Positions 1 through 64,000 of a DNA stretch of 64,000 bases are shown here, in pieces. This DNA comes from Prevotella sp. GTDB taxonomy: Bacteria > Bacteroidota > Bacteroidia > Bacteroidales > Bacteroidaceae. A program made the position numbers and the translations under genes. Where the stretch lies: positions 1 through 64,000 of the forward strand of contig JAFUFJ010000006.1 of assembly GCA_017469955.1 (NCBI GenBank), written 5' to 3'. Positions within the stretch are counted from its first letter, which is position 1, and the number at the start of each line of letters is the position of its first letter. The notes under the pieces were generated by a model. It was not told the origin of the DNA, did no database searches, and saw nothing but the letters and a program-made list of their open reading frames with translations.

Positions 1-426
1 AAGTGGGAGCAGGACGCCCGTGAAGGCGACCACTACCGTCTGGCTTTCGACCGTGCCGACACCTGGAGTCAGAAGTATAACATGGTATGGGACAAGCTTT
101 GGCAGACCAACATCTTCCCGAACGGTGCGATGGAGCGTGAGATAGCTTACTACCTTACCAAGCAGAACAAGTACGGACTGCCCCTTGACATCCGCAAGGA
201 CTACACCAAGAACGACTGGATTATGTGGTCGGCAGCGATGGCAAAGGATAAAGACACGTTCTTGAAGTTTGTCGATCCGCTGTGGGACTACATGAATGAA
301 ACGGAGAGCCGCGTGCCCACTTCCGACTGGTATGACACGAAGACTGGTCGTATGGTAGGCTTCAAGGCACGCTCAGTCATCGGCGGTTTCTGGATGAAGG
401 TGCTGGCCGATAAGGTGGCAAAATAA
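1..426 (+). CDS. Glutaminase family protein, C-terminal part (GtaA-like, DUF4965/DUF1793)
   Basis: Only the last ~141 residues are in the window; the reading frame is open from base 1, so the gene starts upstream. The segment contains KYNMVWDKLW, EIAYYLTKQNKYGLPLD, RVPTSDWYDT and GFKARSVIGGFWMKVL, which match my memory of the C-terminal helical-barrel end of the fungal/Bacteroidota GtaA glutaminase family (DUF5127, DUF4965, DUF1793). These proteins are usually secreted and about 800 residues long. Whether bacterial members really hydrolyse glutamine is not shown by the sequence. The stop codon is followed after 33 nt by a 22-bp modular repeat array and then a hairpin terminator. Confidence 0.82.
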   Translation, partial: KWEQDAREGDHYRLAFDRADTWSQKYNMVWDKLWQTNIFPNGAMEREIAYYLTKQNKYGLPLDIRKDYTKNDWIMWSAAMAKDKDTFLKFVDPLWDYMNETESRVPTSDWYDTKTGRMVGFKARSVIGGFWMKVLADKVAK

Positions 427-459
427 GGAAACAGCAGCTGAGGGCAAGGCGTCCAAGGC

Positions 460-581
460 GAGAAACCTGCCCTTTCAGCCCGAGAACGCTCAGCTTTCAC
501 GGTCGTACATCTTAGATGTACACTCCATACATCATAGGAATATGAAGCATACATGCCGTTGGTATCATGTGTACCAACGGC
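460..581. repeat. 22-bp phased mosaic array (locus 1)
   Basis: Module starts fall at about 460, 482, 504, 526 and 548, each 22 bp apart. The first two modules are GAGAA-type (GAGAAACCTGCCCTTTC; GAGAACGCTCAGCTTTC), the third is the perfect 7+7 palindrome GTACATCTTAGATGTAC, and the next two are CATAC-type. Two different module families therefore share one register. The array begins 33 nt after the stop of the glutaminase-like gene, and its last module merges into the terminator hairpin. Function unknown. Confidence 0.75.
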
Positions 582-590
582 ATTTTTCTT
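555..590 (+). terminator. Rho-independent terminator after the glutaminase-like gene
   Basis: Perfect 10-bp stem GCCGTTGGTA / TACCAACGGC with a 7-nt loop, followed by ATTTTTCTTC. It lies about 130 nt downstream of the stop codon at 426 and upstream of the promoter of the next gene. Confidence 0.8.
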
Positions 591-622
591 CAGGTATGGT
601 TGCAGTTTACGGGGAAAATACG

Positions 623-630
623 TATCTTTG
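623..630 (+). promoter_or_regulatory. Bacteroidota -7 promoter box (TATCTTTG)
   Basis: TATCTTTG fits the TAnnTTTG -7 consensus of the Bacteroidota housekeeping sigma factor, with TTG-containing sequence about 20 nt upstream. It lies 112 nt before the esterase start at 742, implying a leader of roughly 100 nt. The box is part of the inverted repeat TATCTTTG-CC-AAAGATA, which could be an operator or a 5'-end hairpin. Confidence 0.6.
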
Positions 631-741
631 CCAAAGATAACGGCAACGGGCATAAACGAAACTTGTTTCAGTTTTACCGAGCGCAGCTTGCCTTTGCCAA
701 AGACAATCTTAACACATAACTCACATAACACAAGCAAGACT

Positions 742-1896
742 ATGAAACGAACCTGCTCTCTGCTGCTCTTTTTCCTGCTGGCTCTCAACAGCTTCGGGCA
801 GCAAGCCCTTGGACAACGGCCCCATGTCAAGTCGCCCGTGATCAATGAAGACGGGTCAGTAACGTTTAACTTTTACGGACCTGAAGCCACGAAAGTGAGC
901 GTGACAGGTGACTTCGACGAGACTCACTGGTCGACGCTTCAGATGGAGAAACAGGCCGATGGTGTGTGGACAGTGACCACAAAGCCGCTCGCTCCAGAGC
1001 TCTATTCCTACAGCTTCTCTATAGACGGGCAGCGCACAATCGATCCCTCTAACTCCTACGTCAACCGCGATATTTCGACACTGAGCAACATCTTCATCGT
1101 CACAAGGAGCGACGCAGATAAGGGACATCTCTATCAGATGAACGACGTGCCCCATGGCAATGTCAGCCGCGTGTGGTACGAAAGTCCCTCGCTTGGACAG
1201 CAACGTCGTATGACGATCTATACCCCTGCTGCCTACGACGGCAAACGAAAGTTCCCCGTGATGTACCTGCTTCACGGCCACGGAGGCGACGAAACAGCCT
1301 GGGGAGACCTTGGAAGATGCGCCCAAATCATGGACAATCTTATAGCTGAAGGCAAGGCAAAGCCGATGATAGTGGTGATGCCTAACGGCAATCCTACGTG
1401 CAATGCTGCCCCAGGATGGTGGCATGAGGGCATGTATATTCCCGACGGAAATGCCTTTAATGAGCGGGGAGCGAAGGCCACGATGGAGGAGAGTTTCATG
1501 GACATCGTCAACTATGTCGACCGTCACTACAAGACCATCAGGAAGAGAGAGGCACGCGCCGTGACCGGCTTGTCGATGGGTGGCGGACATACTTTCGGCA
1601 TCTCAAGGCTCTATCCTGAGGCGTTTGACTACTACGGACTGCAGTCGGCTGCCGCACGAATGAACCGAAACGCCGACCGACTCGACAGCGACATGGAGCG
1701 TCTCTTCAGTTCAAAACCGAAGCTTTACTGGATTGCCATCGGCAAGGAGGACTTTCTTTACCAGATGAACGAAGACCTGCGACGCTATCTTGACAGCCAC
1801 AACTACCCCTATGAGTACTATGAAAACGACGGCGGACATATCTGGCGCAACTGGCGTATCTACCTGAGCATGTTCGCACAGAAAATCTTCAAGTAG
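742..1896 (+). CDS. Secreted CE1-like esterase with N-terminal CBM48/E-set domain
   Basis: 384 residues. The ATG at 742 was chosen because it begins a clean signal peptide (MKRTCSLLLFFLLALNSFGQ); in-frame codons upstream lie before or over the promoter. Residues ~30-115 (VTFNFYGPEATKVSVTGDF...) look like an E-set/CBM48-type domain. Residues ~140-380 are an alpha/beta hydrolase of the PF00756 esterase type: oxyanion region MYLLHGHGG, nucleophile elbow GLSMGGG with Ser278, and His366 in GGHIWRNW. This architecture is typical of Bacteroidota feruloyl/acetyl-xylan esterases that remove acyl groups from hemicellulose. The exact substrate cannot be read from sequence. It is monocistronic with its own promoter and a downstream hairpin. 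Confidence 0.85.
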   Translation: MKRTCSLLLFFLLALNSFGQQALGQRPHVKSPVINEDGSVTFNFYGPEATKVSVTGDFDETHWSTLQMEKQADGVWTVTTKPLAPELYSYSFSIDGQRTIDPSNSYVNRDISTLSNIFIVTRSDADKGHLYQMNDVPHGNVSRVWYESPSLGQQRRMTIYTPAAYDGKRKFPVMYLLHGHGGDETAWGDLGRCAQIMDNLIAEGKAKPMIVVMPNGNPTCNAAPGWWHEGMYIPDGNAFNERGAKATMEESFMDIVNYVDRHYKTIRKREARAVTGLSMGGGHTFGISRLYPEAFDYYGLQSAAARMNRNADRLDSDMERLFSSKPKLYWIAIGKEDFLYQMNEDLRRYLDSHNYPYEYYENDGGHIWRNWRIYLSMFAQKIFK

Positions 1897-1972
1897 CGCC
1901 ATCCTGCCTCCTCACGGCGGTTTCCGGCAGCAACGCCCGTGTCAATGAGCCGTCGTGAGCCCCTGGACACTA

Positions 1973-2026
1973 ATAAACGACAGCCTCCCATGCAACCTTC
2001 GTCGCATGGAAGGCTATCGTTTATCC
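1973..2026 (+). terminator. Hairpin terminator after the CE1-like esterase
   Basis: A long imperfect stem begins ATAAACGA and closes with TCGTTTAT, with inner pairs CCATGC/GCATGG and AGCCT/AGGCT. It lies 76 nt after the esterase stop and abuts the first copy of the 86-bp repeat. The following sequence (CCTTCG) is only moderately T-rich, so termination strength is uncertain. Confidence 0.6.
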
Positions 2027-2111
2027 TTCGTATACCATAGATGTATGGAGCATACCAGGCACGTGTACGGTGTGTACATCTATGGTGTATGAGGAAGAAA
2101 GGGCAGGTTTC
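2026..2111. repeat. 86-bp direct repeat, left copy; 22-bp phased array (locus 2)
   Basis: Matches 4402-4487 at 85 of 86 positions (one T/C difference near the left end). It contains the 14-bp inverted arms ACCATAGATGTA(T) ... TACATCTATGGT and three 22-bp CATAC-type modules, followed by the GAGAA-type module GAAAGGGCAGGTTTC. The pair brackets the lipoprotein/protease cassette. Confidence 0.85.
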
Positions 2112-2132
2112 CCGGCGTGCCTGACGGCGGTT

Positions 2133-2735
2133 TTACTCTTCGTCGCTTTGAGAAGTTGAGCCGTTGTCTGCCATAGGTTGGGCCGAAATGAGGTAGGCCT
2201 TGCGCTGTATGGGCATTGAAGGCCATTGCTTGGCCGGCAAAACCGAGCCATAGGGAATGCCCAGCGGGTTGCCTTTGGCGTTGATGTCCGTGCGCTCGTC
2301 AAGCCCTTCATAGTATCTTCCGAGGTTCGTCAGCTTCAGACTCAGGCTGAGGTTCGTTCCCAACGGGATGCCAAGCAGGTCGTACTCTTCCTTTGAGATG
2401 GCTGCCCGGGCGTTGTTTTTGAACAGCAAAACAGGGGCAAGCATGCCAGTGCCGTCGGCCTTATAGCGCGTATATTCCGAATAGTCGATGTAGGCCACTT
2501 CGTAATACCCGTTGTCAGAGTCTCCGCTTTCGTTCACTTTGTAGACGTAGCCGGAAGTGTTCCATTGGGTATGCACGATGTTTTCCGCCTTCTGGTTGTC
2601 AAAAGAAGCCACGTAGTAGAGGTCGTTGTTGACGGGATGCCATTCGGAATCCTCGTTGTCGTCGTTGCTGCAAGCGGTGAATCCCAGCCAGACAACTGCG
2701 GTCAGTGCAGCAAAAAGAGCCTTGTTTCTTTTCAT
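2133..2735 (-). CDS. Putative lipoprotein of unknown function
   Basis: 200 residues beginning MKRNKALFAALTAVVWLGFTACSNDD, a signal peptide with lipobox FTAC; Cys22 should be acylated. The S/D/N-rich residues after the Cys resemble Bacteroidota surface-lipoprotein export signals. The rest shows no motif I recognise: a Tyr/Asp-rich beta-type region (YYVASFDNQKAENIVHTQW) and an acidic tail. It lies 23 nt downstream of the trypsin-like protease on the same strand and is probably cotranscribed, which makes a role as partner, substrate or inhibitor of the protease possible but unproven. Its codon use looks GC-richer than the protease gene, closer to the chromosome average. Confidence 0.7.
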   Translation of the reverse strand: MKRNKALFAALTAVVWLGFTACSNDDNEDSEWHPVNNDLYYVASFDNQKAENIVHTQWNTSGYVYKVNESGDSDNGYYEVAYIDYSEYTRYKADGTGMLAPVLLFKNNARAAISKEEYDLLGIPLGTNLSLSLKLTNLGRYYEGLDERTDINAKGNPLGIPYGSVLPAKQWPSMPIQRKAYLISAQPMADNGSTSQSDEE

Positions 2736-2758
2736 TTTAATTTTTCCTTTCTCTCTGA

Positions 2759-4231
2759 TTAAATGTCCAATTTAAAATTTTCTTTTTCTCCGTTAGGATA
2801 AATGATGTTCAAAAGATACATACCTTTAGGAAGGTTGCCATAGTTGATATTGCCCCCAGAGGCGGGAAGTTTCCCACATAAAACAGAAATACCAGTATTT
2901 ATATTTGCCAATTTGTATTCAATATATTCTTTTTTATTGTTGTTGTAAGCAGCAGCATTCTCCACTATTTCCTCCTGAGGGGTTGCAACTCTTATTTCTA
3001 TACATTGGCTTATAGCATTTACAGAAGTAATGAACCCCCCACCTCCTACAGGTAACATCAAGGATGTTGTATACCAATCAGATGTACCGCAGTTGTTTGT
3101 CGCGCGAACTTTTACGGTTGTTTTCTTTAATGACGAACCGTTTTGTGGATAGTCCATTTCTGGTAATAGAGTCACATAAGGCGTAATTCCTATTTTCCAT
3201 TCTACCCGTTGTATATCAGCATCATACCCGAAGGTGCTGACACTGATTTTGTTTCCGTCATACGAAACATCAGAAACAGCCGGGGCTCCAACCCAAAAAT
3301 ATTTTTGATTGGCCAGTTCTCCCCATCTGTCATAGACCTTAACCCAACTATATATTGCCCCAGAACCGCTTACCAGAATGCTTCCTTCCTGTAAGTTCGT
3401 TGCCGACAGTGCACTGCTCAGCTCGTAAGTACCATCGTTAATGGTTGTGACGAATGATTCTGATGTGCATAGATATCGTGGAGCATTGATGGAATACACA
3501 ATATTGCAAATCCAATCAAAGTAATATCCTACATTGGTATAATAAGAAGGATAATAAATAGGTGTGTCGGAAGAAGAACAATAACTGACAAGTCCTATTA
3601 ACAAATCATCTCCATCAACAGAAATAGTAAGAGGCCCACCACTATCACCTTCGTATGGCATATCTTCGGAAGCTTCGGCTTTAATGGTCTGATTCGTGCA
3701 TGATTCTATGGTAACAGAGGCCTTGTACAGCTGTCCCAAATAAAGAGAATTCATGCCAACACCATGACGACCCCATCCAGAGACCAGAGCACTGGTTCCT
3801 GATACATAGGAACTTTGCCGAGATATTTTGATAGGTTGTATATTATTGCTATAGGAAATTGGTGATGATAACTTAATGATGGCAATGTCATTTACGTAAT
3901 TAGTGGAATCATAGTCAGGGTGTATGAATACATTTTCTATCGATAAAAGATCATCATAAGGGTTTATACTAGTATTTCCTAATTCTATAGCCATTCTTGT
4001 TGCAGGTCTTCCGTAAACACAATGTGCTGCTGTTAATAGCCATCTGTTGTTTATAACAACGGCACCCCCCATATTAATTGGGTCTAAATGTGCATCATCC
4101 GAATAGTAGAAAATGGCTGCTTGGAATGGACGTTCAGAGATGTCGACAGGCGAACCTCCGATTATTTTGTGCTGAGCGTTCGCCACCATGCTAAAAATGA
4201 TTAGCGCAAGAGTTACAGCATTTCTCTTCAT
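2759..4231 (-). CDS. Secreted trypsin-like serine protease (family S1) with C-terminal sorting-like domain
   Basis: 490 residues. A signal peptide ends around ANAQ20, and the mature chain starts near KIIGG, the classical S1 activation sequence. The triad is visible: His70 in LTAAHC, Asp115 in NDIAIIKL, Ser197 in EGDSGGP. The S1 domain ends near residue 245. It is followed by beta-rich segments (residues ~250-395) and a final ~85 residues ending GNLPKGMYLLNIIYPNGEKENFKLDI, which resembles a type A type-IX secretion sorting domain. The gene is visibly AT-richer than its neighbours, and the two-gene cassette is bracketed by 86-bp direct repeats, suggesting recent acquisition. A TATATTTG box (complement of 4275-4282) lies 43 nt upstream. 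Confidence 0.88.
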   Translation of the reverse strand: MKRNAVTLALIIFSMVANAQHKIIGGSPVDISERPFQAAIFYYSDDAHLDPINMGGAVVINNRWLLTAAHCVYGRPATRMAIELGNTSINPYDDLLSIENVFIHPDYDSTNYVNDIAIIKLSSPISYSNNIQPIKISRQSSYVSGTSALVSGWGRHGVGMNSLYLGQLYKASVTIESCTNQTIKAEASEDMPYEGDSGGPLTISVDGDDLLIGLVSYCSSSDTPIYYPSYYTNVGYYFDWICNIVYSINAPRYLCTSESFVTTINDGTYELSSALSATNLQEGSILVSGSGAIYSWVKVYDRWGELANQKYFWVGAPAVSDVSYDGNKISVSTFGYDADIQRVEWKIGITPYVTLLPEMDYPQNGSSLKKTTVKVRATNNCGTSDWYTTSLMLPVGGGGFITSVNAISQCIEIRVATPQEEIVENAAAYNNNKKEYIEYKLANINTGISVLCGKLPASGGNINYGNLPKGMYLLNIIYPNGEKENFKLDI

Positions 4232-4274
4232 ATGATACGGTTGTAAGAAGTAATTTAATTGCTGTTTTCGATTG

Positions 4275-4282
4275 CAAATATA
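4275..4282 (-). promoter_or_regulatory. -7 promoter box for the S1 protease
   Basis: On the minus strand this reads TATATTTG, matching TAnnTTTG. It is 43 nt upstream of the protease ATG in a very AT-rich stretch. The -33 element is not obvious. Confidence 0.5.
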
Positions 4283-4339
4283 AGAGTTTTATATAAAAAG
4301 GAGTAGGTCTGCCCATGGTTGTTTAACGTTTTTTAATAG

Positions 4340-4402
4340 ACGTGCGCAAGCATTTTCTTGCAGATTCTCTGTAGGTTGTGCGGAGAATCGGCACGTTTTT
4401 TC
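4340..4402 (+). terminator. Orphan terminator-like nested hairpin
   Basis: Nested arms ACGTGC/GCACGT and GATTCTC/GAGAATC, followed by TTTTTT. It reads as a plus-strand terminator, but the gene to its left (the S1 protease) is on the minus strand, so there is no plus-strand gene for it to terminate. It directly abuts the right 86-bp repeat, as the esterase terminator abuts the left copy. Confidence 0.55.
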
Positions 4403-4487
4403 TTCGTACACCATAGATGTATGGAGCATACCAGGCACGTGTACGGTGTGTACATCTATGGTGTATGAGGAAGAAAGGGCAGGTTTC
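4402..4487. repeat. 86-bp direct repeat, right copy (locus 3)
   Basis: Near-identical partner of 2026-2111, in direct orientation 2.38 kb away, with the same three CATAC-type modules plus GAAAGGGCAGGTTTC. Unlike almost every other array in the window it does not follow a stop codon. This fits an origin by insertion or duplication of the bracketed cassette. Confidence 0.85.
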
Positions 4488-4600
4488 TCGAGATGGATAA
4501 TCAGGAGTCAGGTGCTGAAGGCTGGTCGCTGAGGGAGAGAAAATGGGGGATTCTTGCGATATTCCGTTGCCATTTTGTGGGTAGTCTCAAAAAAAATATG

Positions 4601-4608
4601 TAGTTTTG
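4601..4608 (+). promoter_or_regulatory. -7 promoter box for the DUF2851 operon
   Basis: TAGTTTTG, with ATTTTG about 24 nt upstream as a possible -33 element. The DUF2851 ATG lies 27 nt downstream. It probably drives the four-gene operon to dusB. Confidence 0.6.
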
Positions 4609-4635
4609 TGGTTCGTAAGACAAGCAATATCATCC

Positions 4636-5976
4636 ATGGAGCAACTGCTACACTACGTGTGGAAGCACAAGATGTTTCCCCTCTCAGCCCTGCATACGAC
4701 CGACGGACAGCCCGTAGAGGTGGTCGATGCCGGCCTGCACAACCGCCATCAAGGGCCGGACTTCTTCAATGCGAAGGTGAAGATAGGCGAGACTCTTTGG
4801 GTGGGAAACATAGAGATCCACGAGCGATCGAGCGACTGGTATCAGCATCATCACGAGACTGACGAGGCTTACGGCAACGTCATCCTGCACGTAGTGGGCA
4901 CGGTCGACCGCGACGACATTGTGACTTCCGACGGTAAGCGGCTGCCACAAATGGTGCTGAAAGTGCCCCAAAGCGTGGCAGAGAACTACCAGAGTCTGCT
5001 CACGTCAGACAGCTATCCGCCCTGCCATCGGGTGGTTTCGGGCCTTGGAAAGCTGACGGTTCACTCTTGGATGAGCGCCCTCTCAGCCGAACGACTCAGC
5101 CAGAAGAGCGACGCAATCATGGAGCGTCGCCGGCAGCTTAACTGCTCTTGGGAGGCTGCTTACTTCACCACTCTGGCCCGCAACTTTGGCTTTGGCGTCA
5201 ACGGAGAGGCCTTCGAGACGTGGGCGCGCCACATCTCTCTGACCACCATTGCCCACCATCGCGACAACGAATTCCAGATAGAAGCCATCTTCTTTGGGCA
5301 GGCAGGTCTGCTTGACGACGCAGCCTTGCCCGGACGATACCAGCCCCAAGCCCTCGACGACGCTTACTATCAACGCCTGCGAAAGGAATACCTCTACCTG
5401 GCCCACAAGTTCACTCTCACTCCGATGGACCACCGTCTATGGCGTTTTCTGCGCCTGCGTCCGCAGAATTTCCCCCACATTCGTCTGGCCCAGCTGGTCG
5501 GTTTATACTGTCATCACCGCTCAGAGCTGAGCCTTTTGCTCGAATGTCAGACCGTCGATGAGGCCAAGCAACTGCTTTCTACCAGCGTGACTGACTACTG
5601 GAAGACCCACTATCTCTTCGGCGTAGAGAGCCCTTCAAGCGATAAACACCTCTCGGAGGCGTCGCTCAACCTGCTGCTTGTCAACACTGTCGTGCCCGTT
5701 CTTTTTGCTTTCGGACGCTATCAGCACTCCGAAAAGTACTGCGACAGGGCCTTCATGTTTCTCGAACAACTCAAAGCCGAGCAAAACTTCATCACCAGGA
5801 TGTGGAGAGACTGCGGGCTGAAGGTCGACACAGCAGCCGACTCTCAGGCACTCATCCAGCTGAAAACCCGCTATTGCGACCGCAAGGACTGCCTGCGCTG
5901 TCGCATAGGATACGAGTTCCTGCGACAGAGACAGCAGCCCCTTTCCACCCTTGACAACCCAGACATACAGCAATGA
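4636..5976 (+). CDS. DUF2851 family protein
   Basis: 446 residues starting MEQLLHYVWKHKMFP. The ATG at 4636 was chosen over 4606 because the latter lies within the promoter box. The N-terminus (GLHNRHQGPDFFNAKVKIG, WVGNIEIHERSSDWYQHHHETDEAYGNVILHVV) is the signature of DUF2851, a conserved Bacteroidota family of unknown function, near full family length. Histidines and acidic residues in IEIHE, HHHETD and LHVV could bind metal, but this is speculation. The last ~50 residues contain a CxxKDCLRCRIG-type cysteine cluster. The next gene overlaps the stop by 4 nt (ATGA), so translation is probably coupled. Confidence 0.85.
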   Translation: MEQLLHYVWKHKMFPLSALHTTDGQPVEVVDAGLHNRHQGPDFFNAKVKIGETLWVGNIEIHERSSDWYQHHHETDEAYGNVILHVVGTVDRDDIVTSDGKRLPQMVLKVPQSVAENYQSLLTSDSYPPCHRVVSGLGKLTVHSWMSALSAERLSQKSDAIMERRRQLNCSWEAAYFTTLARNFGFGVNGEAFETWARHISLTTIAHHRDNEFQIEAIFFGQAGLLDDAALPGRYQPQALDDAYYQRLRKEYLYLAHKFTLTPMDHRLWRFLRLRPQNFPHIRLAQLVGLYCHHRSELSLLLECQTVDEAKQLLSTSVTDYWKTHYLFGVESPSSDKHLSEASLNLLLVNTVVPVLFAFGRYQHSEKYCDRAFMFLEQLKAEQNFITRMWRDCGLKVDTAADSQALIQLKTRYCDRKDCLRCRIGYEFLRQRQQPLSTLDNPDIQQ

Positions 5977-6398
5977 CAGACTATATTTTTGAGACAAGAA
6001 TGGCCGTTCGCGACTATGAATGCGACATTCAGGGCATCGTCAACAATGCCAACTACCTGCACTATCTGGAGCACACCCGCCACCTTTTCCTCAAGTCGCG
6101 GGGCTTGAGCTTTGCCGACATGCATGCGAAAGGCGTCGATGCCGTGGTGGCAAGGATGAACTTGCAGTATAAGAATCCCCTGAAATGCGACGACGAGTTT
6201 CTCTCTTGCCTGAATGTTAGCAAGGAAGGCTTGCGCTATATCTTCACCCAAGACCTCTACAGGGCTGCCGACAACCGCCTTTGCCTGCGGGCGAAAATAG
6301 AGTTGGTGTGCCTCATTCACGGCCGGCTCGGCACGTCTTCAGACTATGACAAAGCCTTGCTTGACAGCGGAAAAGCCCTGCTTGACAGCGAGAAATAA
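5973..6398 (+). CDS. Acyl-CoA thioesterase, 4HBT/YbgC-like hot-dog fold
   Basis: 141 residues. The start RMAVRDYECDIQGIVNNANYLHYLEHTRHLFL matches the hot-dog thioesterase (4HBT/FadM/YbgC) N-terminus; Asp in DIQG occupies the position of the usual catalytic Asp in D-x-x-G-x-V-x-x-x-x-Y. These enzymes hydrolyse acyl-CoA thioesters in the cytoplasm. The gene overlaps DUF2851 by ATGA and precedes dprA by 16 nt. The C-terminus carries an in-frame 21-bp tandem duplication (KALLDSG-KALLDSE-K), probably a recent slippage product that lengthens the tail. Confidence 0.85.
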   Translation: MTDYIFETRMAVRDYECDIQGIVNNANYLHYLEHTRHLFLKSRGLSFADMHAKGVDAVVARMNLQYKNPLKCDDEFLSCLNVSKEGLRYIFTQDLYRAADNRLCLRAKIELVCLIHGRLGTSSDYDKALLDSGKALLDSEK

Positions 6399-6414
6399 TC
6401 CCCATCATCCCCAC

Positions 6415-7542
6415 ATGGACCAACAGGAAGTCATCAATTGCATTGCATTGACCCGCACAAGCTATCTGTCGCTGGCCAATCTCTTGCTGCTCTATCGCGA
6501 ATTAGGATCGGCAACTGCCATCATGAACCATCGTCAGGATATCCGAGAAGTGATGCCTCTGGCCTCCGAAAGGCTGGTGGCTGCGCTTCGCAACCTTGAC
6601 GAACCTCTGCGACGAGCCGAAGCCGAGATGCGCTTTATCGAGGACAACGACGTGATAGCCCTGCCGATGTCTGACCCGCTTTACCCGCAAAGGTTGCGCG
6701 AATGTGACGATGCTCCCATCGTGATGTTCTATAAAGGCACGGCCGATCTGAACCGGAAGCGCGTCATTTCGGTCGTGGGTACGCGCCATGCCACTGCCTA
6801 TGGCGACGATCTTGTCAGGAGACTGATGGGCGACTTACGCCAGCTTTGTCCTGAAGTTCTCATAGTAAGCGGGCTGGCTTACGGCATAGATATCAGTGCC
6901 CATCGTCATGCTTTGCAGCAAGGAATGGACACGGTTGCGGTGCTGGCTCATGGCCTTGACACCCTATATCCCTCACGACACAGGCAGACAGCCGACACGA
7001 TGCTTGCACAGGGAGGGCTGCTCACAGAGTATCTTTCGGGCACAAACGCCGACAAAGGCAACTTCGTTCGCCGCAATCGCATTGTGGCTGGCCTGTGTGA
7101 TGCGTGCCTGTTGGTGGAGAGTGCGGCCAAGGGCGGCGGGCTGATCACTTGCGGAATAGCCCGTGACTACAATCGCGACGTCTTTGCTTTCCCGGGACAT
7201 GTGGGTACGCCATATAGTGAAGGCTGCAATCGTCTCATCCGGGACAACGGGGCAATGCTGGTCACTTCGGCCCAGGATCTTGTGGAAGCTATGGGCTGGC
7301 AGGTCGACAACACGCTCAGACAGGCCCGGCAAGAGGGCATCGAACGGTCGCTCTTTCCCGAACTTTCGGCCGACGAGCAGCGCATAGTGGACGTGTTGAA
7401 GGCCCAGAACGACCTGCAGATCAACATGATTTCGGTGAAGAGTGAGATGGGTGTAAGCCAGCTGGCTGCCCTGCTTTTCTCGATGGAGATGAAGGGCATT
7501 GTCAAGCCTTTGGCCGGTGGAGCCTACCACTTGCTGATGTAG
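6415..7542 (+). CDS. dprA: DNA-processing protein DprA (Smf)
   Basis: 375 residues. DprA binds single-stranded DNA entering by natural transformation and loads RecA. The Rossmann-like domain is clear: VVGTRHATAYGDDLVRRL, SGLAYGIDISAH, TVAVLAHGLDTLYPSRH, GGLLTEY, RRNRIVAGLCDACLLVESAAKGGGLIT and DVFAFPG. A C-terminal winged-helix-like segment (residues ~310-375) follows. ATG 6415 was preferred to 6346 because upstream codons overlap the thioesterase gene. It is third gene of the DUF2851 operon. Confidence 0.95.
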   Translation: MDQQEVINCIALTRTSYLSLANLLLLYRELGSATAIMNHRQDIREVMPLASERLVAALRNLDEPLRRAEAEMRFIEDNDVIALPMSDPLYPQRLRECDDAPIVMFYKGTADLNRKRVISVVGTRHATAYGDDLVRRLMGDLRQLCPEVLIVSGLAYGIDISAHRHALQQGMDTVAVLAHGLDTLYPSRHRQTADTMLAQGGLLTEYLSGTNADKGNFVRRNRIVAGLCDACLLVESAAKGGGLITCGIARDYNRDVFAFPGHVGTPYSEGCNRLIRDNGAMLVTSAQDLVEAMGWQVDNTLRQARQEGIERSLFPELSADEQRIVDVLKAQNDLQINMISVKSEMGVSQLAALLFSMEMKGIVKPLAGGAYHLLM

Positions 7543-7573
7543 CAGGAGACAGATTATTCCGAGAACCCACGAT

Positions 7574-8560
7574 ATGAAGATCAGAAACATTGACTTTGGC
7601 GACCGTCCAGTCTTCCTTGCGCCGATGGAAGATGTGACGGATATCGGTTTCCGCATGCTGTGTAAACGCTATGGAGCCTCGATGGTTTACACCGAGTTTG
7701 TGAGTGCGGAAGCCCTGGTGCGCGATGTAAAGTCGACCGTCAAGAAGCTGACTATCAGCGACGAGGAGCGTCCTGTAGGCATACAACTCTATGGTCGCGA
7801 CGTACCTCAGATGGTCGAAGCGGCCCAGATTGTGGAGCAGGCCGGTCCTGACGTGATTGACCTCAACTTCGGATGTCCCGTGAAGAAGGTGGCAGGAAAG
7901 GGTGCTGGTGCGGGTATGTTGCGTAACATACCGCTCATGCTCGACATCACTCGTGAGGTGGTGAAGGCCGTAAAGACCCCTGTAACGGTAAAGACGCGGC
8001 TGGGATGGGACTTGGAGCATGTCGTCATCGGCGACCTTGCCGAGCAGCTTCAAGACTGCGGCATCGAGGCTTTGACCATCCATGGCCGCACGCGCAGCCA
8101 GATGTATACCGGAGAAGCCGACTGGGAGCCGATAGGAGCGGTGAGGAAGAATCCGCGCATACGCATCCCAATCATCGGTAATGGCGACATCACGACGGCC
8201 GCAGAGGCCCGGCAAGCGTTCGAGCTCTATGGCGTGGATGCAGTGATGGTGGGCCGGGCAACGTTCGGAAGGCCTTGGATTTTCAAGGAGATGCGCGACC
8301 TGCTCGACGGTGTTTCCTCGCCAAAGCTGCTGACAACAGACGACAAGATTGACATTCTTGAGGAACAGTTGCGCATCAATGTGGAGCGCATCGACGAGTA
8401 TCGGGGCATTCTTCACACCCGTCGCCACTTGGCGTCAAGCCCGATATTCAAGGGCATTCCCGACTTCAGGCAGACCCGAATAGCCATGCTGAGGGCAGAA
8501 ACCGTGGGTGAGCTCACGGCCATTTTCGAGCAGTGCAGGGAGCGGTTGCGGGCCCGTTAG
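7574..8560 (+). CDS. dusB: tRNA-dihydrouridine synthase (DusB-like)
   Basis: 328 residues. FMN-dependent enzyme reducing uridines in tRNA to dihydrouridine. Visible features: N-terminal VFLAPMEDVTDIGFRMLCKRYGA, VGIQLYGRD, catalytic Cys101 in DLNFGCPVKKVAGKGAGAG, TVKTRLGW, IHGRTRSQMYTG, and the FMN-phosphate region IPIIGNGDI...DAVMVGRATFGRPW. Length is typical. It starts 31 nt after dprA and probably ends the operon. No classical terminator follows: a weak GTGGAGGCCC/GGGCCTTCAC hairpin, then the 22-bp array beginning at 8707. Confidence 0.95.
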   Translation: MKIRNIDFGDRPVFLAPMEDVTDIGFRMLCKRYGASMVYTEFVSAEALVRDVKSTVKKLTISDEERPVGIQLYGRDVPQMVEAAQIVEQAGPDVIDLNFGCPVKKVAGKGAGAGMLRNIPLMLDITREVVKAVKTPVTVKTRLGWDLEHVVIGDLAEQLQDCGIEALTIHGRTRSQMYTGEADWEPIGAVRKNPRIRIPIIGNGDITTAAEARQAFELYGVDAVMVGRATFGRPWIFKEMRDLLDGVSSPKLLTTDDKIDILEEQLRINVERIDEYRGILHTRRHLASSPIFKGIPDFRQTRIAMLRAETVGELTAIFEQCRERLRAR

Positions 8561-8706
8561 CGACCTTTTTCCGGAGGCGGGGCATGGCTTCCGTCGCAGG
8601 AAGGGAAGCCTCCGGCATGTCGTGGAGGCCCTTATACAGGGGCCTTCACGCCCGTTGACAGGCAAAATCGAAACACTTCATGGCGGGCACTTTATGCCCG
8701 ATGGTT

Positions 8707-8813
8707 GAGAAAGCTAAGAGTTCAGCCCGAGAAGTCTTAGCTTTCTTCCTGATAACTCTATCATTTCTCGACAATAACCCTATGACTTCTCACCCTGAAC
8801 TCTTAGCTTTCTC
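8707..8813. repeat. 22-bp phased mosaic array (locus 4), five modules with perfect terminal inverted repeats
   Basis: Modules start at 8707, 8729, 8751, 8773 and 8795, exactly 22 bp apart. Module 1 (GAGAAAGCTAAGAGTTCA) and the end of module 5 (TGAACTCTTAGCTTTCTC, 8796-8813) are perfect 18-bp reverse complements. Module 2 pairs with the mirror of module 4 at 14 of 18 positions. The whole 107-bp element is thus a large inverted repeat between the convergent dusB and GH130 genes. The rest of this 382-bp gap holds only weak GC-rich hairpins. Confidence 0.85.
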
Positions 8814-8942
8814 GGCGTGAGGGAGGAAGGCCTGCCAGGAGAACGGGAAGACTTCTTCCGCCTTTTCCTTACGAAAAATGGGAGCAGCGCTAAGGCATGC
8901 TCCCATGAAAAAGGTGTTTTCCGTCCTGGCGGAACGATGGTT

Positions 8943-10058
8943 TCAGGGCTCGTATACGGCCACGCTGACGCGCGAGTCGGCGCATCCATAGTAGAGATAC
9001 CACTTGCCGTTGTGGGGAACGAGGCCTTCGATGAAGACGGTGCCTGCGGGATACTGGCCACTACGCTCAAAGTCGGCTTCGGGAATGAAGAACGGAATGT
9101 CGAGCCGGCCGATGACTTTTGTGGGGTCTTTCTTAGAGAACAGCACCTGTCCGGCACAATAGCTGTTGGCCGTATAGCGCTTGTCGCGGCGTTCGTCGGC
9201 GCGGTTCTTGCCGTTGTACATCAGCAGGATGCCGTGCTTGGTGACGATAGCTGGAGGTCCACACTCAGTGAGATGGCTGTCAAAGAAGCCGTCGCGAGGC
9301 TCGATGACTTTGAGAAAGTCGCCTTTTTCGTCGAGCATCGGGGTCCAGTTGACAAGGTCTTCAGAGGTGGCTACGTTGACAAACTGCTCACCCCAGTACA
9401 TCCAATACTTGTCATTGATCTTGGCAATGACCTGCTTTCCGTTCTTCATCTTGGTGACAATGGAGGCCGATTTGGAGAATTCGTTTTGGAATCGTCCGCC
9501 ATAAGCCTTTCCGAAGGCCAGCCCGTGCTTGGTCCATGTGACGAGGTCGCGCGACGTAGCTACGGCTAATCGGGCCTGCTTGCGGTTCCATTGGGTGTAC
9601 ATCATGACGTAGAGTCCGTCTTCTGTCATGCATACTCGGGGGTCTTCGCAACCGCCGGGACATTCGTTTCCGGCCTGCGAGTCGGTGGCATCAGGGTAGA
9701 GAACGGGTGCCCCGTGGCGCACGAAGTGGAGTCCGTCGTCAGACGAGGCATAGCCAATACGCGAGGTTCGCGAGCCGATGCCGGTGGCAGAGTTGTCCTC
9801 AGCCCGGTAGAGCACAACGACTTTTCCGTTGAGAATGGTAGCTGCGGGGTTGAAAGTGTCGCTTTCTTCCCATTTCATCGGGCGTCCTTGCATGGGACAG
9901 AAGAACTCGAAGTCGGCCGAAGGGGCAATGACAGGATTGATGCCGGCAGGCCGTTGCCAGCCTGTCCAGGCCCATTTGTATTCCTTGCCGGCCAGCGGTT
10001 GGGCCGACGAAGCTAATGCCGTCAGGGCAAAAGCAAGGGTGAAAAGAGTCTTTTTCAT
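8943..10058 (-). CDS. GH130 family beta-mannoside phosphorylase/hydrolase, secreted
   Basis: 371 residues with signal peptide MKKTLFTLAFALTALASSAQ. A five-bladed propeller of GH130 type is indicated by WEESDTFNPAATILNGKVVVLYRAED, IGYASSDDGLHFVRH, the signature GGCEDPRVCMTEDGLYVMMYTQWN and GCADSRVSVAVYEP. GH130 enzymes phosphorolyse or hydrolyse beta-mannosides such as Man-beta-1,4-GlcNAc or beta-1,2-mannan. The signal peptide argues for a periplasmic hydrolase rather than a cytoplasmic phosphorylase. The start at MKKTLF (10058) was chosen because longer versions overlap the upstream GH92. It lies 10 nt after that GH92, as last gene of a three-gene operon. Confidence 0.88.
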   Translation of the reverse strand: MKKTLFTLAFALTALASSAQPLAGKEYKWAWTGWQRPAGINPVIAPSADFEFFCPMQGRPMKWEESDTFNPAATILNGKVVVLYRAEDNSATGIGSRTSRIGYASSDDGLHFVRHGAPVLYPDATDSQAGNECPGGCEDPRVCMTEDGLYVMMYTQWNRKQARLAVATSRDLVTWTKHGLAFGKAYGGRFQNEFSKSASIVTKMKNGKQVIAKINDKYWMYWGEQFVNVATSEDLVNWTPMLDEKGDFLKVIEPRDGFFDSHLTECGPPAIVTKHGILLMYNGKNRADERRDKRYTANSYCAGQVLFSKKDPTKVIGRLDIPFFIPEADFERSGQYPAGTVFIEGLVPHNGKWYLYYGCADSRVSVAVYEP

Positions 10059-10068
10059 ATCGGTTGTT

Positions 10069-12210
10069 TTATTCAAATGAAGGCGGAACAACGCTTGTTC
10101 CCCATTTCTTGTCAGGTTTGGCAGCAGTCTTGAACTGCAGCGTTCCGCCGTTTTGGAGGTCTTCCCATGGCAGCCAAGTGCCGTCAACGGCAGTTCCGTT
10201 GAGCTTGAGGCTCGTGGTGTAGATGTTCTTCTCAGAGCCTCCTTCGATCAAGAGGGTGCGTCCTTTGGGCAGACGGACGGTCACTTTCGAGAAGACAGGG
10301 GTGTTGACAGCGAATCCTGCCACACCTGGTATCTCGGGATAGAGGCCGATACAGGCAAAGACATACCAGGCTCCCATCGAGCCAAGGTCGTCATTGCCGG
10401 GCAGACCGTTGATCTTGTCGGTGTATTGTTCGTTAAGAGTACGGTTGACAACCTGTTGGGTTTTCCACGGCGAACCTGTCCAGTTATATACCCAAGGGAC
10501 ACCCCACGAGGGCTCATTGCCCGATGCAAACCACTCGTCTCCATAGCCGGCGTCAAGACGTTGGAAGTATTCGTCGAGGCGCTTTTCTGCGTTTTCACGT
10601 CCGCCAATGATATCAATCAGCCCCTTGATATTATAAGGCACCATCCAGAAATAGTCCTTATAGGTGGCTTCTCGCCAGTCGTCGCCCTGGTGTTTCCATG
10701 ACCCGTCGGGGTTGCGAGACTGCAGCCAACCGGTTTCAGGGTTAAAGAGATTCTTCCAAGAGCGGGCAAAATGGAAGTATCGCCACGAGGCAAATTCGTC
10801 GCCTACGGCATGAAGCGCGTACTGTCCGATGGCAAAGTCGGCCGACGTGTATTCGAGTTGCATCGAAGCATGCATGTATCCCTTTTCGAGATATTGTTTC
10901 AAATAGGGTCGCGTCTCTTCGTTCTGCGACTTCGAACCGGGCACTTCAGCCCCTTTCTTCATGATTTCGAACAACGGCTTCGGGTCGTAGTTGCGCGCAC
11001 CGAAAGCCCATGCATTGGAGACAAGTATCGATGTGGGATCGCCTTGCATGATGCCGGTTTCGACGTTGGCCAGCACCCATCGCGGGAACGATCCGCCAGA
11101 CTGCAGGGCGAAATCCTGATGGGACAACACGATGTCTGACGCCACATCTGGCTCAAGAATGGAAAGCAATTGTATCTGAGTTCGGTAGGTATCCCAGTTG
11201 CTGAACTGTGAATACTGGGTGGCGTTGGTCTTGTGGATGTTCCAGTCGGCTCCCATGTATTCGCCGTTGACGTCAGAGGAGATGCTGGGATGGATGAAGG
11301 CTCGATAGAGATGTGTGTAGAATTGTTGGGTACGACTCTCGGTGCTCCCCTCTACTTCTATCAGCGAAAGATAGTCATTCCAACGCTGTTCGGCCTTCTG
11401 TCTGACGGCAGAAAAGTCCCAGGAAGGATTCTCTGCCCGGAGGTTTTCCTTGGCATTCTCTACGGAAACATAAGATACTCCGACCTTGTATTGGATGGTA
11501 TGCTGCCGTTTAGTGTCGAAGGTGAAATAGACGCCGGAATACTCTCCTTCGGCAAAAGTGTCGCCCGGATGCAGCACAGTGCGCTTCCAAGTCCCCGATT
11601 CTACGGCCGGAACATCGAATTCGGCAGCAAAATATACTTTGTAAGGAGTGCGGATTCCACAGAAGTATCCTCCGTCAGCATACCCTTCACAAGTGCTCGG
11701 TGAGGTGATGACAACGGCTGCTTCTGTAATATGTGTGGCAGCTATGCCAGCTCCGATGATGACAGTTCCGAAGTCCTCGTCGCTGGGATATTCATAGGAA
11801 GCCATGCCTGTGCGTGGCGTAACAGTGAGGCGGGCTTGGATGTCGTCTTGCACTTTTGCCTCATAATAGCCGGCATGGCCATGCTCGTCAGAGACATTGA
11901 TGCGTGCGTTACGTATCTTGTCAGGAGATACTTTCAACTTCCCCTTGACAGGAAACGTAGGGAAGTTGCCCATGTGCTCGCAGCCTCCGCCGCTGTTTTG
12001 GTTAATAACGAAGCCTGCCTGTTTGCAGAAATAAGACGGTGTAAACTGAACCATGCCGTGCGGATAGGTGGCTCCGGGATAGAGATATCCTGATGTAAGT
12101 CCAGCTCCCTTGGTACCAATCAGGGTATTGACTTTCTCAGAATAGTTGGTCTGCGCAAAGCTGATAAAGCAAACTCCGGCAGCAATGACTGAAAGAACTG
12201 TTTTCTTCAT
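10069..12210 (-). CDS. GH92 alpha-mannosidase (first paralogue)
   Basis: 713 residues with signal peptide ending near SFAQ. GH92 enzymes are calcium-dependent exo-alpha-mannosidases acting on N-glycans and yeast mannan. Signatures: VNTLIGTKG, GATYPHGMVQFTP, CEHMGNFPTFPVKG, FSNWDTYRTQ, WLQSRNPDGSW, GLPGNDDLGSMGAWYVFACIGLYP and a C-terminal beta domain. It sits 40 nt downstream of a second, longer GH92 and 10 nt upstream of GH130, so the three are probably one transcript. The bond specificity (alpha-1,2, 1,3, 1,4 or 1,6) cannot be read from sequence. Confidence 0.92.
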   Translation of the reverse strand: MKKTVLSVIAAGVCFISFAQTNYSEKVNTLIGTKGAGLTSGYLYPGATYPHGMVQFTPSYFCKQAGFVINQNSGGGCEHMGNFPTFPVKGKLKVSPDKIRNARINVSDEHGHAGYYEAKVQDDIQARLTVTPRTGMASYEYPSDEDFGTVIIGAGIAATHITEAAVVITSPSTCEGYADGGYFCGIRTPYKVYFAAEFDVPAVESGTWKRTVLHPGDTFAEGEYSGVYFTFDTKRQHTIQYKVGVSYVSVENAKENLRAENPSWDFSAVRQKAEQRWNDYLSLIEVEGSTESRTQQFYTHLYRAFIHPSISSDVNGEYMGADWNIHKTNATQYSQFSNWDTYRTQIQLLSILEPDVASDIVLSHQDFALQSGGSFPRWVLANVETGIMQGDPTSILVSNAWAFGARNYDPKPLFEIMKKGAEVPGSKSQNEETRPYLKQYLEKGYMHASMQLEYTSADFAIGQYALHAVGDEFASWRYFHFARSWKNLFNPETGWLQSRNPDGSWKHQGDDWREATYKDYFWMVPYNIKGLIDIIGGRENAEKRLDEYFQRLDAGYGDEWFASGNEPSWGVPWVYNWTGSPWKTQQVVNRTLNEQYTDKINGLPGNDDLGSMGAWYVFACIGLYPEIPGVAGFAVNTPVFSKVTVRLPKGRTLLIEGGSEKNIYTTSLKLNGTAVDGTWLPWEDLQNGGTLQFKTAAKPDKKWGTSVVPPSFE

Positions 12211-12250
12211 AGATATGGTAAATTAATAGCGTATGGCATAGAATAATGCC

Positions 12251-14539
12251 TTATTTCTCAGGTTTCGACATGGAGAACGGGACGGCAGCCTTCGATGTGT
12301 TGCGCTTGGTATTGGGTTGGTTGCCCATTTGGAAAGAAAGGGAGCCTCCATTGGTGATGTCTTCGTAGGTGATGAAGTTCTTTTCGAGTGGTTGTCCGTT
12401 GAGGGTTCCGCTCTGAATGTATACGTTTTCCTTGTTGTTGTCGCGGGCTTCAATGACAAATTTGTTACCGTTCTCGAGCGTGATGGTTGCCTTTTGGAAG
12501 ATAGGAGAGCCGATGACGTATTCATTTGTGCCGGGTGTAACAGCATAAATGCCCAGTGCCGACAGCACATACCATGATGACATGCCTCCTTGATCTTCGT
12601 CTCCAGGGAAACCATCGGGCGTGGAATTGTAGAGACGTTCCATGATTTGTCGTACCCAATACTGCGTCTTCCATGGTTGACCGGCATAATTATAGAGGTA
12701 AGGCATATGCTGGATGGGCTGGTTACCATGGGCATATTGTCCCATATTTGCAATTTCCATCTCGACCATCTCATGAATTTTTCCGCCATACCAGCCCGGT
12801 TTTACCACTGGAGGCTGCGAGAACACCGAGTCCATTTTTGCAATAAACGCTTCGTCGGAGCCAAAAAGATTGATAAGTCCCTGCACATCATGGAAGACAG
12901 ACCATATGTAATGCCATGCGTTTCCTTCCGTATATGGGCCACCCCACACTAAAGGATCGAAGGGTTCATAGAACTTTCCATCCTCTCCACGTCCACGGAA
13001 GAAGCCCGTTTTGGGATCCCATAAGTTGCGGTAGTTATAGAGATGGCGCAGGAAAATCTCCTCATAGAACTTGTTACCGCTTTGCCGTGCGATGTTGTAG
13101 GCGCACCAGTCGTCATAAGCATACTCAAGAGTCTGCGACACACAGCCGTGTGAAAGCGGGAAGGGAACATAGCCCAATGTGAAATATTCGTGCCAACACT
13201 GCCTGCCATTGGCCCCGCCAAAGGGTCCTTTGTTGAAGGCTTCGTGGGCATATCCCTTCAGGATGCTGTCGGCAGGTACGGTGCGGATGCCCTTTGTATA
13301 GGCGTCAGCAAAGAGAGAAATGCTGTGATTGCCCAGCATACCTCCCGTTTCTCCCGGGCATGACCATGAGGGGAACCATCCGAGTTCTTTTGATTGTACG
13401 TTCATCATGGCCTGCATATATCGTCCTTGCTGGGTAGGGTGAAGGATGTTTGTCAGGGGGAATTGGCTTCTGAAGGTATCCCAGAATCCGTTGTCGGTAT
13501 ACATATAGCCGTCGTGAATCTTGCCGTCATAGGGGCTATAATAATAAGGTGTTCCGTCAGCTTTGCGCTCATAGAACTTGCGCGAGAAGAGGTTTGCGCG
13601 GAACAGGCATGAGTAGAATGTGCGTATTTGCTCGTCAGTGCCTCCGTCAACTTGTATGCGGTTGAGCAAGTCGTTCCAGGTTTTTTGTCCGCGAGCCTTT
13701 GTTTGCTCCAGATTTTTGTCATTGCCAAGTTCGCGTTCGAGGTTGAGTTCAGCCTGTTCATAGCTGATATACGACGAGGCAGCTTTGGCCTGTACGCGCG
13801 TTCCTGGTTTGAATTTCAGGTATGCTCCGTAGCCTTTTCCGCTGCCTTCGGTATCTTTTCCGAAGGTGTTGTTTTTCTGGTTTTCCCATGTTCCGTAGTC
13901 TTCGAAAGCTTTGTCAAACTTGATGACGAAGTAGCAGCGGAAGTTTTCCGAGTGATTGACGAAGCGATGATTATTCACCCATCCGCGTACTTCGCGCTTT
14001 TCGGGGTCGATTTTTATCTCGCTTTGTCCGTTATAGCCGTCGATGACGAGCCATGCATCCTCTTTCTTCGGATAGGAGAAGCGGAAATGTACGCCACGTG
14101 TCGTGGTCGAGAATTCCGTTTTGATGCCGTTGTCGAAGGTCACAGTATAGTAATGTGGCCGTCCAGTCTCATTGTCATGGCTGAACTTTGCTGCGCGTTT
14201 ATTGGGGTCAACAACCAGTTGTCCCACCTCTGGGAAGAAGGTATAGACGGCATAGTCGCTCACCCATGGCGAGCATTGATGGCTTTGTCCGAATCCTCTG
14301 ATGGCGTCAGCTTCATAGAGATACTTGAATCCTTCCCCGTTAGGTCCGGTTTGCGGAGTCCATTCGTGCACGGCATAGGGCATGGCCGTGGCAGGGAACG
14401 TATTGCCATGGCTCAGTCCAAAGTTAGAATGTGTGCCTTGTAAGGTGTTGACATACTGTGTCAGTTCGCGTTGTTTCTGTGCCCAAACGCTGGTAAAGAC
14501 CACCAGGAGGATGGCTACCCATGAGATTTTTTTCTTCAT
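12251..14539 (-). CDS. GH92 alpha-mannosidase (second paralogue)
   Basis: 762 residues, signal peptide MKKKISWVAILLVVFTSVWAQ. Domains: N-terminal beta-sandwich (VNTLQGTHSNFGLSHGNTFPATAMPYAVHEWTPQTG) and an (alpha/alpha)6 barrel with DNGFWDTFRSQFPL, WGGPYTEGNAWHYIWSVFHDVQGL and the GH92 hallmark GFPGDEDQGGMSSWYVLSALGIYAVTPG. It is clearly a different subfamily from its downstream neighbour, so the pair may attack different linkages of one glycan. It is first gene of the operon GH92-GH92-GH130. The 344-bp gap upstream to the divergent esterase is AT-rich, and I could not identify a convincing -7 box there. Confidence 0.92.
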   Translation of the reverse strand: MKKKISWVAILLVVFTSVWAQKQRELTQYVNTLQGTHSNFGLSHGNTFPATAMPYAVHEWTPQTGPNGEGFKYLYEADAIRGFGQSHQCSPWVSDYAVYTFFPEVGQLVVDPNKRAAKFSHDNETGRPHYYTVTFDNGIKTEFSTTTRGVHFRFSYPKKEDAWLVIDGYNGQSEIKIDPEKREVRGWVNNHRFVNHSENFRCYFVIKFDKAFEDYGTWENQKNNTFGKDTEGSGKGYGAYLKFKPGTRVQAKAASSYISYEQAELNLERELGNDKNLEQTKARGQKTWNDLLNRIQVDGGTDEQIRTFYSCLFRANLFSRKFYERKADGTPYYYSPYDGKIHDGYMYTDNGFWDTFRSQFPLTNILHPTQQGRYMQAMMNVQSKELGWFPSWSCPGETGGMLGNHSISLFADAYTKGIRTVPADSILKGYAHEAFNKGPFGGANGRQCWHEYFTLGYVPFPLSHGCVSQTLEYAYDDWCAYNIARQSGNKFYEEIFLRHLYNYRNLWDPKTGFFRGRGEDGKFYEPFDPLVWGGPYTEGNAWHYIWSVFHDVQGLINLFGSDEAFIAKMDSVFSQPPVVKPGWYGGKIHEMVEMEIANMGQYAHGNQPIQHMPYLYNYAGQPWKTQYWVRQIMERLYNSTPDGFPGDEDQGGMSSWYVLSALGIYAVTPGTNEYVIGSPIFQKATITLENGNKFVIEARDNNKENVYIQSGTLNGQPLEKNFITYEDITNGGSLSFQMGNQPNTKRNTSKAAVPFSMSKPEK

Positions 14540-14883
14540 ATTGTTCTGGTTTTTGTTGTTTCTATTTTTATAATATGACGTTCCAAATCCCTTGATACAC
14601 TAAAACGGCGCGTGGCAAAAAGGCTTAGTTAGCTGCTTTTAAGAAAAATTTAGTACTCAGGCGCGTTTCCCTTCCGTATGGCTTTTGGCTGCTTCCACCG
14701 TGCTGAAGGGTACAGATGAAGCAGGCACTCCTGCCTTGTCGTGCCGGGAGAAACATTAAAAAAACAAAAAGTACTCTTGGATTTTGGGTTTTGAACCGTC
14801 TTTTTTCAAGAAGCACGCCATCCCTGTGTGGGCAGGAAGCGCATGGCTTATGTCAGAGTAACATTTAAAATCACGATACCACA

Positions 14884-16968
14884 ATGAAAAAGAAAATGCT
14901 ATTTTTGATGCTGATGATTGCCTCGGCAGTGCAGGCGCAGATTCAGCTTCAGCCCATGTTTTCAGACAACATGGTGCTGCAACAACAGACGAAGGCGCCC
15001 ATTTGGGGCAAGGTTGCCAAGGAAGGAAAGCCTGTAACAGTGACAACCTCCTGGAACAAACGTTCCTATCAGATCGTTTCACAGGCCGGCGGACGATGGA
15101 AAGTGGAAGTGGAGACCCCGAAAGCCGGCGGTCCTTACGAGATTACCATCAGCACTCCTGCCGGCGAAGCGCCCGCAGCAAGCGGACAACTTCAGGCCCT
15201 TGACAAGAAGATTCTCCACAATGTCCTCATAGGAGAGGTATGGCTTTGCACGGGACAGTCCAACATGGAGATGCCCTTAGCTGGCTGGGGAAAGATTGAT
15301 GACTATGAAAAGGAGATAGCCAATGCCGACAACTATCCTGACATTCGCATCATCAACATGAAGAAAGTCATCAGCCCCGTTCCGCGTGAAGACATCGCTG
15401 CCATGAATGAAGGCTGGGAAGTGTGCTCGTCAAAGACCATCCCCGAGTTCTCCGCGGCAGGCTATTTCTTCGGAGTGAACTTGCAGAAGACGCTGAAAGT
15501 GCCCGTCGGTCTGATTGCAACCAACTGGGGAGGTACGCTGGCTGAGTCATGGACGAGCGAAGAATCGCTGATGAAGATGCCCTATTTCCGTGATGCTATT
15601 GCCAAGGTGAAGCAGATGCCTGCCGACCTCGATGCGCAGCGTGCTCAGTATGAAAAGGAAGACAAGGCCTACTGGCAGACCCTGAAAGAGAGCGAGAAGG
15701 GTGTGGAGTCAGGCCGTTATCTGTGGGCCGATCCTGAGCTGAACGACCAGACTTGGGGCTTGCTTCCGCAGCCGGGAAAGGTAGAAGAGACGGGCCTTTC
15801 GGGCTTCGACGGTGTCGTTTGGATCAGAAAGACCATAGACATTCCCGCCACATGGGCCGGTCAGGATCTGACACTTAGCCTTGGAGCCATCGACGACGAA
15901 GACGTCACTTTCTTCAATGGTGTTGAGGTTGGTCATACGGAAAGCTGGTTTGCGCCACGCACCTATACCATCCCTGCCGAGCTGGTCAGGCAGGGAAAAG
16001 CCACTATTGCCATACGAATCATGGACACAGGAGCCGACGGTGGTCTCACAGGAGGCGCCGACCAGCTGTTCATCAGCCTGTCGAAAGACAAGGACAATGC
16101 CGGTGCAAAGCGGAGTCTTGCCGGCGACTGGAAGTACAGAGTGGCGCTCGACATGCGCGACTTTCCGCCCCGTCCTGTCAATATGGCGGGCAATCCAAAC
16201 GTCCCGACCGTGCTCTATAACTCCATGCTCAACCCCCTTGTCGGCTATGCTTTGAAAGGAGCCATCTGGTATCAGGGCGAGTCTAACGTCGACAGGGCTT
16301 TCCAATATCGCGAGCTTCTGCCAGTGATGATCAACGACTGGCGCACGAAATGGGGCCTGAACCTTGACTTCTATATCGTGCAGCTGGCAAATTTCATGCG
16401 CAAAGAGACCGTGCCCGAAGAGTCTACATGGGCAGAGTTGCGCGAGGCTCAGATGCTGACAGCCCAGCATCTCGACCACACTGGCATCGCTTGTGCGATA
16501 GACATCGGCATGGACAACGACATCCATCCGAAGAACAAACAGGAGGTAGGCCGGCGTCTTGCCTTGGCTGCTCTGGCCCAGACCTACGGCAAGAAGGTGG
16601 CCTATTCGGGTCCGGTATGTCGCGGATACAAGGTGGAAGAAGGCAAGATACGCCTCTCTTTCGACCATGTAGGGAAGGGATTCCGCCTGGAGAGCAAGGC
16701 CGACAACTCCTATCAGGGGCGTGCCTTGGAGTTTGACGGATACTTCAACATCGCCGGTCCCGACAGGAAGTTCTACAGCGCCAAGGCCCGTGTTGAGGGT
16801 CAGACCATCGTTGTGTGGGCCGACGAGGTGAGCTTCCCCGTGGCCGTCAGATACGGTTGGGCCAACAATCCGAAGTCGGTCGTCTACAATTCGGACGACC
16901 TTCCCATGTTCCCATTCCGCACTGATGACTGGCCAGGCATCACATTGCACACGGGAGAAGCCCGGTAA
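14884..16968 (+). CDS. Sialate O-acetylesterase-like SGNH protein (SASA family)
   Basis: 694 residues, signal peptide ending AVQA. The N-terminal beta domain (LQPMFSDNMVLQQ) is followed by an SGNH catalytic domain: Ser126 in CTGQSNMEMPL, the VGLIATNWGGTLAESW block, GAIWYQGESNVDRAFQYRELLPVMINDWR, and the Asp546/His548 pair in DNDIHPKNKQEVGRRLA. A galactose-binding-like insert (residues ~270-430) interrupts the esterase fold, as in other Bacteroidota SASA proteins. Such enzymes remove O-acetyl groups from sialic acids or acetylated glycans, often before glycosidases act. It diverges from the GH92/GH130 operon. A strong terminator follows. Confidence 0.9.
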   Translation: MKKKMLFLMLMIASAVQAQIQLQPMFSDNMVLQQQTKAPIWGKVAKEGKPVTVTTSWNKRSYQIVSQAGGRWKVEVETPKAGGPYEITISTPAGEAPAASGQLQALDKKILHNVLIGEVWLCTGQSNMEMPLAGWGKIDDYEKEIANADNYPDIRIINMKKVISPVPREDIAAMNEGWEVCSSKTIPEFSAAGYFFGVNLQKTLKVPVGLIATNWGGTLAESWTSEESLMKMPYFRDAIAKVKQMPADLDAQRAQYEKEDKAYWQTLKESEKGVESGRYLWADPELNDQTWGLLPQPGKVEETGLSGFDGVVWIRKTIDIPATWAGQDLTLSLGAIDDEDVTFFNGVEVGHTESWFAPRTYTIPAELVRQGKATIAIRIMDTGADGGLTGGADQLFISLSKDKDNAGAKRSLAGDWKYRVALDMRDFPPRPVNMAGNPNVPTVLYNSMLNPLVGYALKGAIWYQGESNVDRAFQYRELLPVMINDWRTKWGLNLDFYIVQLANFMRKETVPEESTWAELREAQMLTAQHLDHTGIACAIDIGMDNDIHPKNKQEVGRRLALAALAQTYGKKVAYSGPVCRGYKVEEGKIRLSFDHVGKGFRLESKADNSYQGRALEFDGYFNIAGPDRKFYSAKARVEGQTIVVWADEVSFPVAVRYGWANNPKSVVYNSDDLPMFPFRTDDWPGITLHTGEAR

Positions 16969-17004
16969 GTCCACTGAAACTCAAAGCAATAGAACTGTAA
17001 ATGC

Positions 17005-17042
17005 AAAGGACGGACGCAGGGAAAGGCGTCCGTCCTTTTGTG
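17005..17042 (+). terminator. Rho-independent terminator after the SASA esterase
   Basis: Perfect 13-bp stem AAAGGACGGACGC (17005-17017) / GCGTCCGTCCTTT (17026-17038) with an 8-nt loop and TTTTGTG tail. It is 37 nt after the stop codon. Confidence 0.93.
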
Positions 17043-17062
17043 TAGGGCTGCGGGCGGTGCCC

Positions 17063-17081
17063 GAGAAAGCTTAGCTTTCTC
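17063..17081. repeat. Single 22-bp-type module (locus 5)
   Basis: GAGAAAGCTTAGCTTTCTC, a near-perfect 19-bp palindrome of the GAGAA/TTCTC family. The following 22 bp (GACATCCGTAGGTCGTC) keep GAC/GTC inverted arms but not the sequence. It sits just after the SASA terminator. Confidence 0.6.
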
Positions 17082-17255
17082 AGCGACATCCGTAGGTCGT
17101 CTTCCTGAAAAGCCTTTTCCTTCTTCTTGTGAAAGAGGCGGATAAGGGCCGGCAAAACGGCGTTCTTCCGATGAAATGGGAACTTTCTGCCGTCAGGAAG
17201 ACTGCCGGCCGTGAAAAAACTTGGCAAAAGTTTCGCTACTCTTCAAAAGTTGAAG

Positions 17256-17263
17256 TAACTTTG
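17256..17263 (+). promoter_or_regulatory. -7 promoter box for the M16 peptidase, 7 nt from the ATG
   Basis: TAACTTTG matches the -7 consensus. Transcription would begin about at the start codon, so the mRNA is probably leaderless or nearly so. Confidence 0.7.
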
Positions 17264-17270
17264 CAGACTG

Positions 17271-18500
17271 ATGGAACATCGTTTGTATACGCTTGAAAAC
17301 GGGCTGCGAGTCGTCCATGTGCCCACCACGTCGCCCGTGGTCTACCTCGGCTATCGCATCGCTGCCGGCACACGAAACGAACAGGTTGGCGAGGAAGGGC
17401 TGGCCCATCTCTGCGAGCATGCTACGTTCAAAGGCACGCAACGGCGGCGCGCCTGGCAGATCATGAGCACCCTGGAGCGCGTCGGGGGCGACCTGAATGC
17501 CTTTACTACCAAGGAAGACACCACCTATCATGCTGCCGTTCTGCGCGAGCACACGGCGCTGGCTGTCGACCTTCTGACCGACATCGTCTTCCACAGTGTC
17601 TATCCCGACCACGAGATTGAGAAGGAAAAAGAGGTGGTTTGCGACGAGATTGAGAGCTACAACGACTCGCCGGCCGAGCTCATCTACGACGAGTTTGAGA
17701 ACATCTTGTTTGCCAATCATCCCCTCGGACATAACATTTTAGGCTCGGCAGAGCGCGTACGCTCGTTCACTTCGGCCGACGTCAAGCGCTTCACTGCTCA
17801 GCATTATCGGCCTGACAACGCGGTGCTTTTCATCTACGGAACGCCCAAAGGACGCCTGACTTTGCCTGCTGCCGTGGTGTCAGAGGGCACCACTCTGCCC
17901 GTCGACGCCGGCCTGTCAGTCGGGCAAACGTCCCTGGACCGCCTTGCAGAGCCCGTCCATGCGGTCAAGAATCTTTCCACCCATCAGGCACATGTCATGC
18001 TCGGACAGCGCGCCTACCCCGTCGGTCATCCGCTCAGCACGGCCCTTTTCCTGCTGAACAACATGCTTGGAGGACCGGGAATGAACGCCCGTCTGAACAT
18101 GTCTTTGCGCGAACGCCACGGACTTGTATATACGGTAGAGAGCAGCCTGGGGTGCTATCGTGACACTGCTACATGGGCAGTCTACTTCGGATGCGACCCG
18201 AAAGACGTCGACCGATGCATCCGTCTTGTCAAAAAAGAACTGCAGCGCTTCGTCGAAACCCCGCTCTCTCAGGCGCAGCTCAGGGCTGCCTGCCGGCAGC
18301 TGAAAGGCCAGTTGGGCGTGGCTTGCGACAGCAAGGAGTCGTTTGCCCTTGACCTGAGCAAGTCGTTTCTGCACCAGGGAAAGGTCAGAAGTCTCGAGCA
18401 GCGCACGGCAGAAATCGATCTGCTCACTCCCGAACAGCTTAGGCAGGCAGCCCGCGAGACATTCGATGCTGACCGTCTTTGCACGCTCGTCTACAAGTAG
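17271..18500 (+). CDS. M16 family zinc peptidase
   Basis: 409 residues, without signal peptide. The inverted zinc motif HxxEH is present as HLCEH in EEGLAHLCEHATFKGT, and the distal zinc ligand Glu is in EKEKEVVCDEIESYND. Length and fold blocks (RIAAGTRNEQVGEEG, LGGPGMNARLNMSLRERHGLVYTVESSLGCY) match the single-chain ~45-kDa M16B processing-peptidase-like family, which degrades peptides or processes proteins in the cytoplasm. The ATG at 17271 is fixed because the promoter box lies immediately before it and the next Met is inside the domain. A 22-bp-type repeat array follows the stop. Confidence 0.92.
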   Translation: MEHRLYTLENGLRVVHVPTTSPVVYLGYRIAAGTRNEQVGEEGLAHLCEHATFKGTQRRRAWQIMSTLERVGGDLNAFTTKEDTTYHAAVLREHTALAVDLLTDIVFHSVYPDHEIEKEKEVVCDEIESYNDSPAELIYDEFENILFANHPLGHNILGSAERVRSFTSADVKRFTAQHYRPDNAVLFIYGTPKGRLTLPAAVVSEGTTLPVDAGLSVGQTSLDRLAEPVHAVKNLSTHQAHVMLGQRAYPVGHPLSTALFLLNNMLGGPGMNARLNMSLRERHGLVYTVESSLGCYRDTATWAVYFGCDPKDVDRCIRLVKKELQRFVETPLSQAQLRAACRQLKGQLGVACDSKESFALDLSKSFLHQGKVRSLEQRTAEIDLLTPEQLRQAARETFDADRLCTLVYK

Positions 18501-18556
18501 ATCCAGCCAAATTTCTTCTTTCTTCGGTAGCAGTCGTCCCTGCTCTCCGACTTCTC

Positions 18557-18690
18557 GTTTCATGAAACCGAAGCGGCTTGTTTCCGTACAGCAGCCGTGT
18601 ACGGAGCATACATCTGCGGAATACGAAGCATACATCTATGAAATATGGAGCATACATGACAGATGTACGCTCCATATCTCTATGCTTTCC
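18557..18690. repeat. 22-bp phased mosaic array (locus 6), CATAC type
   Basis: Repeats of the type GAGCATACATCTRYGRAATA start at about 18580, 18602, 18624, 18646 and 18668, each 22 bp apart; an extra quasi-palindrome (GTTTCATGAAAC) is in phase at about 18557. The last module is diverged. The array begins 56 nt after the M16 stop and lies between convergent genes. Confidence 0.75.
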
Positions 18691-18714
18691 CTCGGGGAAG
18701 TGTTGGCTTCGCCG

Positions 18715-20223
18715 CTATTTCACGGCTACCTTCCTGCCGTTGACGATATAGATTCCCTTGCCAAGTGCCGGGAGTTGTGAGGCATCTTTGGCCAGCAGGC
18801 GCCCCTGAAGGTCGTAGATTCCCACAGGCTGAGGCGCGGGTTCAAGGGTAAGATCGTCGATGGAAGTGGTGACGTAGGCTTCCATGCCAGCGTCTTCTAT
18901 CGGCCCTACGTTCTCGACGTTGAAGAGCGTTTGCCAGTTGAACACGCGAAGGAAATGGGTCTGATCGAGGTCGGCACTCACCCAGTCGTAGAAGTTTCTT
19001 TCGTCGCCTTCGATAAGCGTCTCGATGGCCATGTCGTCGGTTCCCTTGCTGACAACGGTGATGTCAACAGGATCTACGTTATAGGAAATCACCAGTTCGC
19101 CCATGCGTGAGAGCTGCGGATGCACCGTAACACGGGTGGCATTCTGCTGGGCGCTCTCGATGTTGAACAGCCTCTTGCGCGACGAGAACGGGCCATAAGG
19201 CGTGTCGCTGCTGGCAATCCAGATGGTGTTGTAGTTGGTATCCTGATAGCACATGTAATACTTCCCGCCGTAACGGAACACGGAATAGTAGGTCAGACGG
19301 GTGGAACTGACGATGCCCGAGGTGCGAAGCTGCTCCACAGAGGGCACCTCTCTCTGCCACTTGAAGCTGCCGTCGGCATCTTTTACGTAGTATTCCCAGG
19401 GGCTTCTCAGGTCGAGTGACGCGCTTCTTGCTACCACAGGATAGCTGCCACCGAAGTTAGATGTCGACTTGATTCGGCCGTAAAGATAGACATGTCCGTC
19501 GTCTTCAAGCATCTGATAGCCGAAGTCTGTGACGTAGGGAACGGCGTATCTCACCATATCTGTGAGCTGCATGTAGCCCTCTTCACCCGTCGTTCCTTCC
19601 AAGGAAAACTCGGCAATAGCCGTTTCGTTGCGACCTTCCTCGCCCGAATAGCCTCCCAGGATGACCTGCACCACAGGCTTTCCTGCCCGTTTAAGCAGGG
19701 TGGCGTCGTCGGGACGGAAGAAGAAGTCTTGGGCTATTTCGCCCTCGTTGACGCGGTCTTCGGTGAGCGAAGTGCGCGGGTGGGCTATCCATTCCTTGCC
19801 TTTATAGTAGGTCTTCAGGTTGGCAATGCTCGTGCCGGCATACTCGTTAAGGGTAAGAAAGTCGTCCTCGTTCTGCTCGCCTGTCTGTATCATGGCTGCG
19901 CTGTGAGGGCGGTTGTTGAGGCTGTGCTTGCGCTCTCGGTTCTCGGAAATGAGTCCGAAGTGACTGTCGGCAAAGGTCCAAAGGGTGTTGCCGTCGGGCA
20001 GAGTGGTGCTGTAAGCCCCGTCGCCTCCGTTCCATCCACGATAGCGGACGGCAAAGAAGTTCCAGTAAGTGAGGTCGGAATAGACGCCGACACGGTTGCT
20101 TGTAACGGCTGCTCCCTTATAGTCGAGTTCGATGTCGCTGATGGCTTCTTGCGTGAGGTCAATCTCTTGCGCACCGGCAGAGGCTGCCATGAGTGCGGTC
20201 AATGCAATCAGATATTTCTTCAT
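18715..20223 (-). CDS. Secreted five-bladed propeller protein (DUF4185/DUF5005-like), paralogue 1
   Basis: 502 residues with signal peptide MKKYLIALTALMAASAGAQ. Blade-like repeats include TTLPDGNTLWTFADSHFGL, PVVQVILGGYSGEEGR, YGGKYYMCYQDTN and MGELVISYNVDPVD, resembling the GH43/GH117-like propeller families DUF4185/DUF5005. A catalytic assignment is not possible from sequence. The C-terminus (VGIYDLQGRLLAKDASQLPALGKGIYIVNGRKVAVK) looks like a short type-IX sorting or anchoring tail. It is the last gene of the cluster headed by the ECF sigma factor, 48 nt after its paralogue, with which it shares most blade motifs. Confidence 0.7.
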   Translation of the reverse strand: MKKYLIALTALMAASAGAQEIDLTQEAISDIELDYKGAAVTSNRVGVYSDLTYWNFFAVRYRGWNGGDGAYSTTLPDGNTLWTFADSHFGLISENRERKHSLNNRPHSAAMIQTGEQNEDDFLTLNEYAGTSIANLKTYYKGKEWIAHPRTSLTEDRVNEGEIAQDFFFRPDDATLLKRAGKPVVQVILGGYSGEEGRNETAIAEFSLEGTTGEEGYMQLTDMVRYAVPYVTDFGYQMLEDDGHVYLYGRIKSTSNFGGSYPVVARSASLDLRSPWEYYVKDADGSFKWQREVPSVEQLRTSGIVSSTRLTYYSVFRYGGKYYMCYQDTNYNTIWIASSDTPYGPFSSRKRLFNIESAQQNATRVTVHPQLSRMGELVISYNVDPVDITVVSKGTDDMAIETLIEGDERNFYDWVSADLDQTHFLRVFNWQTLFNVENVGPIEDAGMEAYVTTSIDDLTLEPAPQPVGIYDLQGRLLAKDASQLPALGKGIYIVNGRKVAVK

Positions 20224-20271
20224 AGCTGTGTACTGTTTGAATCGTTGTTGGTGGTCAATGGCCTCACTGGC

Positions 20272-21684
20272 CTACATTTTCTCATATTCTTCTATGCCTA
20301 CGTCGGTGATGGGGCCCGTATTCTTCACGCCATAGAGGGCCTGCCAGTTGAAGACTCTTATGAAATGAGGCTGATAAAGGTCGCTGCTGCCCCATGCATT
20401 GAAGTTTCTCCAGAAGCCGTCTCCTCCGTGTTCTACTACTTTTCCGTCGCTTCCTTTGGTGTAAGTGATGAGCTCTGCGGGGTTCATATTATAGGATATC
20501 ACGAGTTCACCGGTGCGGGAAAACTGCGGATGTACGAAGGTATTATAGGTGGCATTGTGCTTTTGGGGCACAGTGTAGATGGTCTTTCTGTTCTTGAAAG
20601 GTCCCCAGGGATGCTCAGCCTGCATGATGTAGATGCGCCCGTTGGTCATGTCTTGGGTGCACATGTAGTAATATTCGTTGTATTTGAAGACGCTCGGCTC
20701 GGTTACCCAGTCGTTGTTTGAGATGCCCGAACGCTGCATTTCTTCCTTGTTGGGGATTTCTTTCTGCCATTTGAAGTTGCCTCTTTCGTCGGCAATGTAG
20801 TATTCCCATTCCGATGTGAGGTCGTGGTTCTCGCTGCGAGCGACCACGGCTATGGCTCCCATTCCGTAGCTTGTTCCGATAGTACTGTATAGATAGGTGT
20901 GTCCATCAGGGTCTTCCAAGATGCCCGAACCATAGCCTGTACTGTAAGGAACGACGTTCTGGATGAGACGAGTGAGCTTCATATAGCCTGGGTCGCCTGG
21001 CTTTCCTTCGAGAGAATACTCGGTGAGGGTGGTCTCGTCGCGTTCCATATTGCCGAAGATACTGCCCCAAAGCACCTGCAGAACCGGCTTGCCGTCGCGC
21101 TTGATCACTGTGGCATCACCTGGCCAATAGAACCGGTCGCTGTCGGTAGATCCATTGTTGATGTCGGACTGTGACAGAGCAGTTGCGTTGGGATGGCGCA
21201 GCCATGTTTTGCCCTTGTAGTAGCGTTCGCGGTCGTTAGGGTTGGTGGAGCAGTACTCATTGAGCACGACAAAGTCGCGCCAGGAGTGCTCTCCTGTTTG
21301 AATCATGGCAGCGTTGCGGGGCAGATTGGTCGGTCGTCCATTGTTGCGAAACTCTGTTCCGAGACCGAAGAAGCTGTCGCCGAACGACCAGAATGTGTTG
21401 CCGTCGGGCAGTGTTGTGCTATAGACGCCGTCGCCTCCGAGCCATCCTTTCGGGTGGGAGGCAAAGAGTCGCCAGTAGGTAAGGTCGTAATAGACGTAGG
21501 AACGGGCCAACGTGACGGTGCGTCCGTGGTACTCAAGATCGAGGCCTTCGAGGCGCGGATCGCTCAGGTCGGCCTGTGCATAGAGCGACAAGGGGCTGAA
21601 TGCTCCTCCGAAGACAAGGGTAAGGACAAGCGCAAGTAGCAGTCGTTTGCCGTTGAGTGTTGTTGGTTTGATCATATGTATCAT
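20272..21684 (-). CDS. Secreted five-bladed propeller protein (DUF4185/DUF5005-like), paralogue 2
   Basis: 470 residues. The start is at 21684 or, equally possible, three codons later at 21675 (MIKPTT); a signal peptide ends near LYAQA. It shares with paralogue 1 YSTTLPDGNTFWSFGDSFFGL, AAMIQTGE, VLNEY, YYKGKTWLRHP, KPVLQVLWG, EWEYYIADE, GELVISYNMNPAE and HFIRVFNWQALYGVKNTGPI. It lacks the C-terminal IYIVNGRKV tail of paralogue 1, so the two probably differ in final location. A tandem duplication with different fates is the simplest explanation. Likely a glycan-active propeller, unproven. Confidence 0.7.
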   Translation of the reverse strand: MIHMIKPTTLNGKRLLLALVLTLVFGGAFSPLSLYAQADLSDPRLEGLDLEYHGRTVTLARSYVYYDLTYWRLFASHPKGWLGGDGVYSTTLPDGNTFWSFGDSFFGLGTEFRNNGRPTNLPRNAAMIQTGEHSWRDFVVLNEYCSTNPNDRERYYKGKTWLRHPNATALSQSDINNGSTDSDRFYWPGDATVIKRDGKPVLQVLWGSIFGNMERDETTLTEYSLEGKPGDPGYMKLTRLIQNVVPYSTGYGSGILEDPDGHTYLYSTIGTSYGMGAIAVVARSENHDLTSEWEYYIADERGNFKWQKEIPNKEEMQRSGISNNDWVTEPSVFKYNEYYYMCTQDMTNGRIYIMQAEHPWGPFKNRKTIYTVPQKHNATYNTFVHPQFSRTGELVISYNMNPAELITYTKGSDGKVVEHGGDGFWRNFNAWGSSDLYQPHFIRVFNWQALYGVKNTGPITDVGIEEYEKM

Positions 21685-21784
21685 TGTTTTATTTATTCTT
21701 GAAGCCAGTGTCTAAAGGGTGTCTGGTGGTTTTCTCGGGAGTTTTCCCTGCTCTTTTCCGGAGGCTCTGCAGACCTTTGTTTAC

Positions 21785-21891
21785 GAGATAGCTATCCTTT
21801 TAGGGTGAGAATGCTAAGACTTCATGGCGAGAAAGGATAGGTTTATTGACAATAACTCTATGACTTCTCGGGTTGAAAGGATAGCTTTCTC
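21785..21891. repeat. 22-bp phased mosaic array (locus 7), five modules
   Basis: Module starts 21785, 21807, 21829, 21851, 21873. Module 5 (TGAAAGGATAGCTTTCTC) is the exact reverse complement of module 1 of the array at 37193 and nearly of module 1 here. Module 4 has the AATAACTCTATGACTTCTC form also seen at 8773. The array lies 55 nt past the minus-strand SGNH stop, inside the CAZyme cluster. Confidence 0.85.
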
Positions 21892-21946
21892 AAAGGCCTG
21901 GACACATGTCCTCGGCGTGAAGGGCGGGTGAAGAGCGTGCCTTCTC

Positions 21947-23332
21947 CTACAGTCGCTGGAGCGAAATGTGGTGGAGGCGCGGTCGGTTGAGGCGGTAGAT
22001 GTCGTCGACAATTGACTGCATGTAGCTTTCGCAGGCACGTTTCACGGCGGGATTCTCCATCTTGTAGTAGATGTCTCGGCGCGAAGCCAGCCACCAGTTG
22101 CCCTGCCGGTCGCGCTCATACATGGCATGCGCCTCGGGCGAAGCTACGTCGTTGATGCCGTTTTTCTTGAAATAGTCGAACTCTACCCATGCCCAGTCGC
22201 GCAGCCGACGCTCCATTTCCCAGCGGTCTTCGTTGAGAATCATCAGGCGACGGGCCTGCTGCATCTGCGGTGTCTGCATGTAGTCTGCCATATTGATGCC
22301 CTCGGCGAGCTGTTCGTGGGTGAGGGTGTCGATGGTGACTTCGTCGATTTTAAAGGCATATCGGCCTTTCTTCAGGTTGCCGACGGTGAGCAGTTCGGCA
22401 TTCATCTCACACTGGAAGTCGGGCACAAGTCGCGTGATTTGGCTCTGCGGACGCTTGAATTCCATACCGCCTCGGGCAATGGTGTCGAGCGGATAGGGCA
22501 GCGATTGGGCCAGATAGTCGAACTCTACTCGGTCGGGACCGGCTGCAAGATCGCTCACGGAGCAGCGCTCTGAGCGCAAGACGGCTTTCTTCCGGGCGTC
22601 AATCTGGATGTCGGCAACGGGCAGGTTGGCAAGGCCTTGTGCCTTCAAGACAAGGTAGGCCATGTACATATGGCCGTCGTTGTCGGGGTGAATGCGGTCG
22701 GGACCGCAGACGGTAAATGCCGAATCAGCCTGTTGGCGCTCTGTGTTCAAGGCAGTCATGGCTTCGTTGAAGTCGATGAACTCCCACCCGTTACGCTCGG
22801 CAGACTGCCTTTGCGTGTCGATCATACGGCGTATGATGTCGTTCCTCCGGGGATAGATATTGTTGTTGAAGCGCGAAGTCTGGTCGTAAGGCGAGGTGCC
22901 AACCTGCACGATGCGTGTTCCTTCAAGGGCGAGCAGCTGGCGCTCCATCTTCGCATAGTTGGCATTAGCGAGCGATACTCGTTGGTCGGCAAACTGCTGA
23001 GCGCTATCACTATAGAGCTCGAAATATCCAGAATCGTTCATGCCATAGGTAAGGAAGATGGTGTTTGGACGTCGCTCAATAACGTCGCCTTGCAGGCGAA
23101 GCTGAATCTCAGTCGATGTGTCTCCGCCGATGCCGCAGTTCATTATTTCGAGGCGTTGCTCGGGGAAGCGCGTCATATAGTAGAGCCAGATGTAGGAATG
23201 ATAGTGGCCTCCATCGGTGATACTGTTGCCAACAAAGGCTACACGGTCGCCGTTCTTGAAGGGCTTCAGGGTCTGCGACGTGGCATACAGGGCTGCCGTC
23301 ATGAGGCAAAATGTGAAAAGAATTCTTCGCAT
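21947..23332 (-). CDS. Secreted SGNH/GDSL-type esterase, paralogue 1
   Basis: 461 residues starting MRRILFTFCLMTAALYATSQ (signal peptide). SGNH blocks: Ser37 in VAFVGNSITDGG, NCGIGGDTSTEI (block II), TYGMNDSGYF (block III Asn) and the catalytic Asp/His pair in DRIHPDNDGHMYMAYLVLKAQG. The C-terminal ~180 residues form an extra helical domain shared with the paralogue at 27130. SGNH proteins in such clusters usually remove acetyl or other acyl groups from polysaccharides. MRRILF was chosen as start since longer versions run into the upstream esterase gene. It lies 23 nt downstream of that esterase. Confidence 0.85.
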   Translation of the reverse strand: MRRILFTFCLMTAALYATSQTLKPFKNGDRVAFVGNSITDGGHYHSYIWLYYMTRFPEQRLEIMNCGIGGDTSTEIQLRLQGDVIERRPNTIFLTYGMNDSGYFELYSDSAQQFADQRVSLANANYAKMERQLLALEGTRIVQVGTSPYDQTSRFNNNIYPRRNDIIRRMIDTQRQSAERNGWEFIDFNEAMTALNTERQQADSAFTVCGPDRIHPDNDGHMYMAYLVLKAQGLANLPVADIQIDARKKAVLRSERCSVSDLAAGPDRVEFDYLAQSLPYPLDTIARGGMEFKRPQSQITRLVPDFQCEMNAELLTVGNLKKGRYAFKIDEVTIDTLTHEQLAEGINMADYMQTPQMQQARRLMILNEDRWEMERRLRDWAWVEFDYFKKNGINDVASPEAHAMYERDRQGNWWLASRRDIYYKMENPAVKRACESYMQSIVDDIYRLNRPRLHHISLQRL

Positions 23333-23355
23333 GATGATGGTTTTTTCTTGGGTGA

Positions 23356-24240
23356 TCAATGTTTTATGCCTCCGACATAGGTGCCTGCCGACTGGAAATA
23401 CTTCTCGAAGAAGAGCAGATGGTAGTCGAGTGAGTTGGCCCAATATTCGCTTGTATGGCCACCTGGACGTGTGGCAAAGTCGTGACGGATGCCGCGTCCG
23501 AGGAGCCTTCGGTGCAGATCTTTGTTGACTTCCAGGAAGAAGTCGTCTTCTCCGCAGTCGAAAGTGAGCCAGAGGTCACCGTCATTGATGCGGTCAATCT
23601 GGTTGACAACGGAATGTTCGTCCCACGATTGCTTGTGAGAAGCCATCTCTCCAAGCACGTCGGGGATGTTCCAGTTCAGCGGGAAAGGACGTATGTCAAG
23701 TCCGCCACTCATAGAGCCGGCAGCGCCATAGAGGTCCTTATGCCGCATGGAAAGGAAGAATGCTCCGTGGCCACCCATAGACAAGCCGGTGATGGCACGC
23801 CCATGTCGGTTGTGGAAAGTGGAATAGTGTGTGTCGACATAGTCAATGAGGTCTTGCGTCATGAAGGTCTCATACTGGAAGTCTTTTAGTATGGGTGAGT
23901 CGAAATACCAAGAGTTCAGGGCTGCAGCCGTCACGAAAATCATACCTTTTTCGTCGGCAATCTCAGGCAGGTTGGGCTTGATTTCGAGCCATGCCTTTTC
24001 CGATCCGTAGGCACCATGCAGCAGATAGACCACGGGAAAACGCATCTCTATGCGTGGCATGGCTGGCTGTTTCTTGCCTTTTACGGTCTTCTGCACCTGC
24101 ACAGGCAGGGTGGGAGAGACGATGATGACGGGGATGTCGCGGTTCATAACGTCGCTGTGAATCACGACAGTGTCTACTTTTCCTGCCTTGACAGCACATG
24201 CCATCAGCAGACAACACAGGGAAATCAGAGTCTTTTTCAT
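23356..24240 (-). CDS. Secreted CE1-like esterase (PF00756)
   Basis: 294 residues, signal peptide MKKTLISLCCLLMACAVKAG. Alpha/beta-hydrolase motifs: VVYLLHGAYGSEKAW (oxyanion region), nucleophile elbow GLSMGGHGAF with Ser154, Asp in CGEDDFF and His in RPGGHTSEYW. No carbohydrate-binding domain, unlike the esterase at 742. Members include S-formylglutathione-hydrolase-like and feruloyl/acetyl esterases; the signal peptide and glycosidase neighbours favour a glycan de-acylase. It lies 101 nt downstream of the GH2 gene and 23 nt upstream of the SGNH esterase on the same strand. Confidence 0.87.
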   Translation of the reverse strand: MKKTLISLCCLLMACAVKAGKVDTVVIHSDVMNRDIPVIIVSPTLPVQVQKTVKGKKQPAMPRIEMRFPVVYLLHGAYGSEKAWLEIKPNLPEIADEKGMIFVTAAALNSWYFDSPILKDFQYETFMTQDLIDYVDTHYSTFHNRHGRAITGLSMGGHGAFFLSMRHKDLYGAAGSMSGGLDIRPFPLNWNIPDVLGEMASHKQSWDEHSVVNQIDRINDGDLWLTFDCGEDDFFLEVNKDLHRRLLGRGIRHDFATRPGGHTSEYWANSLDYHLLFFEKYFQSAGTYVGGIKH

Positions 24241-24341
24241 TTTCTCGAATATGATATGTTCTTTTATTTAATGACGGCCGTCTGGCTCTTTCCCACGAAG
24301 AAAAGTCATTCCTCTCCAAGGGAGCACTGCCGGTTTGCCAG

Positions 24342-27107
24342 TTACTTGATCACTTTTCTGCCGTTGATGATATAGATGCCAGGCCCTGCAGGGCTGACCT
24401 TCTGCCCATGAAGGTTATAGGTTGCCGACGGCTTCACGGCCTGGTTGCCGGCAGAAACCTCACGGATGCCGTCAGGATTCTGGTCAAACTCGGGATGATT
24501 GTACTGCTTGATGAGAATCTTCGGCATAGGTTCACACAGAGAAGCATCATATTCGAGCGTGAGTTCCCTGCTTTCTCCTGCGAAGAGAGTGAAGTAGTTC
24601 TCATCCATAATAACGGGCAAAATGCGCTTGCCGGAGGAGGGATGAACGAGACGGACACGCAGTGCAAAGGCCACTTTCGAGGCCTCAGACTCCTTGTTTT
24701 CTATCCGAATACGCAGGCGGGTCACACCTTCGTCGTCGGTCTCCTTCGACAAAATGGTGTATTCCACGCTGGCTTGCGACAGGCGATTGAGGTCGGTATA
24801 GCTGTTCTTGCTGCCTCGGGTGGTCTTCCAATAGAAGTTTTCCGAGACAAGGTGATGGTCCTTGTCGTAGAGATAGAGCCTGATAAAGTACATTCCTGTG
24901 AAGGAAGGCGTGGCAAGTTGATAGACATTCGTGACCGTGTTCATAGGGACATTGATGCCAGAAACGGTAGTAGTATTGGGCTCATAGGGTGTTCCGTTGA
25001 GGCGGAACATTTGTATTTCTGCCGTAAGACCGTCAGCATTCTCGCCACTTGTGTTGACGATATTGATCTTGTTGTTGTGACAGTTCCACTGGATATGCAC
25101 GGGCTCACAGGCCTTCTTTGCTCCCCAATATGTACCAGTCATGTCATAATAGTAGTCGTAGGTTTGCCAGATAAAACAGGGATAAGCCGCCTGACTCATC
25201 CAGAAAAGCAGGCCGGAAGCGGTGTTCCAGAGGTTGTCTTGCCATCCTTCATAGAGGGCTTTCATCACCTCGATGTTCATCAGTTGTGCCTTTTCGCAGA
25301 ACTGTTCAGCGCTTGTTGAGGTGCCATACCCTGTCTGAACCGTATTGAAGTAGTTGGTCGATCCTGCTCCTCCTCCATATTCAGCCTTGTCACTGAAGAA
25401 GTGCTTTTCCCACATTTCGTTGCGAGGCCACCAGTATTCCTCGGGCATAAACTCCTTGAAACTCTCCCACGTGGTGAAGGCTCCCATGCCAAGTTCGGAA
25501 CGAAATCCCCAGTCAACCTTGTCTCCTTGGTCGCCTCCTCCTCCCCAAATACCTTTTTCAAAGTATTCTTCTGGAGGGAAATTGGTCCACCATCCGCTTC
25601 CCGAAAGGCCCAGTCCTGAGCCGTCTTGGTCCTCATACTGCTGACGAGTGGGATAGCCATTGTGGGAGTTTGGTATGTAAACACGGTCGCTACCGTCATA
25701 AGTCTTGACGACATCAATGATCTCTTGGTTCAATTCATCATAGGGCCAACCCTCATTACAACCGCACCAAATGGCCAGCGATGGGTGGTTACGAAGGCGT
25801 ATAACCTTGTCTTTGGCATTCGACATGAATTCCTTTCTGTCGTCGGGACCTGTCAATCCTGTGTAGGGACCGGTAAGCCAGAAGTCGTCCCACACCATGA
25901 TGCCGTACTTGTCGCATGCTTCATAAAACTCTTCATCGGTAACACAGCCCGTCCAAAGTCGTATCATGTTGTAGTGCATGTCTTTGTGAAGCTTGATGCG
26001 GGTGTCGTATTCCTTGCCCTGACATTTCAGCATATAGTCGCTCATGCCCCAGTTTCCTCCCTTGCAATAGACCTTCTTGCCGTTGACATAGACCACCATC
26101 GTGGTGTTCTCCTTTTTGTATTCATACTTTTTGATGCCGAAGGTCTCGGTCTTTGTGTCGACGATGCTGCCGTCGATCAGTACGTCAAACCGGCAAGTAT
26201 AGAGGTTTTGCTCGCCCGAACCGTTAGGCCACCACAGCAGCGGATTTCTCACAACAAGGTCGCTAAGCTGCACGTCAATGGAGTCAGAGGCATTGATGGT
26301 CACGGTCTTTGTTACTTTCTGATTGCCAGGCATGACAGTTGCCTGCACTTCAACCTCCCGTGTTTCGCCAGAGAGATTTACGAGACTTGTCTGTAAACCC
26401 AATGTGGCAATCTGGTTGTTTGCCCCCAGTGAGGTCGTTCTTACCCACGGATCGCGCAGGGTTACGTCGCCGGCAAACTCCAGATAGACATCGTTTGTGA
26501 TACCACAATTGAGCCCCGGAACGTAAGGCATCCAGTCCCAGCTGTGGCTTGCCACATAGGTTGGCATGACATAGTTGGCATAACTGGCATCGCGAGGCAG
26601 CACGCTTGCCTTTGGGGTTTCTATCTTTACGGCCAGGATATTGTATTCGTCTTTGAGCAGGGATGTGATGTCGTAGCGCACCTTCAGCACGTGTCCTTTG
26701 ATGCGTCCGATCTGTTTTCCGTTGAAGAAGATGGTTGCATAGCGGTTGGTTCCTTCGAAAGTAAGGATGGTTCGCTTGCCGTTCGACAGTTCGGGGCGGT
26801 CGAAGGTGGTGCGATACCAGAACGAACGGTTGTATTTCGTCTCGTCGATATTGTAGGCGTTGTCTCCCCAGTCAGGGTCTTCTTCCTCTCCGGCCTGTAC
26901 GTAAGCGTTAAGCACGGTGCCCGGCACAATGCCTTCAACATAGGCTGTCGGTTCAAATCTTCCGATGATAACTCTTGGCTGTGCCACCCCGTCAGTTGGG
27001 AAAAGCTTCCAAAGAGTACCGTCCTTACTATTGAGCGAAAGCACCTCATTGGCCGAGGTGCTTAACGCTGACATCACTAATATTACAACTAAACAAAACC
27101 TATTCAT
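24342..27107 (-). CDS. GH2 family exo-glycosidase (beta-mannosidase / exo-glucosaminidase-like clade)
   Basis: 921 residues, signal peptide ending STSAN. The GH2 jelly-roll (FWYRTTFDRPELSNGKRTILTFEGTNRYATIFFNGKQIGR), immunoglobulin-like and TIM-barrel domains are visible. The acid/base is Glu452 in WCGCNEGWP, and the likely nucleophile is Glu538 in RSELGMGAF. The arrangement KGGNWGMSDYML...MIRLWTG resembles the clade of exo-beta-glucosaminidases and plant-type endo-beta-mannosidases more than beta-galactosidases. With GH92 and GH130 nearby, release of the core beta-mannose of N-glycans is an attractive inference. The C-terminal tail (ATYNLHGQKV...GIYIINGRKVIK) matches tails of other secreted proteins here. 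It lies 22 nt downstream of an SGNH gene. Confidence 0.85.
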   Translation of the reverse strand: MNRFCLVVILVMSALSTSANEVLSLNSKDGTLWKLFPTDGVAQPRVIIGRFEPTAYVEGIVPGTVLNAYVQAGEEEDPDWGDNAYNIDETKYNRSFWYRTTFDRPELSNGKRTILTFEGTNRYATIFFNGKQIGRIKGHVLKVRYDITSLLKDEYNILAVKIETPKASVLPRDASYANYVMPTYVASHSWDWMPYVPGLNCGITNDVYLEFAGDVTLRDPWVRTTSLGANNQIATLGLQTSLVNLSGETREVEVQATVMPGNQKVTKTVTINASDSIDVQLSDLVVRNPLLWWPNGSGEQNLYTCRFDVLIDGSIVDTKTETFGIKKYEYKKENTTMVVYVNGKKVYCKGGNWGMSDYMLKCQGKEYDTRIKLHKDMHYNMIRLWTGCVTDEEFYEACDKYGIMVWDDFWLTGPYTGLTGPDDRKEFMSNAKDKVIRLRNHPSLAIWCGCNEGWPYDELNQEIIDVVKTYDGSDRVYIPNSHNGYPTRQQYEDQDGSGLGLSGSGWWTNFPPEEYFEKGIWGGGGDQGDKVDWGFRSELGMGAFTTWESFKEFMPEEYWWPRNEMWEKHFFSDKAEYGGGAGSTNYFNTVQTGYGTSTSAEQFCEKAQLMNIEVMKALYEGWQDNLWNTASGLLFWMSQAAYPCFIWQTYDYYYDMTGTYWGAKKACEPVHIQWNCHNNKINIVNTSGENADGLTAEIQMFRLNGTPYEPNTTTVSGINVPMNTVTNVYQLATPSFTGMYFIRLYLYDKDHHLVSENFYWKTTRGSKNSYTDLNRLSQASVEYTILSKETDDEGVTRLRIRIENKESEASKVAFALRVRLVHPSSGKRILPVIMDENYFTLFAGESRELTLEYDASLCEPMPKILIKQYNHPEFDQNPDGIREVSAGNQAVKPSATYNLHGQKVSPAGPGIYIINGRKVIK

Positions 27108-27129
27108 GATAGATGCGATGATGAAGACT

Positions 27130-28512
27130 TTACTTTATTTTCTCGATGCGTATGTGTCGTGTCTGGGGTTTGTTGACCTGATAGATGCGATCGACGAGCA
27201 GTTTCATTTCGTCTTGATAGGCTTCACGCACTTCTTGATGGATCATCTTGTCGTAAAGTTCGCGTCTTGCGGCCACCCATCCGTCTTTTTTCTGGCCTTC
27301 GCGGAACACTTCTGCAGCATGTTCGTCGTTGACGTCGAGCAGACCGCGGGGCATGAAGAAGTTGTATTGCAGCCAAGCATAGTCGCGGAAGCGACGTTCT
27401 GTCTCCCAACGTTCCTCGTTCAACGCCATCACTTTGCAGGCTTGCTGGTATTGAGGGGTGTGTCGGTAGGTGGCAAGGTTGACGCCTTCCTGCAGCTGGA
27501 CGGCCGAAAGCGTGTCGATAAGCACCTCGTCGATGAGCAGTCGGTATTGTCCTTTCAGTCCCTTCACGGTGAGTTGTTCGCGATTCATCTCCTCGATGAA
27601 CTCCGGACAGAACTTCACGATGTCGGCCTGTGGGCGCTTGAATCCCCAGCCATGGGCAATGGTGTCGAGCGGATAGGGCAGCGATTCGGCCAGATAGTCA
27701 AACGTTGTCACGCCGTTCTGGCGTCTGACGTTCGTCACTTTGCAGTTCTCTTCGCCGGTGACTCTTCCCTTTCCGTCGATAGTAACCTCAGCCACGGGCT
27801 TGCCGTCCATGCCCTGAGCTTTCAGGAAGAGGTAGGCCATATACATATGACCGTCGTTATCGGGGTGTACACGGTCGTTGCCTATGAGGGTGAATTTCGG
27901 GTCTTTAGCCTGTTCGCGCAGGTTAACCTCGGTCATAGGTCTGTTGAAGTCCACCATTTCCCATCGGTTAGCCTTGGCCGCAGAGTCTTGGAAAGCCACG
28001 ATCTTCTGCATGTAATCGTTCTTGTTTTTGAAGATATTGTCGTTGAAAGTCGACGTCTGGTCATAGGGAGATGTACCGATCATGATCTTGCGTATGTCGC
28101 TCGCTCCTTTCAGTCTTTTCTCTATTTCGAGGAAGTTTTCCCGGCTCTTTGCCACCTGCTTGTTGCCGAAATCCTCGGCATTGTCGCCGTTATACTCGAA
28201 GTAGCCCGAGTCGTTCATGCCGAAGGTGAGGGTGATCACTGTCGGGCGTTTGGCAAACACGTCGCCGTCAAGGCGCTTCAGAATGTTCTCGGCAGTGTCG
28301 CCTCCTATGCCGCAATTGGCCATCCACAGGCGCTCTTCGGGGAAGTGTGTCATGTAGTAGAGCCAGATATACGAGTGATAGTGACCGCCGTCGGTGATGC
28401 TGTTTCCTACGAAAGCCACGCGGTCGCCGGCTTTAAAGGGCGCCACTTGCTGTGCAAGACTCTGGCTGACAGACAGTGAAGCTAGCAGGCATGAGAGAAT
28501 GATCTTCTTCAT
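27130..28512 (-). CDS. Secreted SGNH/GDSL-type esterase, paralogue 2
   Basis: 460 residues, signal peptide ending SLAQ. It has the same blocks as the paralogue at 21947: VAFVGNSITDGGHYHSYIWL, NCGIGGDTAENIL, TFGMNDSGYFEYN and NDRVHPDNDGHMYMAYLFLKAQG, and the same C-terminal helical domain (LAESLPYPLDTIAHGW, ERWETERRFRDYAWLQYNFF). The two copies lie in one cluster separated by GH2 and a CE1-like esterase, so duplication was not a simple recent tandem event. It is the first enzyme gene after the ECF sigma factor, with a 189-nt gap. Substrate unknown, probably an acylated glycan. Confidence 0.85.
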   Translation of the reverse strand: MKKIILSCLLASLSVSQSLAQQVAPFKAGDRVAFVGNSITDGGHYHSYIWLYYMTHFPEERLWMANCGIGGDTAENILKRLDGDVFAKRPTVITLTFGMNDSGYFEYNGDNAEDFGNKQVAKSRENFLEIEKRLKGASDIRKIMIGTSPYDQTSTFNDNIFKNKNDYMQKIVAFQDSAAKANRWEMVDFNRPMTEVNLREQAKDPKFTLIGNDRVHPDNDGHMYMAYLFLKAQGMDGKPVAEVTIDGKGRVTGEENCKVTNVRRQNGVTTFDYLAESLPYPLDTIAHGWGFKRPQADIVKFCPEFIEEMNREQLTVKGLKGQYRLLIDEVLIDTLSAVQLQEGVNLATYRHTPQYQQACKVMALNEERWETERRFRDYAWLQYNFFMPRGLLDVNDEHAAEVFREGQKKDGWVAARRELYDKMIHQEVREAYQDEMKLLVDRIYQVNKPQTRHIRIEKIK

Positions 28513-28701
28513 AATTTTTATTTCTTCAAGGTTTTTAATACTGTCAGATATACTGATGTTGGCACGGCTCAGACCGTGAAAGGTGTGTTTTCTGTTCCGA
28601 AAGTGTCCCCTTTTCCGGGGAGATGAAGATTTGAAGCTGTCGGCTATTGCCGTAATTTGTCAGTTGAAAGTTGTTTGCAGGCAGGCGCCCGTGCGTTATG
28701 T

Positions 28702-29211
28702 TTAGGATACTTTGAGCTGCTGTCGCAGTTTCTTCAGTGCGATGACCATCTGACATTCCACGGTGTTGGGCGAGATGTTCAGCGCCTGTGAGATCTCCTT
28801 GTATTTCATTCCTTGCTCGCGACTCATCAGGAAGATCGTGCGACAGGCCTTGGGCAACGAGTTGACAGCTTGCTCTACACGCCGTTCCATCTCGTGTAAC
28901 TCAACCTCATTGGCCACTTGCGAATGGTTTCCTATCATCTCCATGCGCAGGTCAAGCAGCGTCGAAGCCAGCGTGCGGCGGAAGTATTCTTGGCGGAAGG
29001 CCTGGCGTTTCACGGCGTCGAGGCAACGGTTCTTCACCGACGAGAACACGTAAGCGTTCACATCGTTGACAAATGTCAGGGCGTCGCGCCTGATCCATAA
29101 GGTCATCAATACATCCTGCACTACGTCTTCCGCGTCTTCTTTCTGAAGGTAGTGCATGCCATATTCGACAAGCCTTGAATGATAAGTCTGATAAAGTTCG
29201 CTAAAATCCAT
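28702..29211 (-). CDS. ECF-type RNA polymerase sigma factor
   Basis: 169 residues. Region 2 (YHSRLVEYGMHYLQKEDAEDVVQDVLMTLWIRRD) and region 4 (VNSLPKACRTIFLMSREQGMKYKEISQALNISPNTVECQMVIALKKLRQ) are both present; it belongs to the Bacteroidota RpoE-like group that usually pairs with FecR-type anti-sigma factors and SusC/D loci. Here neither partner is adjacent: the next genes are six secreted glycan enzymes on the same strand. It may control them directly, with an anti-sigma factor elsewhere. Its own promoter box is 30 nt upstream. Confidence 0.92.
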   Translation of the reverse strand: MDFSELYQTYHSRLVEYGMHYLQKEDAEDVVQDVLMTLWIRRDALTFVNDVNAYVFSSVKNRCLDAVKRQAFRQEYFRRTLASTLLDLRMEMIGNHSQVANEVELHEMERRVEQAVNSLPKACRTIFLMSREQGMKYKEISQALNISPNTVECQMVIALKKLRQQLKVS

Positions 29212-29240
29212 ATTCAGGTTTCAGGTTTAAGTTCTGGGTG

Positions 29241-29248
29241 CAAAGGTA
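29241..29248 (-). promoter_or_regulatory. -7 promoter box for the ECF sigma gene
   Basis: Minus-strand TACCTTTG, with TTTTG about 24 nt further upstream (complement of 29271-29275). It is the housekeeping type, so the sigma gene does not look purely self-controlled. Confidence 0.65.
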
Positions 29249-29445
29249 CGGAGAAAAGTAAGACTGGAATACAAAATTTGAACTTAAAATCGTCAATTTT
29301 GAATCATTTTGCATCTTTCTTCCGATAAAACCTCAGAAAATCACCGTTTCTTTCAAAATCGAACCGAAACACCGCGCAGTGCATTCTTGGGCTCATGCAG
29401 GTCCCGCGTCTGCTTCTTCCGGCACCTCTTTCGCCGGCTTGGCAT

Positions 29446-29489
29446 GCGTATCAAATGCGTACTGTTTGCGTACTAAATGCGTATCAAGA
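29446..29489. repeat. 11-bp (half-22) GCGTA tandem repeat
   Basis: GCGTATCAAAT, GCGTACTGTTT, GCGTACTAAAT and GCGTATCAAG start at 29446, 29457, 29468 and 29479, spaced exactly 11 bp. The 25-bp string from GTATCAAAT to TTTGCGTA recurs at 29592 in the next array. It lies in the 836-bp gap between the divergent sigma and HU-like genes, which otherwise holds the array at 29590 and two promoters. Confidence 0.75.
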
Positions 29490-29589
29490 ACCCTTTTTTG
29501 GAAAATCGGAAAAGAAGGAAAACTTCAAAAATCGCCCATTTCATCGGAAAAAGGCTGCTGCGATCTTCGTTTTCGTCCCTTTTCCTGTT

Positions 29590-29740
29590 GGGTATCAAAT
29601 GCGTACTGTTTGCGTATCGAGTTTGATGTTCTCCAGAAAGCTATCCTTTCAGCCCGAGAAGTCTATGGGTTCTTCGCAACAACCCTTAGCTTTCTCGTCC
29701 AGAATCCTAAGGCTTCTCGGGATGAATGGATAGCTTTCTC
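29590..29740. repeat. 22-bp phased mosaic array (locus 8), GCGTA and GAGAA modules
   Basis: Module starts 29590, 29612, 29634, 29656, 29678, 29700 and 29722, all 22 bp apart. The first two are GCGTA-type, the last five GAGAA-type (for example GAGAAGTCTATGGG at 29656 and TGAATGGATAGCTTTCTC ending at 29740). It is the clearest array that does not follow a stop codon; it sits upstream of the HU-like gene. Confidence 0.8.
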
Positions 29741-29914
29741 GGCCATCCGCCTTCCGCAGGTTTTCCTATACCTTATTATATATATAGGAGTGCGGAGCCT
29801 TCTTGTCACCGCATCCCTCACGGAAATGATGCTCCGGAGGCAGACTTCCGGGCCAGAAATGGCCGTGGTTAACACGACCTTTTCCGTTTGCTTGCACAAG
29901 AAGCATTTCCGTCG

Positions 29915-29922
29915 TACCTTTG
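29915..29922 (+). promoter_or_regulatory. -7 promoter box for the HU-like gene
   Basis: TACCTTTG, with CCGTTTG/CTTG about 22-28 nt upstream as -33 candidates. The leader to the ATG at 30048 would be about 115 nt and is A-rich near the start codon (AAAGAAAGGAAAAAACT). Confidence 0.65.
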
Positions 29923-30047
29923 CACCAGCAAAAGCAACCAGCAATCAAAGGCGCCAAGTTGCAGGAAGCTGAGCCCAACCATTCATTAACCTTACAAACA
30001 AAACACACAAGTATTAACCTTAAAACAACTAAAGAAAGGAAAAAACT

Positions 30048-30509
30048 ATGGCAGTATTCTACAAACTCTATCAGGAGAAACGCACCGGTTCGAAGAATCA
30101 AGGCAAGTGGTATGCACGTGCAAAGATGACCAACACGGTCTCTCTGCAGCAGCTTGCACAGGAGATTGAGTCCAATGTCAGTGTCAAGGAGAGCGATGTT
30201 TATGCCGTGCTCATCGAGCTTGTCAACGTGATGAAGCGCGAGTTGCAGAACTCTCACTCAGTGAAGCTCGACCGACTGGGCATCTTCAGCGCCGGCATCA
30301 CTACCAAGCCCGCGGCTACTACCGACACCTTCACTCCCGAGAAGCACATCGTCGGCACGCACATCAACTTCCGTCCCGAGCAGAAATACCTCAGCGGGCG
30401 GGGCAAAGGAAAGCGTGCTACCACGATGATGTTGAGCGGAGTAAAGCTTTCGGCCTTGCCAAAGAACGCCGTCGAGGATGCCGAAGAAGAGGCCGAGAAC
30501 AACGACTAA
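30048..30509 (+). CDS. HU-like DNA-binding protein (HU-HIG family)
   Basis: 153 residues. MAVFYKLYQEKRTGSKNQGKWYARAKMTNTVSLQQLAQEIE...VKESDVYAVLIELVNVMKRELQNSHSVKLDRLGIFSAGI matches the Bacteroidota HU-like/histone-like family (sometimes called HU-HIG), longer than true HU and with a variable tail. The C-terminal ~25 residues are acidic (VEDAEEEAENND). It is thought to bind DNA in the nucleoid or at polysaccharide loci; its exact role is unknown. A 32-residue smalltalk gene follows after 26 nt, a pairing common in this phylum. Confidence 0.9.
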   Translation: MAVFYKLYQEKRTGSKNQGKWYARAKMTNTVSLQQLAQEIESNVSVKESDVYAVLIELVNVMKRELQNSHSVKLDRLGIFSAGITTKPAATTDTFTPEKHIVGTHINFRPEQKYLSGRGKGKRATTMMLSGVKLSALPKNAVEDAEEEAENND

Positions 30510-30535
30510 TCGCCGTCAAACTTACCAGTCAGACC

Positions 30536-30634
30536 ATGAAGAAAGAAACCGTCAAGGCAGTTCTCAAAGTGATTGCGGCATTGGTCACGGCATTGCTCGG
30601 CGTGCTTGGCGCCCAGGCTTCAGGAATCTTCTGA
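30536..30634 (+). CDS. Smalltalk-type small protein
   Basis: 32 residues, MKKETVKAVLKVIAALVTALLGVLGAQASGIF: a charged start followed by one hydrophobic helix. Size, sequence style and position directly after an HU-HIG gene match the Bacteroidota 'smalltalk' family of unknown function. In many genomes an N-acetylmuramoyl-L-alanine amidase gene comes next; here there is none, and a terminator follows. Confidence 0.8.
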   Translation: MKKETVKAVLKVIAALVTALLGVLGAQASGIF

Positions 30635-30677
30635 GGCTGATGCGCCGGAACTCCCGTCCGTGACACCCTCTTCCGGT

Positions 30678-30730
30678 CCCGACGACCGCTTTCTGCCAGC
30701 CAGGACAGCAGCCGTCGGGGCTTTCTTTTT
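30678..30730 (+). terminator. Terminator after the HU-like/smalltalk pair
   Basis: Outer stem CCCGACG (30678-30684) / CGTCGGG (30713-30719), with an inner CTG/CAG pairing and a CTTTCTTTTT tail. It lies 43 nt after the smalltalk stop. Confidence 0.75.
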
Positions 30731-30829
30731 ATGGTAAACCTGCCGGCTTCTCGCCCTGAAAGCACTCCCTTCTTATGCTTTTTTAATAGAAAAATTCCAG
30801 AAAAGAAGCATTGCTTCACACGACATCCC

Positions 30830-30837
30830 TATCTTTG
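30830..30837 (+). promoter_or_regulatory. -7 promoter box for the RteC-like gene
   Basis: TATCTTTG, with ATTGCTTC about 19 nt upstream. The start codon is 48 nt downstream. Confidence 0.6.
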
Positions 30838-30885
30838 CAGCCGCTTGGCAACAAGAAAAACTCCTTACGACACTCCTTAAAAGCA

Positions 30886-31290
30886 ATGAACAGCAACACC
30901 GTCAACACCTGGAACGATAACCCTCCTGCCATTGACAGGCAACTGGTCGAACAGACTTTGCAGCAGGCTTTCCGCCACATCATGCACATTTCCGAAGACG
31001 ACCGCATACGCTGGTGCGGACCAGTCAGCGACCTTCTCGAGCTCTCTCATGCCATGTGGCTGCGAGGAATGGCTGTCGACCGCTTCGGAAGATGCATCAC
31101 TTACACCCGGCTCATTCGCCTTCTTTGCCGGAACCTCCACGTCTCCTGCCCCAAAAACCATACCGCCGTGATCAACAACATACGCCGACGCAAGCAGCCT
31201 TCGTCGTCGCTTGCCGAACGATGCCGGCTCATCATGGCCAACGAAGGCGACCCCGATCCCCTGCAACGCTTCCTCGAAAAAATGGAATAG
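30886..31290 (+). CDS. Hypothetical protein, possibly RteC C-terminal-like
   Basis: 134 residues; ATG 30886 was chosen because the longer alternative at 30811 starts upstream of the promoter box. The stretch DRIRWCGPVSDLLELSHAMWLRG...RLIRLLCRNLHVSC...NNIRRRKQPSSSLAERCRLIM has the layout I remember for the C-terminal part of RteC (W-x-dLvELiyAl, then a Fnv helix, then ir-RK and a final helix). RteC regulates excision of Bacteroides conjugative transposons. The N-terminal half of RteC and all transposon genes are absent, so this is either a stand-alone relative or a chance resemblance. It is monocistronic. Confidence 0.6.
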   Translation: MNSNTVNTWNDNPPAIDRQLVEQTLQQAFRHIMHISEDDRIRWCGPVSDLLELSHAMWLRGMAVDRFGRCITYTRLIRLLCRNLHVSCPKNHTAVINNIRRRKQPSSSLAERCRLIMANEGDPDPLQRFLEKME

Positions 31291-31346
31291 GAGGGGAAAA
31301 ACGAAAAAAATCTCCCTTTTTTCTTGGTATTTCGCTCGCTTAATCG

Positions 31347-31354
31347 TACCTTCG
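31347..31354 (+). promoter_or_regulatory. Probable -7 promoter box for the first DUF4105 gene
   Basis: TACCTTCG, one mismatch from TAnnTTTG, with TTTCTTGG about 22 nt upstream. The start codon is 57 nt downstream. Confidence 0.5.
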
Positions 31355-31411
31355 CAGCACGTTTTCTAATTCTGAAGTCAAACCTAAACGCACTGCAAGG
31401 GATACATTTCA

Positions 31412-32602
31412 ATGAAGAATATCATCCGCATCAGCAAGTCATTCCTCCTCCTGCTGCTGACGGCCTTTACGGTTCCTGCCTATTCACAGGCCGACAGCAC
31501 GTCGGCAGAACCCACCGATCTTGTTTCAAGTTTGCTCGTTTGCAAGCCGGGACTCGACTTCTACTCATGCTATGGGCATTGTGCTTTGCGCCTGCAATGT
31601 CCCTCTGCCGACCTTGATTTCGTGTTTTCCTATTGCCTGGACGACAACCTTGTCAACCGCATAGGTATGTTTCGCGGGAAAGGACTCGGCCAGTACGCCG
31701 CCTTTCCTACAGATGTTTTCCTGAAAGAATATCAGGAAACACGGAGAGAAGTCAAAGAATACATCCTCAATCTGACCACGGAAGAAACCCGTGAACTCTG
31801 GCGAATGCTCGACAAAGAACTGGTGACGGGTGCCCACCGGCAGTACAATTTCCTGCATACCAACTGCTCTTCGATGTGCTTCTATGCCTTGGAGCGTGTG
31901 ATGCAAGGTGAGGAAATCGTATTTAAACACCTTGATTCGGGCATCACAGGAACCTATCGTCAGTTTGTCCATCGTATCAGTGAAGGACTTCCCTGGACCG
32001 ACTTCTTCTGGACAACCATCCTTGGTGCGACGGGTGAAGAGCAGGGACCTCAGGAAGACAAGATGGCTCCGATGCTCATAGTCAAGTCGTTTGACACGGC
32101 TGTCATTCAGACTTTCGAGGGTGACGAGCGCCCATTCGTGAAGGCTTTGCCCACGACCATAGTCGAGCAGGGCTTTGACTATCCCGTTTCTTGGTTTACT
32201 CCGCGCTTGCTTTTCCTGATACTTCTGCTCCTTTCGATGCTGGTCAGTGTGCATGAATGGTCGAAAGGTTACGGTCGTCCTCAGCGCATTTTCGATGGTC
32301 TTCTGTTCGTCATGCAGACTGTCTGCGGTCTCTTCATCTTCTATCTCTGTTGCATTTCTGACATGCCAGGAGCGTCTAATAACTGGAATTTGCTGGTCTT
32401 CAATCCCCTTCCTTGCTTGCTTTGGCTGTGCTTCCGGCGCAGGAAAGCCTACGCGAAAGCTTATTGGCTTTATCTGGCAGCCTTGCTGATCTATGTCGCA
32501 TTGTGGCCGGTGGCGCCCATGATTGACTTGACTCATGTGCTGATGGTCAGCCCGCTGCTGGTGCGAGTGGCCATGCGTCTTGTGCAGAACCGTCGGTCTT
32601 GA
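31412..32602 (+). CDS. DUF4105 / Lnb N-terminal-domain membrane protein, paralogue 1
   Basis: 396 residues. A signal peptide ends near AYSQA. The periplasmic DUF4105 domain (residues ~30-200) includes FYSCYGHCALRLQCP (His in GHCALRL) and FLHTNCSSMCFYALERV (Cys/Asn), the papain/NlpC-like dyad expected for this fold. Then come about four to five membrane segments (LLFLILLLLSMLVSV, LFVMQTVCGLFIFYLCC, LLVFNPLPCLLWLCF, YWLYLAALLIYVALW). NCBI names this family after Lnb, a Bacteroides lipoprotein N-acyltransferase, so a role in lipoprotein maturation is possible. A second copy lies 1.6 kb downstream. Confidence 0.8.
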   Translation: MKNIIRISKSFLLLLLTAFTVPAYSQADSTSAEPTDLVSSLLVCKPGLDFYSCYGHCALRLQCPSADLDFVFSYCLDDNLVNRIGMFRGKGLGQYAAFPTDVFLKEYQETRREVKEYILNLTTEETRELWRMLDKELVTGAHRQYNFLHTNCSSMCFYALERVMQGEEIVFKHLDSGITGTYRQFVHRISEGLPWTDFFWTTILGATGEEQGPQEDKMAPMLIVKSFDTAVIQTFEGDERPFVKALPTTIVEQGFDYPVSWFTPRLLFLILLLLSMLVSVHEWSKGYGRPQRIFDGLLFVMQTVCGLFIFYLCCISDMPGASNNWNLLVFNPLPCLLWLCFRRRKAYAKAYWLYLAALLIYVALWPVAPMIDLTHVLMVSPLLVRVAMRLVQNRRS

Positions 32603-32628
32603 GGCCAGCCTTCGTGTGGCTTCCCGGC

Positions 32629-32757
32629 GAGAAAGGGCCACCTTCTCGGCGAGAAGTCTTAGCTTTATGGCCCAGAATCCTATCCTTTGTCAGCCAGAAC
32701 CCTATCCTTTCTCGTGCAGAATCCACAGGTTTCTCGTGCATAACCCATAGGTTTCTC
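32629..32757. repeat. 22-bp phased mosaic array (locus 9), six modules
   Basis: Module starts 32629, 32651, 32673, 32695, 32717, 32739. Modules read GAGAAAGGGCCACCTTCTC, GAGAAGTCTTAGCTTT, three CAGAA-type, then CATAACCCATAGGTTTCTC. The array begins only 26 nt after the DUF4105 stop, where no classical terminator exists. Confidence 0.85.
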
Positions 32758-32911
32758 ACGACGTTCTTTTGCCATAGGTATTGACGACATTTCGGTTCAA
32801 ATCAGTTTTACATTCTTCATTTGTCCCGCTTTTGGGCCATGTGGAGGGCTTTTTTGTTCGATTTTTGTAAAAAAAGGTTCAAAATTTATATTTTCCTTGA
32901 GCGTTTCTCTG

Positions 32912-32919
32912 TAATTTTG
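32912..32919 (+). promoter_or_regulatory. -7 promoter box for the secreted 258-residue protein
   Basis: TAATTTTG, preceded by CCTTGAG about 18 nt upstream, in an AT-rich region. The leader to ATG 32973 would be about 50 nt and ends in AAAAAAGGAAATC. Confidence 0.6.
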
Positions 32920-32972
32920 CATGGTGAAATTATAGTATGTAAAACCAATAATAACTAAAAAAGGAAATCATT

Positions 32973-33749
32973 ATGAAGAAAATTTTTACGCTGATTGCTG
33001 CCGTGGCTCTTGCCATGAGTGCCCATGCCACTGTAACAGGCTACAAGTGTCTCTACACCCAAGCCCAGGTTCATCCTACCGGTGCTGGTGAAGTTTACTT
33101 GTACACCAAGAACGACGACGATGCCAAGTACATCAAGGAGTATTCTGAAGACTGGGGAGAAACGGCCTTTCTGAAGGCTGTTATCGACATTCAGGGAGGC
33201 TGGGACCAGGTGAATGACTGCAACAACTCTGTCAGTCAGGATGCACTTCGCATCCGTGTCTATCCCGCAGCCCTTGAGGGTTACGAGCTGGTTTGCTATG
33301 CCAACAAGGTACAAGAAGACGGACTCTACGGACGTCGCGACGTCTATGCGACCCTGACTGAAGAGGGTGAAAACAAGTATATGAATTTTGAGTGGTCTGA
33401 GTTGGGCGACGTCATCAACGTGAACAACCCCGACCATCCTGAAAATGCCAACTCTGCCGAGGATGATCCAGACAAGCCAATGCCCGAGGACTGCCTGCTT
33501 GACGAGTATGAACACTTCTGGAACACCGAACCAGACACCTATGTCTACGTCATCTTCCGTGCCGTAGGCGAGGAATATCCCAAGTTCGACGCCGACTATG
33601 AGGGCCATGTTACGGACGATCCCAACGGCATTTCTCAGGTGAAGACCGCAGCCAACGCCGGCATTTCCTATAATCTTGCAGGTCAGGTTGTGAACGACAA
33701 CGCCAAGGGAATCATCGTCAAGGACGGCAAGAAATATATCGCACGATAA
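32973..33749 (+). CDS. Secreted protein of unknown function with sorting-like C-terminal tail
   Basis: 258 residues, signal peptide MKKIFTLIAAVALAMSAHA. The mature part is rich in Asp, Glu and Tyr and looks beta-structured; I recognise no domain. The end (GISYNLAGQVVNDNAKGIIVKDGKKYIAR) has the same plan as tails on the GH2 and propeller proteins (YxLxGQxV ... GIYIxxGKK), suggesting type-IX-like sorting or a shared surface-anchoring rule. It has its own promoter and a strong terminator, and its leader and start region are A-rich, so expression may be high. It lies between the two DUF4105 genes without obvious operon linkage. Confidence 0.75.
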   Translation: MKKIFTLIAAVALAMSAHATVTGYKCLYTQAQVHPTGAGEVYLYTKNDDDAKYIKEYSEDWGETAFLKAVIDIQGGWDQVNDCNNSVSQDALRIRVYPAALEGYELVCYANKVQEDGLYGRRDVYATLTEEGENKYMNFEWSELGDVINVNNPDHPENANSAEDDPDKPMPEDCLLDEYEHFWNTEPDTYVYVIFRAVGEEYPKFDADYEGHVTDDPNGISQVKTAANAGISYNLAGQVVNDNAKGIIVKDGKKYIAR

Positions 33750-33806
33750 ACGGAAAGGCGTGGCTTTCGGCCGACAGGCGGAAGCCAACATCCGGAAAAC
33801 CGACAG

Positions 33807-33837
33807 GCCGGCATGCTTGAAGCGTGCCGGCTTTTCT
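33807..33837 (+). terminator. Rho-independent terminator after the 258-residue protein
   Basis: Stem GCCGGCATGC (33807-33816) / GCGTGCCGGC (33822-33831) with loop TTGAA and tail TTTTCTTG. It lies 57 nt after the stop. Confidence 0.92.
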
Positions 33838-33904
33838 TGTGCGGGAGTGCCAAGGTTGCTGGCACAGGCGAGCCTTCCGGCCCTCGTCTCTGGCTGTTGT
33901 CGCC

Positions 33905-34055
33905 GAGAAAGCTAAGGTTTCTGCCCGAGAAGTCTATGGTTTCTGGGTGAGAAAGCTATGGGTTATTGGGCATAAAGCTAAGACTTCTCACCCTGAAAGG
34001 GCAGGTTTCTCGGCCAAGTCCCACAGGATGTTGCCCGCGAAAGCAGAGTTTCTTT
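33905..34055. repeat. 22-bp phased mosaic array (locus 10), seven modules
   Basis: Module starts 33905, 33927, 33949, 33971, 33993, 34015, 34037. The first five follow the usual order (GAGAAAGCTAAGG, GAGAAGTCTATGG, GAGAAAGCTATGG, CATAAAGCTAAG, TGAAAGGGCAGG); the last two are diverged but in phase. With the terminator and promoter it accounts for most of the 427-bp gap. Confidence 0.85.
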
Positions 34056-34165
34056 CCTGGCAAGTCTTTGCCTGATTTTCGTCAATGCTGTCGAAAAGGG
34101 CGCTTTTGCTTCGATTTTTTTATTTTTTAGTGTTATATTTTTATTGGTCTCATGGAATAATCTAT

Positions 34166-34173
34166 ACCTTTGC
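34166..34173 (+). promoter_or_regulatory. -7 promoter box for the second DUF4105 gene, 3 nt from its ATG
   Basis: TACCTTTG, with ATTGG 22 nt upstream. Transcription should start around the first ATG (34177), so either the mRNA is leaderless or the true start is the in-frame ATG at 34192. Confidence 0.65.
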
Positions 34174-34176
34174 AGC

Positions 34177-35433
34177 ATGAAAAATAACAAGATGATCGTG
34201 CCTGGAGCGACGTTGCTCATGGCGTTTTTCCTGTGGATTCTCACGGCAATGCCCGTGAAGGCGCAGGCCCTTCAGGAGCCCGTTCCCTATGAGTTGCTGC
34301 CCGACAGCAGCAATTTCGTCATTGCAAGCATATTGATTGCCGACCCCGGCGACGATGCTTTCTTCGTGCTTGGCCACTGTGCGTTGCGGTTGCAGTGTCC
34401 GACCAAGGACATGGACTATTGTTTCTCCTACAATACATCCTTGGAGATGGGGCCCGAGTTCAACCTCCATCTCCTGACGGGACGTGCCAAAGCTGGCTAC
34501 GAACCCTTGTCCTTCAATCGCTATTTGGAGCCTTTCCAAGACGAGCAGAGAGGCATGAGAGAGTATGTTCTCAACCTCACGCTCGACGAGAAGCGGATGC
34601 TTTGGCAGCAGATAGACAAGCAAGTAGCCAAAGGACCCACGATGCCTTTCGACTACATCTTCAACAACTGTACCAATACTCTTTATCGGGTCATCAGCTC
34701 AACCCTGCAGAATGAGGACTTCGAATACCACGACAACAGCCTGCTTGACATGCTTCCCCGGGAGTATTGTGAGTTGCTTTTAGGGCAGCGTTCGCCATGG
34801 ATCTACTTCATGGCCATGTCGTTGATGTCGGGAGTTCCCAACGATAGTCCCTGGCCTTTAACGACAATGATCAACCCAATCTATTTGGATTTATTGCTGC
34901 CAGAGGCAACCATCAGGGGCAACGACGGCAGCGTTCGTCCGGCCTTGGAAGAGCCTGTCAGGACAGTTCTCCTGTCGATGCGCGTCACAAAGCCGTCTGC
35001 AGTCACGCCCTTCCGCCTGTTCTTAGGTCTGCTTGTCGTCGTCTTGCTGGTGACATGGGTTGAGAAACGCTTCCATGTTCGCTGGCCGGCAAAGGCAGTC
35101 GACGTGCTGTTGGCGACAGGCTACACCCTCTTTTCCCTCATGATGCTGGTCGTCTCTGTCACAAAATCCTTCGGAGCATCCTGGAATTGGCTGTTCATCA
35201 CCTTCAACCCGCTTCCCCTTTTACTGTGGCTTTGCTATAGAAAAAAGCCCTGGTATGGGCGTGTATGGGGTGTCTATGCGGTGGCAATCGTCGTAACGAT
35301 GGTATTGTTCTCGCTGATTTTGCGCCACATGGAATGGGCTCATGAGTTTCTTTTGGCAGCCTTGTTGACGAGGTGTGTCGCCCATTATGCCAACCATTCA
35401 GTCTCAAACAATCATGGAAGAACGACCGCATAG
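34177..35433 (+). CDS. DUF4105 / Lnb N-terminal-domain membrane protein, paralogue 2
   Basis: 418 residues. The domain plan equals paralogue 1: signal segment (MIVPGATLLMAFFLWILTAMPVKAQ), DUF4105 with FFVLGHCALRLQCP (His) and YIFNNCTNTLYRVI (Cys), then membrane helices (LFLGLLVVVLLVTWV, VLLATGYTLFSLMMLVV, LFITFNPLPLLLWLCY, VYAVAIVVTMVLFSLI). The two copies are diverged, so not a recent duplication. The start could be 34177 or, given the promoter box position, 34192. The end overlaps the acyl-CoA ligase start by 20 nt, linking the two in one transcript; an acyl-activating partner fits an acyl-transfer role but this is inference. Confidence 0.8.
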   Translation: MKNNKMIVPGATLLMAFFLWILTAMPVKAQALQEPVPYELLPDSSNFVIASILIADPGDDAFFVLGHCALRLQCPTKDMDYCFSYNTSLEMGPEFNLHLLTGRAKAGYEPLSFNRYLEPFQDEQRGMREYVLNLTLDEKRMLWQQIDKQVAKGPTMPFDYIFNNCTNTLYRVISSTLQNEDFEYHDNSLLDMLPREYCELLLGQRSPWIYFMAMSLMSGVPNDSPWPLTTMINPIYLDLLLPEATIRGNDGSVRPALEEPVRTVLLSMRVTKPSAVTPFRLFLGLLVVVLLVTWVEKRFHVRWPAKAVDVLLATGYTLFSLMMLVVSVTKSFGASWNWLFITFNPLPLLLWLCYRKKPWYGRVWGVYAVAIVVTMVLFSLILRHMEWAHEFLLAALLTRCVAHYANHSVSNNHGRTTA

Positions 35434-37132
35434 CACAGGACTCCCGTCGACAGACCGCCCCTGGATGCAGTTCTATCGCAAGGAACATGTCGAGGGAACG
35501 TGGCCCAAGGGCAGCATATACGAATGTCTGAAAGCCTCCAACGAAGCCTATCCCGACGATGTTGCCCTGCTCTATTACTATAAGAAGATCACCTTTGGCG
35601 AGCTGTTCGACCGCATCGACGAGTGTGCCAGGGCACTGATTGCGGCGGGAGTGAGGCGCAACGACATCGTCACCATTGCCATGCCTTCCACGCCAGAGGC
35701 CGTATACCTGCTCTATGCCGTCAACAAAATCGGTGCGATCAGTAACATGATACACCCGCTACCCAGTGTAAAGGAGACTCAATACTACCTGAATGAGGTC
35801 AAGAGTCGTCTGTTCATCATGTTCACAGGAACCTATGCTATGATGAAGAACTCGCTCGAAGGCACGTCGGTAGAGAAAGCAGTCGTAGTCTCTCCCACGC
35901 AGTCTCTCTCGCCGGTCATTCGTGGTTTATATGCATTAAAAGATTCTTCGGAGCGCATCAAGGAGACCCAGACCGTTGTGTCTTGGAAGACTTTCATCAG
36001 GAAAGGCAAAGCCGTCAGCCTGCCTTCTGTGCAGAAAGCCGACAACGACTGGGCGGTTATCTCCCATACAGGAGGAACAACGGGCACGCCAAAGGGTGTG
36101 GTTTGCACCAACGACAGCATCATGGCTTTGTCATATTCGCTGGCAGTCGATACGTCTTTTGAAAGGCAAGGCTGTATGATGACAGTGCTTCCTCCCTTTG
36201 TCAATGCGAGTCTGGTCAACACGACCATTGCCGCATTAAGCTACGGATACAAAAACTTGTTGATACCAAAGTACGACCCTGCGAAGTTCATTGACTATGT
36301 GAGCCGCTACAAAGTGGGCTACACGATGCTGATACCGGCCTATTTTGAGGTCCTTTTGCAGCAGCCTTCCCGGCCTGACAGTTTGTCGACTCTTCGGATG
36401 TTGGCTTCAGGTGGTGAGCGGCTTGACGCAGAAGTCGAGCGCGCAGCCAATGAAAAGATCAAGGAGTGCGGTGCCACTATCAAGGTGACCAAGGGCATAG
36501 GCTTGACCGAAATGACGAGCAGTGCGACGCTGAGCATTCAGGGTTCAAGGTGTAATGTCGAAGGAAGTGTGGGCATTCCCCACGTGAATGTCAACTGTAA
36601 GATCGCAGATGTCGAGGCGGGAAAGGAATTGACCTACGGCGAGGAAGGTGAGGTTTGCTTTGCAGGACCGACGATGATGGCGGGCTACTATCATGACCAA
36701 GAAGCCACAGATGCCATGATAAAAACCGACGAGAACGGAACCCGATGGCTGCATACAGGCGACCTGGGCTACCTTACGGAAGACGGAGTTCTCTTTGTCA
36801 GCGGGCGCATGAAACGCCTGCTTATGCAAAGAGACGACCACGGAGTGGTGTCGAAAGTGTTCCCCGACCGCATCGAAAGTGTCGTGTCCAGGCATCCTTC
36901 GGTGGCTGCATGCAGTGTGATTGGTGTTCACGACGACCGTCGGATTAACGTGACAAAGGCCTTTGTCGAATGTAAAAAGGGCACGGATGCCAGCCGTGCA
37001 AGAGACGAAGTCATGGAATATTGCCGAGAACAACTGCCCGGATACATGGTGCCTGCTGACGTCGTGGTGCTGCCTTCACTGCCTCGTACGTCACGCGGGA
37101 AGGTCGACTACCGGGCCTTGGAGGCCCTGTAG
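35414..37132 (+). CDS. AMP-forming acyl-CoA ligase (ANL superfamily)
   Basis: 572 residues. It activates a carboxylic acid with ATP and CoA. Motifs: the P-loop-like ISHTGGTTGTPKGVV, the adenylate region KGIGLTEMTSS, LHTGDLGYLTEDGVLFVSGRMKRLL with the hinge, and the C-terminal lysine in PRTSRGKVDYRAL. The substrate is not evident; it resembles bacterial medium/long-chain or carboxylate-CoA ligases. ATG 35414 overlaps the upstream DUF4105 gene by 20 nt; a longer start at 35375 is possible but would deepen the overlap. A 22-bp array follows 60 nt after the stop, with no classical terminator. Confidence 0.88.
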   Translation: MEERPHSTGLPSTDRPWMQFYRKEHVEGTWPKGSIYECLKASNEAYPDDVALLYYYKKITFGELFDRIDECARALIAAGVRRNDIVTIAMPSTPEAVYLLYAVNKIGAISNMIHPLPSVKETQYYLNEVKSRLFIMFTGTYAMMKNSLEGTSVEKAVVVSPTQSLSPVIRGLYALKDSSERIKETQTVVSWKTFIRKGKAVSLPSVQKADNDWAVISHTGGTTGTPKGVVCTNDSIMALSYSLAVDTSFERQGCMMTVLPPFVNASLVNTTIAALSYGYKNLLIPKYDPAKFIDYVSRYKVGYTMLIPAYFEVLLQQPSRPDSLSTLRMLASGGERLDAEVERAANEKIKECGATIKVTKGIGLTEMTSSATLSIQGSRCNVEGSVGIPHVNVNCKIADVEAGKELTYGEEGEVCFAGPTMMAGYYHDQEATDAMIKTDENGTRWLHTGDLGYLTEDGVLFVSGRMKRLLMQRDDHGVVSKVFPDRIESVVSRHPSVAACSVIGVHDDRRINVTKAFVECKKGTDASRARDEVMEYCREQLPGYMVPADVVVLPSLPRTSRGKVDYRALEAL

Positions 37133-37192
37133 CGAAGCGGTTCTTGCCGAAACAGCAGGCGGAAGAGCGGGACAGTCGTGCCGGCCGTCGCC

Positions 37193-37320
37193 GAGAAAGC
37201 TATCCTTTCAGCCCGAGAAGTCTATGGTTTCTGGGTGAGAAAGGATAGCTTTCTCGGTCATAACTCTATGGGTTCTCGGGCTAAAAGCTTAGCTTTCTCA
37301 GGCTGAAGGGAGGGGAGGCT
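37193..37320. repeat. 22-bp phased mosaic array (locus 11), six modules
   Basis: Module starts 37193, 37215, 37237, 37259, 37281, 37303. Order: GAGAAAGCTATCCTTTCA, GAGAAGTCTATGGTTTCT, GAGAAAGGATAGCTTTCTC, CATAACTCTATGGGTTCTC, CTAAAAGCTTAGCTTTCTC, then a partial CTGAAGGG. The remainder of the 371-bp gap is a G-rich stretch and the next promoter. Confidence 0.87.
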
Positions 37321-37398
37321 GCGGGAAAAGTGGCGGGAAGATTGGGAAAAAGATGCTTTTTGCTCCGATGAAACGGCGCTTTTTTGCAGGAAAAGTTG

Positions 37399-37406
37399 TA
37401 ACTTTG
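37399..37406 (+). promoter_or_regulatory. -7 promoter box for the metallo-hydrolase/kinase/transporter operon
   Basis: TAACTTTG, with TTTTTGC 18 nt upstream, a good match to the -33/-7 pair. The leader to 37504 is about 95 nt. Confidence 0.7.
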
Positions 37407-37503
37407 CCCTTGATAAGTCTGTCGGAAGAGCCGGAGAACGGCGTCCGCTCAGCCGGCAAGGGCTTGTCGTTGTAGGAACAAAAGGCCGGAAGGCACGATC
37501 GCT

Positions 37504-38526
37504 ATGGGCATGAACACATCAAGAAAAGCACTCCTGTTGGCAGCACTATTGGCTGCAGCCGTCACGGCAACGGCACAGAAAAAGACGCGCGCCCTGCACT
37601 ATTGGGGCAATCAAGACAAGTATCTCGAGACGCAGACCAGCGTGTTGCTCGACTTCGTCGACGACATGCTTGACCGTCATCTGCCCTCGGTGAAACCCTC
37701 AGAGGAGCGCGAAGCGGCGCTCTATCTGCTCGATGCCGTCTGTCATGACACCCGTCTCGACCGCTCAGAGGCTGCCCGCGACTACATGGAACGGCGCATA
37801 GGCAAGGTGGTTGCCTCGCTGAAGCAGCCCATGAAGCGCGGGCTCGAGGTCTACAAAATCTACAATGACGGCTTTATTCTGCGCACCCGCTCGACCACAG
37901 TGGCCGTCGATCTCGTGAGCAAGAGCAACCATGTAGAGCTGTACAGCGACTCGCTGACGGGCCAACTCGTCGGCCTTTGCGACGCCCTTTTTATCACTCA
38001 TCGGCATGGAGACCATGCCGACCCGCTCGTAGCACGCCTCTTTGCCTCGCAGCAGAAGCCCGTCTACTGCCCGTCAGACTTCCTTCCGCACGACTCGAGG
38101 CTGCATCATGTCGCGCCCGACAAGTTCCTTTCAGAGCAACTGGCCTTGCGCAATAGCACCATCAGGCTGAACATTCTGCCCGGACATCAGGACGAACTGC
38201 AGTGCAATCACTTCGTCATCACTTTTCCAGAGCACATCACCATTGCCCACATCGGCGACCAGGACCTGCCGGAAGACATGGACTGGATCGTCAAAGCCCA
38301 TGAACGTGTGCCGAAGGTCGACGTGATGATTGTCGACTGTTGGGCACGTCCGTTGGACAAAGTCGTCGAGGGTTATCGTCCTAAAGTCGTCGTCACCGGC
38401 CACGAAAACGAGCTCTCTCACACCATCGACCATCGTGAAGCCTACTGGCTTACCTATTATAAAATGCAGGAAGCCACCCGTCCTTACGTCATCATGAGCT
38501 GCGGAGAACGCTATCTCTACCGATAG
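37504..38526 (+). CDS. Secreted MBL-fold metallo-hydrolase
   Basis: 340 residues with signal peptide ending TATAQ. The metal motif HxHxDH is at His166, His168, Asp170 and His171 (THRHGDHAD); further ligands are likely in LPGHQ, DCW (Asp) and VTGHENE. The fold resembles UlaG/RomA-type beta-lactamase-fold hydrolases, with an extra N-terminal helical region (residues ~30-115). The start could also be three codons later (MNTSRK). The PfkB kinase follows after 50 nt and a symporter after that, suggesting uptake and processing of one small molecule, but the substrate is not evident. Confidence 0.85.
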   Translation: MGMNTSRKALLLAALLAAAVTATAQKKTRALHYWGNQDKYLETQTSVLLDFVDDMLDRHLPSVKPSEEREAALYLLDAVCHDTRLDRSEAARDYMERRIGKVVASLKQPMKRGLEVYKIYNDGFILRTRSTTVAVDLVSKSNHVELYSDSLTGQLVGLCDALFITHRHGDHADPLVARLFASQQKPVYCPSDFLPHDSRLHHVAPDKFLSEQLALRNSTIRLNILPGHQDELQCNHFVITFPEHITIAHIGDQDLPEDMDWIVKAHERVPKVDVMIVDCWARPLDKVVEGYRPKVVVTGHENELSHTIDHREAYWLTYYKMQEATRPYVIMSCGERYLYR

Positions 38527-38576
38527 TTGACGCCGGCAACAGCCATCAGTCCATACAACCAACAAACCATCACACA

Positions 38577-39575
38577 ATGAGAAAAGTAATCGGAATCGGC
38601 GAGACAGTGCTCGATATCATCTTTCGAGACGACCTGAAGTCGGGCTTGCTGCAGCCCCCTGTGGCAGCCATCCCCGGCGGAAGTGTGTTCAATGCCATGA
38701 TATCCCTGGGACGATGCGGTGTCCCTGCAGTGATGATCAGTGAGGCCGGCGACGACCGGATAGGCCGTTTCGTGGTCGACTTCCTCACCGAAAACGGCGT
38801 CGATGCAAGCAGAGTAGCCTCGTTTCCGGGCACAAGGTCGCCCCTTTCGCTGGCCTTTCTCGACAAGAACAACGAGGCCGACTACCTGTTTTACAAAGAT
38901 CATCCGCACGACAGGCTCGACTTTGATTACCCAGAAATCTGCCCAAACGACATCGTCATCATAGGTTCTTACTATGCCGTCAACCCCGTTATACGCCGGC
39001 ATGTCTCAGGACTGCTCGAGAGAGCACGCGCTGCCGAGGCCATCATCTACTATGATGTCAACTATCGTTCGGCCCATAAGGGCGACACAGTGCGCATCGG
39101 TCCGAACCTGATTGAGAACCTCGAATATGCAGATATCGTGCGCGGAAGCCGCGAAGACTTTGAGAATCTCTATCGCAAGAGCGACCCCGACGCCGTCTAT
39201 AAGGCCGACATCTCGTTCTATTGCCGTAACTTCATCTGCACCGACGGGCCCCATCCTGTGCAGCTAAGGGCAGCAAACAACATCAGAGAGACCTATCCGG
39301 TAGGGGCAGAAAGCAAACCTGTCAGCACCATAGGGGCCGGCGATAACTTCAACGCAGGGCTGATTTACGGGCTGATCAAGTATGGCATCACCCGCGAAAA
39401 GCTGGCCGAAGGGCTCAATGCCGACCAGTGGGCCGACCTTATATGGAGTGGACAACGCTTCTCAGAGAATGCCTGCAAGGACATCTACAACTACGTGTCA
39501 CGCGATTTTGCGGGCCGGATGAAGCTCGAAACCGAGGCTCTGGAGGGCGACCTCTTTGCGCATACCGAGGGATAG
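38577..39575 (+). CDS. PfkB family carbohydrate kinase (fructokinase-like)
   Basis: 332 residues. Phosphorylates a sugar or nucleoside with ATP. The N-terminal signature IPGGSVFNAMISLGRCG and the C-terminal STIGAGDNFNAGLIYGL (GAGD anion hole with catalytic Asp) are both intact. Cytoplasmic, without signal peptide; typical ribokinase-family length. It is the middle gene of metallo-hydrolase, kinase and symporter, 17 nt before the symporter start. Confidence 0.92.
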   Translation: MRKVIGIGETVLDIIFRDDLKSGLLQPPVAAIPGGSVFNAMISLGRCGVPAVMISEAGDDRIGRFVVDFLTENGVDASRVASFPGTRSPLSLAFLDKNNEADYLFYKDHPHDRLDFDYPEICPNDIVIIGSYYAVNPVIRRHVSGLLERARAAEAIIYYDVNYRSAHKGDTVRIGPNLIENLEYADIVRGSREDFENLYRKSDPDAVYKADISFYCRNFICTDGPHPVQLRAANNIRETYPVGAESKPVSTIGAGDNFNAGLIYGLIKYGITREKLAEGLNADQWADLIWSGQRFSENACKDIYNYVSRDFAGRMKLETEALEGDLFAHTEG

Positions 39576-39592
39576 ACCTTAAGAAAACCGAT

Positions 39593-40777
39593 ATGAAAAT
39601 CAACATGAAAAGAGTAGGACTGCTGCCTCGCATCCTCATAGCCATCGTTCTTGGCGTGGTGTTCGGGGGGCTGTTCAGCGAAGGATGGGTGCGTGTGTTC
39701 ACGACCTTCAACAGTGTTTTCAGCCAGTTTCTTGGCTTTATGATTCCGCTTATCATCGTGGGCTTGGTCACACCGGCCATTGCCGACATCGGCAAAGGTG
39801 CCGGTCGTCTGCTGCTGCTCACCGTCTTCATTGCCTATTTCGACACCGTTCTGTCGGGCATGCTGGCCTATGGTGTGGGTTCTTGGCTCTTTCCAAGCAT
39901 GGTGTCGGCCACGGGTCATCTCTCGACAGTGGGCAAAGCTGCCGAGGTGTTGCCCTACTTCTCGATCAGCATCCCGCCTATCCTCGACGTGATGGCTGCC
40001 CTGGTGTTCGCATTTATGATGGGACTGACGGTGGCCTATGGCACGTTTCCCTCGATGAAATCGGCGTTTTCTGAATTTCGTGCAGTCATTGTCAAGACCA
40101 TTGAGAAGGCCATCATCCCCCTGTTGCCGCTGTATATCTTCGGCATTTTCCTGCAGATGACGCATACGGGCGAGGCCTATCACATCATGGCTGTGTTCCT
40201 TCGCATCATTCTTGTCATCTTTGCGCTCCACATCTTCATCCTCTTCTACCAGTTCATCATTGCCGGCGGACTGGCGAGAAAGAACCCATTGCGGCTGCTT
40301 TGGAACATGCTTCCGGCCTATCTTACGGCCCTTGGCACCTCGTCGTCGGCAGCAACCATCCCCGTGACCCTGAGACAGACGCTGAAGAACGGTGTGTCTG
40401 ACGACGTAGCTGGCTTCACTATCCCGCTCTGTGCCACGATACATATGTCGGGCTCTGCTATGAAAATAACGGCATGTGCATTGACCATTTGTCTGCTCGA
40501 AGGAATGCCTCACGGCCTGCCATTGTTTGTCAACTTCGTCTTGATGCTGGGCATTGTCATGGTTGCAGCACCCGGAGTACCCGGAGGAGCCATCATGGCG
40601 TCCCTCGCACCGCTGGCTTCTATCCTCGGCTTTTCGCCCGATCAGCAGGCATTGATGATTGCCCTCTACATCGCAATGGACAGCTTTGGCACCGCCTGCA
40701 ACGTCACTGGCGACGGAGCTATCGCCCTGATTGTCGACAAAATACAGGCAAAGGAGCGGAAAACCGACGGGGAATGA
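39593..40777 (+). CDS. Dicarboxylate/amino acid:cation symporter (SDF family)
   Basis: 394 residues with about eight hydrophobic segments plus re-entrant loops. Hallmarks: the serine-rich GTSSSAATIPVT re-entrant loop and MDSFGTACNVTGDGAIALIVDK near the end, where cation and substrate bind in the glutamate-transporter fold. It probably imports a dicarboxylate or amino acid with Na+ or H+. Start ATG 39593 was chosen because upstream codons overlap the kinase. Third gene of the operon; the pairing with a sugar-kinase-like protein is unusual for this transporter family. Confidence 0.9.
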   Translation: MKINMKRVGLLPRILIAIVLGVVFGGLFSEGWVRVFTTFNSVFSQFLGFMIPLIIVGLVTPAIADIGKGAGRLLLLTVFIAYFDTVLSGMLAYGVGSWLFPSMVSATGHLSTVGKAAEVLPYFSISIPPILDVMAALVFAFMMGLTVAYGTFPSMKSAFSEFRAVIVKTIEKAIIPLLPLYIFGIFLQMTHTGEAYHIMAVFLRIILVIFALHIFILFYQFIIAGGLARKNPLRLLWNMLPAYLTALGTSSSAATIPVTLRQTLKNGVSDDVAGFTIPLCATIHMSGSAMKITACALTICLLEGMPHGLPLFVNFVLMLGIVMVAAPGVPGGAIMASLAPLASILGFSPDQQALMIALYIAMDSFGTACNVTGDGAIALIVDKIQAKERKTDGE

Positions 40778-40914
40778 CGGCGCGAGAGGTGCCTCTTGCC
40801 GGCTTGAAGACAGCGCTTCCTGCCCGTCAAGCGAAAGCCTTCAACGGCACGTCTCCCGTTCATGATGCATGAAACGCTGTCGTTGGACGGAAAGAACACA
40901 GCCCTTTCCCGTCC

Positions 40915-41020
40915 GTACACCATAGAGAAATGCTCCATACATGTGCTTGGTATGCTTCATACATCTATGATGTACGGACGAGAAGTCTTAGGTTTCTCAA
41001 GCAGAAGGGTGAGAAGCCTT
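40915..41020. repeat. 22-bp phased mosaic array (locus 12), CATAC and GAGAA modules mixed
   Basis: TAC of the first three modules falls at 40916, 40938 and 40960 (GTACACCATAG, CATACATGTGCTTGGTATG, CATACATCTATGATGTAC). A GAGAA module (GAGAAGTCTTAGGTTTCTC, 40980) and CAGAAGGG (41002) follow in near-perfect phase. It lies between the convergent symporter and LOG genes, in a 349-bp gap with nothing else I can identify. Confidence 0.78.
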
Positions 41021-41126
41021 GTCAAGAAAGGAGGGAAATCATGTCGGAAAAGCCCGCTTGTCAGCCCGTCAACAGGTTTGCCAACCGGCAAGCATGTTGT
41101 CCGTTCTCAGGCAGGAGGCCCCGTTT

Positions 41127-41669
41127 TTACCGGCTGAGGGCTTCGATATGCCTGACGACATCGTCAAGCGTGTCGGCCACCAGCAGCTGCTCTCTCCACT
41201 GTCCGCGTATCATTCCACGGCCTTGCAGGTCGTCCATCAGCTCAACGAGCTTCTGCCAGAAGCCGTTGATGTTGTAGAGAATCACCCGTTTCCTGTGGTA
41301 ACCTATCGATGCAGCCGACAGCACTGTGAACACCTCGTCAAGCGTTCCTATACCGCCCGGCAGGGCAATGATGGCGTCACTGCGGCCGATCATCTCGTCC
41401 TTCCGGTCGCTAAGGTTGTTGGTCCAGATATGAGTGTGGACGTGTTTCGACGTGCGTCCGCCCCGCTCTACTATCTCAGGAATGACACCAACCACATGTC
41501 CGCCCTCTTCAAAGGCACCCTTTGCCACACACTCCATCAAGCCTTGATTGGTACCACCGAAGACAATCGTGTGGCTGTTTCGGGCGCACCATCGGCCGAG
41601 TTCGTCAGTCTTTTTGAAGTAATCTGCATCAATTTTATCGTTGGCAGAGCAAAAAATACAAATATTCAT
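41127..41669 (-). CDS. LOG family protein (putative cytokinin riboside 5'-monophosphate phosphoribohydrolase)
   Basis: 180 residues. Rossmann fold with GGTNQGLMECVAKGAFEEGGHVVGVIP and the LOG signature PGGIGTLDEVFTVLS (PGGxGTxxE). Family members cleave nucleoside 5'-monophosphates to the base and ribose 5-phosphate. The start at 41669 gives MNICIFCSAND, the usual family N-terminus (IxVFCGS); a longer version to 41714 would include the promoter box. Divergent from the helicase, with promoters only about 30 nt apart. Confidence 0.93.
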   Translation of the reverse strand: MNICIFCSANDKIDADYFKKTDELGRWCARNSHTIVFGGTNQGLMECVAKGAFEEGGHVVGVIPEIVERGGRTSKHVHTHIWTNNLSDRKDEMIGRSDAIIALPGGIGTLDEVFTVLSAASIGYHRKRVILYNINGFWQKLVELMDDLQGRGMIRGQWREQLLVADTLDDVVRHIEALSR

Positions 41670-41673
41670 GCTG

Positions 41674-41681
41674 CAAAGATA
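41674..41681 (-). promoter_or_regulatory. -7 promoter box for the LOG gene, 4 nt from its ATG
   Basis: Minus-strand TATCTTTG. The ATG at 41669 is so close that the transcript should start at or within a few bases of the start codon (leaderless). Confidence 0.65.
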
Positions 41682-41703
41682 CGGAAAATCCGCTAAAAAG
41701 CAG

Positions 41704-41711
41704 TACCTTTG
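41704..41711 (+). promoter_or_regulatory. -7 promoter box for the DEAD-box helicase
   Basis: TACCTTTG, 11 nt upstream of ATG 41723. Back-to-back with the LOG promoter; the -33 regions of the two overlap. Confidence 0.7.
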
Positions 41712-41722
41712 CACGCAAATTT

Positions 41723-43591
41723 ATGAAAATGAAGACATTTGAAGAATTAGGCGTCTGTCAAGAGATCAGGCGCGCAATTGAGGAGATAGGGTTCGTACAG
41801 CCTATGCCTGTACAGGAACAAGTCATACCCTATCTGTTGGGAACGGGAAACGACGTCATCGCCTTGGCGCAGACAGGAACGGGTAAAACGGCAGCATTCG
41901 GCATTCCATTGCTGCAGAAAATCGACCCCGAAAGCCGTGAGACACAGGCTATTGTGATAAGCCCTACGCGCGAGCTTTGCCTGCAAATAGCCGACGACTT
42001 GAAAAGCTTCTCGAAGTATTTGCCTCACGTTCACATCGAGGCTGTCTATGGAGGAACGTCGATTATCAATCAGATCCACGCCTTGAAGCATGGTGCCCAG
42101 ATCATCGTTGCTACGCCGGGCCGGCTGATTGACTTGATGAACAGGGGCGTAGCCAAGCTCGACAAGGTGCAGAACGTGGTGCTCGACGAGGCTGACGAGA
42201 TGCTCAACATGGGATTCTCGGAAAGCATCGACGCCATTCTGGAAGGCGTTCCAGCCGACAGAAACACCCTGCTCTTCTCGGCAACCATGAGCAAGGAGAT
42301 CGAGAAAATAGCCCTCAACTATCTGCATGACCACAAGGAAATCGTCGTAGGAAGCCGCAATGAGGGCGCCGAAAACGTCAATCATATCTATTATCTGGTC
42401 AATGCCAAGGACAAATACCTGGCCCTGAAGCGCATCGTCGACTACTATCCCCGCATCTATGCCATCATCTTCTGCCGTACAAAGGTGGAGACTCAGGAGG
42501 TGGCCGACAAGCTTATCAAGGACGGATACAATGCAGAGTCGCTGCACGGAGACCTCAGTCAGGCACAGAGAGACCTGACAATGCAGAAATTCAGGCAGCA
42601 TCTCACGCAGCTACTCGTGGCCACTGACGTCGCCGCACGTGGTCTGGATGTAGACGACCTGACACATGTCATCAACTACGGGCTGCCCGACGACATCGAA
42701 AACTATACCCATCGCAGCGGACGAACAGGACGTGCGGGAAAGAAAGGAACCAGCATTTCCATCATCCACACTCGAGAGAAGCACAAGGTAAGGCTCATCG
42801 AAAAGGAGATCGGAAAGCAGTTTGTCGACGGCGATCTGCCCTCTCCGCGCGAGATATGCACCAAGCAGCTTTACAAGGCCATTGACGAAATACAGAAAGT
42901 AGACGTAGACGAAGAGCAGATAGCTCCCTTCATGCAGGACATCAACCGCCACTTCGAATATGTCGACAAGGAAGACATCCTGAAGAAAATAGTGTCGCTG
43001 GAGTTTGGCAGGTTCCTCTCTTATTACGCAGATGCGCCCGAGATCGTGAAGCCGAAGAGCGAGAAAGCAAAGCGCAACGAGAAGCGCAGCGAGCGACAAC
43101 CGGCACAACGCGGGCCGAGAAAAGCCGAGAAAGGCTACCGCAGGCTGTTCATCAATCTGGGTAAGACCGACGGATTCTACCCCGGAGAGGTGATGCAATT
43201 CATCAACAAGCACGTGCCAGGAAGACAGCAAGTGGGACACATCGACCTCCTGCAGAAGTTCTGTTACATCGAGGTGCCTGAGCGCGATGCCGAGAAAGTG
43301 ATGCTCAACCTCACGGGAACCGAATACAAAGGGCGCGCCGTGAGATGCAATGATGCCGACGAAAAGGCTCCGCAGAACGCCAGAAACGCCAGGAACGCCG
43401 GCCGTAGAGACGAGAAGCCTCGCCGTGAAGACCGTCGCGGACGCCAGAAAAAGGCCGACGAACCCGCCAAGCGCCACTACGGAAAAGAAGAATGGATGAA
43501 GTTCCTGAACCCCGACTCGATGCGCCTGAAGGGCGACATCCCCGACTTCAGCGAAGAAGGATGGGCACGGAGAAAGCCTAAAAAGAAATGA
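41723..43591 (+). CDS. DEAD-box RNA helicase with DbpA-type RNA-binding domain
   Basis: 622 residues. ATP-dependent RNA unwinding in ribosome assembly or RNA decay. All core motifs are visible: Q motif (PMPVQEQ), AQTGTGKT, PTRELC, TPGR, DEAD, SAT, ATDVAARGLD and HRSGRTGRAG. Residues ~470-555 (GYRRLFINLGKTDGFYPGEVMQFINKHVPG...VRCNDADEK) form the DbpA RNA-binding domain. The basic tail (NARNAGRRDEKPRREDRRGR) is a typical CsdA/DeaD-like extension. The second in-frame ATG (41729) is an equally possible start. A terminator follows 12 nt after the stop. Confidence 0.95.
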   Translation: MKMKTFEELGVCQEIRRAIEEIGFVQPMPVQEQVIPYLLGTGNDVIALAQTGTGKTAAFGIPLLQKIDPESRETQAIVISPTRELCLQIADDLKSFSKYLPHVHIEAVYGGTSIINQIHALKHGAQIIVATPGRLIDLMNRGVAKLDKVQNVVLDEADEMLNMGFSESIDAILEGVPADRNTLLFSATMSKEIEKIALNYLHDHKEIVVGSRNEGAENVNHIYYLVNAKDKYLALKRIVDYYPRIYAIIFCRTKVETQEVADKLIKDGYNAESLHGDLSQAQRDLTMQKFRQHLTQLLVATDVAARGLDVDDLTHVINYGLPDDIENYTHRSGRTGRAGKKGTSISIIHTREKHKVRLIEKEIGKQFVDGDLPSPREICTKQLYKAIDEIQKVDVDEEQIAPFMQDINRHFEYVDKEDILKKIVSLEFGRFLSYYADAPEIVKPKSEKAKRNEKRSERQPAQRGPRKAEKGYRRLFINLGKTDGFYPGEVMQFINKHVPGRQQVGHIDLLQKFCYIEVPERDAEKVMLNLTGTEYKGRAVRCNDADEKAPQNARNARNAGRRDEKPRREDRRGRQKKADEPAKRHYGKEEWMKFLNPDSMRLKGDIPDFSEEGWARRKPKKK

Positions 43592-43603
43592 CATCATACA
43601 CCG

Positions 43604-43640
43604 AAAGCTGCCTTTTCACGACAAGAAGGGGCAGCTTTTC
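43604..43640 (+). terminator. Rho-independent terminator after the helicase
   Basis: Stem AAAGCTGCC (43604-43612) / GGCAGCTTT (43630-43638) with a 17-nt loop and TTC tail. It directly precedes the triple 22-bp repeat. Confidence 0.8.
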
Positions 43641-43645
43641 TGTTG

Positions 43646-43712
43646 TAAAACATCATCTTTTGGTCGGCAAAACATCATCTTTTGCTCTTCAATAGATCAT
43701 CTTTTGCCCCGT
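43646..43712. repeat. Three tandem 22-bp repeats, AAAACATCATCTTTTG type (locus 13)
   Basis: Units at 43647-43668, 43669-43690 and 43691-43712. Units 1 and 2 share the first 16 bases (AAAACATCATCTTTTG); unit 3 starts AATAGATCATCTTTTG. The last six bases of each unit vary. The arms AAAA/TTTT are inverted around CATCATC. Same period and same quasi-palindromic plan as the other arrays, but a different sequence. Confidence 0.85.
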
Positions 43713-43806
43713 AAACGGGCAGCCTTCCTGCCGTTGGGTGGGGCCAATCTTGCCGGCAAGGGCCATCTTTCTTGCAAGGAAGTTTTGCCGAATGCAAGAA
43801 AAGAGT

Positions 43807-43814
43807 TACTTTTG
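43807..43814 (+). promoter_or_regulatory. -7 promoter box for the SpmA/SpmB-like gene
   Basis: TACTTTTG, with TTTTGCCG about 20 nt upstream. ATG 43832 lies 17 nt downstream. Confidence 0.65.
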
Positions 43815-43831
43815 CAGGTAAATTTGGCGCA

Positions 43832-45064
43832 ATGGTATTGAACTATATCTGGATAGGTTTCGTGCTGACGGCTTTCGTTATAGGGGTTGTCAGGCTTGTA
43901 TTCTTCGGCGACACCGAGGTGTTTCCTGCTATGATGGCTTCGACTTTCGACTCGTCGAAGACAGCCTTCGAGATATCGTTGGGCCTCACTGGCGTGCTTT
44001 CTTTGTGGCTTGGCATCATGAAAATAGGCGAGAAAGGCGGGGTGGTCAGTGCCGTTGCCCGGGCACTTTCGCCAGTGTTTGTGAGGCTGTTTCCTGACAT
44101 TCCTAAGGGGCATCCCGTGTCGGGAAGCATCTTTATGAATATCGCTGCCAACATGCTTGGCCTCGATAATGCCGCTACTCCGTTAGGCCTCAAGGCCATG
44201 GAGCAGCTGCAAGAGCTGAACAAGAAGAAGGACACGGCGTCAGATGCGATGATCATGTTCCTCGTATTGAACACCTCCGGCCTGACGCTTATTCCCGTAA
44301 GCATCCTTGTATACAGGGCTCAGATGGGTGCATCACAGCCTACCGACATCTTCGTCCCCATTCTTCTTGCCACGTTCTTCTCAACACTGGCCGGCATCAT
44401 CGCGACGAGTCTCTATCAGCGCATCAACCTTCTTAACCGGGTAATGCTGCTCGCGCTGGGCGGAATGTGTGCCGTTGTGGCCGTCGTCATTTGGGGATTC
44501 AGCCGACTGGACTCGCTGACGATGAACACCGTCAGCACCTCTGTGGCCAACATCCTGCTGATGTGCATCATTGTCTGCTTTATCATTGCCGGCATGAGGA
44601 AGAGGGTGAACGTCTATGATGCTTTCATCGAAGGAGCGAAAGACGGCTTTTCGACGGCCGTACGCATCATCCCTTATCTCGTTGCCATTCTCGTTGCTAT
44701 CGGTGTTTTCCGTGCTTCAGGGGCAATGGACTGGCTCATTCAGGCCATCGAGTGGCTGGTGGGCTGGCTTGGAATGGACTCGAACTTCGTCGGAGCCCTG
44801 CCCACTGCGCTCATGAAACCTCTCTCGGGCAGCGGAGCACGAGGCATGATGGTCGACGCGATGAGCACCTATGGGGCCGACTCGTTTGTGGGTCGGCTGG
44901 CATGTATCTTCCAAGGTTCGACCGATACGACATTCTATATACTGGCAGTTTACTTCGGAAGCGTGGGCATAAGGCACACCCGTCATGCCGTGACCTGTGG
45001 CCTGTTGGCCGATCTTGCAGGCATCGTTGCCGCCATCTTCATCGCCTATATGTTCTTCGGATAG
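43832..45064 (+). CDS. Nucleoside-recognition (gate) domain membrane protein, SpmA-SpmB fusion
   Basis: 410 residues, about ten membrane segments. The first half (WIGFVLTAFVIGVVRLVFFGD, VSGSIFMNIAANMLGLDNAATPLGLKAMEQLQELN) corresponds to spore maturation protein A, and the second half (FIEGAKDGFSTAVRIIPYLVAILVAIGVFRASGAMDWL, TALMKPLSGSGARGMMVDAM) to SpmB; each carries a gate/nucleoside-recognition domain. The organism group does not sporulate, so the fusion has another, still unclear role in transport. ATG 43832 follows the promoter box. The flippase gene starts 64 nt downstream, probably in the same transcript. Confidence 0.9.
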   Translation: MVLNYIWIGFVLTAFVIGVVRLVFFGDTEVFPAMMASTFDSSKTAFEISLGLTGVLSLWLGIMKIGEKGGVVSAVARALSPVFVRLFPDIPKGHPVSGSIFMNIAANMLGLDNAATPLGLKAMEQLQELNKKKDTASDAMIMFLVLNTSGLTLIPVSILVYRAQMGASQPTDIFVPILLATFFSTLAGIIATSLYQRINLLNRVMLLALGGMCAVVAVVIWGFSRLDSLTMNTVSTSVANILLMCIIVCFIIAGMRKRVNVYDAFIEGAKDGFSTAVRIIPYLVAILVAIGVFRASGAMDWLIQAIEWLVGWLGMDSNFVGALPTALMKPLSGSGARGMMVDAMSTYGADSFVGRLACIFQGSTDTTFYILAVYFGSVGIRHTRHAVTCGLLADLAGIVAAIFIAYMFFG

Positions 45065-45128
45065 CAGACAACAGTACGGACAAGGGCACACGCTACACCA
45101 GGAAACGCCCGAAAAGACACAGAAAACT

Positions 45129-46616
45129 ATGGCAAGTTTGAAAGGATTAGCTAAGGATACAGCCATATACGGCCTGTCAAGCATAGCGGGAAAGAGCATC
45201 AACTACCTGCTCGTTCCCATCCATACCTATGCATTTGCATCGGCAAGTGGTCAGTATAGTATTGTCACTCGTCTGTATGCTGCCACGGCCATTCTCATCT
45301 TGTTGCTTACCTTTGGTATGGAGACAACGATGTTCAGATTCCTTAATAAGGAAGGAGAAGACCGCGAGAAGACTTACTCTACTATCATTACTTTCGTAGG
45401 AACGCTGGCCTTGACGTTTGCCGTTCTGGTGGTGATGTTCCGCCAGTCAGTGGCTGATTTCCTCGGATATCCCGACACACCCCTATACGTTATGGCCATA
45501 TTTTTGGCAGTGGCGTTCGACGCTTTCCAGAGCATTCCCCTGGCGTTTCTTCGACAGCAAAAGCGGCCTTTGAAGTTCATGATGGTCTATGTAGGCAAGA
45601 TAGCATTCATAGTTCTCTTAAACTTCATCTACTTTATTGCCCTGCCGAAGCTGCATCTCAACCCGCCTGGTCTCTATGGAGAGGGCTTCTTGCCCGACAT
45701 AGGCTACGTGTTTTACATCAATCTTGCAGGCAGTATAGCCAGTACTTTCTTCCTCTGGCGCGAGATTTCCGCAGCTCGTCTCTCCATCGACAAGCCTACT
45801 TTTTTCCGGCTTCTCAGCTATAGCTGGCCGTTAGTGCTGCTGGGTGTGGCCGGACAAATCAACAAAAGTGCCGACAAACTGCTCTATCCGTGGCTCGACA
45901 CCACGCCCGATTCGGCGGTCAACCTGAGCATTTACGGCGGAGTAGTCAAGGTTGCAGCCATTATGACGATGATAACTCAGGCCTTCAGGTATGCCTATGA
46001 ACCCATCGTATTCGGCAAGTCACGGGATAAAGACAGCAAGGAATACCTCGCCTTGTCGATGAAGTTCTACCTGATCTTTATGCTGTTGGCCTTTCTTTCG
46101 GTAATCGCCTTCATGGACATCCTGCGCTATATCGTCGCTCCCGACTATTGGGAAGGTCTGTACATCGTGCCCATCACGATGGCGACCGAAATCATTTTCG
46201 GCGTCTATTTCAACCTTTCCATGTGGTATAAGCTGATCGACCAGACCAGATGGGGTGCCTGGTTCTCGCTGACAGCTTGCGTAATATACCTTGCAATCAA
46301 CGTGATCTTCGTGCCGATGTTCGGCTATGTGGCCTGCGCATGTGCCGGACTTGTGGCATATAGCGTAGCGATGCTGCTGTCTTACTTTGTCGGTCAGCGC
46401 AAGAATCCTGTCGACTATCCCCTTCGCGACATGGGCTTCTACGTCGGTCTGACGCTTGTTCTCTTCGCCGGCATGGCCCTTTCTAACCGATATCTGCCCG
46501 TGTGGGCAGCCTTGTCGGCCAATGTCGTGATGCTGGGGGCATTCGTTTCCTGCCTTCTGCGACGCGACATTCCGCTGGCTTCCCTGCCTGTTGTCGGCAG
46601 GAAATTCCGCAAATGA
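45129..46616 (+). CDS. Polysaccharide flippase-like protein (Wzx/MATE-like)
   Basis: 495 residues, about 12-14 membrane helices. The start MASLKGLAKDTAIYGLSSIAGKSINYLLVPIHTYAF is typical of lipopolysaccharide/O-antigen flippases of the MOP superfamily that move lipid-linked sugars across the inner membrane. The conserved central region FFRLLSYSWPLVLLGVAGQINKSADKLL is present. No glycosyltransferase genes are nearby, so it may act on a general lipid-linked precursor instead of a dedicated capsule. The start at 45129 is supported by the intergenic position; upstream codons overlap the previous gene. Confidence 0.88.
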   Translation: MASLKGLAKDTAIYGLSSIAGKSINYLLVPIHTYAFASASGQYSIVTRLYAATAILILLLTFGMETTMFRFLNKEGEDREKTYSTIITFVGTLALTFAVLVVMFRQSVADFLGYPDTPLYVMAIFLAVAFDAFQSIPLAFLRQQKRPLKFMMVYVGKIAFIVLLNFIYFIALPKLHLNPPGLYGEGFLPDIGYVFYINLAGSIASTFFLWREISAARLSIDKPTFFRLLSYSWPLVLLGVAGQINKSADKLLYPWLDTTPDSAVNLSIYGGVVKVAAIMTMITQAFRYAYEPIVFGKSRDKDSKEYLALSMKFYLIFMLLAFLSVIAFMDILRYIVAPDYWEGLYIVPITMATEIIFGVYFNLSMWYKLIDQTRWGAWFSLTACVIYLAINVIFVPMFGYVACACAGLVAYSVAMLLSYFVGQRKNPVDYPLRDMGFYVGLTLVLFAGMALSNRYLPVWAALSANVVMLGAFVSCLLRRDIPLASLPVVGRKFRK

Positions 46617-46647
46617 ATCATAGAACATACTTATATAATTACGCGAA

Positions 46648-48762
46648 ATGAAGAAATTATTGCTAACACTGGTGGCCTTGCTGGCGATGACGGCAGCCAA
46701 GGCTGACGAAGGAATGTGGACGTTGTACAACCTTCCGCAGGCTGTTTACGAGAAGATGTGTGCCGAGGGTTATCAGCTTCCCTACAGTTCGTTGTACGAA
46801 TCTGACAATGCCGTGATGAAGTCGGTGGTGAATTTTTCGGGTTATTGCTCAGGAGTCGTGGTGAGTCCCGACGGCCTTGTGTTCACGAACCACCACTGTG
46901 GTTTCGAAGCTATACGCTCACACTCCACGGTAGAGCATGACTATATGCTCAACGGTTTTATCTCAAATTCGTATGAAGAGGAACTGCCCAACGAGAACAT
47001 GTTCGTCTCTTTCATGGTGACTCAGCGCGACATCACCGATGAAATCAACGAGAAGGGCTTCAGTTTGATGAGCCATGACGAGCAGGAAGCTTTCCTTGAC
47101 TCGCTTGAAAGCGCGATGTCGAAGGAGCTGAAGGCTCAGGATGCTACGCTGCGACTGGAAATAAAGCCGTTCTATGAGGGCAACAAATACTATGCAACCA
47201 CGTATCGTGATTTCAGAGATGTGCGCCTTGTCTTTGCCATACCCAAGTCGATGGGTAAGTTTGGAGGTGAGACAGACAACTGGATGTGGCCACGTCAGAC
47301 GTGCGACTTCTCGGTATTTCGCATCTACGCCGACCCCAAAACAAACGGACCAGCCGACTATTCCAAGGACAATGTGCCCTATCATCCCGCCCACTGGGCT
47401 AAGGTTTCTCTGCAAGGATACACGGATGGTGACTTCGCGATGACGATGGGTTATCCGGGCTCTACCGAACGATATCTCTCGAGCTACGGCATCCGTGAGA
47501 TGCGCGATGCGCAGAATACTCCCCGAGCACAGGTACGCGGCGTGAAACAAGACATCATGATACGCCACATGAGGGCTGACGAAGGCGTGCGTATCAAGTA
47601 CGATTCCAAGTATGCCCAGAGCTCCAATTACTGGAAGAACTCCATCGGTATGAACAAATGTATCGACTCGATCGGCATCATAAGCCAGAAGCAAGACTAT
47701 GAGCGCCGCATCAAGGCTTGGCAAGACGAGACGGGATACTTGAAGGGAGAGCTTGACTTCGACAAGATGGAACAGCTCTATGGCGACCGTCTTGAGGCCA
47801 TGCGCACGTTCTACTACTGGATAGAAACCTTCAACCGCACGAGCGAGTTTTCGACGCGAGCCATGCAGATCTCGCGCGGAATGGAGGTGAAAGGCCCCGA
47901 GCAGAAACCCAAGAAGCAGTATATTGAGTTTGAAGACAACAGCGAAGAGTGGGACGAAGCGCTCGACAAGGAGGTGATGGCTGCCCTGCTGAAGAACTAT
48001 AGGGAGCACGTAAGCGAGGATGCTCTGCCCGATTTCTATCAGACCATCGACACGCGTTTTGCAGGCAACTACACCCGATTCGTGGACTATCTCTACAAGA
48101 AGTCAGACCTCATGAAGAAAGGAAGGAAGCTCTACATCAACAAAAAGCGCTTCCAGAAGGATCCTGGAGTGCAGTATGGCTACGATCTTTTGAGCAGTCT
48201 TGGCGAGGTAAGGGCCACGCTGATGAAGGGCTATACGGCCCTGGAAGACCAGGAACGCTACCTCTGTGCAGCCAAACTGCGCATGGAGGAAGACCTGCCC
48301 CACTATTCTGATGCCAATTTTACGCTGCGGCTTAGCTACGGACAGGTGGGCGGTTTCGAACTCGGAGGGCAGCCTTCTGGCTATTATACTACTGCCGAAA
48401 GCATCGTGGAGAAGATGAAGAAGGCCGACCAGAACGTGGAATACTTTGCTGAACCCATCATGCACGAGCTGCTCTCGGCTTCTGACTTTGCGCCCTATGC
48501 CGACGCTACGACGGGCAAGATGCAGCTTTGTTTCCTGACCAACAACGACATCACTGGCGGTAATTCGGGCTCACCCATGTTCGACGGAAGGGGACGTCTC
48601 ATCGGACTTGCTTTCGATGGCAACTGGGACAGCCTCTCTTCTGACATCAATTTCGACGCGCGTCTGGCCCGTTGCATTGGTGTAGACATCCGCTATGTGT
48701 TGTTCATGATCGACAAATGGGGCCATGCCCACCGCCTGCTGAAGGAGATAGCAGCCGAATAG
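46648..48762 (+). CDS. dpp7: Family S46 dipeptidyl-peptidase, DPP7 type
   Basis: 704 residues, signal peptide ending AAKA. Exopeptidase releasing dipeptides in the periplasm. Catalytic residues: His82/His83 in VFTNHHCGFEAIRSH, Asp in the VRLVFAIPKSMGKFGGETDNWMWPR region, and Ser640 in ITGGNSGSPMF. The substrate-determining position is Gly658 (AFDGNWDSL), as in DPP7, where DPP11 has Arg; the enzyme should therefore prefer hydrophobic P1 residues and not Asp/Glu. Length matches the family (~710). It begins 31 nt after the flippase. A strong terminator follows. Confidence 0.93.
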   Translation: MKKLLLTLVALLAMTAAKADEGMWTLYNLPQAVYEKMCAEGYQLPYSSLYESDNAVMKSVVNFSGYCSGVVVSPDGLVFTNHHCGFEAIRSHSTVEHDYMLNGFISNSYEEELPNENMFVSFMVTQRDITDEINEKGFSLMSHDEQEAFLDSLESAMSKELKAQDATLRLEIKPFYEGNKYYATTYRDFRDVRLVFAIPKSMGKFGGETDNWMWPRQTCDFSVFRIYADPKTNGPADYSKDNVPYHPAHWAKVSLQGYTDGDFAMTMGYPGSTERYLSSYGIREMRDAQNTPRAQVRGVKQDIMIRHMRADEGVRIKYDSKYAQSSNYWKNSIGMNKCIDSIGIISQKQDYERRIKAWQDETGYLKGELDFDKMEQLYGDRLEAMRTFYYWIETFNRTSEFSTRAMQISRGMEVKGPEQKPKKQYIEFEDNSEEWDEALDKEVMAALLKNYREHVSEDALPDFYQTIDTRFAGNYTRFVDYLYKKSDLMKKGRKLYINKKRFQKDPGVQYGYDLLSSLGEVRATLMKGYTALEDQERYLCAAKLRMEEDLPHYSDANFTLRLSYGQVGGFELGGQPSGYYTTAESIVEKMKKADQNVEYFAEPIMHELLSASDFAPYADATTGKMQLCFLTNNDITGGNSGSPMFDGRGRLIGLAFDGNWDSLSSDINFDARLARCIGVDIRYVLFMIDKWGHAHRLLKEIAAE

Positions 48763-48784
48763 GCAGAACGGTTTCCGACGAAAG

Positions 48785-48832
48785 AAACGGCTTGAAAACC
48801 TCTGAAACACAGGGTCTTCAAGCCGTTTTTCT
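48785..48832 (+). terminator. Rho-independent terminator after dpp7
   Basis: Stem AAACGGCTTGAA (48785-48796) / TTCAAGCCGTTT (48817-48828) with further partial pairing in the loop and TTTTTCTTT tail. It lies 22 nt after the stop. Confidence 0.9.
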
Positions 48833-48889
48833 TTGCCTTGCGGGTGGCGTTGGCAGTCTTTCTGCCCTTCACGTAAAACCTTTCCCTTT

Positions 48890-48996
48890 GAGAAAGCTAT
48901 GAGTTCAGCCCGAGAAGTCTTAGCTTTCTTGTCGAGAAACCTTAGCTTTCTCACCCAGAAAGCATAGACTTCTGACCCATAACCCTTAGCTTTCTC
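48890..48996. repeat. 22-bp phased mosaic array (locus 14), five modules
   Basis: Module starts 48890, 48912, 48934, 48956, 48978, exactly 22 bp apart. Module 2 (GAGAAGTCTTAGCTTTCT) is near the reverse complement of module 4 (CAGAAAGCATAGACTTCTG), giving the whole element an imperfect inverted symmetry. It lies between the convergent dpp7 and hybrid-regulator genes. Confidence 0.87.
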
Positions 48997-49058
48997 TGGA
49001 CGACGGGCGAAGGGTCAGTGGCGGAAGGGTGCAGGATGAGCGTCGGAAGGCGCCCGCC

Positions 49059-52000
49059 TTAGTTGAGGAAGTCTTTGGGAAGCAGGCCGAACTGCTTGTA
49101 GAAGCACTGCGAGAAGTAGCTCGAAGAGTTGAATCCCACGATGTAACTCACCTCAGTCACCTTATAGTCGCCCTGCTTAAGCAGCTTGGCTGCGCGCTTG
49201 AGTCGTTCGATGCGAATATAGTTGTTGGGCGTCAAGTTGAACGTTCCGCGCAGCTTTCTGTTCAGCTTTGTTCGACTCATCGCCATCTCAGATGCCAGCT
49301 TGTTGATGTCGAAAGAGCTGTCGCTAAGGTTGGCTTCCACTACCTCCTGGAGCCTTTTGATGAATGCTTCGTCCGACTTGTTGGTCGTAACCGTGTCGCT
49401 TTCGGTAAAAGGCGAGCTGGCATAGGCCTGCTTGATGGTCTCGCGTTGGTGCACAAGATTCTGGATAACACTGAAGAGATACTCCACCGAGAAGGGCTTT
49501 TCAATGTATGAGTCGGCACCGCTCTCCATGCCTTTCACCTTGGCTGAGTCGAGCGTCAGTGCCGTCAGCAGCACAAAGGGGATGTGACTATAGTTGAGAT
49601 CGTTCTTCACCCGTTCGCACAACTCGAAGCCTCCCATGGGTTCCATCATGGCGTCGGAGACGATGATGTCGACCTCATTGTCCGACAACACTTGCAGGGC
49701 TTCCTCGCCATTGTTGGCCGTGAGCACGTTGTAGACGCGCCCGATGACCCGCTTCTCGTATTGTTGCATCTGTGCGTTGTCCTCGACGATGAGCACGGTG
49801 TGCCTCTTTTCGCCGTCGGTCTCAGGCAGGTTGTGCAGGCTATAGTCCTCGCTGTCCTCTTCAAGGGGCATGATGTCGTCAGTCTTCTTCAAGACAATAG
49901 TGGGGCTTTGGGCCTGAGGCATGGTGAGCTTGAAGATGTTCAGCCGGTCGCTGTCAACCATTTCAAGGGTGCCTCCGTGAAGTTCGGCGAGCGTTCTTGC
50001 CAAGGCAAGTCCGATGCCTGTGCCAGTGGTCTCGGCCATCGAGGCCGTCTCTTTTCTGCCGTTCTCTTCGTCAAACTGGGCGTCAGCCATGCGGAAGAAG
50101 GGCGTGAACAGCTTTTCTCGCAGCTCAGAAGGCACAACCTTCCCGTCGTTGACACACTGCACCGTGAAGCCGTTGTCTTCGGAATGCAGCGCCACTGAGA
50201 CCGTCTTGTCACAGTATTTCACGGCATTGTTGATGAGGTTGCTGAGTATCTTGGTCAGGCATTCCTTGTCGACAAAGGCCACGGACGGCTGCTCTGGCAG
50301 CGAGAGCGACCCCTGAATACCCCTTCCGCGCATGGTCGTTGTGAAGCGCACATATACGCTTTCCAGCACTTTCGAGATGTTGCACTCCTCGAGATTCAGC
50401 TTCAGTCCGTTGCGCTCGGTGCGCCGGAAATCGAGCAATTGGTTGGTAAGGTCGAGCAGACGGTCGACGTTTTGGCGCATGATGTCAAGGTCGGCATACT
50501 CGTCGTCGTCATGATTCTTGCGGTGAGTCAGCACGTCGTCGAGCGGTCCTTTTATGAGTGAAAGGGGAGTTCTGATTTCATGTGCCACGTTAGTGAAGAA
50601 GTTGATCTTGCTCTGATAGAGCTCTTGCTCCTTCTCGTGCTCAAACTTCTCCATCACAAGCCGTCGCCTGATGCTCGAGCGTTGGTTGAAATACCGGTAG
50701 AAAAGCCATCCTGCCAGGCCGAGCAGGGCCAGATAGATGAGGCGCGCCCACCACGTAGCCCATGGAGCATGGCGCACAACCACTTCGAGACAATAGTCGC
50801 TTTCGGCCAGCTCGTCAGGCCTTCCCTGCACTCTTATCTTCAGTTGGTAGGTGCCGGAGGGCAGGTTGGTGTACTTGATGTTGTTCTCGTCGTAGAGCGA
50901 CTGCCATCGGTTGTCGAAGCCTTCGAGCATGTATTCCAGTGGCGTCGACATGCCTTCGTTGAAGCTCAGCATGACTACGCGCAGCGAAAAGGAGTTCTGC
51001 GAGTGGCTCAGCACAATCTTTTTAGTGAACGATATGCTCTCTTCGAGTGGCGAATTCTTGCTGAAATTGTCGACGACAACATTGTTGATTAGCAGTTCTG
51101 TGGCTACAATCGTGGGCATGGACGCCACGTCTCCGAACGATTCGGGTGAGAAAGCAACAAAGCCAGAGAGGCTTCCCATATAGATAGTTCCATCCGAAGC
51201 GTGCAACGAAGACGAGTAGTTAAAGTTGTTGTCGAGCAGTCCGTTGGCCGTAGTGTATAGATGTGTGGATGTAGTCTGTGGGTTGTAGCACACTAAACCC
51301 TCGTTGGTCGACATCCAAAGCAATCCCTTCGTGTCCTCGACTATTTGGTAAACAGTGCGAATGGGCTTGTGGGTCGTGACGGGAATCGGCTCGAAACAGT
51401 CGCTCTTCTGGTCGTAGCGTGCCACGCCAGAACCCTCGGTTGTGACCCAGATGTGTCCCATAGTGTCTTCATAAAGACTTAGGACGTTGTTGGAAGGAAT
51501 CGTGCAAATGGAGTCAGAAGAAGCATATAGACGCCACGAAGTGTCACCCTTCTTCTGGAAGAAGAGCCCCTTTCCGTATTGCGCCACCCACAGATTTCCC
51601 CGTCGGTCTTCAAGAATGTCGTAGACGATCTTGCCAGAAATGGTCGCGTCGGAAGTGAATTGCCGGGTTGAACGGTCGTAGACGGTGAGTCCGCTGAGCT
51701 GGCCTAAGTAGACCTTGTCAGAGTCTTTGCATATCGTAAAGATGTTGTTGTCAGGCAAAGAACCGGGCTTTCCGTCAGCCATATATGAGCGTACTATCTT
51801 TCTTGTGGCAGTGTCGACAATCTTTAAGCCATAGGAAAAGGTGCCTATCCACAAGTCTTTATCCACTAAACAGAGGCCGTGTATGTTGGGAAAGGCCAGA
51901 CTGGGGGTGAAGAAATGGAAGGTCTGGTCGTGAGGATCGAACATGTTCAGACCGTGGTCTTCGGTGCCTATCCACACGTTTCCGTTGCCGTCTTCGGCAA

Positions 52001-53066
52001 ATTCGCGCACCCTTCGGCCGGAAAGCGAATTGGCTATGTCGTTGCGAGGGAAGAATTTATTGAGAACATAGGGCTGATGCTGCGAGTAGTTGACACCCCC
52101 GAAGTAGGACCCCACCCACATTCCTCCCTCTCTGTCGCGATATACGCACTGCAGAGAGTTGTCGGAAAGCGAGAAGGGATTAGACGGTTCATACCGGTAG
52201 TGCTGCAGATTGTGGGTCAGCATCTCAAACACATACAGGCCATCTTCGGTAGCCATCCAGATCTCATTCCCGTTTCGAATGATGTTGTGGCCATAGACTC
52301 CCTTTCCTGTTTCGGGCATGATGGTTGCAACGCTGTGCGTCTTTGTGTTGATTTCCGACAAGCCGTCAAGGTCGGTACACACAAAGAGACGCTCTTGCTC
52401 GGTAGGGATAATGCCCGAGACAGTGCGGTTGCGAAACACTTCTTTGCCGTTTTCGTCAAGATAAGGGTTGATGTTGCTGAACTGGTTGTCGGTGTAATGC
52501 AGGCCGCTACCGAACAGTCCAATCCACACTTTTCCGTCGGATGCTACCGCCAGACTTGTGATGTCAGGGAAACTTGTCACAGGGAAATGCTCGAGTTTCC
52601 TGGTCTTGATGTTGAACCTGAACAAGCCTTGCCGCTGGCTATTGAAGTATATCTCGTCATCATGTCCCTGTATAAGAGTGATATTATTCACAATGCTCTC
52701 GCCCGAATTGCTTTCGAGTGTGAACCTCTTAAACGAGTCTGTTGAGGGAGTATAGATGAAGACGCCACGGTCAGTCCCTATCCAAATGTTGCTTTCCGGG
52801 TCGTGATATAGGCAATTGATGTAGTCGCAGTCGAGTCCATGGTCGTTCTCTCCACGGCGATAAACTTTGAAAGTCTCCCCATCATAGCGGTTCAGGCCGT
52901 CCTTAGTTCCGAACCACATGAACCCCATGTCATCTTGAACAATGGCTAAAACAGAGTTCTGCGACAGACCAGAGGACATGTCAAAGTGGGTGAAAAGATA
53001 GCTGGCTTCGGCTGATACAGAAGCCAACAGGGCGATGATGGCCAGCAATGCGCGTCGTATACTCAT
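49059..53066 (-). CDS. Hybrid two-component system regulator (HTCS)
   Basis: 1335 residues when started at MSIRRALLAIIALLASVSA (signal peptide); longer starts to 53327 are possible but lose the N-terminal signal. Domains: periplasmic two-propeller sensor (~25-640, repeats such as GFMWFGTKDGLNRYDG, GNVWIGTEDHGLNMFD), Y_Y_Y domain (~660-740), one membrane helix (LIYLALLGLAGWLFY), HisKA with His829 in AHEIRTPLSLIK, HATPase (NLINNAVKYC, GTGIGLALARTLAELHGG), receiver with Asp1138 in IIVSDAMMEPMGG, and an AraC-type HTH (~1230-1335). HTCS proteins sense a glycan fragment and switch on polysaccharide-use loci. No susC/susD lies next to it; its target may be one of the CAZyme clusters here or elsewhere. 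Confidence 0.93.
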   Translation of the reverse strand: MSIRRALLAIIALLASVSAEASYLFTHFDMSSGLSQNSVLAIVQDDMGFMWFGTKDGLNRYDGETFKVYRRGENDHGLDCDYINCLYHDPESNIWIGTDRGVFIYTPSTDSFKRFTLESNSGESIVNNITLIQGHDDEIYFNSQRQGLFRFNIKTRKLEHFPVTSFPDITSLAVASDGKVWIGLFGSGLHYTDNQFSNINPYLDENGKEVFRNRTVSGIIPTEQERLFVCTDLDGLSEINTKTHSVATIMPETGKGVYGHNIIRNGNEIWMATEDGLYVFEMLTHNLQHYRYEPSNPFSLSDNSLQCVYRDREGGMWVGSYFGGVNYSQHQPYVLNKFFPRNDIANSLSGRRVREFAEDGNGNVWIGTEDHGLNMFDPHDQTFHFFTPSLAFPNIHGLCLVDKDLWIGTFSYGLKIVDTATRKIVRSYMADGKPGSLPDNNIFTICKDSDKVYLGQLSGLTVYDRSTRQFTSDATISGKIVYDILEDRRGNLWVAQYGKGLFFQKKGDTSWRLYASSDSICTIPSNNVLSLYEDTMGHIWVTTEGSGVARYDQKSDCFEPIPVTTHKPIRTVYQIVEDTKGLLWMSTNEGLVCYNPQTTSTHLYTTANGLLDNNFNYSSSLHASDGTIYMGSLSGFVAFSPESFGDVASMPTIVATELLINNVVVDNFSKNSPLEESISFTKKIVLSHSQNSFSLRVVMLSFNEGMSTPLEYMLEGFDNRWQSLYDENNIKYTNLPSGTYQLKIRVQGRPDELAESDYCLEVVVRHAPWATWWARLIYLALLGLAGWLFYRYFNQRSSIRRRLVMEKFEHEKEQELYQSKINFFTNVAHEIRTPLSLIKGPLDDVLTHRKNHDDDEYADLDIMRQNVDRLLDLTNQLLDFRRTERNGLKLNLEECNISKVLESVYVRFTTTMRGRGIQGSLSLPEQPSVAFVDKECLTKILSNLINNAVKYCDKTVSVALHSEDNGFTVQCVNDGKVVPSELREKLFTPFFRMADAQFDEENGRKETASMAETTGTGIGLALARTLAELHGGTLEMVDSDRLNIFKLTMPQAQSPTIVLKKTDDIMPLEEDSEDYSLHNLPETDGEKRHTVLIVEDNAQMQQYEKRVIGRVYNVLTANNGEEALQVLSDNEVDIIVSDAMMEPMGGFELCERVKNDLNYSHIPFVLLTALTLDSAKVKGMESGADSYIEKPFSVEYLFSVIQNLVHQRETIKQAYASSPFTESDTVTTNKSDEAFIKRLQEVVEANLSDSSFDINKLASEMAMSRTKLNRKLRGTFNLTPNNYIRIERLKRAAKLLKQGDYKVTEVSYIVGFNSSSYFSQCFYKQFGLLPKDFLN

Positions 53067-53338
53067 GGGTTCTGTTTTCTTGAGGTGTGCATTTTTATTG
53101 TCAGGGGACAGCATACTTGTAGTCATACATAAGAATACTGTTGTCAAAAAGAAGACGATTATGGACAGTTGTTCCATGAAAATGAAGACGTTTTGTCCGC
53201 ACAAAATAACCAATTTATTTTCATTCTGCCAAGAATCCGGCAGGAAAATTTCCGGAAGAGGGAAGAATCGTGTCTGACAACAAGTGCGGATGTCGCGTAA
53301 AATAAAGTTAATTACTCCCGTATTCAAGGCTTTTTAGC

Positions 53339-53346
53339 TAACTTTG
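53339..53346 (+). promoter_or_regulatory. -7 promoter box for the Ca-ATPase operon
   Basis: TAACTTTG, 9 nt before ATG 53356; a near-leaderless transcript is expected. The 289-bp divergent gap to the HTCS start holds no other clear signal. Confidence 0.65.
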
Positions 53347-53355
53347 CAACCGTCT

Positions 53356-55968
53356 ATGAGCAAGTCACAGGATAGGAATGTCGCAGGTTTGTCTTCCCTT
53401 CAAGTGGAAGAAAGCAGGCAAAAGTATGGGGAGAACACTTTGACTCCTCCGCCACAAGTGTCGGCATGGTCGCTCTATTTGGACAAATATCGCGATCCGA
53501 TCATTCAGATTCTTCTGGCAGCAGCAGCCGTTTCGTTGCTGTTGGCGTTTGTGGAAAACGACTTCATTGAGACCATAGGCATCATTATTGCCATATTCCT
53601 TGCGACGACAATCGGCTTCTGTTTTGAGCGCGATGCGGCTAAAAAATTCGACATTCTCAATGCTTTGGGTGAAGAACAGGCCGTGAAAGTGCGTCGCAAC
53701 GGGCATGTTATAGAGGTGCCCCGGCGTGAGATCGTCGTGGGAGACGTGGTGATGCTTGCGGTTGGCGATGAGATTCCTGCCGATGGAACATTGCTTTGGA
53801 GCATTGACTTGCAGGTTGACGAGTCGAGCTTGACAGGCGAATCGCTGGCGCATAAGTCAGTCATCAGCAGAGAAACCCCTGCAGATGCCGACGGCATTTA
53901 CCCTCCGAATCAGCTGTTACGCTCGTCAATGGTGCTCAGCGGCGAGGCCGAATATGAGGTGACTGCTGTCGGTGATGCCACAGAAATAGGAAGAGTGGCA
54001 CGGAAATCGACTGAGACAACCGACGTGAAAACGCCCCTTAATCAGCAATTAGAGCGCCTGGCGTCGCTCATTTCAAAGGTTGGTGCAGCCGTTGCTGTGC
54101 TGGCCTTTGTCTGTTTTCTGACTCATGACATCCTGTCGAACCCCACCATTTGGCAGCAGCATGACTGGCTGAAAATGGCAGAAGTGGTGTTGCGATACTT
54201 CATGATGTCGGTCACTCTCATCGTGATGGCTGTGCCTGAAGGTCTGCCTATGGCTGTCACGTTGGCCTTGGCCCTTAACATGCGTCGCATGCTGAAGAGC
54301 AATAATCTGGTGAGAAAGCTGCATGCCTGCGAGACAATGGGTGCGGTGACGGTTATCTGTACTGACAAAACAGGCACACTTACGTTGAATCAAATGAAGG
54401 CCGTTCATTACGGTTGTGACGACGAACGGGCCTTGTTGAAGGAGGTGATCCTGAACTCTACGGCCGAGTTAGATGGTCTTCATGGCATAGGAAACCCGAC
54501 AGAAGTGGCCATGTTGAGAGACTGCGATGCACATGACCTGGACTATAGGAAGGTGAGAAACGAGGGTGTGCTGCTTGACCGCCATCCCTTTACTACCGAA
54601 CGGAAGTATATGGCGTCGCTGTGGAACGACAGCGACACGGCGCTCTATGTCAAGGGAGCTCCCGAAGTCATGTTCTCTTTCTGCAGCATGACCGATGGCG
54701 AACGTGCCGAGAAGGCTGCGGAAATACGCCGATACCAGCAGAAGGGAATGCGCACGTTGGCTTTCGCTCATCGGCGAGATGTGTCAGCCATCACCTTGGA
54801 AAATCTTTCCTATGTCGGTTTTGTGGCTATCAGTGATCCTGTAAGAGAAGACGTGAAGCAGGCCGTCTGCGACTGCCGGAAGGCCGGTATTGAGGTGAAG
54901 ATAGTGACAGGCGACAATGCTTTGACGGCCATAGAGGTGGCTCGTCAGATAGGCATCTGGCATGAAAATGACGCATCTCACATGACGGGTGCCGACTTCA
55001 TGAGCCTCTCTGACGAGGAAGCCATGCAACGGGCCAGGGCTTTATGTGTGATGAGTCGTGCCCGTCCGGCTGACAAACAACGCCTTGTTGAGGTGCTTCA
55101 GAAGGCCGGAGAGGTGGTGGCTGTGACCGGCGACGGCACCAATGATGCCCCAGCTTTGCACCATGCGCATGTGGGATTGTCGCTTGGAAGCGGGACGAGT
55201 GTTGCCAAACAAGCATCAGACATCACGCTCATCGACGACTCGTTTGGCTCCATAGCACATGCTGTGATGTGGGGAAGGTCGCTCTATAAGAACATCCAAC
55301 GCTTCCTGTTCTATCAGCTGGTAGTCAATGTGGCAGCCTTGTTGCTGGTGCTTTGCGGATCGTTTGTGGGCACCGAGCTGCCCCTTACCGTGACGCAGAT
55401 TTTATGGGTGAACCTCATCATGGACACCTTTGCGGCCCTTGCTCTTGCCGCTCTTCCTCCGTCAAGGGAAGTGATGAACGAGCAACCGCGCAGCCGAGCC
55501 GACTTCATCGTCACCCCTTCGATGGGGCGCAGCATCCTTTTCTGTGGCATCGCGTTCTTCCTCGTGATGTTCGGTTTCCTGCTTTATTGTGAACGAAACG
55601 GTTCATCGGGCATCGACTTGCATGAGTTGACGCTCTTCTTTACTACCTTTGTCATGCTGCAATGGTGGAATCTCTTCAATGCAAAGACGCTCGGAAGCCG
55701 TCATTCGGCTTTCCGTCGACTGGCTGATGACCGCGGACTGTTGCTGGTACTGGCCACGATCATGGTCGGACAGGTGGCCATAGTAGAATGGGGAGGCAGC
55801 GTGTTCCGCACCATGCCCATCACCCTTCGCGAGTGGATCGTCGTCGTTCTTGCCACATCTGTGGTAATGTGGACGGGCGAAGCGATACGGCTTGTGAAGC
55901 GGATGCTTTACAGAAACCGTCGTGAAGCCATTGCTTCGTCTGACGGAATATTATCATCATCATTGTAA
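53356..55968 (+). CDS. Calcium-transporting P-type ATPase (PMCA type)
   Basis: 870 residues. ATP-driven cation pump of P2 type. Motifs: N-terminal cation-ATPase domain (SLQVEESRQKYGENTLTPP), actuator DESSLTGES, membrane PEGLPMAVTLALA, phosphorylation site CTDKTGTLT, nucleotide-domain KGAPE, and hinge GDGTNDAPAL, with ten expected helices and NLIMDTFAALALAALPP near the C-terminus. It probably exports Ca2+ from the cytoplasm. The position of ATG 53356 directly after the -7 box fixes the start. ribF starts 19 nt downstream. Confidence 0.94.
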   Translation: MSKSQDRNVAGLSSLQVEESRQKYGENTLTPPPQVSAWSLYLDKYRDPIIQILLAAAAVSLLLAFVENDFIETIGIIIAIFLATTIGFCFERDAAKKFDILNALGEEQAVKVRRNGHVIEVPRREIVVGDVVMLAVGDEIPADGTLLWSIDLQVDESSLTGESLAHKSVISRETPADADGIYPPNQLLRSSMVLSGEAEYEVTAVGDATEIGRVARKSTETTDVKTPLNQQLERLASLISKVGAAVAVLAFVCFLTHDILSNPTIWQQHDWLKMAEVVLRYFMMSVTLIVMAVPEGLPMAVTLALALNMRRMLKSNNLVRKLHACETMGAVTVICTDKTGTLTLNQMKAVHYGCDDERALLKEVILNSTAELDGLHGIGNPTEVAMLRDCDAHDLDYRKVRNEGVLLDRHPFTTERKYMASLWNDSDTALYVKGAPEVMFSFCSMTDGERAEKAAEIRRYQQKGMRTLAFAHRRDVSAITLENLSYVGFVAISDPVREDVKQAVCDCRKAGIEVKIVTGDNALTAIEVARQIGIWHENDASHMTGADFMSLSDEEAMQRARALCVMSRARPADKQRLVEVLQKAGEVVAVTGDGTNDAPALHHAHVGLSLGSGTSVAKQASDITLIDDSFGSIAHAVMWGRSLYKNIQRFLFYQLVVNVAALLLVLCGSFVGTELPLTVTQILWVNLIMDTFAALALAALPPSREVMNEQPRSRADFIVTPSMGRSILFCGIAFFLVMFGFLLYCERNGSSGIDLHELTLFFTTFVMLQWWNLFNAKTLGSRHSAFRRLADDRGLLLVLATIMVGQVAIVEWGGSVFRTMPITLREWIVVVLATSVVMWTGEAIRLVKRMLYRNRREAIASSDGILSSSL

Positions 55969-55987
55969 AAAGAAACGCATATCGCCC

Positions 55988-56986
55988 GTGAAAACCATTT
56001 ATTACAACCGGCAGTCCATTCCCTCGTTGCCGTCGTCAGTGGCTACGATAGGGATGTTTGACGGTGTTCATCGCGGTCATCGCTACCTCATCAGCCAGTT
56101 GGTGGCCGAGGCTCGCCGGCGCGACATGTTGTCGATGGCGGTCACGTTCAGTGTTTCTCCGCGCGAGATAGTCAGTCCGTGCGAGGCTCCTCTCTTGCTG
56201 ACATCGCTGGAAAAGCGCCTCCAACTTCTTGAGCAGGCTGGTCTTGACGTGGCTGTTGTGGTTGATTTCAATGAGACAACGTCCGGTCTCTCAGCCTCAG
56301 AATTCATGTCGGACGTGCTGGGAAGACAGCTGGGTGTGGCCTGTCTGATGATTGGTTTCAACAACCGTTTCGGCCACAGGTCGCCCGATTTTGTCCGGGA
56401 GCACGGCCATGAAGAAGGCTTTGCCGACTATGTTGGCTATGGCCGGCGGTGCGGAATAGAGGTGTTGCAGGCCGAGGAATATGCCGTGGGCGATGCCCAT
56501 CTGAGCTCGTCGTCGGTCAGAAGAGCCCTTCTGAAGGGCCATATCGATGAGGCCAACCGCTCTCTGGGCTATGTGTTCAGCCTTGCGGGCACGGTGGTTC
56601 ACGGCGAGCATGTGGGCACAGCTCTTGGATTTCCCACGGCCAACCTCCGTCTGTCCGGCAGGGAGGTGGTGCCGAAGCCGGGCGTCTATGCCGTGGAAGT
56701 GGCTGTAGGGCAGTCGGAAAAGCGGTGGACTGGCATGATGAACATTGGCAGCCGACCCACATTCGGAGGCCATACGACCACGATTGAGGTCCACCTTTTC
56801 GACTTCTCGGGCGACCTCTACGGCCGTCAGCTCGAAGTGTTCGTGCTCTGGAGGGTGCGCGACGAGCGGAGGTTCGACAGCAGTTCGGCGCTGGCCGGGC
56901 AGCTGAAGGCCGACAGAGAGGCGATAGAACAACGATTGAGAAACAACGGATATGAAGAAGAAAACCATCCTGAGAACGCTTGCTGA
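55988..56986 (+). CDS. ribF: Bifunctional riboflavin kinase / FAD synthetase
   Basis: 332 residues with a GTG start at 55988; no ATG lies between the previous stop and the conserved N-terminus, and the ATG at 55922 would lie inside the ATPase gene. The FAD-synthetase domain has SSVATIGMFDGVHRGHRYLI (HxGH-like) and FNNRFGHRSPDF; the riboflavin-kinase domain has GTALGFPTANL, PKPGVYAVEV, MNIGSRPTFGG and TIEVHLFDFSGDLYG. It makes FMN and FAD from riboflavin. Its end overlaps the CPBP protease gene by 35 nt. Confidence 0.93.
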   Translation: MKTIYYNRQSIPSLPSSVATIGMFDGVHRGHRYLISQLVAEARRRDMLSMAVTFSVSPREIVSPCEAPLLLTSLEKRLQLLEQAGLDVAVVVDFNETTSGLSASEFMSDVLGRQLGVACLMIGFNNRFGHRSPDFVREHGHEEGFADYVGYGRRCGIEVLQAEEYAVGDAHLSSSSVRRALLKGHIDEANRSLGYVFSLAGTVVHGEHVGTALGFPTANLRLSGREVVPKPGVYAVEVAVGQSEKRWTGMMNIGSRPTFGGHTTTIEVHLFDFSGDLYGRQLEVFVLWRVRDERRFDSSSALAGQLKADREAIEQRLRNNGYEEENHPENAC

Positions 56987-57749
56987 CGTGGTGATCTACC
57001 TCGTGGCGTTCCTTTTTATTCAGCTTTTTGTGACCCTGATAGCCCAGCACTTCTATGCCGACCTGGCCGCCAATCCCACGGCTTTGGTGGTGACACAGGC
57101 TGTGAGCAGCGTGCTGACAGTCGTTCTTTTCCTCGCACTGCGATGGGTTTCAGTCAGCGGCAACTATATTCGCACCCGTCCTTGGGGCGTGCTCGTGTGG
57201 GCTTCGCTGCTGACCTTCGGCACGATCATTCCCTCGGAATGGCTGGCCGAAGCCATGAACATTGACGCACCCGAGGACTATGAGCAGCTGATGCTTCGAA
57301 TCATGTCGAGCCGATGGGGCTATCTTCTGATCGGCATTCTGGTGCCTGTAGCCGAGGAAATGGTGTTTCGCGGAGCCATCTTGCGCAGCCTCCTGAGCAT
57401 GTTCAACCGCCAAAGCCACTGGGTAGCCATCGTCTTGTCGGCCATGATCTTCGGTGCAGTACACGGCAATCTGGCCCAGTTTGTCCACGCCACCCTGCTC
57501 GGCCTGCTGCTCGGATGGATGTACTATCGCACGGAAAGCATCTTTCCCGGCATCGTAGTCCATTGGGTCAACAACTCGATAGCCTACATTATCTTCCTGC
57601 TGATGCCTGGCATGACCGACGCACGCCTCATCGACCTGCTGCAGGGCGACCACCGTCGCGAGCTGCTCTACGTGGCCTTCTCGCTCATGATCGTGGCGCC
57701 TTGCCTCGTACAGCTGCACCTTCGCATGCGGCGTGCGGGCGGGAAATAG
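56952..57749 (+). CDS. CPBP family intramembrane glutamic endopeptidase
   Basis: 265 residues with six to eight membrane segments. The Abi/CAAX-protease motifs are present: EEMVFRGAILRSLL (EExxxR), IFGAVHGNLAQFVHATLLGLLLG (His in FxxxH) and HWVNNSIAY. Members process prenylated proteins in eukaryotes; bacterial members have been linked to bacteriocin immunity and protein processing, but the substrate here is unknown. It overlaps ribF by 35 nt, so it is translationally linked. A 22-bp array starts 24 nt after the stop, with no classical terminator. Confidence 0.9.
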   Translation: MKKKTILRTLADVVIYLVAFLFIQLFVTLIAQHFYADLAANPTALVVTQAVSSVLTVVLFLALRWVSVSGNYIRTRPWGVLVWASLLTFGTIIPSEWLAEAMNIDAPEDYEQLMLRIMSSRWGYLLIGILVPVAEEMVFRGAILRSLLSMFNRQSHWVAIVLSAMIFGAVHGNLAQFVHATLLGLLLGWMYYRTESIFPGIVVHWVNNSIAYIIFLLMPGMTDARLIDLLQGDHRRELLYVAFSLMIVAPCLVQLHLRMRRAGGK

Positions 57750-57773
57750 GGCAGAGGGCTCCCCGGTCTGCCT

Positions 57774-57880
57774 GAGAAAGCTAAGGTTTCAGGGTGAGAA
57801 TTCATAGACTTCTGGGTGAGAAAGGATAGACTTCTCGCCCATAACCCATAGACTTCTCGGGCTGAAAGGATAGCTTTCTC
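57774..57880. repeat. 22-bp phased mosaic array (locus 15), five modules
   Basis: Module starts 57774, 57796, 57818, 57840, 57862. Order: GAGAAAGCTAAGGTTTCA, GAGAATTCATAGACTTCT, GAGAAAGGATAGACTTCTC, CATAACCCATAGACTTCTC, CTGAAAGGATAGCTTTCTC. It lies between the convergent CPBP and sigma-partner genes. Confidence 0.87.
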
Positions 57881-58000
57881 GCCGGCAAGGCTCTCAGAGT
57901 ACAGGAAGAGCCCTCGCAAGGCAGCGTCGGAACACTGGGAAGACAGTCTGCAAAGCCAATGGGAAAACCTCATGAGGAAGTTCTTCTCAACTTGGGAAGA

Positions 58001-58039
58001 AAACAAAACTGGCGGCAGTTCATCGCGAACTGTCGCCAG
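58001..58039 (-). terminator. Rho-independent terminator after the sigma-partner gene
   Basis: 13-bp stem with one G-U pair: CTGGCGGCAGTTC (58009-58021) / GAACTGTCGCCAG (58027-58039). On the minus strand it is followed by TTTTGTTTTC. It lies 108 nt after the stop at 58148. Confidence 0.85.
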
Positions 58040-58147
58040 ACTTTCGTATTAACAAAAATGTAAAATTAGATTTTGGAGAGAATGAACGACTTCTCAGCCG
58101 TGTCATGTTTTAACTAAACAAGATTTTATAGAGTTTGCATAAGAAAA

Positions 58148-58678
58148 TTATTCAATGGTGGTTTCGCCCGTGACAGCTTGCTCTTCAGCGGGCATTCCCT
58201 GCTCGATGGGGGTCAGGCGGTCGGTTCCGATGAGCTGGCTTTGCTGCAGTGAATCGCTGCTTACGAGCGAGTCGCCGGCGATGGCCACGGCCGTTGTCCC
58301 GGAAGGTTGTTCGTAGGCTGCGGGCGAATAGTACCCGTTACCGTCGAACTGCACCTGCATGGCGTTACCCAAAGTCAAGATAATAGCCACTACAGCGGCA
58401 GCCCTGAAGAGCGGCATGAGGCGCCGGGCCATGGTGATGGTGCGCGCTTTGGCGACGGAAGGCTCGCCGACCATGGCAAGCATACGCTCGTCGAAATCGT
58501 CGCCAAGGGCATCTTTCTTGGTCTCAGCCTGCTCGTATTGGAAGAGCGCCTGATAGCGTTGCAGCTCTGAGGGGATGTCGCTCTGGCTGAAGAAGGCACG
58601 CAGAATCTCCTCCTCTTCAAGCGATGTTGCGCATTGCCAGTAGCGTTCGAGCAGCTGAGTGATGTACTTATAGTCCAT
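58148..58678 (-). CDS. Putative membrane partner (anti-sigma-like) of the ECF sigma factor
   Basis: 176 residues. An N-terminal soluble part (~1-85; MDYKYITQLLERYWQCATSLEEEEILRAFF) is followed by one membrane helix (MPLFRAAAVVAIILTLGNAMQV) and a ~65-residue Ser/Gln-rich outer segment. The plan (short cytoplasmic helical domain, one membrane helix) fits anti-sigma proteins, though it lacks a recognisable zinc-anti-sigma HxxxCxxC motif and is not FecR-like. Its start overlaps the sigma gene by 11 nt, so the two are translated together. Similar proteins in related genomes carry misleading database names, so I give none. Confidence 0.75.
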   Translation of the reverse strand: MDYKYITQLLERYWQCATSLEEEEILRAFFSQSDIPSELQRYQALFQYEQAETKKDALGDDFDERMLAMVGEPSVAKARTITMARRLMPLFRAAAVVAIILTLGNAMQVQFDGNGYYSPAAYEQPSGTTAVAIAGDSLVSSDSLQQSQLIGTDRLTPIEQGMPAEEQAVTGETTIE

Positions 58679-59183
58679 GTTTGTCGAGTTTTGTGAATTG
58701 CTGTTTGACGGTTTGCCGGGCTCTGAAGATGTTGACCTTCACCTGTTCTTCGCTGATGCCGAGTATCTGGGCTATCTCCTTATAGGGTTTTCCCTCGAAG
58801 TCTCTGAGCTGCATGCACGAGCGTTGCTTCTCAGGAAGACGGTCGACAATTCTCTTGACAAGAGCCACTCTGTCGTTGCCCACTATCTGTTCGTAGGGAT
58901 CGGTGGCAAGTGTCGCCATGCGAACGGTGCCCTCTTCGTCGAACGATTCGCTCTGTTGACCGGAGCGTTTCAGCCAGTTGAGCGCCAGATTGTGGGCAAT
59001 GGCGAGGCTGAAAGCTTCTATGGAGTCGATGCGAGGCAGGTCTTCGCGACGCTCCCATACCTTCATCAAGGTCTCCTGCACAATGTCTTCTGCCTCTGCG
59101 CTATCGAGAGTGATGCGCAGGGCAAGCCTGTAGATCTTGTTCTTCAAAGGCAAGACATCGCCAAGAAAACTGACATTTTTCAT
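58668..59183 (-). CDS. ECF-type RNA polymerase sigma factor
   Basis: 171 residues. Region 2 (KNKIYRLALRITLDSAEAEDIVQETLMKVWERRE) and region 4 (VDRLPEKQRSCMQLRDFEGKPYKEIAQILGISEEQVKVNIFRARQTVKQQF) are complete. It differs clearly from the sigma factor at 28702 and belongs to the group paired with a small one-helix membrane protein rather than FecR. It probably responds to an envelope signal; no target genes are evident nearby. The 195-bp gap upstream, to speA's end, shows no clear -7 box. Confidence 0.92.
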   Translation of the reverse strand: MKNVSFLGDVLPLKNKIYRLALRITLDSAEAEDIVQETLMKVWERREDLPRIDSIEAFSLAIAHNLALNWLKRSGQQSESFDEEGTVRMATLATDPYEQIVGNDRVALVKRIVDRLPEKQRSCMQLRDFEGKPYKEIAQILGISEEQVKVNIFRARQTVKQQFTKLDKHGL

Positions 59184-59378
59184 CTTCTCTCTATAAGGAT
59201 GACAACTGAAAGCTGCCGAAAGTTACAGGGATTAACATTCATTAATAAAGAAACAGGGCGGTTTTTCCCGGATGATGGATGGCGACACTTCAGAATATCC
59301 GCCAGCCATTATCCTTGAAATGCACATGCCAAAAGGCCTTTCCCGTTTGAATCCAGACAAGGAATGGCCTGCAGGCTC

Positions 59379-61271
59379 CTACTCCAAGTAGGTGTATCCG
59401 TAGAGTCCCGAGCGGTAGTTTGAGAGGAACTCCTTGCCCTCTTCAAGCGAGATCTTGCCCTGTTTGACACTCTTCATCACCCAAATCTCGAGTTGACGGA
59501 CCAGTTTCTTGGGGTTGAACTGCACGTAGTCGAGCACCTCTTCTACCGTTTCTCCGTCGATAATCTGATCAATGTGATAGTGACCGTCCTTGACTGACAG
59601 GTGAACAGCATTGGTATCGCCGAACAGATTGTGCATGTCTCCGAGGATCTCTTGGTAGGCTCCTACCAGAAAAACACCGAGGTAGTAGGGCTCGTTTTTT
59701 CGCAAAGTATGCACAGGAAGGACATGCGAGACGTGCCCATTGGTCACGAAATTGGTGATCTTTCCATCAGAGTCGCAGGTGATGTCCTGTAGGGTTGCAA
59801 TGCGCGTTGGTCGCTCGTCAAGGCGCTGAATGGGCACGATAGGGAACAACTGGTCTATGGCCCAAGAGTCAGGAAGACTCTGGAAAAGCGAGAAATTGCA
59901 GAAGTATTTGTCGGCCAACAGCTTGTCAAGACCCTTTAGCTCCTCAGGAGTATGCTTCATCGACTTGGCCAGACTGTTCACCTCCCGGCACACACTCCAG
60001 TACATTGACTCGATCTCTGCGCGCGTCTTCAGGTCGACTATTCCGTGAGAAAACAGGTCAAGGGCCTCCTCACGTATCTGCTCTGCGTCGTGCCAGTCTT
60101 CCAACATTGTGCGAGGATTGAGGTTGTCCCAGATCTCATAGAGGTCTCTGACGAGCTGGTGTTCTTTGTCTGTCGCCTCAAACTCCTCCGACATCTCGGG
60201 CAGAGAGGCTGTCTCGAGCACGTCGATGACTAAGACTGAATGGTGGGCAGTGAGCGACCTTCCGCTCTCGGTGATGAGGTTCGGATGGCTGATTCCGTTC
60301 TTGTTTGCCGCATCGACAAACTGATAGATGCAGTCGTTGACATACTCTTGGATGCTGTAGTTGACCGAACTTTCGCTGGAAGGCGAGCGGGTGCCGTCGT
60401 AGTCGACGCCCAATCCGCCCCCGCAGTCAACAAAGTCAACGTTGTAACCCATCTTGTGCAGCTGCACATAGAACTGGGCTGCCTCGCGCAAGGCAGTCTG
60501 TATACGGCGTATCTTGGTAATCTGGGAACCGATATGGAAATGAATCAGGCGCAAGGAGTCATGCAGTCCTTTGTCGTCGAGAATCTTCAACGCCTGGAGA
60601 AGTTCCGAACTTGTCAGACCGAATTTAGAGGCATCACCCCCGCTGTCTTCCCACTTGCCCGAGCCAGACGATGCCAGTTTGATGCGGATGCCTAAGTTAG
60701 GCTTCACATTAAGCTTCTTGGCAGCCTTGGCAATGATGTTGAGCTCGTTGAGCTTTTCTACGACTATAAAGATGCGCTTGCCCATTTTCTGGGCCAGAAG
60801 AGCCAGCTCTATGTAGCTTTGGTCTTTGTATCCGTTGCAGATAATGAGAGAGTCGCTCTGGCATTGCACGGCAATTACGGCGTGCAACTCTGGCTTTGAA
60901 CCGGCTTCAAGACCGAGGTTGAACTTGCGTCCATGTGAGATAATTTCCTCGACAACGGGCTGCATCTGGTTGACTTTGATGGGGTAGATGACGAAGTTCT
61001 CTCCCTTGTAGTCGTATTGTTCGGCAGCCTTCTTGAAGCAAGATGCCGTCTTTTCAATGCGGTTGTCAAGGATATCCGTGAAACGAAGCAGCACAGGTGG
61101 GGTGACGTCTCTTAAGGCAAGCTCGTCCATTACTTCATGAAGATCGATCTGAGTGTCGTCCTTGCACGGTGTCACATACACGTTACCTTTGTCATTAATG
61201 TTAAAATAGGACGTACCCCAGCCGTTGATGTTGTAGAGCTCTCGTGCGTCATCAATAGTCCATTTTTTCAT
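59379..61271 (-). CDS. speA: Biosynthetic arginine decarboxylase
   Basis: 630 residues. PLP enzyme converting arginine to agmatine, the first step of the agmatine route to polyamines. The PLP lysine lies in ENFVIYPIKVNQMQPVV; further conserved blocks are GLEAGSKPELHAV, LIHFHIGSQITKIRRIQ, VDCGGGLGVDYDG and LITESGRSLTAHHSVLV. Length matches the family. It lies 32 nt downstream of aroK, last gene of a topA-aroK-speA transcript. Confidence 0.95.
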   Translation of the reverse strand: MKKWTIDDARELYNINGWGTSYFNINDKGNVYVTPCKDDTQIDLHEVMDELALRDVTPPVLLRFTDILDNRIEKTASCFKKAAEQYDYKGENFVIYPIKVNQMQPVVEEIISHGRKFNLGLEAGSKPELHAVIAVQCQSDSLIICNGYKDQSYIELALLAQKMGKRIFIVVEKLNELNIIAKAAKKLNVKPNLGIRIKLASSGSGKWEDSGGDASKFGLTSSELLQALKILDDKGLHDSLRLIHFHIGSQITKIRRIQTALREAAQFYVQLHKMGYNVDFVDCGGGLGVDYDGTRSPSSESSVNYSIQEYVNDCIYQFVDAANKNGISHPNLITESGRSLTAHHSVLVIDVLETASLPEMSEEFEATDKEHQLVRDLYEIWDNLNPRTMLEDWHDAEQIREEALDLFSHGIVDLKTRAEIESMYWSVCREVNSLAKSMKHTPEELKGLDKLLADKYFCNFSLFQSLPDSWAIDQLFPIVPIQRLDERPTRIATLQDITCDSDGKITNFVTNGHVSHVLPVHTLRKNEPYYLGVFLVGAYQEILGDMHNLFGDTNAVHLSVKDGHYHIDQIIDGETVEEVLDYVQFNPKKLVRQLEIWVMKSVKQGKISLEEGKEFLSNYRSGLYGYTYLE

Positions 61272-61303
61272 TTTTAGGAGTTGAATAGTTGAAGATAAGG
61301 TGA

Positions 61304-61831
61304 TTAGAGGTGGAGGAGGTTGCGCACCTCGGCCACAGAAAGGGCTATTTTCTCAAAGTTGTCCATCAGACTGACGTCTAATGTATGCTTGGCTTTCGTA
61401 TAGAATTGTTCGCGCTGTTGCAGCTGTCCGGTCATGAAATCCTTCACTTCCTCGGGTGTCTTGTTGAGCAAAAGGGGGCGTATTCCCTTGCCCATCTGCA
61501 GGTGTTGGTGGAGCACTTCGATGCTGGCTTTCAAGTAGACTGTGTCGGCTTGCCGGTTCATGTAGTCCATGTTGTCGAAGAAACAGGGCGTTCCTCCTCC
61601 GCAACTGATGACGACATTCTCAAATTCGGCCACTTCATGGAGCATGTTATGCTCGATTTTCCGGAAACCTTCTTCTCCTTTTTCGTCGAATATCTGCTTC
61701 ACGGTCTTGCGCATTCGTGTCTCGATATACCAGTCAAGGTCGTAGAAAGGCAGGCCCAGGTCTTTGGCGAGTCCTTTGCCTATCGTGGTTTTTCCGGCAC
61801 CCATGTAGCCGATGAGGATGACTCTTATCAT
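61304..61831 (-). CDS. aroK: Shikimate kinase
   Basis: 175 residues. Phosphorylates shikimate with ATP in aromatic amino acid synthesis. Walker A is GYMGAGKTT; the shikimate-binding Asp and Arg are in DLDWYIETRMRKTVKQIF and GEEGFRKIE; the CGGGTP motif and the lid RPLL are present. The start MIRVILIGYMG (61831) was chosen since its ATG overlaps the topA TGA by four bases (ATGA). Confidence 0.95.
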   Translation of the reverse strand: MIRVILIGYMGAGKTTIGKGLAKDLGLPFYDLDWYIETRMRKTVKQIFDEKGEEGFRKIEHNMLHEVAEFENVVISCGGGTPCFFDNMDYMNRQADTVYLKASIEVLHQHLQMGKGIRPLLLNKTPEEVKDFMTGQLQQREQFYTKAKHTLDVSLMDNFEKIALSVAEVRNLLHL

Positions 61832-64000
61832 TTGTTGACGATTTCCATGCATTGCTCAAGGGTGAGCGTTGCGGCCTTTGTCTGCATGGCTTTTGGCATG
61901 CGATAGTTCTTTCCGTTGTAGGTGATGTATGGTCCGTATTTGCCGTTGAGCACCTGCAGCTTGTCGTCTTCGCTGAAAGTTTTCACGACGCGCTGTTGTT
62001 CTTGCCGGCGTTTTTCCTCAATGAGGCTGACGGCAGTCTCGAGGGTTGTGGTGTAGGGGTCTTCGCCTTTAGGCAGTGTTACGTACTTTTTATTGTGCAG
62101 TACGTATGGTCCGAATCGTCCTGTTCCGATGACGACGTCGCTGTTTTCGTATTGTCCTACGGTTCTTGGCAGGCGGAAGAGTGCGAGTGCTTCATCGAGG
62201 GTGATGGTCTCGATGCTCTTTTCTGCGGGCAGCTGGGCAAAGCGTGGTTTCTCTTTATCGTCGGCAGAGCCTATCTGAGCGACGGGTCCGAAGCGTCCGA
62301 TTTTCACTGAAACGGGCTTGCCGGTCTTTGGGTCGTTGCCGAGAATCCTTTCGCCTGCTTTTCTGTCAGAGCGTTTGTTCATCACGTTTTCGACCGTAGG
62401 CTCGAGCTTTCCGTCGAAGTCTTGCATCATTTCCACCCAGTCTTCCTTACCTTCGGCGATAAGGTCGAACTGCTGTTCGACGGTGGCCGTGAAGTTGTAG
62501 TCCATGATTTCGGGGAAGTTTTCCATGAGGAAGTCGTTCACTACGGTGCCGATGTCGGTTGGCAGGAGTTTGCCTTTTTCGCTGCCGATGGTCTCTTTCT
62601 TGTTGCGGGTGGTGACTTTTGTTCCTTTGAGAGTGTCGACGGTATAGCTGCGTTCTTCGCCTTTCTTGTCGCCTTTGACCACGTATTCGCGCTGCTGGAT
62701 GGTGGAAATAGTGGGAGCATAGGTAGACGGACGTCCGATGCCCAGCTCTTCCATCTTCTTGACGAGCGAGGCTTCAGTGTATCTGATGGGCCCTTGCGAG
62801 AAGCGTTCGGTGGCCTGTATCTCCTGTCTTTCCAAGGTGTTTCCTTCAGAAAGCGGTGGCAGCAGGGCTTCTTCGTGGCTGCCTGTGTCTTCGTCGTCGG
62901 TCGATTCACGGTATACTTTCAGGAATCCGTCGAAGCGAACGACCTCGCCTTGTGCCACGAACTTGTTTTGCTGTGGCTTTGATTTGCCTGTGTTGACGGC
63001 GATTTCGATCGTGGTTTTTTCGAGTTCGGCGTCAGCCATCTGCGATGCAATGGTGCGTTTCCAGATCAAGTCGTATAGTCTTCGTTCCTGAACGGTGCCG
63101 TCGACTGTCTGCCTGTTGATGTAGGTAGGTCGGATGGCTTCGTGGGCTTCCTGTGCGCCTTTCGAGTGGGTTTGGTATCGGCGGGGCTTGCCATAGGTCT
63201 TTCCATAGTGCTCGGCGATGGTCTCTTTGCTGGTGTTGATGGCGAGCGACGAGAGGTTGACCGAGTCGGTTCGCATATAGGTGATGTGACCATTCTCATA
63301 GAGTCGCTGTGCGACCATCATGGTTTGTGCGACGGTGAAGCCCAGCTTGCGGGCTGCTTCCTGCTGCAGTGTCGAGGTGGTGAAGGGCGGTGCCGGTGTT
63401 CGTTTGACCGGTTTGCGGCTGATGGCATTGACGGTGAATGTTGCCTCTTTGCAGGTTTCAAGAAAGCTGAGGGCCTCTTCGCGCGTCTTGAAGCGAGTGT
63501 CGAGCTCGGCCTTTACTTCCGATGTTCCTTCGCCGTTCTCGCCGTTGCCGGCAAGGAAGGTGGCGCTCACGCGGTAGTAGGGCTCGCTTTTGAACTGATG
63601 GATCTCGCGCTCGCGCTCCACGATGAGCCTGACGGCGACGCTCTGCACGCGTCCGGCTGAGAGAGCCGGCTTCACTTTGCGCCACAGCACGGGCGAGAGT
63701 TTGAATCCGACAAGGCGGTCAAGCAGGCGCCGTGCCTGCTGGGCGTTGACCAGATTCATGTCGATGTGGCGCGGGTGGGCGATGGCTTCCATGATGGCAG
63801 GCTTGGTGATCTCGTGGAAAACGATGCGCGAAGTCTTCTCTTCGTCCAGTCCAAGCACTTCGCAAAGGTGCCAGGAGATGGCCTCACCCTCGCGGTCTTC
63901 ATCGGACGCAAGCCACACCTTGTCGGCCTTTTGGGCCTGCGTGCGCAGTTCCTTTACCAGTTTTTGTTTCTCTTCGGGAATCTCATATTCGGGCTCAAGG
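61828..64000 (-). CDS. topA: DNA topoisomerase I, C-terminal portion (N-terminus outside the window)
   Basis: About 724 codons are visible; the frame is open to the window edge, so the start lies beyond 64000. Type IA topoisomerase relaxing negative supercoils. Visible: the end of the TOPRIM domain (WLASDEDREGEAISWHL), GRVQSVAVRLIVERE, the active-site Tyr in NGHITYMRTDSVNLS, the EAHEAIRPT block and GIGRPSTYAPTI. The C-terminal third has repeated GRFGP-Y-x-type topoisomerase modules (GRFGPVAQIG, GRFGPYVLHNKKYVTLP, GKYGPYITYNGKNYRMP) in place of the Cys zinc ribbons of the E. coli enzyme. First gene of the operon with aroK and speA. Confidence 0.96.
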   Translation of the reverse strand, partial: LEPEYEIPEEKQKLVKELRTQAQKADKVWLASDEDREGEAISWHLCEVLGLDEEKTSRIVFHEITKPAIMEAIAHPRHIDMNLVNAQQARRLLDRLVGFKLSPVLWRKVKPALSAGRVQSVAVRLIVEREREIHQFKSEPYYRVSATFLAGNGENGEGTSEVKAELDTRFKTREEALSFLETCKEATFTVNAISRKPVKRTPAPPFTTSTLQQEAARKLGFTVAQTMMVAQRLYENGHITYMRTDSVNLSSLAINTSKETIAEHYGKTYGKPRRYQTHSKGAQEAHEAIRPTYINRQTVDGTVQERRLYDLIWKRTIASQMADAELEKTTIEIAVNTGKSKPQQNKFVAQGEVVRFDGFLKVYRESTDDEDTGSHEEALLPPLSEGNTLERQEIQATERFSQGPIRYTEASLVKKMEELGIGRPSTYAPTISTIQQREYVVKGDKKGEERSYTVDTLKGTKVTTRNKKETIGSEKGKLLPTDIGTVVNDFLMENFPEIMDYNFTATVEQQFDLIAEGKEDWVEMMQDFDGKLEPTVENVMNKRSDRKAGERILGNDPKTGKPVSVKIGRFGPVAQIGSADDKEKPRFAQLPAEKSIETITLDEALALFRLPRTVGQYENSDVVIGTGRFGPYVLHNKKYVTLPKGEDPYTTTLETAVSLIEEKRRQEQQRVVKTFSEDDKLQVLNGKYGPYITYNGKNYRMPKAMQTKAATLTLEQCMEIVNK

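Follow-up and report, generated by a model that had tools for sequence, protein, structure and literature searches.

Plasmid iterons and ParR-type arrays are regular arrays in which sites are spaced by one or two helical turns. Among extragenic repeats, REP/BIME elements are defined as palindromes of 20–40 bp that occur in high copy number. The closest published repeat is PINSR, which we compared by its description only, a 188-bp repeat of Prevotella intermedia/nigrescens present in 177 and 184 copies (Naito 2015, PMC4755523). The BrickBuilt MITE of Porphyromonas gingivalis consists of 23-nt direct repeats without spacers and has 19 copies in ATCC 33277 (PMC4596501). An A-tract periodicity of 10–11 bp has been described for bacterial genomes, in a study whose main text does not contain the word Prevotella (PMC3940949). 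Here, we analysed a 64,000-nt stretch of Prevotella sp. (contig JAFUFJ010000006.1, positions 1–64,000; the window), in which an earlier note had pointed out arrays of short inverted repeats. The array phenomenon is confirmed and is larger than first noted.

Geometry of the arrays

The main arrays are 107-bp cores consisting of five 19-bp quasi-palindromic modules (M1 to M5) joined by 3-bp spacers, and the core as a whole is palindromic as well, with M1 mirroring M5 and M2 mirroring M4. Full GAGAA cores of five modules are located at 8707–8813 (107 bp), 21785–21891, 29634–29740, 33905–34011, 37193–37299 (the top model score among the matches listed), 48890–48996 and 57774–57880, and a GAGAA-type array of six modules is located at 32629–32757. 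A lone module at 17063–17081 forms a perfect palindrome. The earlier note had described quasi-palindromic modules in a strict 22-bp phase; both features hold, the spacing being exact at 8707, 21785, 32629, 33905, 37193, 48890 and 57774. Two of its positions are corrected: the array placed at 29590 starts at 29634 and that placed at 18557 starts at 18585. Its arrays of five to seven modules are mostly five-module cores, with six modules at 32629, and the partly conserved order that it reported stands because the whole core is palindromic.

Using relaxed modules, the window contained 33, 27, 19 and 11 pairs at lags of 22, 44, 66 and 88 bp, whereas each of five first-order Markov controls contained 0 pairs at lag 22 and 0 at lag 44. 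In this part of the genome, the 22-bp spacing is clearly above controls (33 versus 0 pairs), and TRF, run independently, reported period-22 arrays. The genome-wide scan covered 20% of the genome. A position weight matrix identified 76 distinct GAGAA cores, and 0 cores in the same sequences reversed but not complemented (one matrix orientation). An exact search for GAGAA-N8-TTCTC, which gave 8 places in the genome and 3 in a backward control, was of no use because true modules have N9.

In 91–99% of the cores, AA occupies module positions 4–5 and TT positions 15–16, a within-core conservation that is inflated by matrix selection. Half-sites alternate in orientation every 11 bp, and 658 of the 760 half-sites are built from six trinucleotides. 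The modules are dyad-symmetric sites that share one helical phase, as in an array of sites for a dimeric protein, and the layout would place a bound protein on one face of the helix, in agreement with the earlier proposal. Arm pairing inside the module exceeded that in shuffles for M2 (z 2.9) and M4 (z 4.4), with no excess in M1, M3 and M5 (z −0.75, 1.5 and 0.9, respectively) and none across the spacers (z −2.3 to 0.5). A module acting as the unit would account for the excess in M2 and M4, for its lack across spacers and for the finding that in CATAC-type modules both arms are of that type.

The GAGAA type does not extend to every locus of the earlier note. A second module type, with CATAC/CGTAC arms, makes up all or part of the arrays at 460, 2026, 4402, 18585 and 40915. 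At 460–566, two GAGAA-type modules are followed by three CATAC-type modules in a single 22-bp phase. The arrays at 2007–2113, 4383–4489 and 40892–40998 have a G-C-C-C-G arrangement in which the middle three modules are of the CATAC type; the first outer module at 4383 is weak, and the middle three modules at 4405–4467 are almost identical to those at 2029–2091. The array at 18585–18691 is C-C-C-C-G with a weak last module. Overall, CATAC-type modules fill the middle three places in 9 of 85 chains. A third type (AAAACATCATCTTTT), also present in the relative G010, forms the array at 43602–43711, where three clear modules from 43646 are preceded by two weaker ones in register. Features beyond the earlier note include the whole-core palindrome, mixed GAGAA/CATAC cores, a register that runs past the core, and a 22-bp lag that recurs in related species although the sequences differ.

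Placement and register beyond the cores

None of the 59 full cores in 461 kb lies inside a gene prediction, allowing for ~30 bp of overlap at the edges, and the reading of the arrays as something other than coding repeats is supported. The statement that all are intergenic holds for full cores, whereas 6 of 77 looser chains (≥3 modules, ≤2 mismatches each; weak chains of three and multiple arrays in the same gap are counted) lie in or overlap a gene called by our simple in-house predictor. A total of 51 TAnnTTTG (−7) boxes point towards a gene: 47 are placed between the array and the start codon, 4 behind the array and 0 inside it (raw counts). A promoter/terminator scan of 45–60 kb gave 11/16 sites versus 10.0/14.5 in shuffles.

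The 22-bp register extends beyond the cores. In intergenic DNA, AA–AA correlation peaks at 22, 44, 66, 88, 110, 132, 154 and 176 bp and AA–TT correlation at 11, 33, 55, 77 and 99 bp. At intergenic positions of the first five flanking units, TT recurs at 22-bp steps to the left of the core at frequencies of 0.31–0.52 and AA to the right at 0.29–0.54, with off-register frequencies of 0.02–0.08; an example of the weak right-hand register, with AA near positions 4–5 of each 22-bp unit, is found at 37303–37412. No end motif is evident in this flanking register. The core-proximal half is favoured in flanking units 1–3, and this polarity could not be created by the orientation chosen by the matrix, because TT-left/AA-right is unchanged by reverse complementation. 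Lags 22, 44, 66, 88 and 110 are the five highest when the cores are blanked, and also across 111 gaps that have no full core, some of which may contain CATAC-type or weaker arrays. The register is far weaker in coding DNA. The slight lag-22 excess there (0.255 versus 0.244), together with values of 0–0.33 at predicted-coding flank positions (n 2–39; background 0.05), indicates that it is not strictly limited to gaps.

The 22-bp lag in other genomes

Across 80 loci, the commonest lag is 22. Several other Prevotellaceae have a 22-bp lag, with differing sequences where the arrays were viewed; lag 22 tops the intergenic spectrum in G006, G016 (weak by AA correlation), G012 and one stretch of oral taxon 299 (strain F0039). 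The stretch taken from record NC_022111.1 carries no annotation. Pooled spectra of G010 gave no clear lag-22 peak, and 2 of its 4 lag-22 hits are runs of N; G006 showed no clear flanking register in 21 rows, which include overlapping frames of one array. At least 8 of 9 dyad pairs were present in 26% of the 42 lag-22 regions from the 80-locus comparison, compared with 6% of 156 other-lag regions and 1% of permuted units. Since this proportion is only 26%, most of these lag-22 regions are not strongly palindromic.

The 107-bp model at E ≤ 1e-6 matched 9 of 348 same-genus genomes, among them G000, the genome of the window; the 348 come from a larger group, and the filters lose weak matches. The other 8 carry GAGAA arrays in weaker, diverged versions, and 2 of the 9 stretches viewed (L204 and L205) miss the array because of contig ends. 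The dusB boundary, the single orthologous boundary tested, showed no enrichment in other species (5 of 47 testable loci with an array versus 42 of 480 overall; 33 of 80 loci had no testable gap). In other families, no lag-22 region was found in G030 (100 kb) or G031 (40 kb), and lags 21, 42, 63, 84 and 105 are within the eight highest of G025. A distant blastn search with one array gave no match in a phage collection, and viral contigs gave 0 matches to the GAGAA pattern. Four stretches in the viral contigs match a G006 pattern.

Explanations and known systems

These data establish the geometry, the core with its register, the intergenic placement, a core free of −7 boxes and the same lag with other sequences in relatives. 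The persistence of the 22-bp beat in relatives whose letters differ suggests a protein that would coat gene boundaries. We give an even chance to a model in which a fast-evolving DNA-binding protein, assembling as cooperative dimers, starts from the core and spreads over the intergenic DNA where transcription units meet. Each 19-bp module would be the site of one dimeric, sequence-specific protein; dimers 22 bp (two turns) apart would lie on the same face, with half-sites every 11 bp in alternating orientation, and would contact one another, presumably cooperatively. The five strong modules would act as a nucleation core at a transcription-unit boundary, from which further dimers could spread over weak in-register sites. 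Specificities of at least two kinds (GAGAA and CATAC), probably those of paralogues, would have the same geometry and be able to share one core. The role may be architectural, with the protein coating, insulating or topologically separating adjacent transcription units. Profile counts in G000 include 2 Lrp/AsnC and 7 HU-HIG matches.

More tentatively, Prevotellaceae may possess a chromosome-wide boundary system, a 22.0-bp palindromic intergenic register occupied by filaments of fast-evolving paralogous dimers, with five-dimer cores readable by different paralogues, in which the geometry is kept and the recognition sequence turns over between species; we regard this broader claim as possible rather than probable. 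If true, the boundaries of transcription units in abundant gut, rumen and oral bacteria would carry a chromatin-like layer encoded in the sequence, easily overlooked because spacing and not sequence is conserved, and it would offer a handle on the insulation of neighbouring genes and on why DNA-recognition specificity shifts so fast.

The arrays could instead be REP/BIME-like selfish palindromic repeats, whose transposase reads the 22-bp geometry and of which each species has expanded its own family, an explanation that we consider unlikely. It fits a palindromic, intergenic, high-copy element whose sequence differs in other species, and PINSR shows that amplification of intergenic repeats is possible in Prevotella. 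The GAGAA cores have a mean pairwise identity of 0.69, and the wider spread of identities than in module-shuffled cores (sd 0.105 versus 0.066) indicates that they are not fully independent; however, the maximum is 0.935, and none of the 76 cores has a near-identical partner. Core-bearing gaps exceed the others in length (medians 348/371/634 bp versus 127/50/312 bp), as would follow an insertion, but a short gap would have no room for a core in any case. Against such mobility, Y1_Tnp (RAYT) had 0 matches in G000 (75.6% complete), no target duplication was seen (core-edge flanks share 2–9 bp ends no more than shuffled ones, and these edges may not be true ends), and the register, for which no end motif was seen, continues through the flanks and is also present in gaps that lack a full core. 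Even as selfish repeats, the arrays would form a class in which the geometry lasts longer than the sequence.

Somewhat less probable still is wrapping of the DNA by gyrase or an HU-like protein, in which the 11-bp AA/TT alternation would signal bending and each array, lying between transcription units, would be a strong site for wrapping or for a topoisomerase. DNA gyrase binds the BIMEs of E. coli, and AA/TT steps recur here every 11 bp as far as 176 bp. Cores are more frequent in convergent gaps (20 of 37 versus 38 of 129 other gaps, p 0.01; gaps ≥107 bp, a comparison that counts the 58 gaps with a core and not the 59 cores). Genomes of the genus also encode several HU/HU-HIG proteins, with 2 to 30 in relatives besides the 7 in G000, by a model that matches ordinary HU too. 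However, bending alone requires neither alternating orientation nor restricted words nor species-specific arms.

The earlier note had also read each module as an RNA hairpin, and tandem hairpins or terminators at 3′ ends would suit quasi-palindromic modules and cores at a median of 114 bp from stop codons. This reading is not supported, and we consider RNA elements highly improbable. The module centre lacks compensatory pairing (positions 6–8/12–14, z −2.2 to +0.3 over the five modules), and this absence of covariation speaks against hairpins. Long or local hairpins are unsupported (long-hairpin z 1.7), cores resemble their own reverse complement (0.658) about as much as that of other cores (0.644), 15 of the 59 cores sit between divergent genes, and the whole window gave 0 Rfam matches at gathering score, in a check for known repeat families. 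Neutral tandem duplication of a 22-bp unit by replication slippage, decaying over time, would yield the 22-bp tandem spacing and weak outer units, but is scarcely credible given a different module at each position of the five-module order, the palindromic core, G-C-C-C-G replacement, restricted words and half-site polarity in the first three flanking units.

The search used here looks for a conserved lag instead of conserved letters, a method that we offer for other genomes. The arrays resemble PINSR in being intergenic, high-copy, judged non-coding, lineage-specific and of unknown function; the 188-bp PINSR consensus is described as lacking terminal inverted repeats, in contrast to the palindromic core of the arrays, and the wording of that description, as distinct from the consensus sequence itself, mentions no 22-bp phase (PMC4755523). 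BrickBuilt, from a genome of the Bacteroidales, likewise consists of intergenic tandem repeats of close to 22 bp, but, as described, has a leader and a tail with terminal repeats, unlike the arrays here (PMC4596501). The A-tract periodicity shares helix-phased AA/TT, whereas the arrays have a period of 22, AA/TT alternation, palindromes, cores and words (PMC3940949). REP/BIME elements with RAYT are also high-copy intergenic palindromes in species-specific families; as defined, they differ from the 19-bp module, the 107-bp core, the five-module 22-bp layout and the register past the element seen here, where the RAYT search of G000 was negative and the core consensus begins with neither of the REP/BIME end tags GTAG and CGTC. 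Compared with iteron or ParR-type arrays, those described here have many chromosomal copies at gene boundaries, with half-sites that alternate.

A palindromic five-module core in strict 22-bp phase

The assembly of the Prevotella sp. genome under study (G000) comprises 2,259,279 bases in 22 contigs and is 75.6% complete, with the window at G000:C11:1-64000; its DusB has its nearest relatives in Prevotella, Segatella and Hoylesella, at 79–82% identity, which marks the genome as Prevotella-type. Relaxed-module pairs in the window lay at exactly 22 bp in 33 cases, at 44 bp in 27 and at 66 bp in 19, whereas five Markov controls contained none at 22 or 44 bp, which bears out the strict 22-bp spacing claimed in the earlier note. 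Seven window arrays aligned without gaps across 107 columns, giving a core of five 19-bp modules (M1–M5) and four 3-bp spacers. A matrix was built from the seven window copies and refined against 461,164 bp of the same genome together with 17 additional loci from it; it identified 76 distinct cores in this material and none in reversed sequences. Extrapolation from 59 cores in 461 kb gives ~290 genome-wide; the whole-genome search, in which 150 of 1,308 candidates were scored, yielded at least 150 matches with both palindrome strands counted.

Palindromy spans the entire core, with M5 mirroring M1, M4 mirroring M2 and M3 mirroring itself, and this accounts for the partly fixed module order noted earlier (CATAAC fourth, TGAAAGG fifth). 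Module positions 4–5 are AA and 15–16 are TT in 91–99% of cores, and the six commonest centres (CTAAG, CTATG, GATAG, CTTAG, CATAG and CTATC; 321 of 380 modules) are CTNAG with one side relaxed. Half-sites follow at 11 bp in alternating orientation, and six words at positions 6–8 (12–14 on the other strand), namely AGC, GTC, AGG, CCC, CTC and ACC, make up 658 of 760. Adjacent half-site letters are strongly dependent (GTC, 138 versus 37 expected; CGC, 1 versus 55 expected). Matrix selection raises common-letter frequencies inside the core, the flanks being outside selection, and its column-by-column action is by itself no source of dependence between letters.

A second module type, with CATAC/CGTAC arms, shares length and spacer with the GAGAA type and has a similar centre. 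The 461 kb held 85 chains built from these types: 59 carried GAGAA modules alone, 2 CATAC modules alone and 24 both, some of the mixed assignments resting on weak modules; in 9 of the 85 the middle three modules were CATAC-type and the outer ones GAGAA-type, as in the window arrays at 2007, 4383 and 40892. Arm pairing inside the module exceeded shuffles in M2 (z 2.9) and M4 (z 4.4), with no excess in M1 (z −0.75), M3 (1.5) or M5 (0.9). Since the excess lies within modules and none was found across spacers, we read the module as the unit, both arms apparently changing type together. The CATAC-type cores at 2007–2113 and 4383–4489, which flank minus-strand genes in 2133–4231, are nearly identical; GAGAA cores, by contrast, have diverged.

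Core identities are spread more widely than those of module-shuffled cores (s.d. 0.105 versus 0.066) and the cores are therefore not fully independent, as a mobile or recently copied repeat would predict; the probability of such an origin is nevertheless lowered by a closest pair among the 76 that is 0.935 identical, by the lack of target duplication at core edges or of an evident end motif outward of them, and by the lack of a RAYT match in the 75.6%-complete assembly. The earlier suggestion of RNA hairpins is not supported, with module-centre covariation absent, a long-hairpin z of 1.7, cores resembling their own reverse complement (0.658) about as they do that of other cores (0.644), and no Rfam match.

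The register beyond the core and in relatives

To the left of 75 cores TT recurs at −8, −30, −52, −74 and −96, and to the right AA recurs at +7, +29, +51, +73 and +95. At intergenic positions of the first five flanking units the frequencies are 0.31–0.52 for TT and 0.29–0.54 for AA, versus 0.02–0.08 off register. Units 1–3 favour the core-near half (near, 0.42–0.54; far, 0.13–0.24), and the signal weakens farther outward, with no end motif evident. Predicted-coding flank positions gave lower values, 0 to 0.33 (n 2 to 39) versus a coding background near 0.05; the register may spill somewhat into gene ends, or gene starts may have been wrongly predicted. With cores blanked, lags 22, 44, 66, 88 and 110 were the top five among lags 13–120 in 58 core-bearing gaps, and the same five led in 111 gaps that measure at least 100 bp and lack a full core; these 111 may hold CATAC-type or weaker arrays. 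Lag 22 reached 0.255 in coding DNA versus a median of 0.244 (z 3.5) and was far higher in gaps (0.31–0.36); AA-AA correlation peaks extend to 176 bp.

In pooled intergenic spectra, which assume no sequence, lag 22 was highest in the Prevotellaceae genomes G006, G012 and G016, the last with a weak AA correlation, and in a 40-kb stretch of Prevotella sp. oral taxon 299 F0039 (L224) known from its spectrum alone. Another Prevotellaceae genome, G010, has individual arrays and showed no clear lag-22 peak in two pooled spectra. Around dusB in 80 Prevotellaceae loci (1.43 Mb), 42 of 480 intergenic regions, from 26 loci, self-matched at lag 22 and 33 at lag 44 (next lag 18); lags 8 and 7 led the averaged spectrum, with lag 22 third. 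Eight of nine dyad pairs were reached in 26% of the 42 lag-22 regions versus 6% of 156 regions at other lags. Module sequences vary among these relatives (GAAACGGCCCGTTTC, AAAAGGCAGCCTTTT, GTAGTGACACTAC, AATATGGGCCATATT and others), some sharing, by eye, the AAR..CTNAG..YTT centre of G000. Conservation of array position across species was not seen at dusB, the one locus examined.

G006 displays the 19+3 plan, mostly with 4–6 modules, and no clear flanking register. Its second, less palindromic 22-bp family consists of tandem units CTCAAATTCTTGATTTTTAATT (L085 12749; G006:C106), and a G006-type 22-bp pair occurs in four viral-collection contigs (L225–L228) that may be host DNA or proviruses. 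G025, from another Bacteroidales family, has a 21-bp lag; its intergenic arrays at joined positions 29577 and 57586 of L206–L210 include one with a palindromic unit, TTAATAGTTATTAA. Small samples of G030 and G031, from other families, showed no 22-bp lag.

Genomic placement and a possible mechanism

Placement counts use gene positions from our own hexamer-based predictor. None of 59 full cores in contiguous own sequence lies within a predicted gene, so the intergenic location first described holds. Their gaps are convergent (21), divergent (15) or tandem (23), with median distances of 114 bp to the stop codon and 192 bp to the start codon. Gene-facing TAnnTTTG boxes, the Bacteroidetes −7 element, numbered 51 in core gaps as a raw count: 47 between array and start, 3 of them within 75 bp of the array, none inside and 4 behind. 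Core-bearing gaps are longer by 220–320 bp (median, same class) than a comparison set that includes gaps too short for a core; among gaps of at least 107 bp, a core is present in 20 of the 37 convergent ones and in 38 of the 129 remaining gaps (p 0.01 by Fisher's test). Lying apart from promoter boxes and at junctions of transcription units whatever their orientation, the arrays seem more likely to serve as boundary or topological elements than as operators or terminators.

Alternating 11-bp half-sites, a strong core and weak outward sites biased towards it are as expected of cooperatively spreading dimers. From the observed geometry, register and placement we infer that dimers of a putative protein, one per module and perhaps drawn from paralogues, would bind cooperatively along one DNA face, spreading from the core as nucleation site onto weak outward sites in the same register. 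We regard this scheme, with its boundary or topological role, as about evenly balanced between right and wrong. A gene at 30048–30509 matching the HU-HIG family (PF18291) is a possible lead for the putative array-binding protein; matches number 7 in G000 and 2 to 30 in same-genus genomes, and the model also matches ordinary HU. Paralogous genes at 21947–23302 and 27130–28512, a few kb apart, both carry GDRVAFVGNSITDGGHYHSYIWLYYMT at their N-termini.

Comparison with PINSR

No description of such a 22-bp intergenic register was found in the mainly open-access literature covered by titles and abstract starts. The nearest published repeat is PINSR, a 188-bp repeat of Prevotella intermedia/nigrescens (PMC4755523). 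PINSR is reported without terminal inverted repeats (PMC4755523), whereas the core described here is palindromic, and for this reason the arrays are not classed as PINSR. Taken together, a conserved geometry with changing sequence, modules that can be exchanged and a register widespread in intergenic DNA lead us to file them as apparently new.
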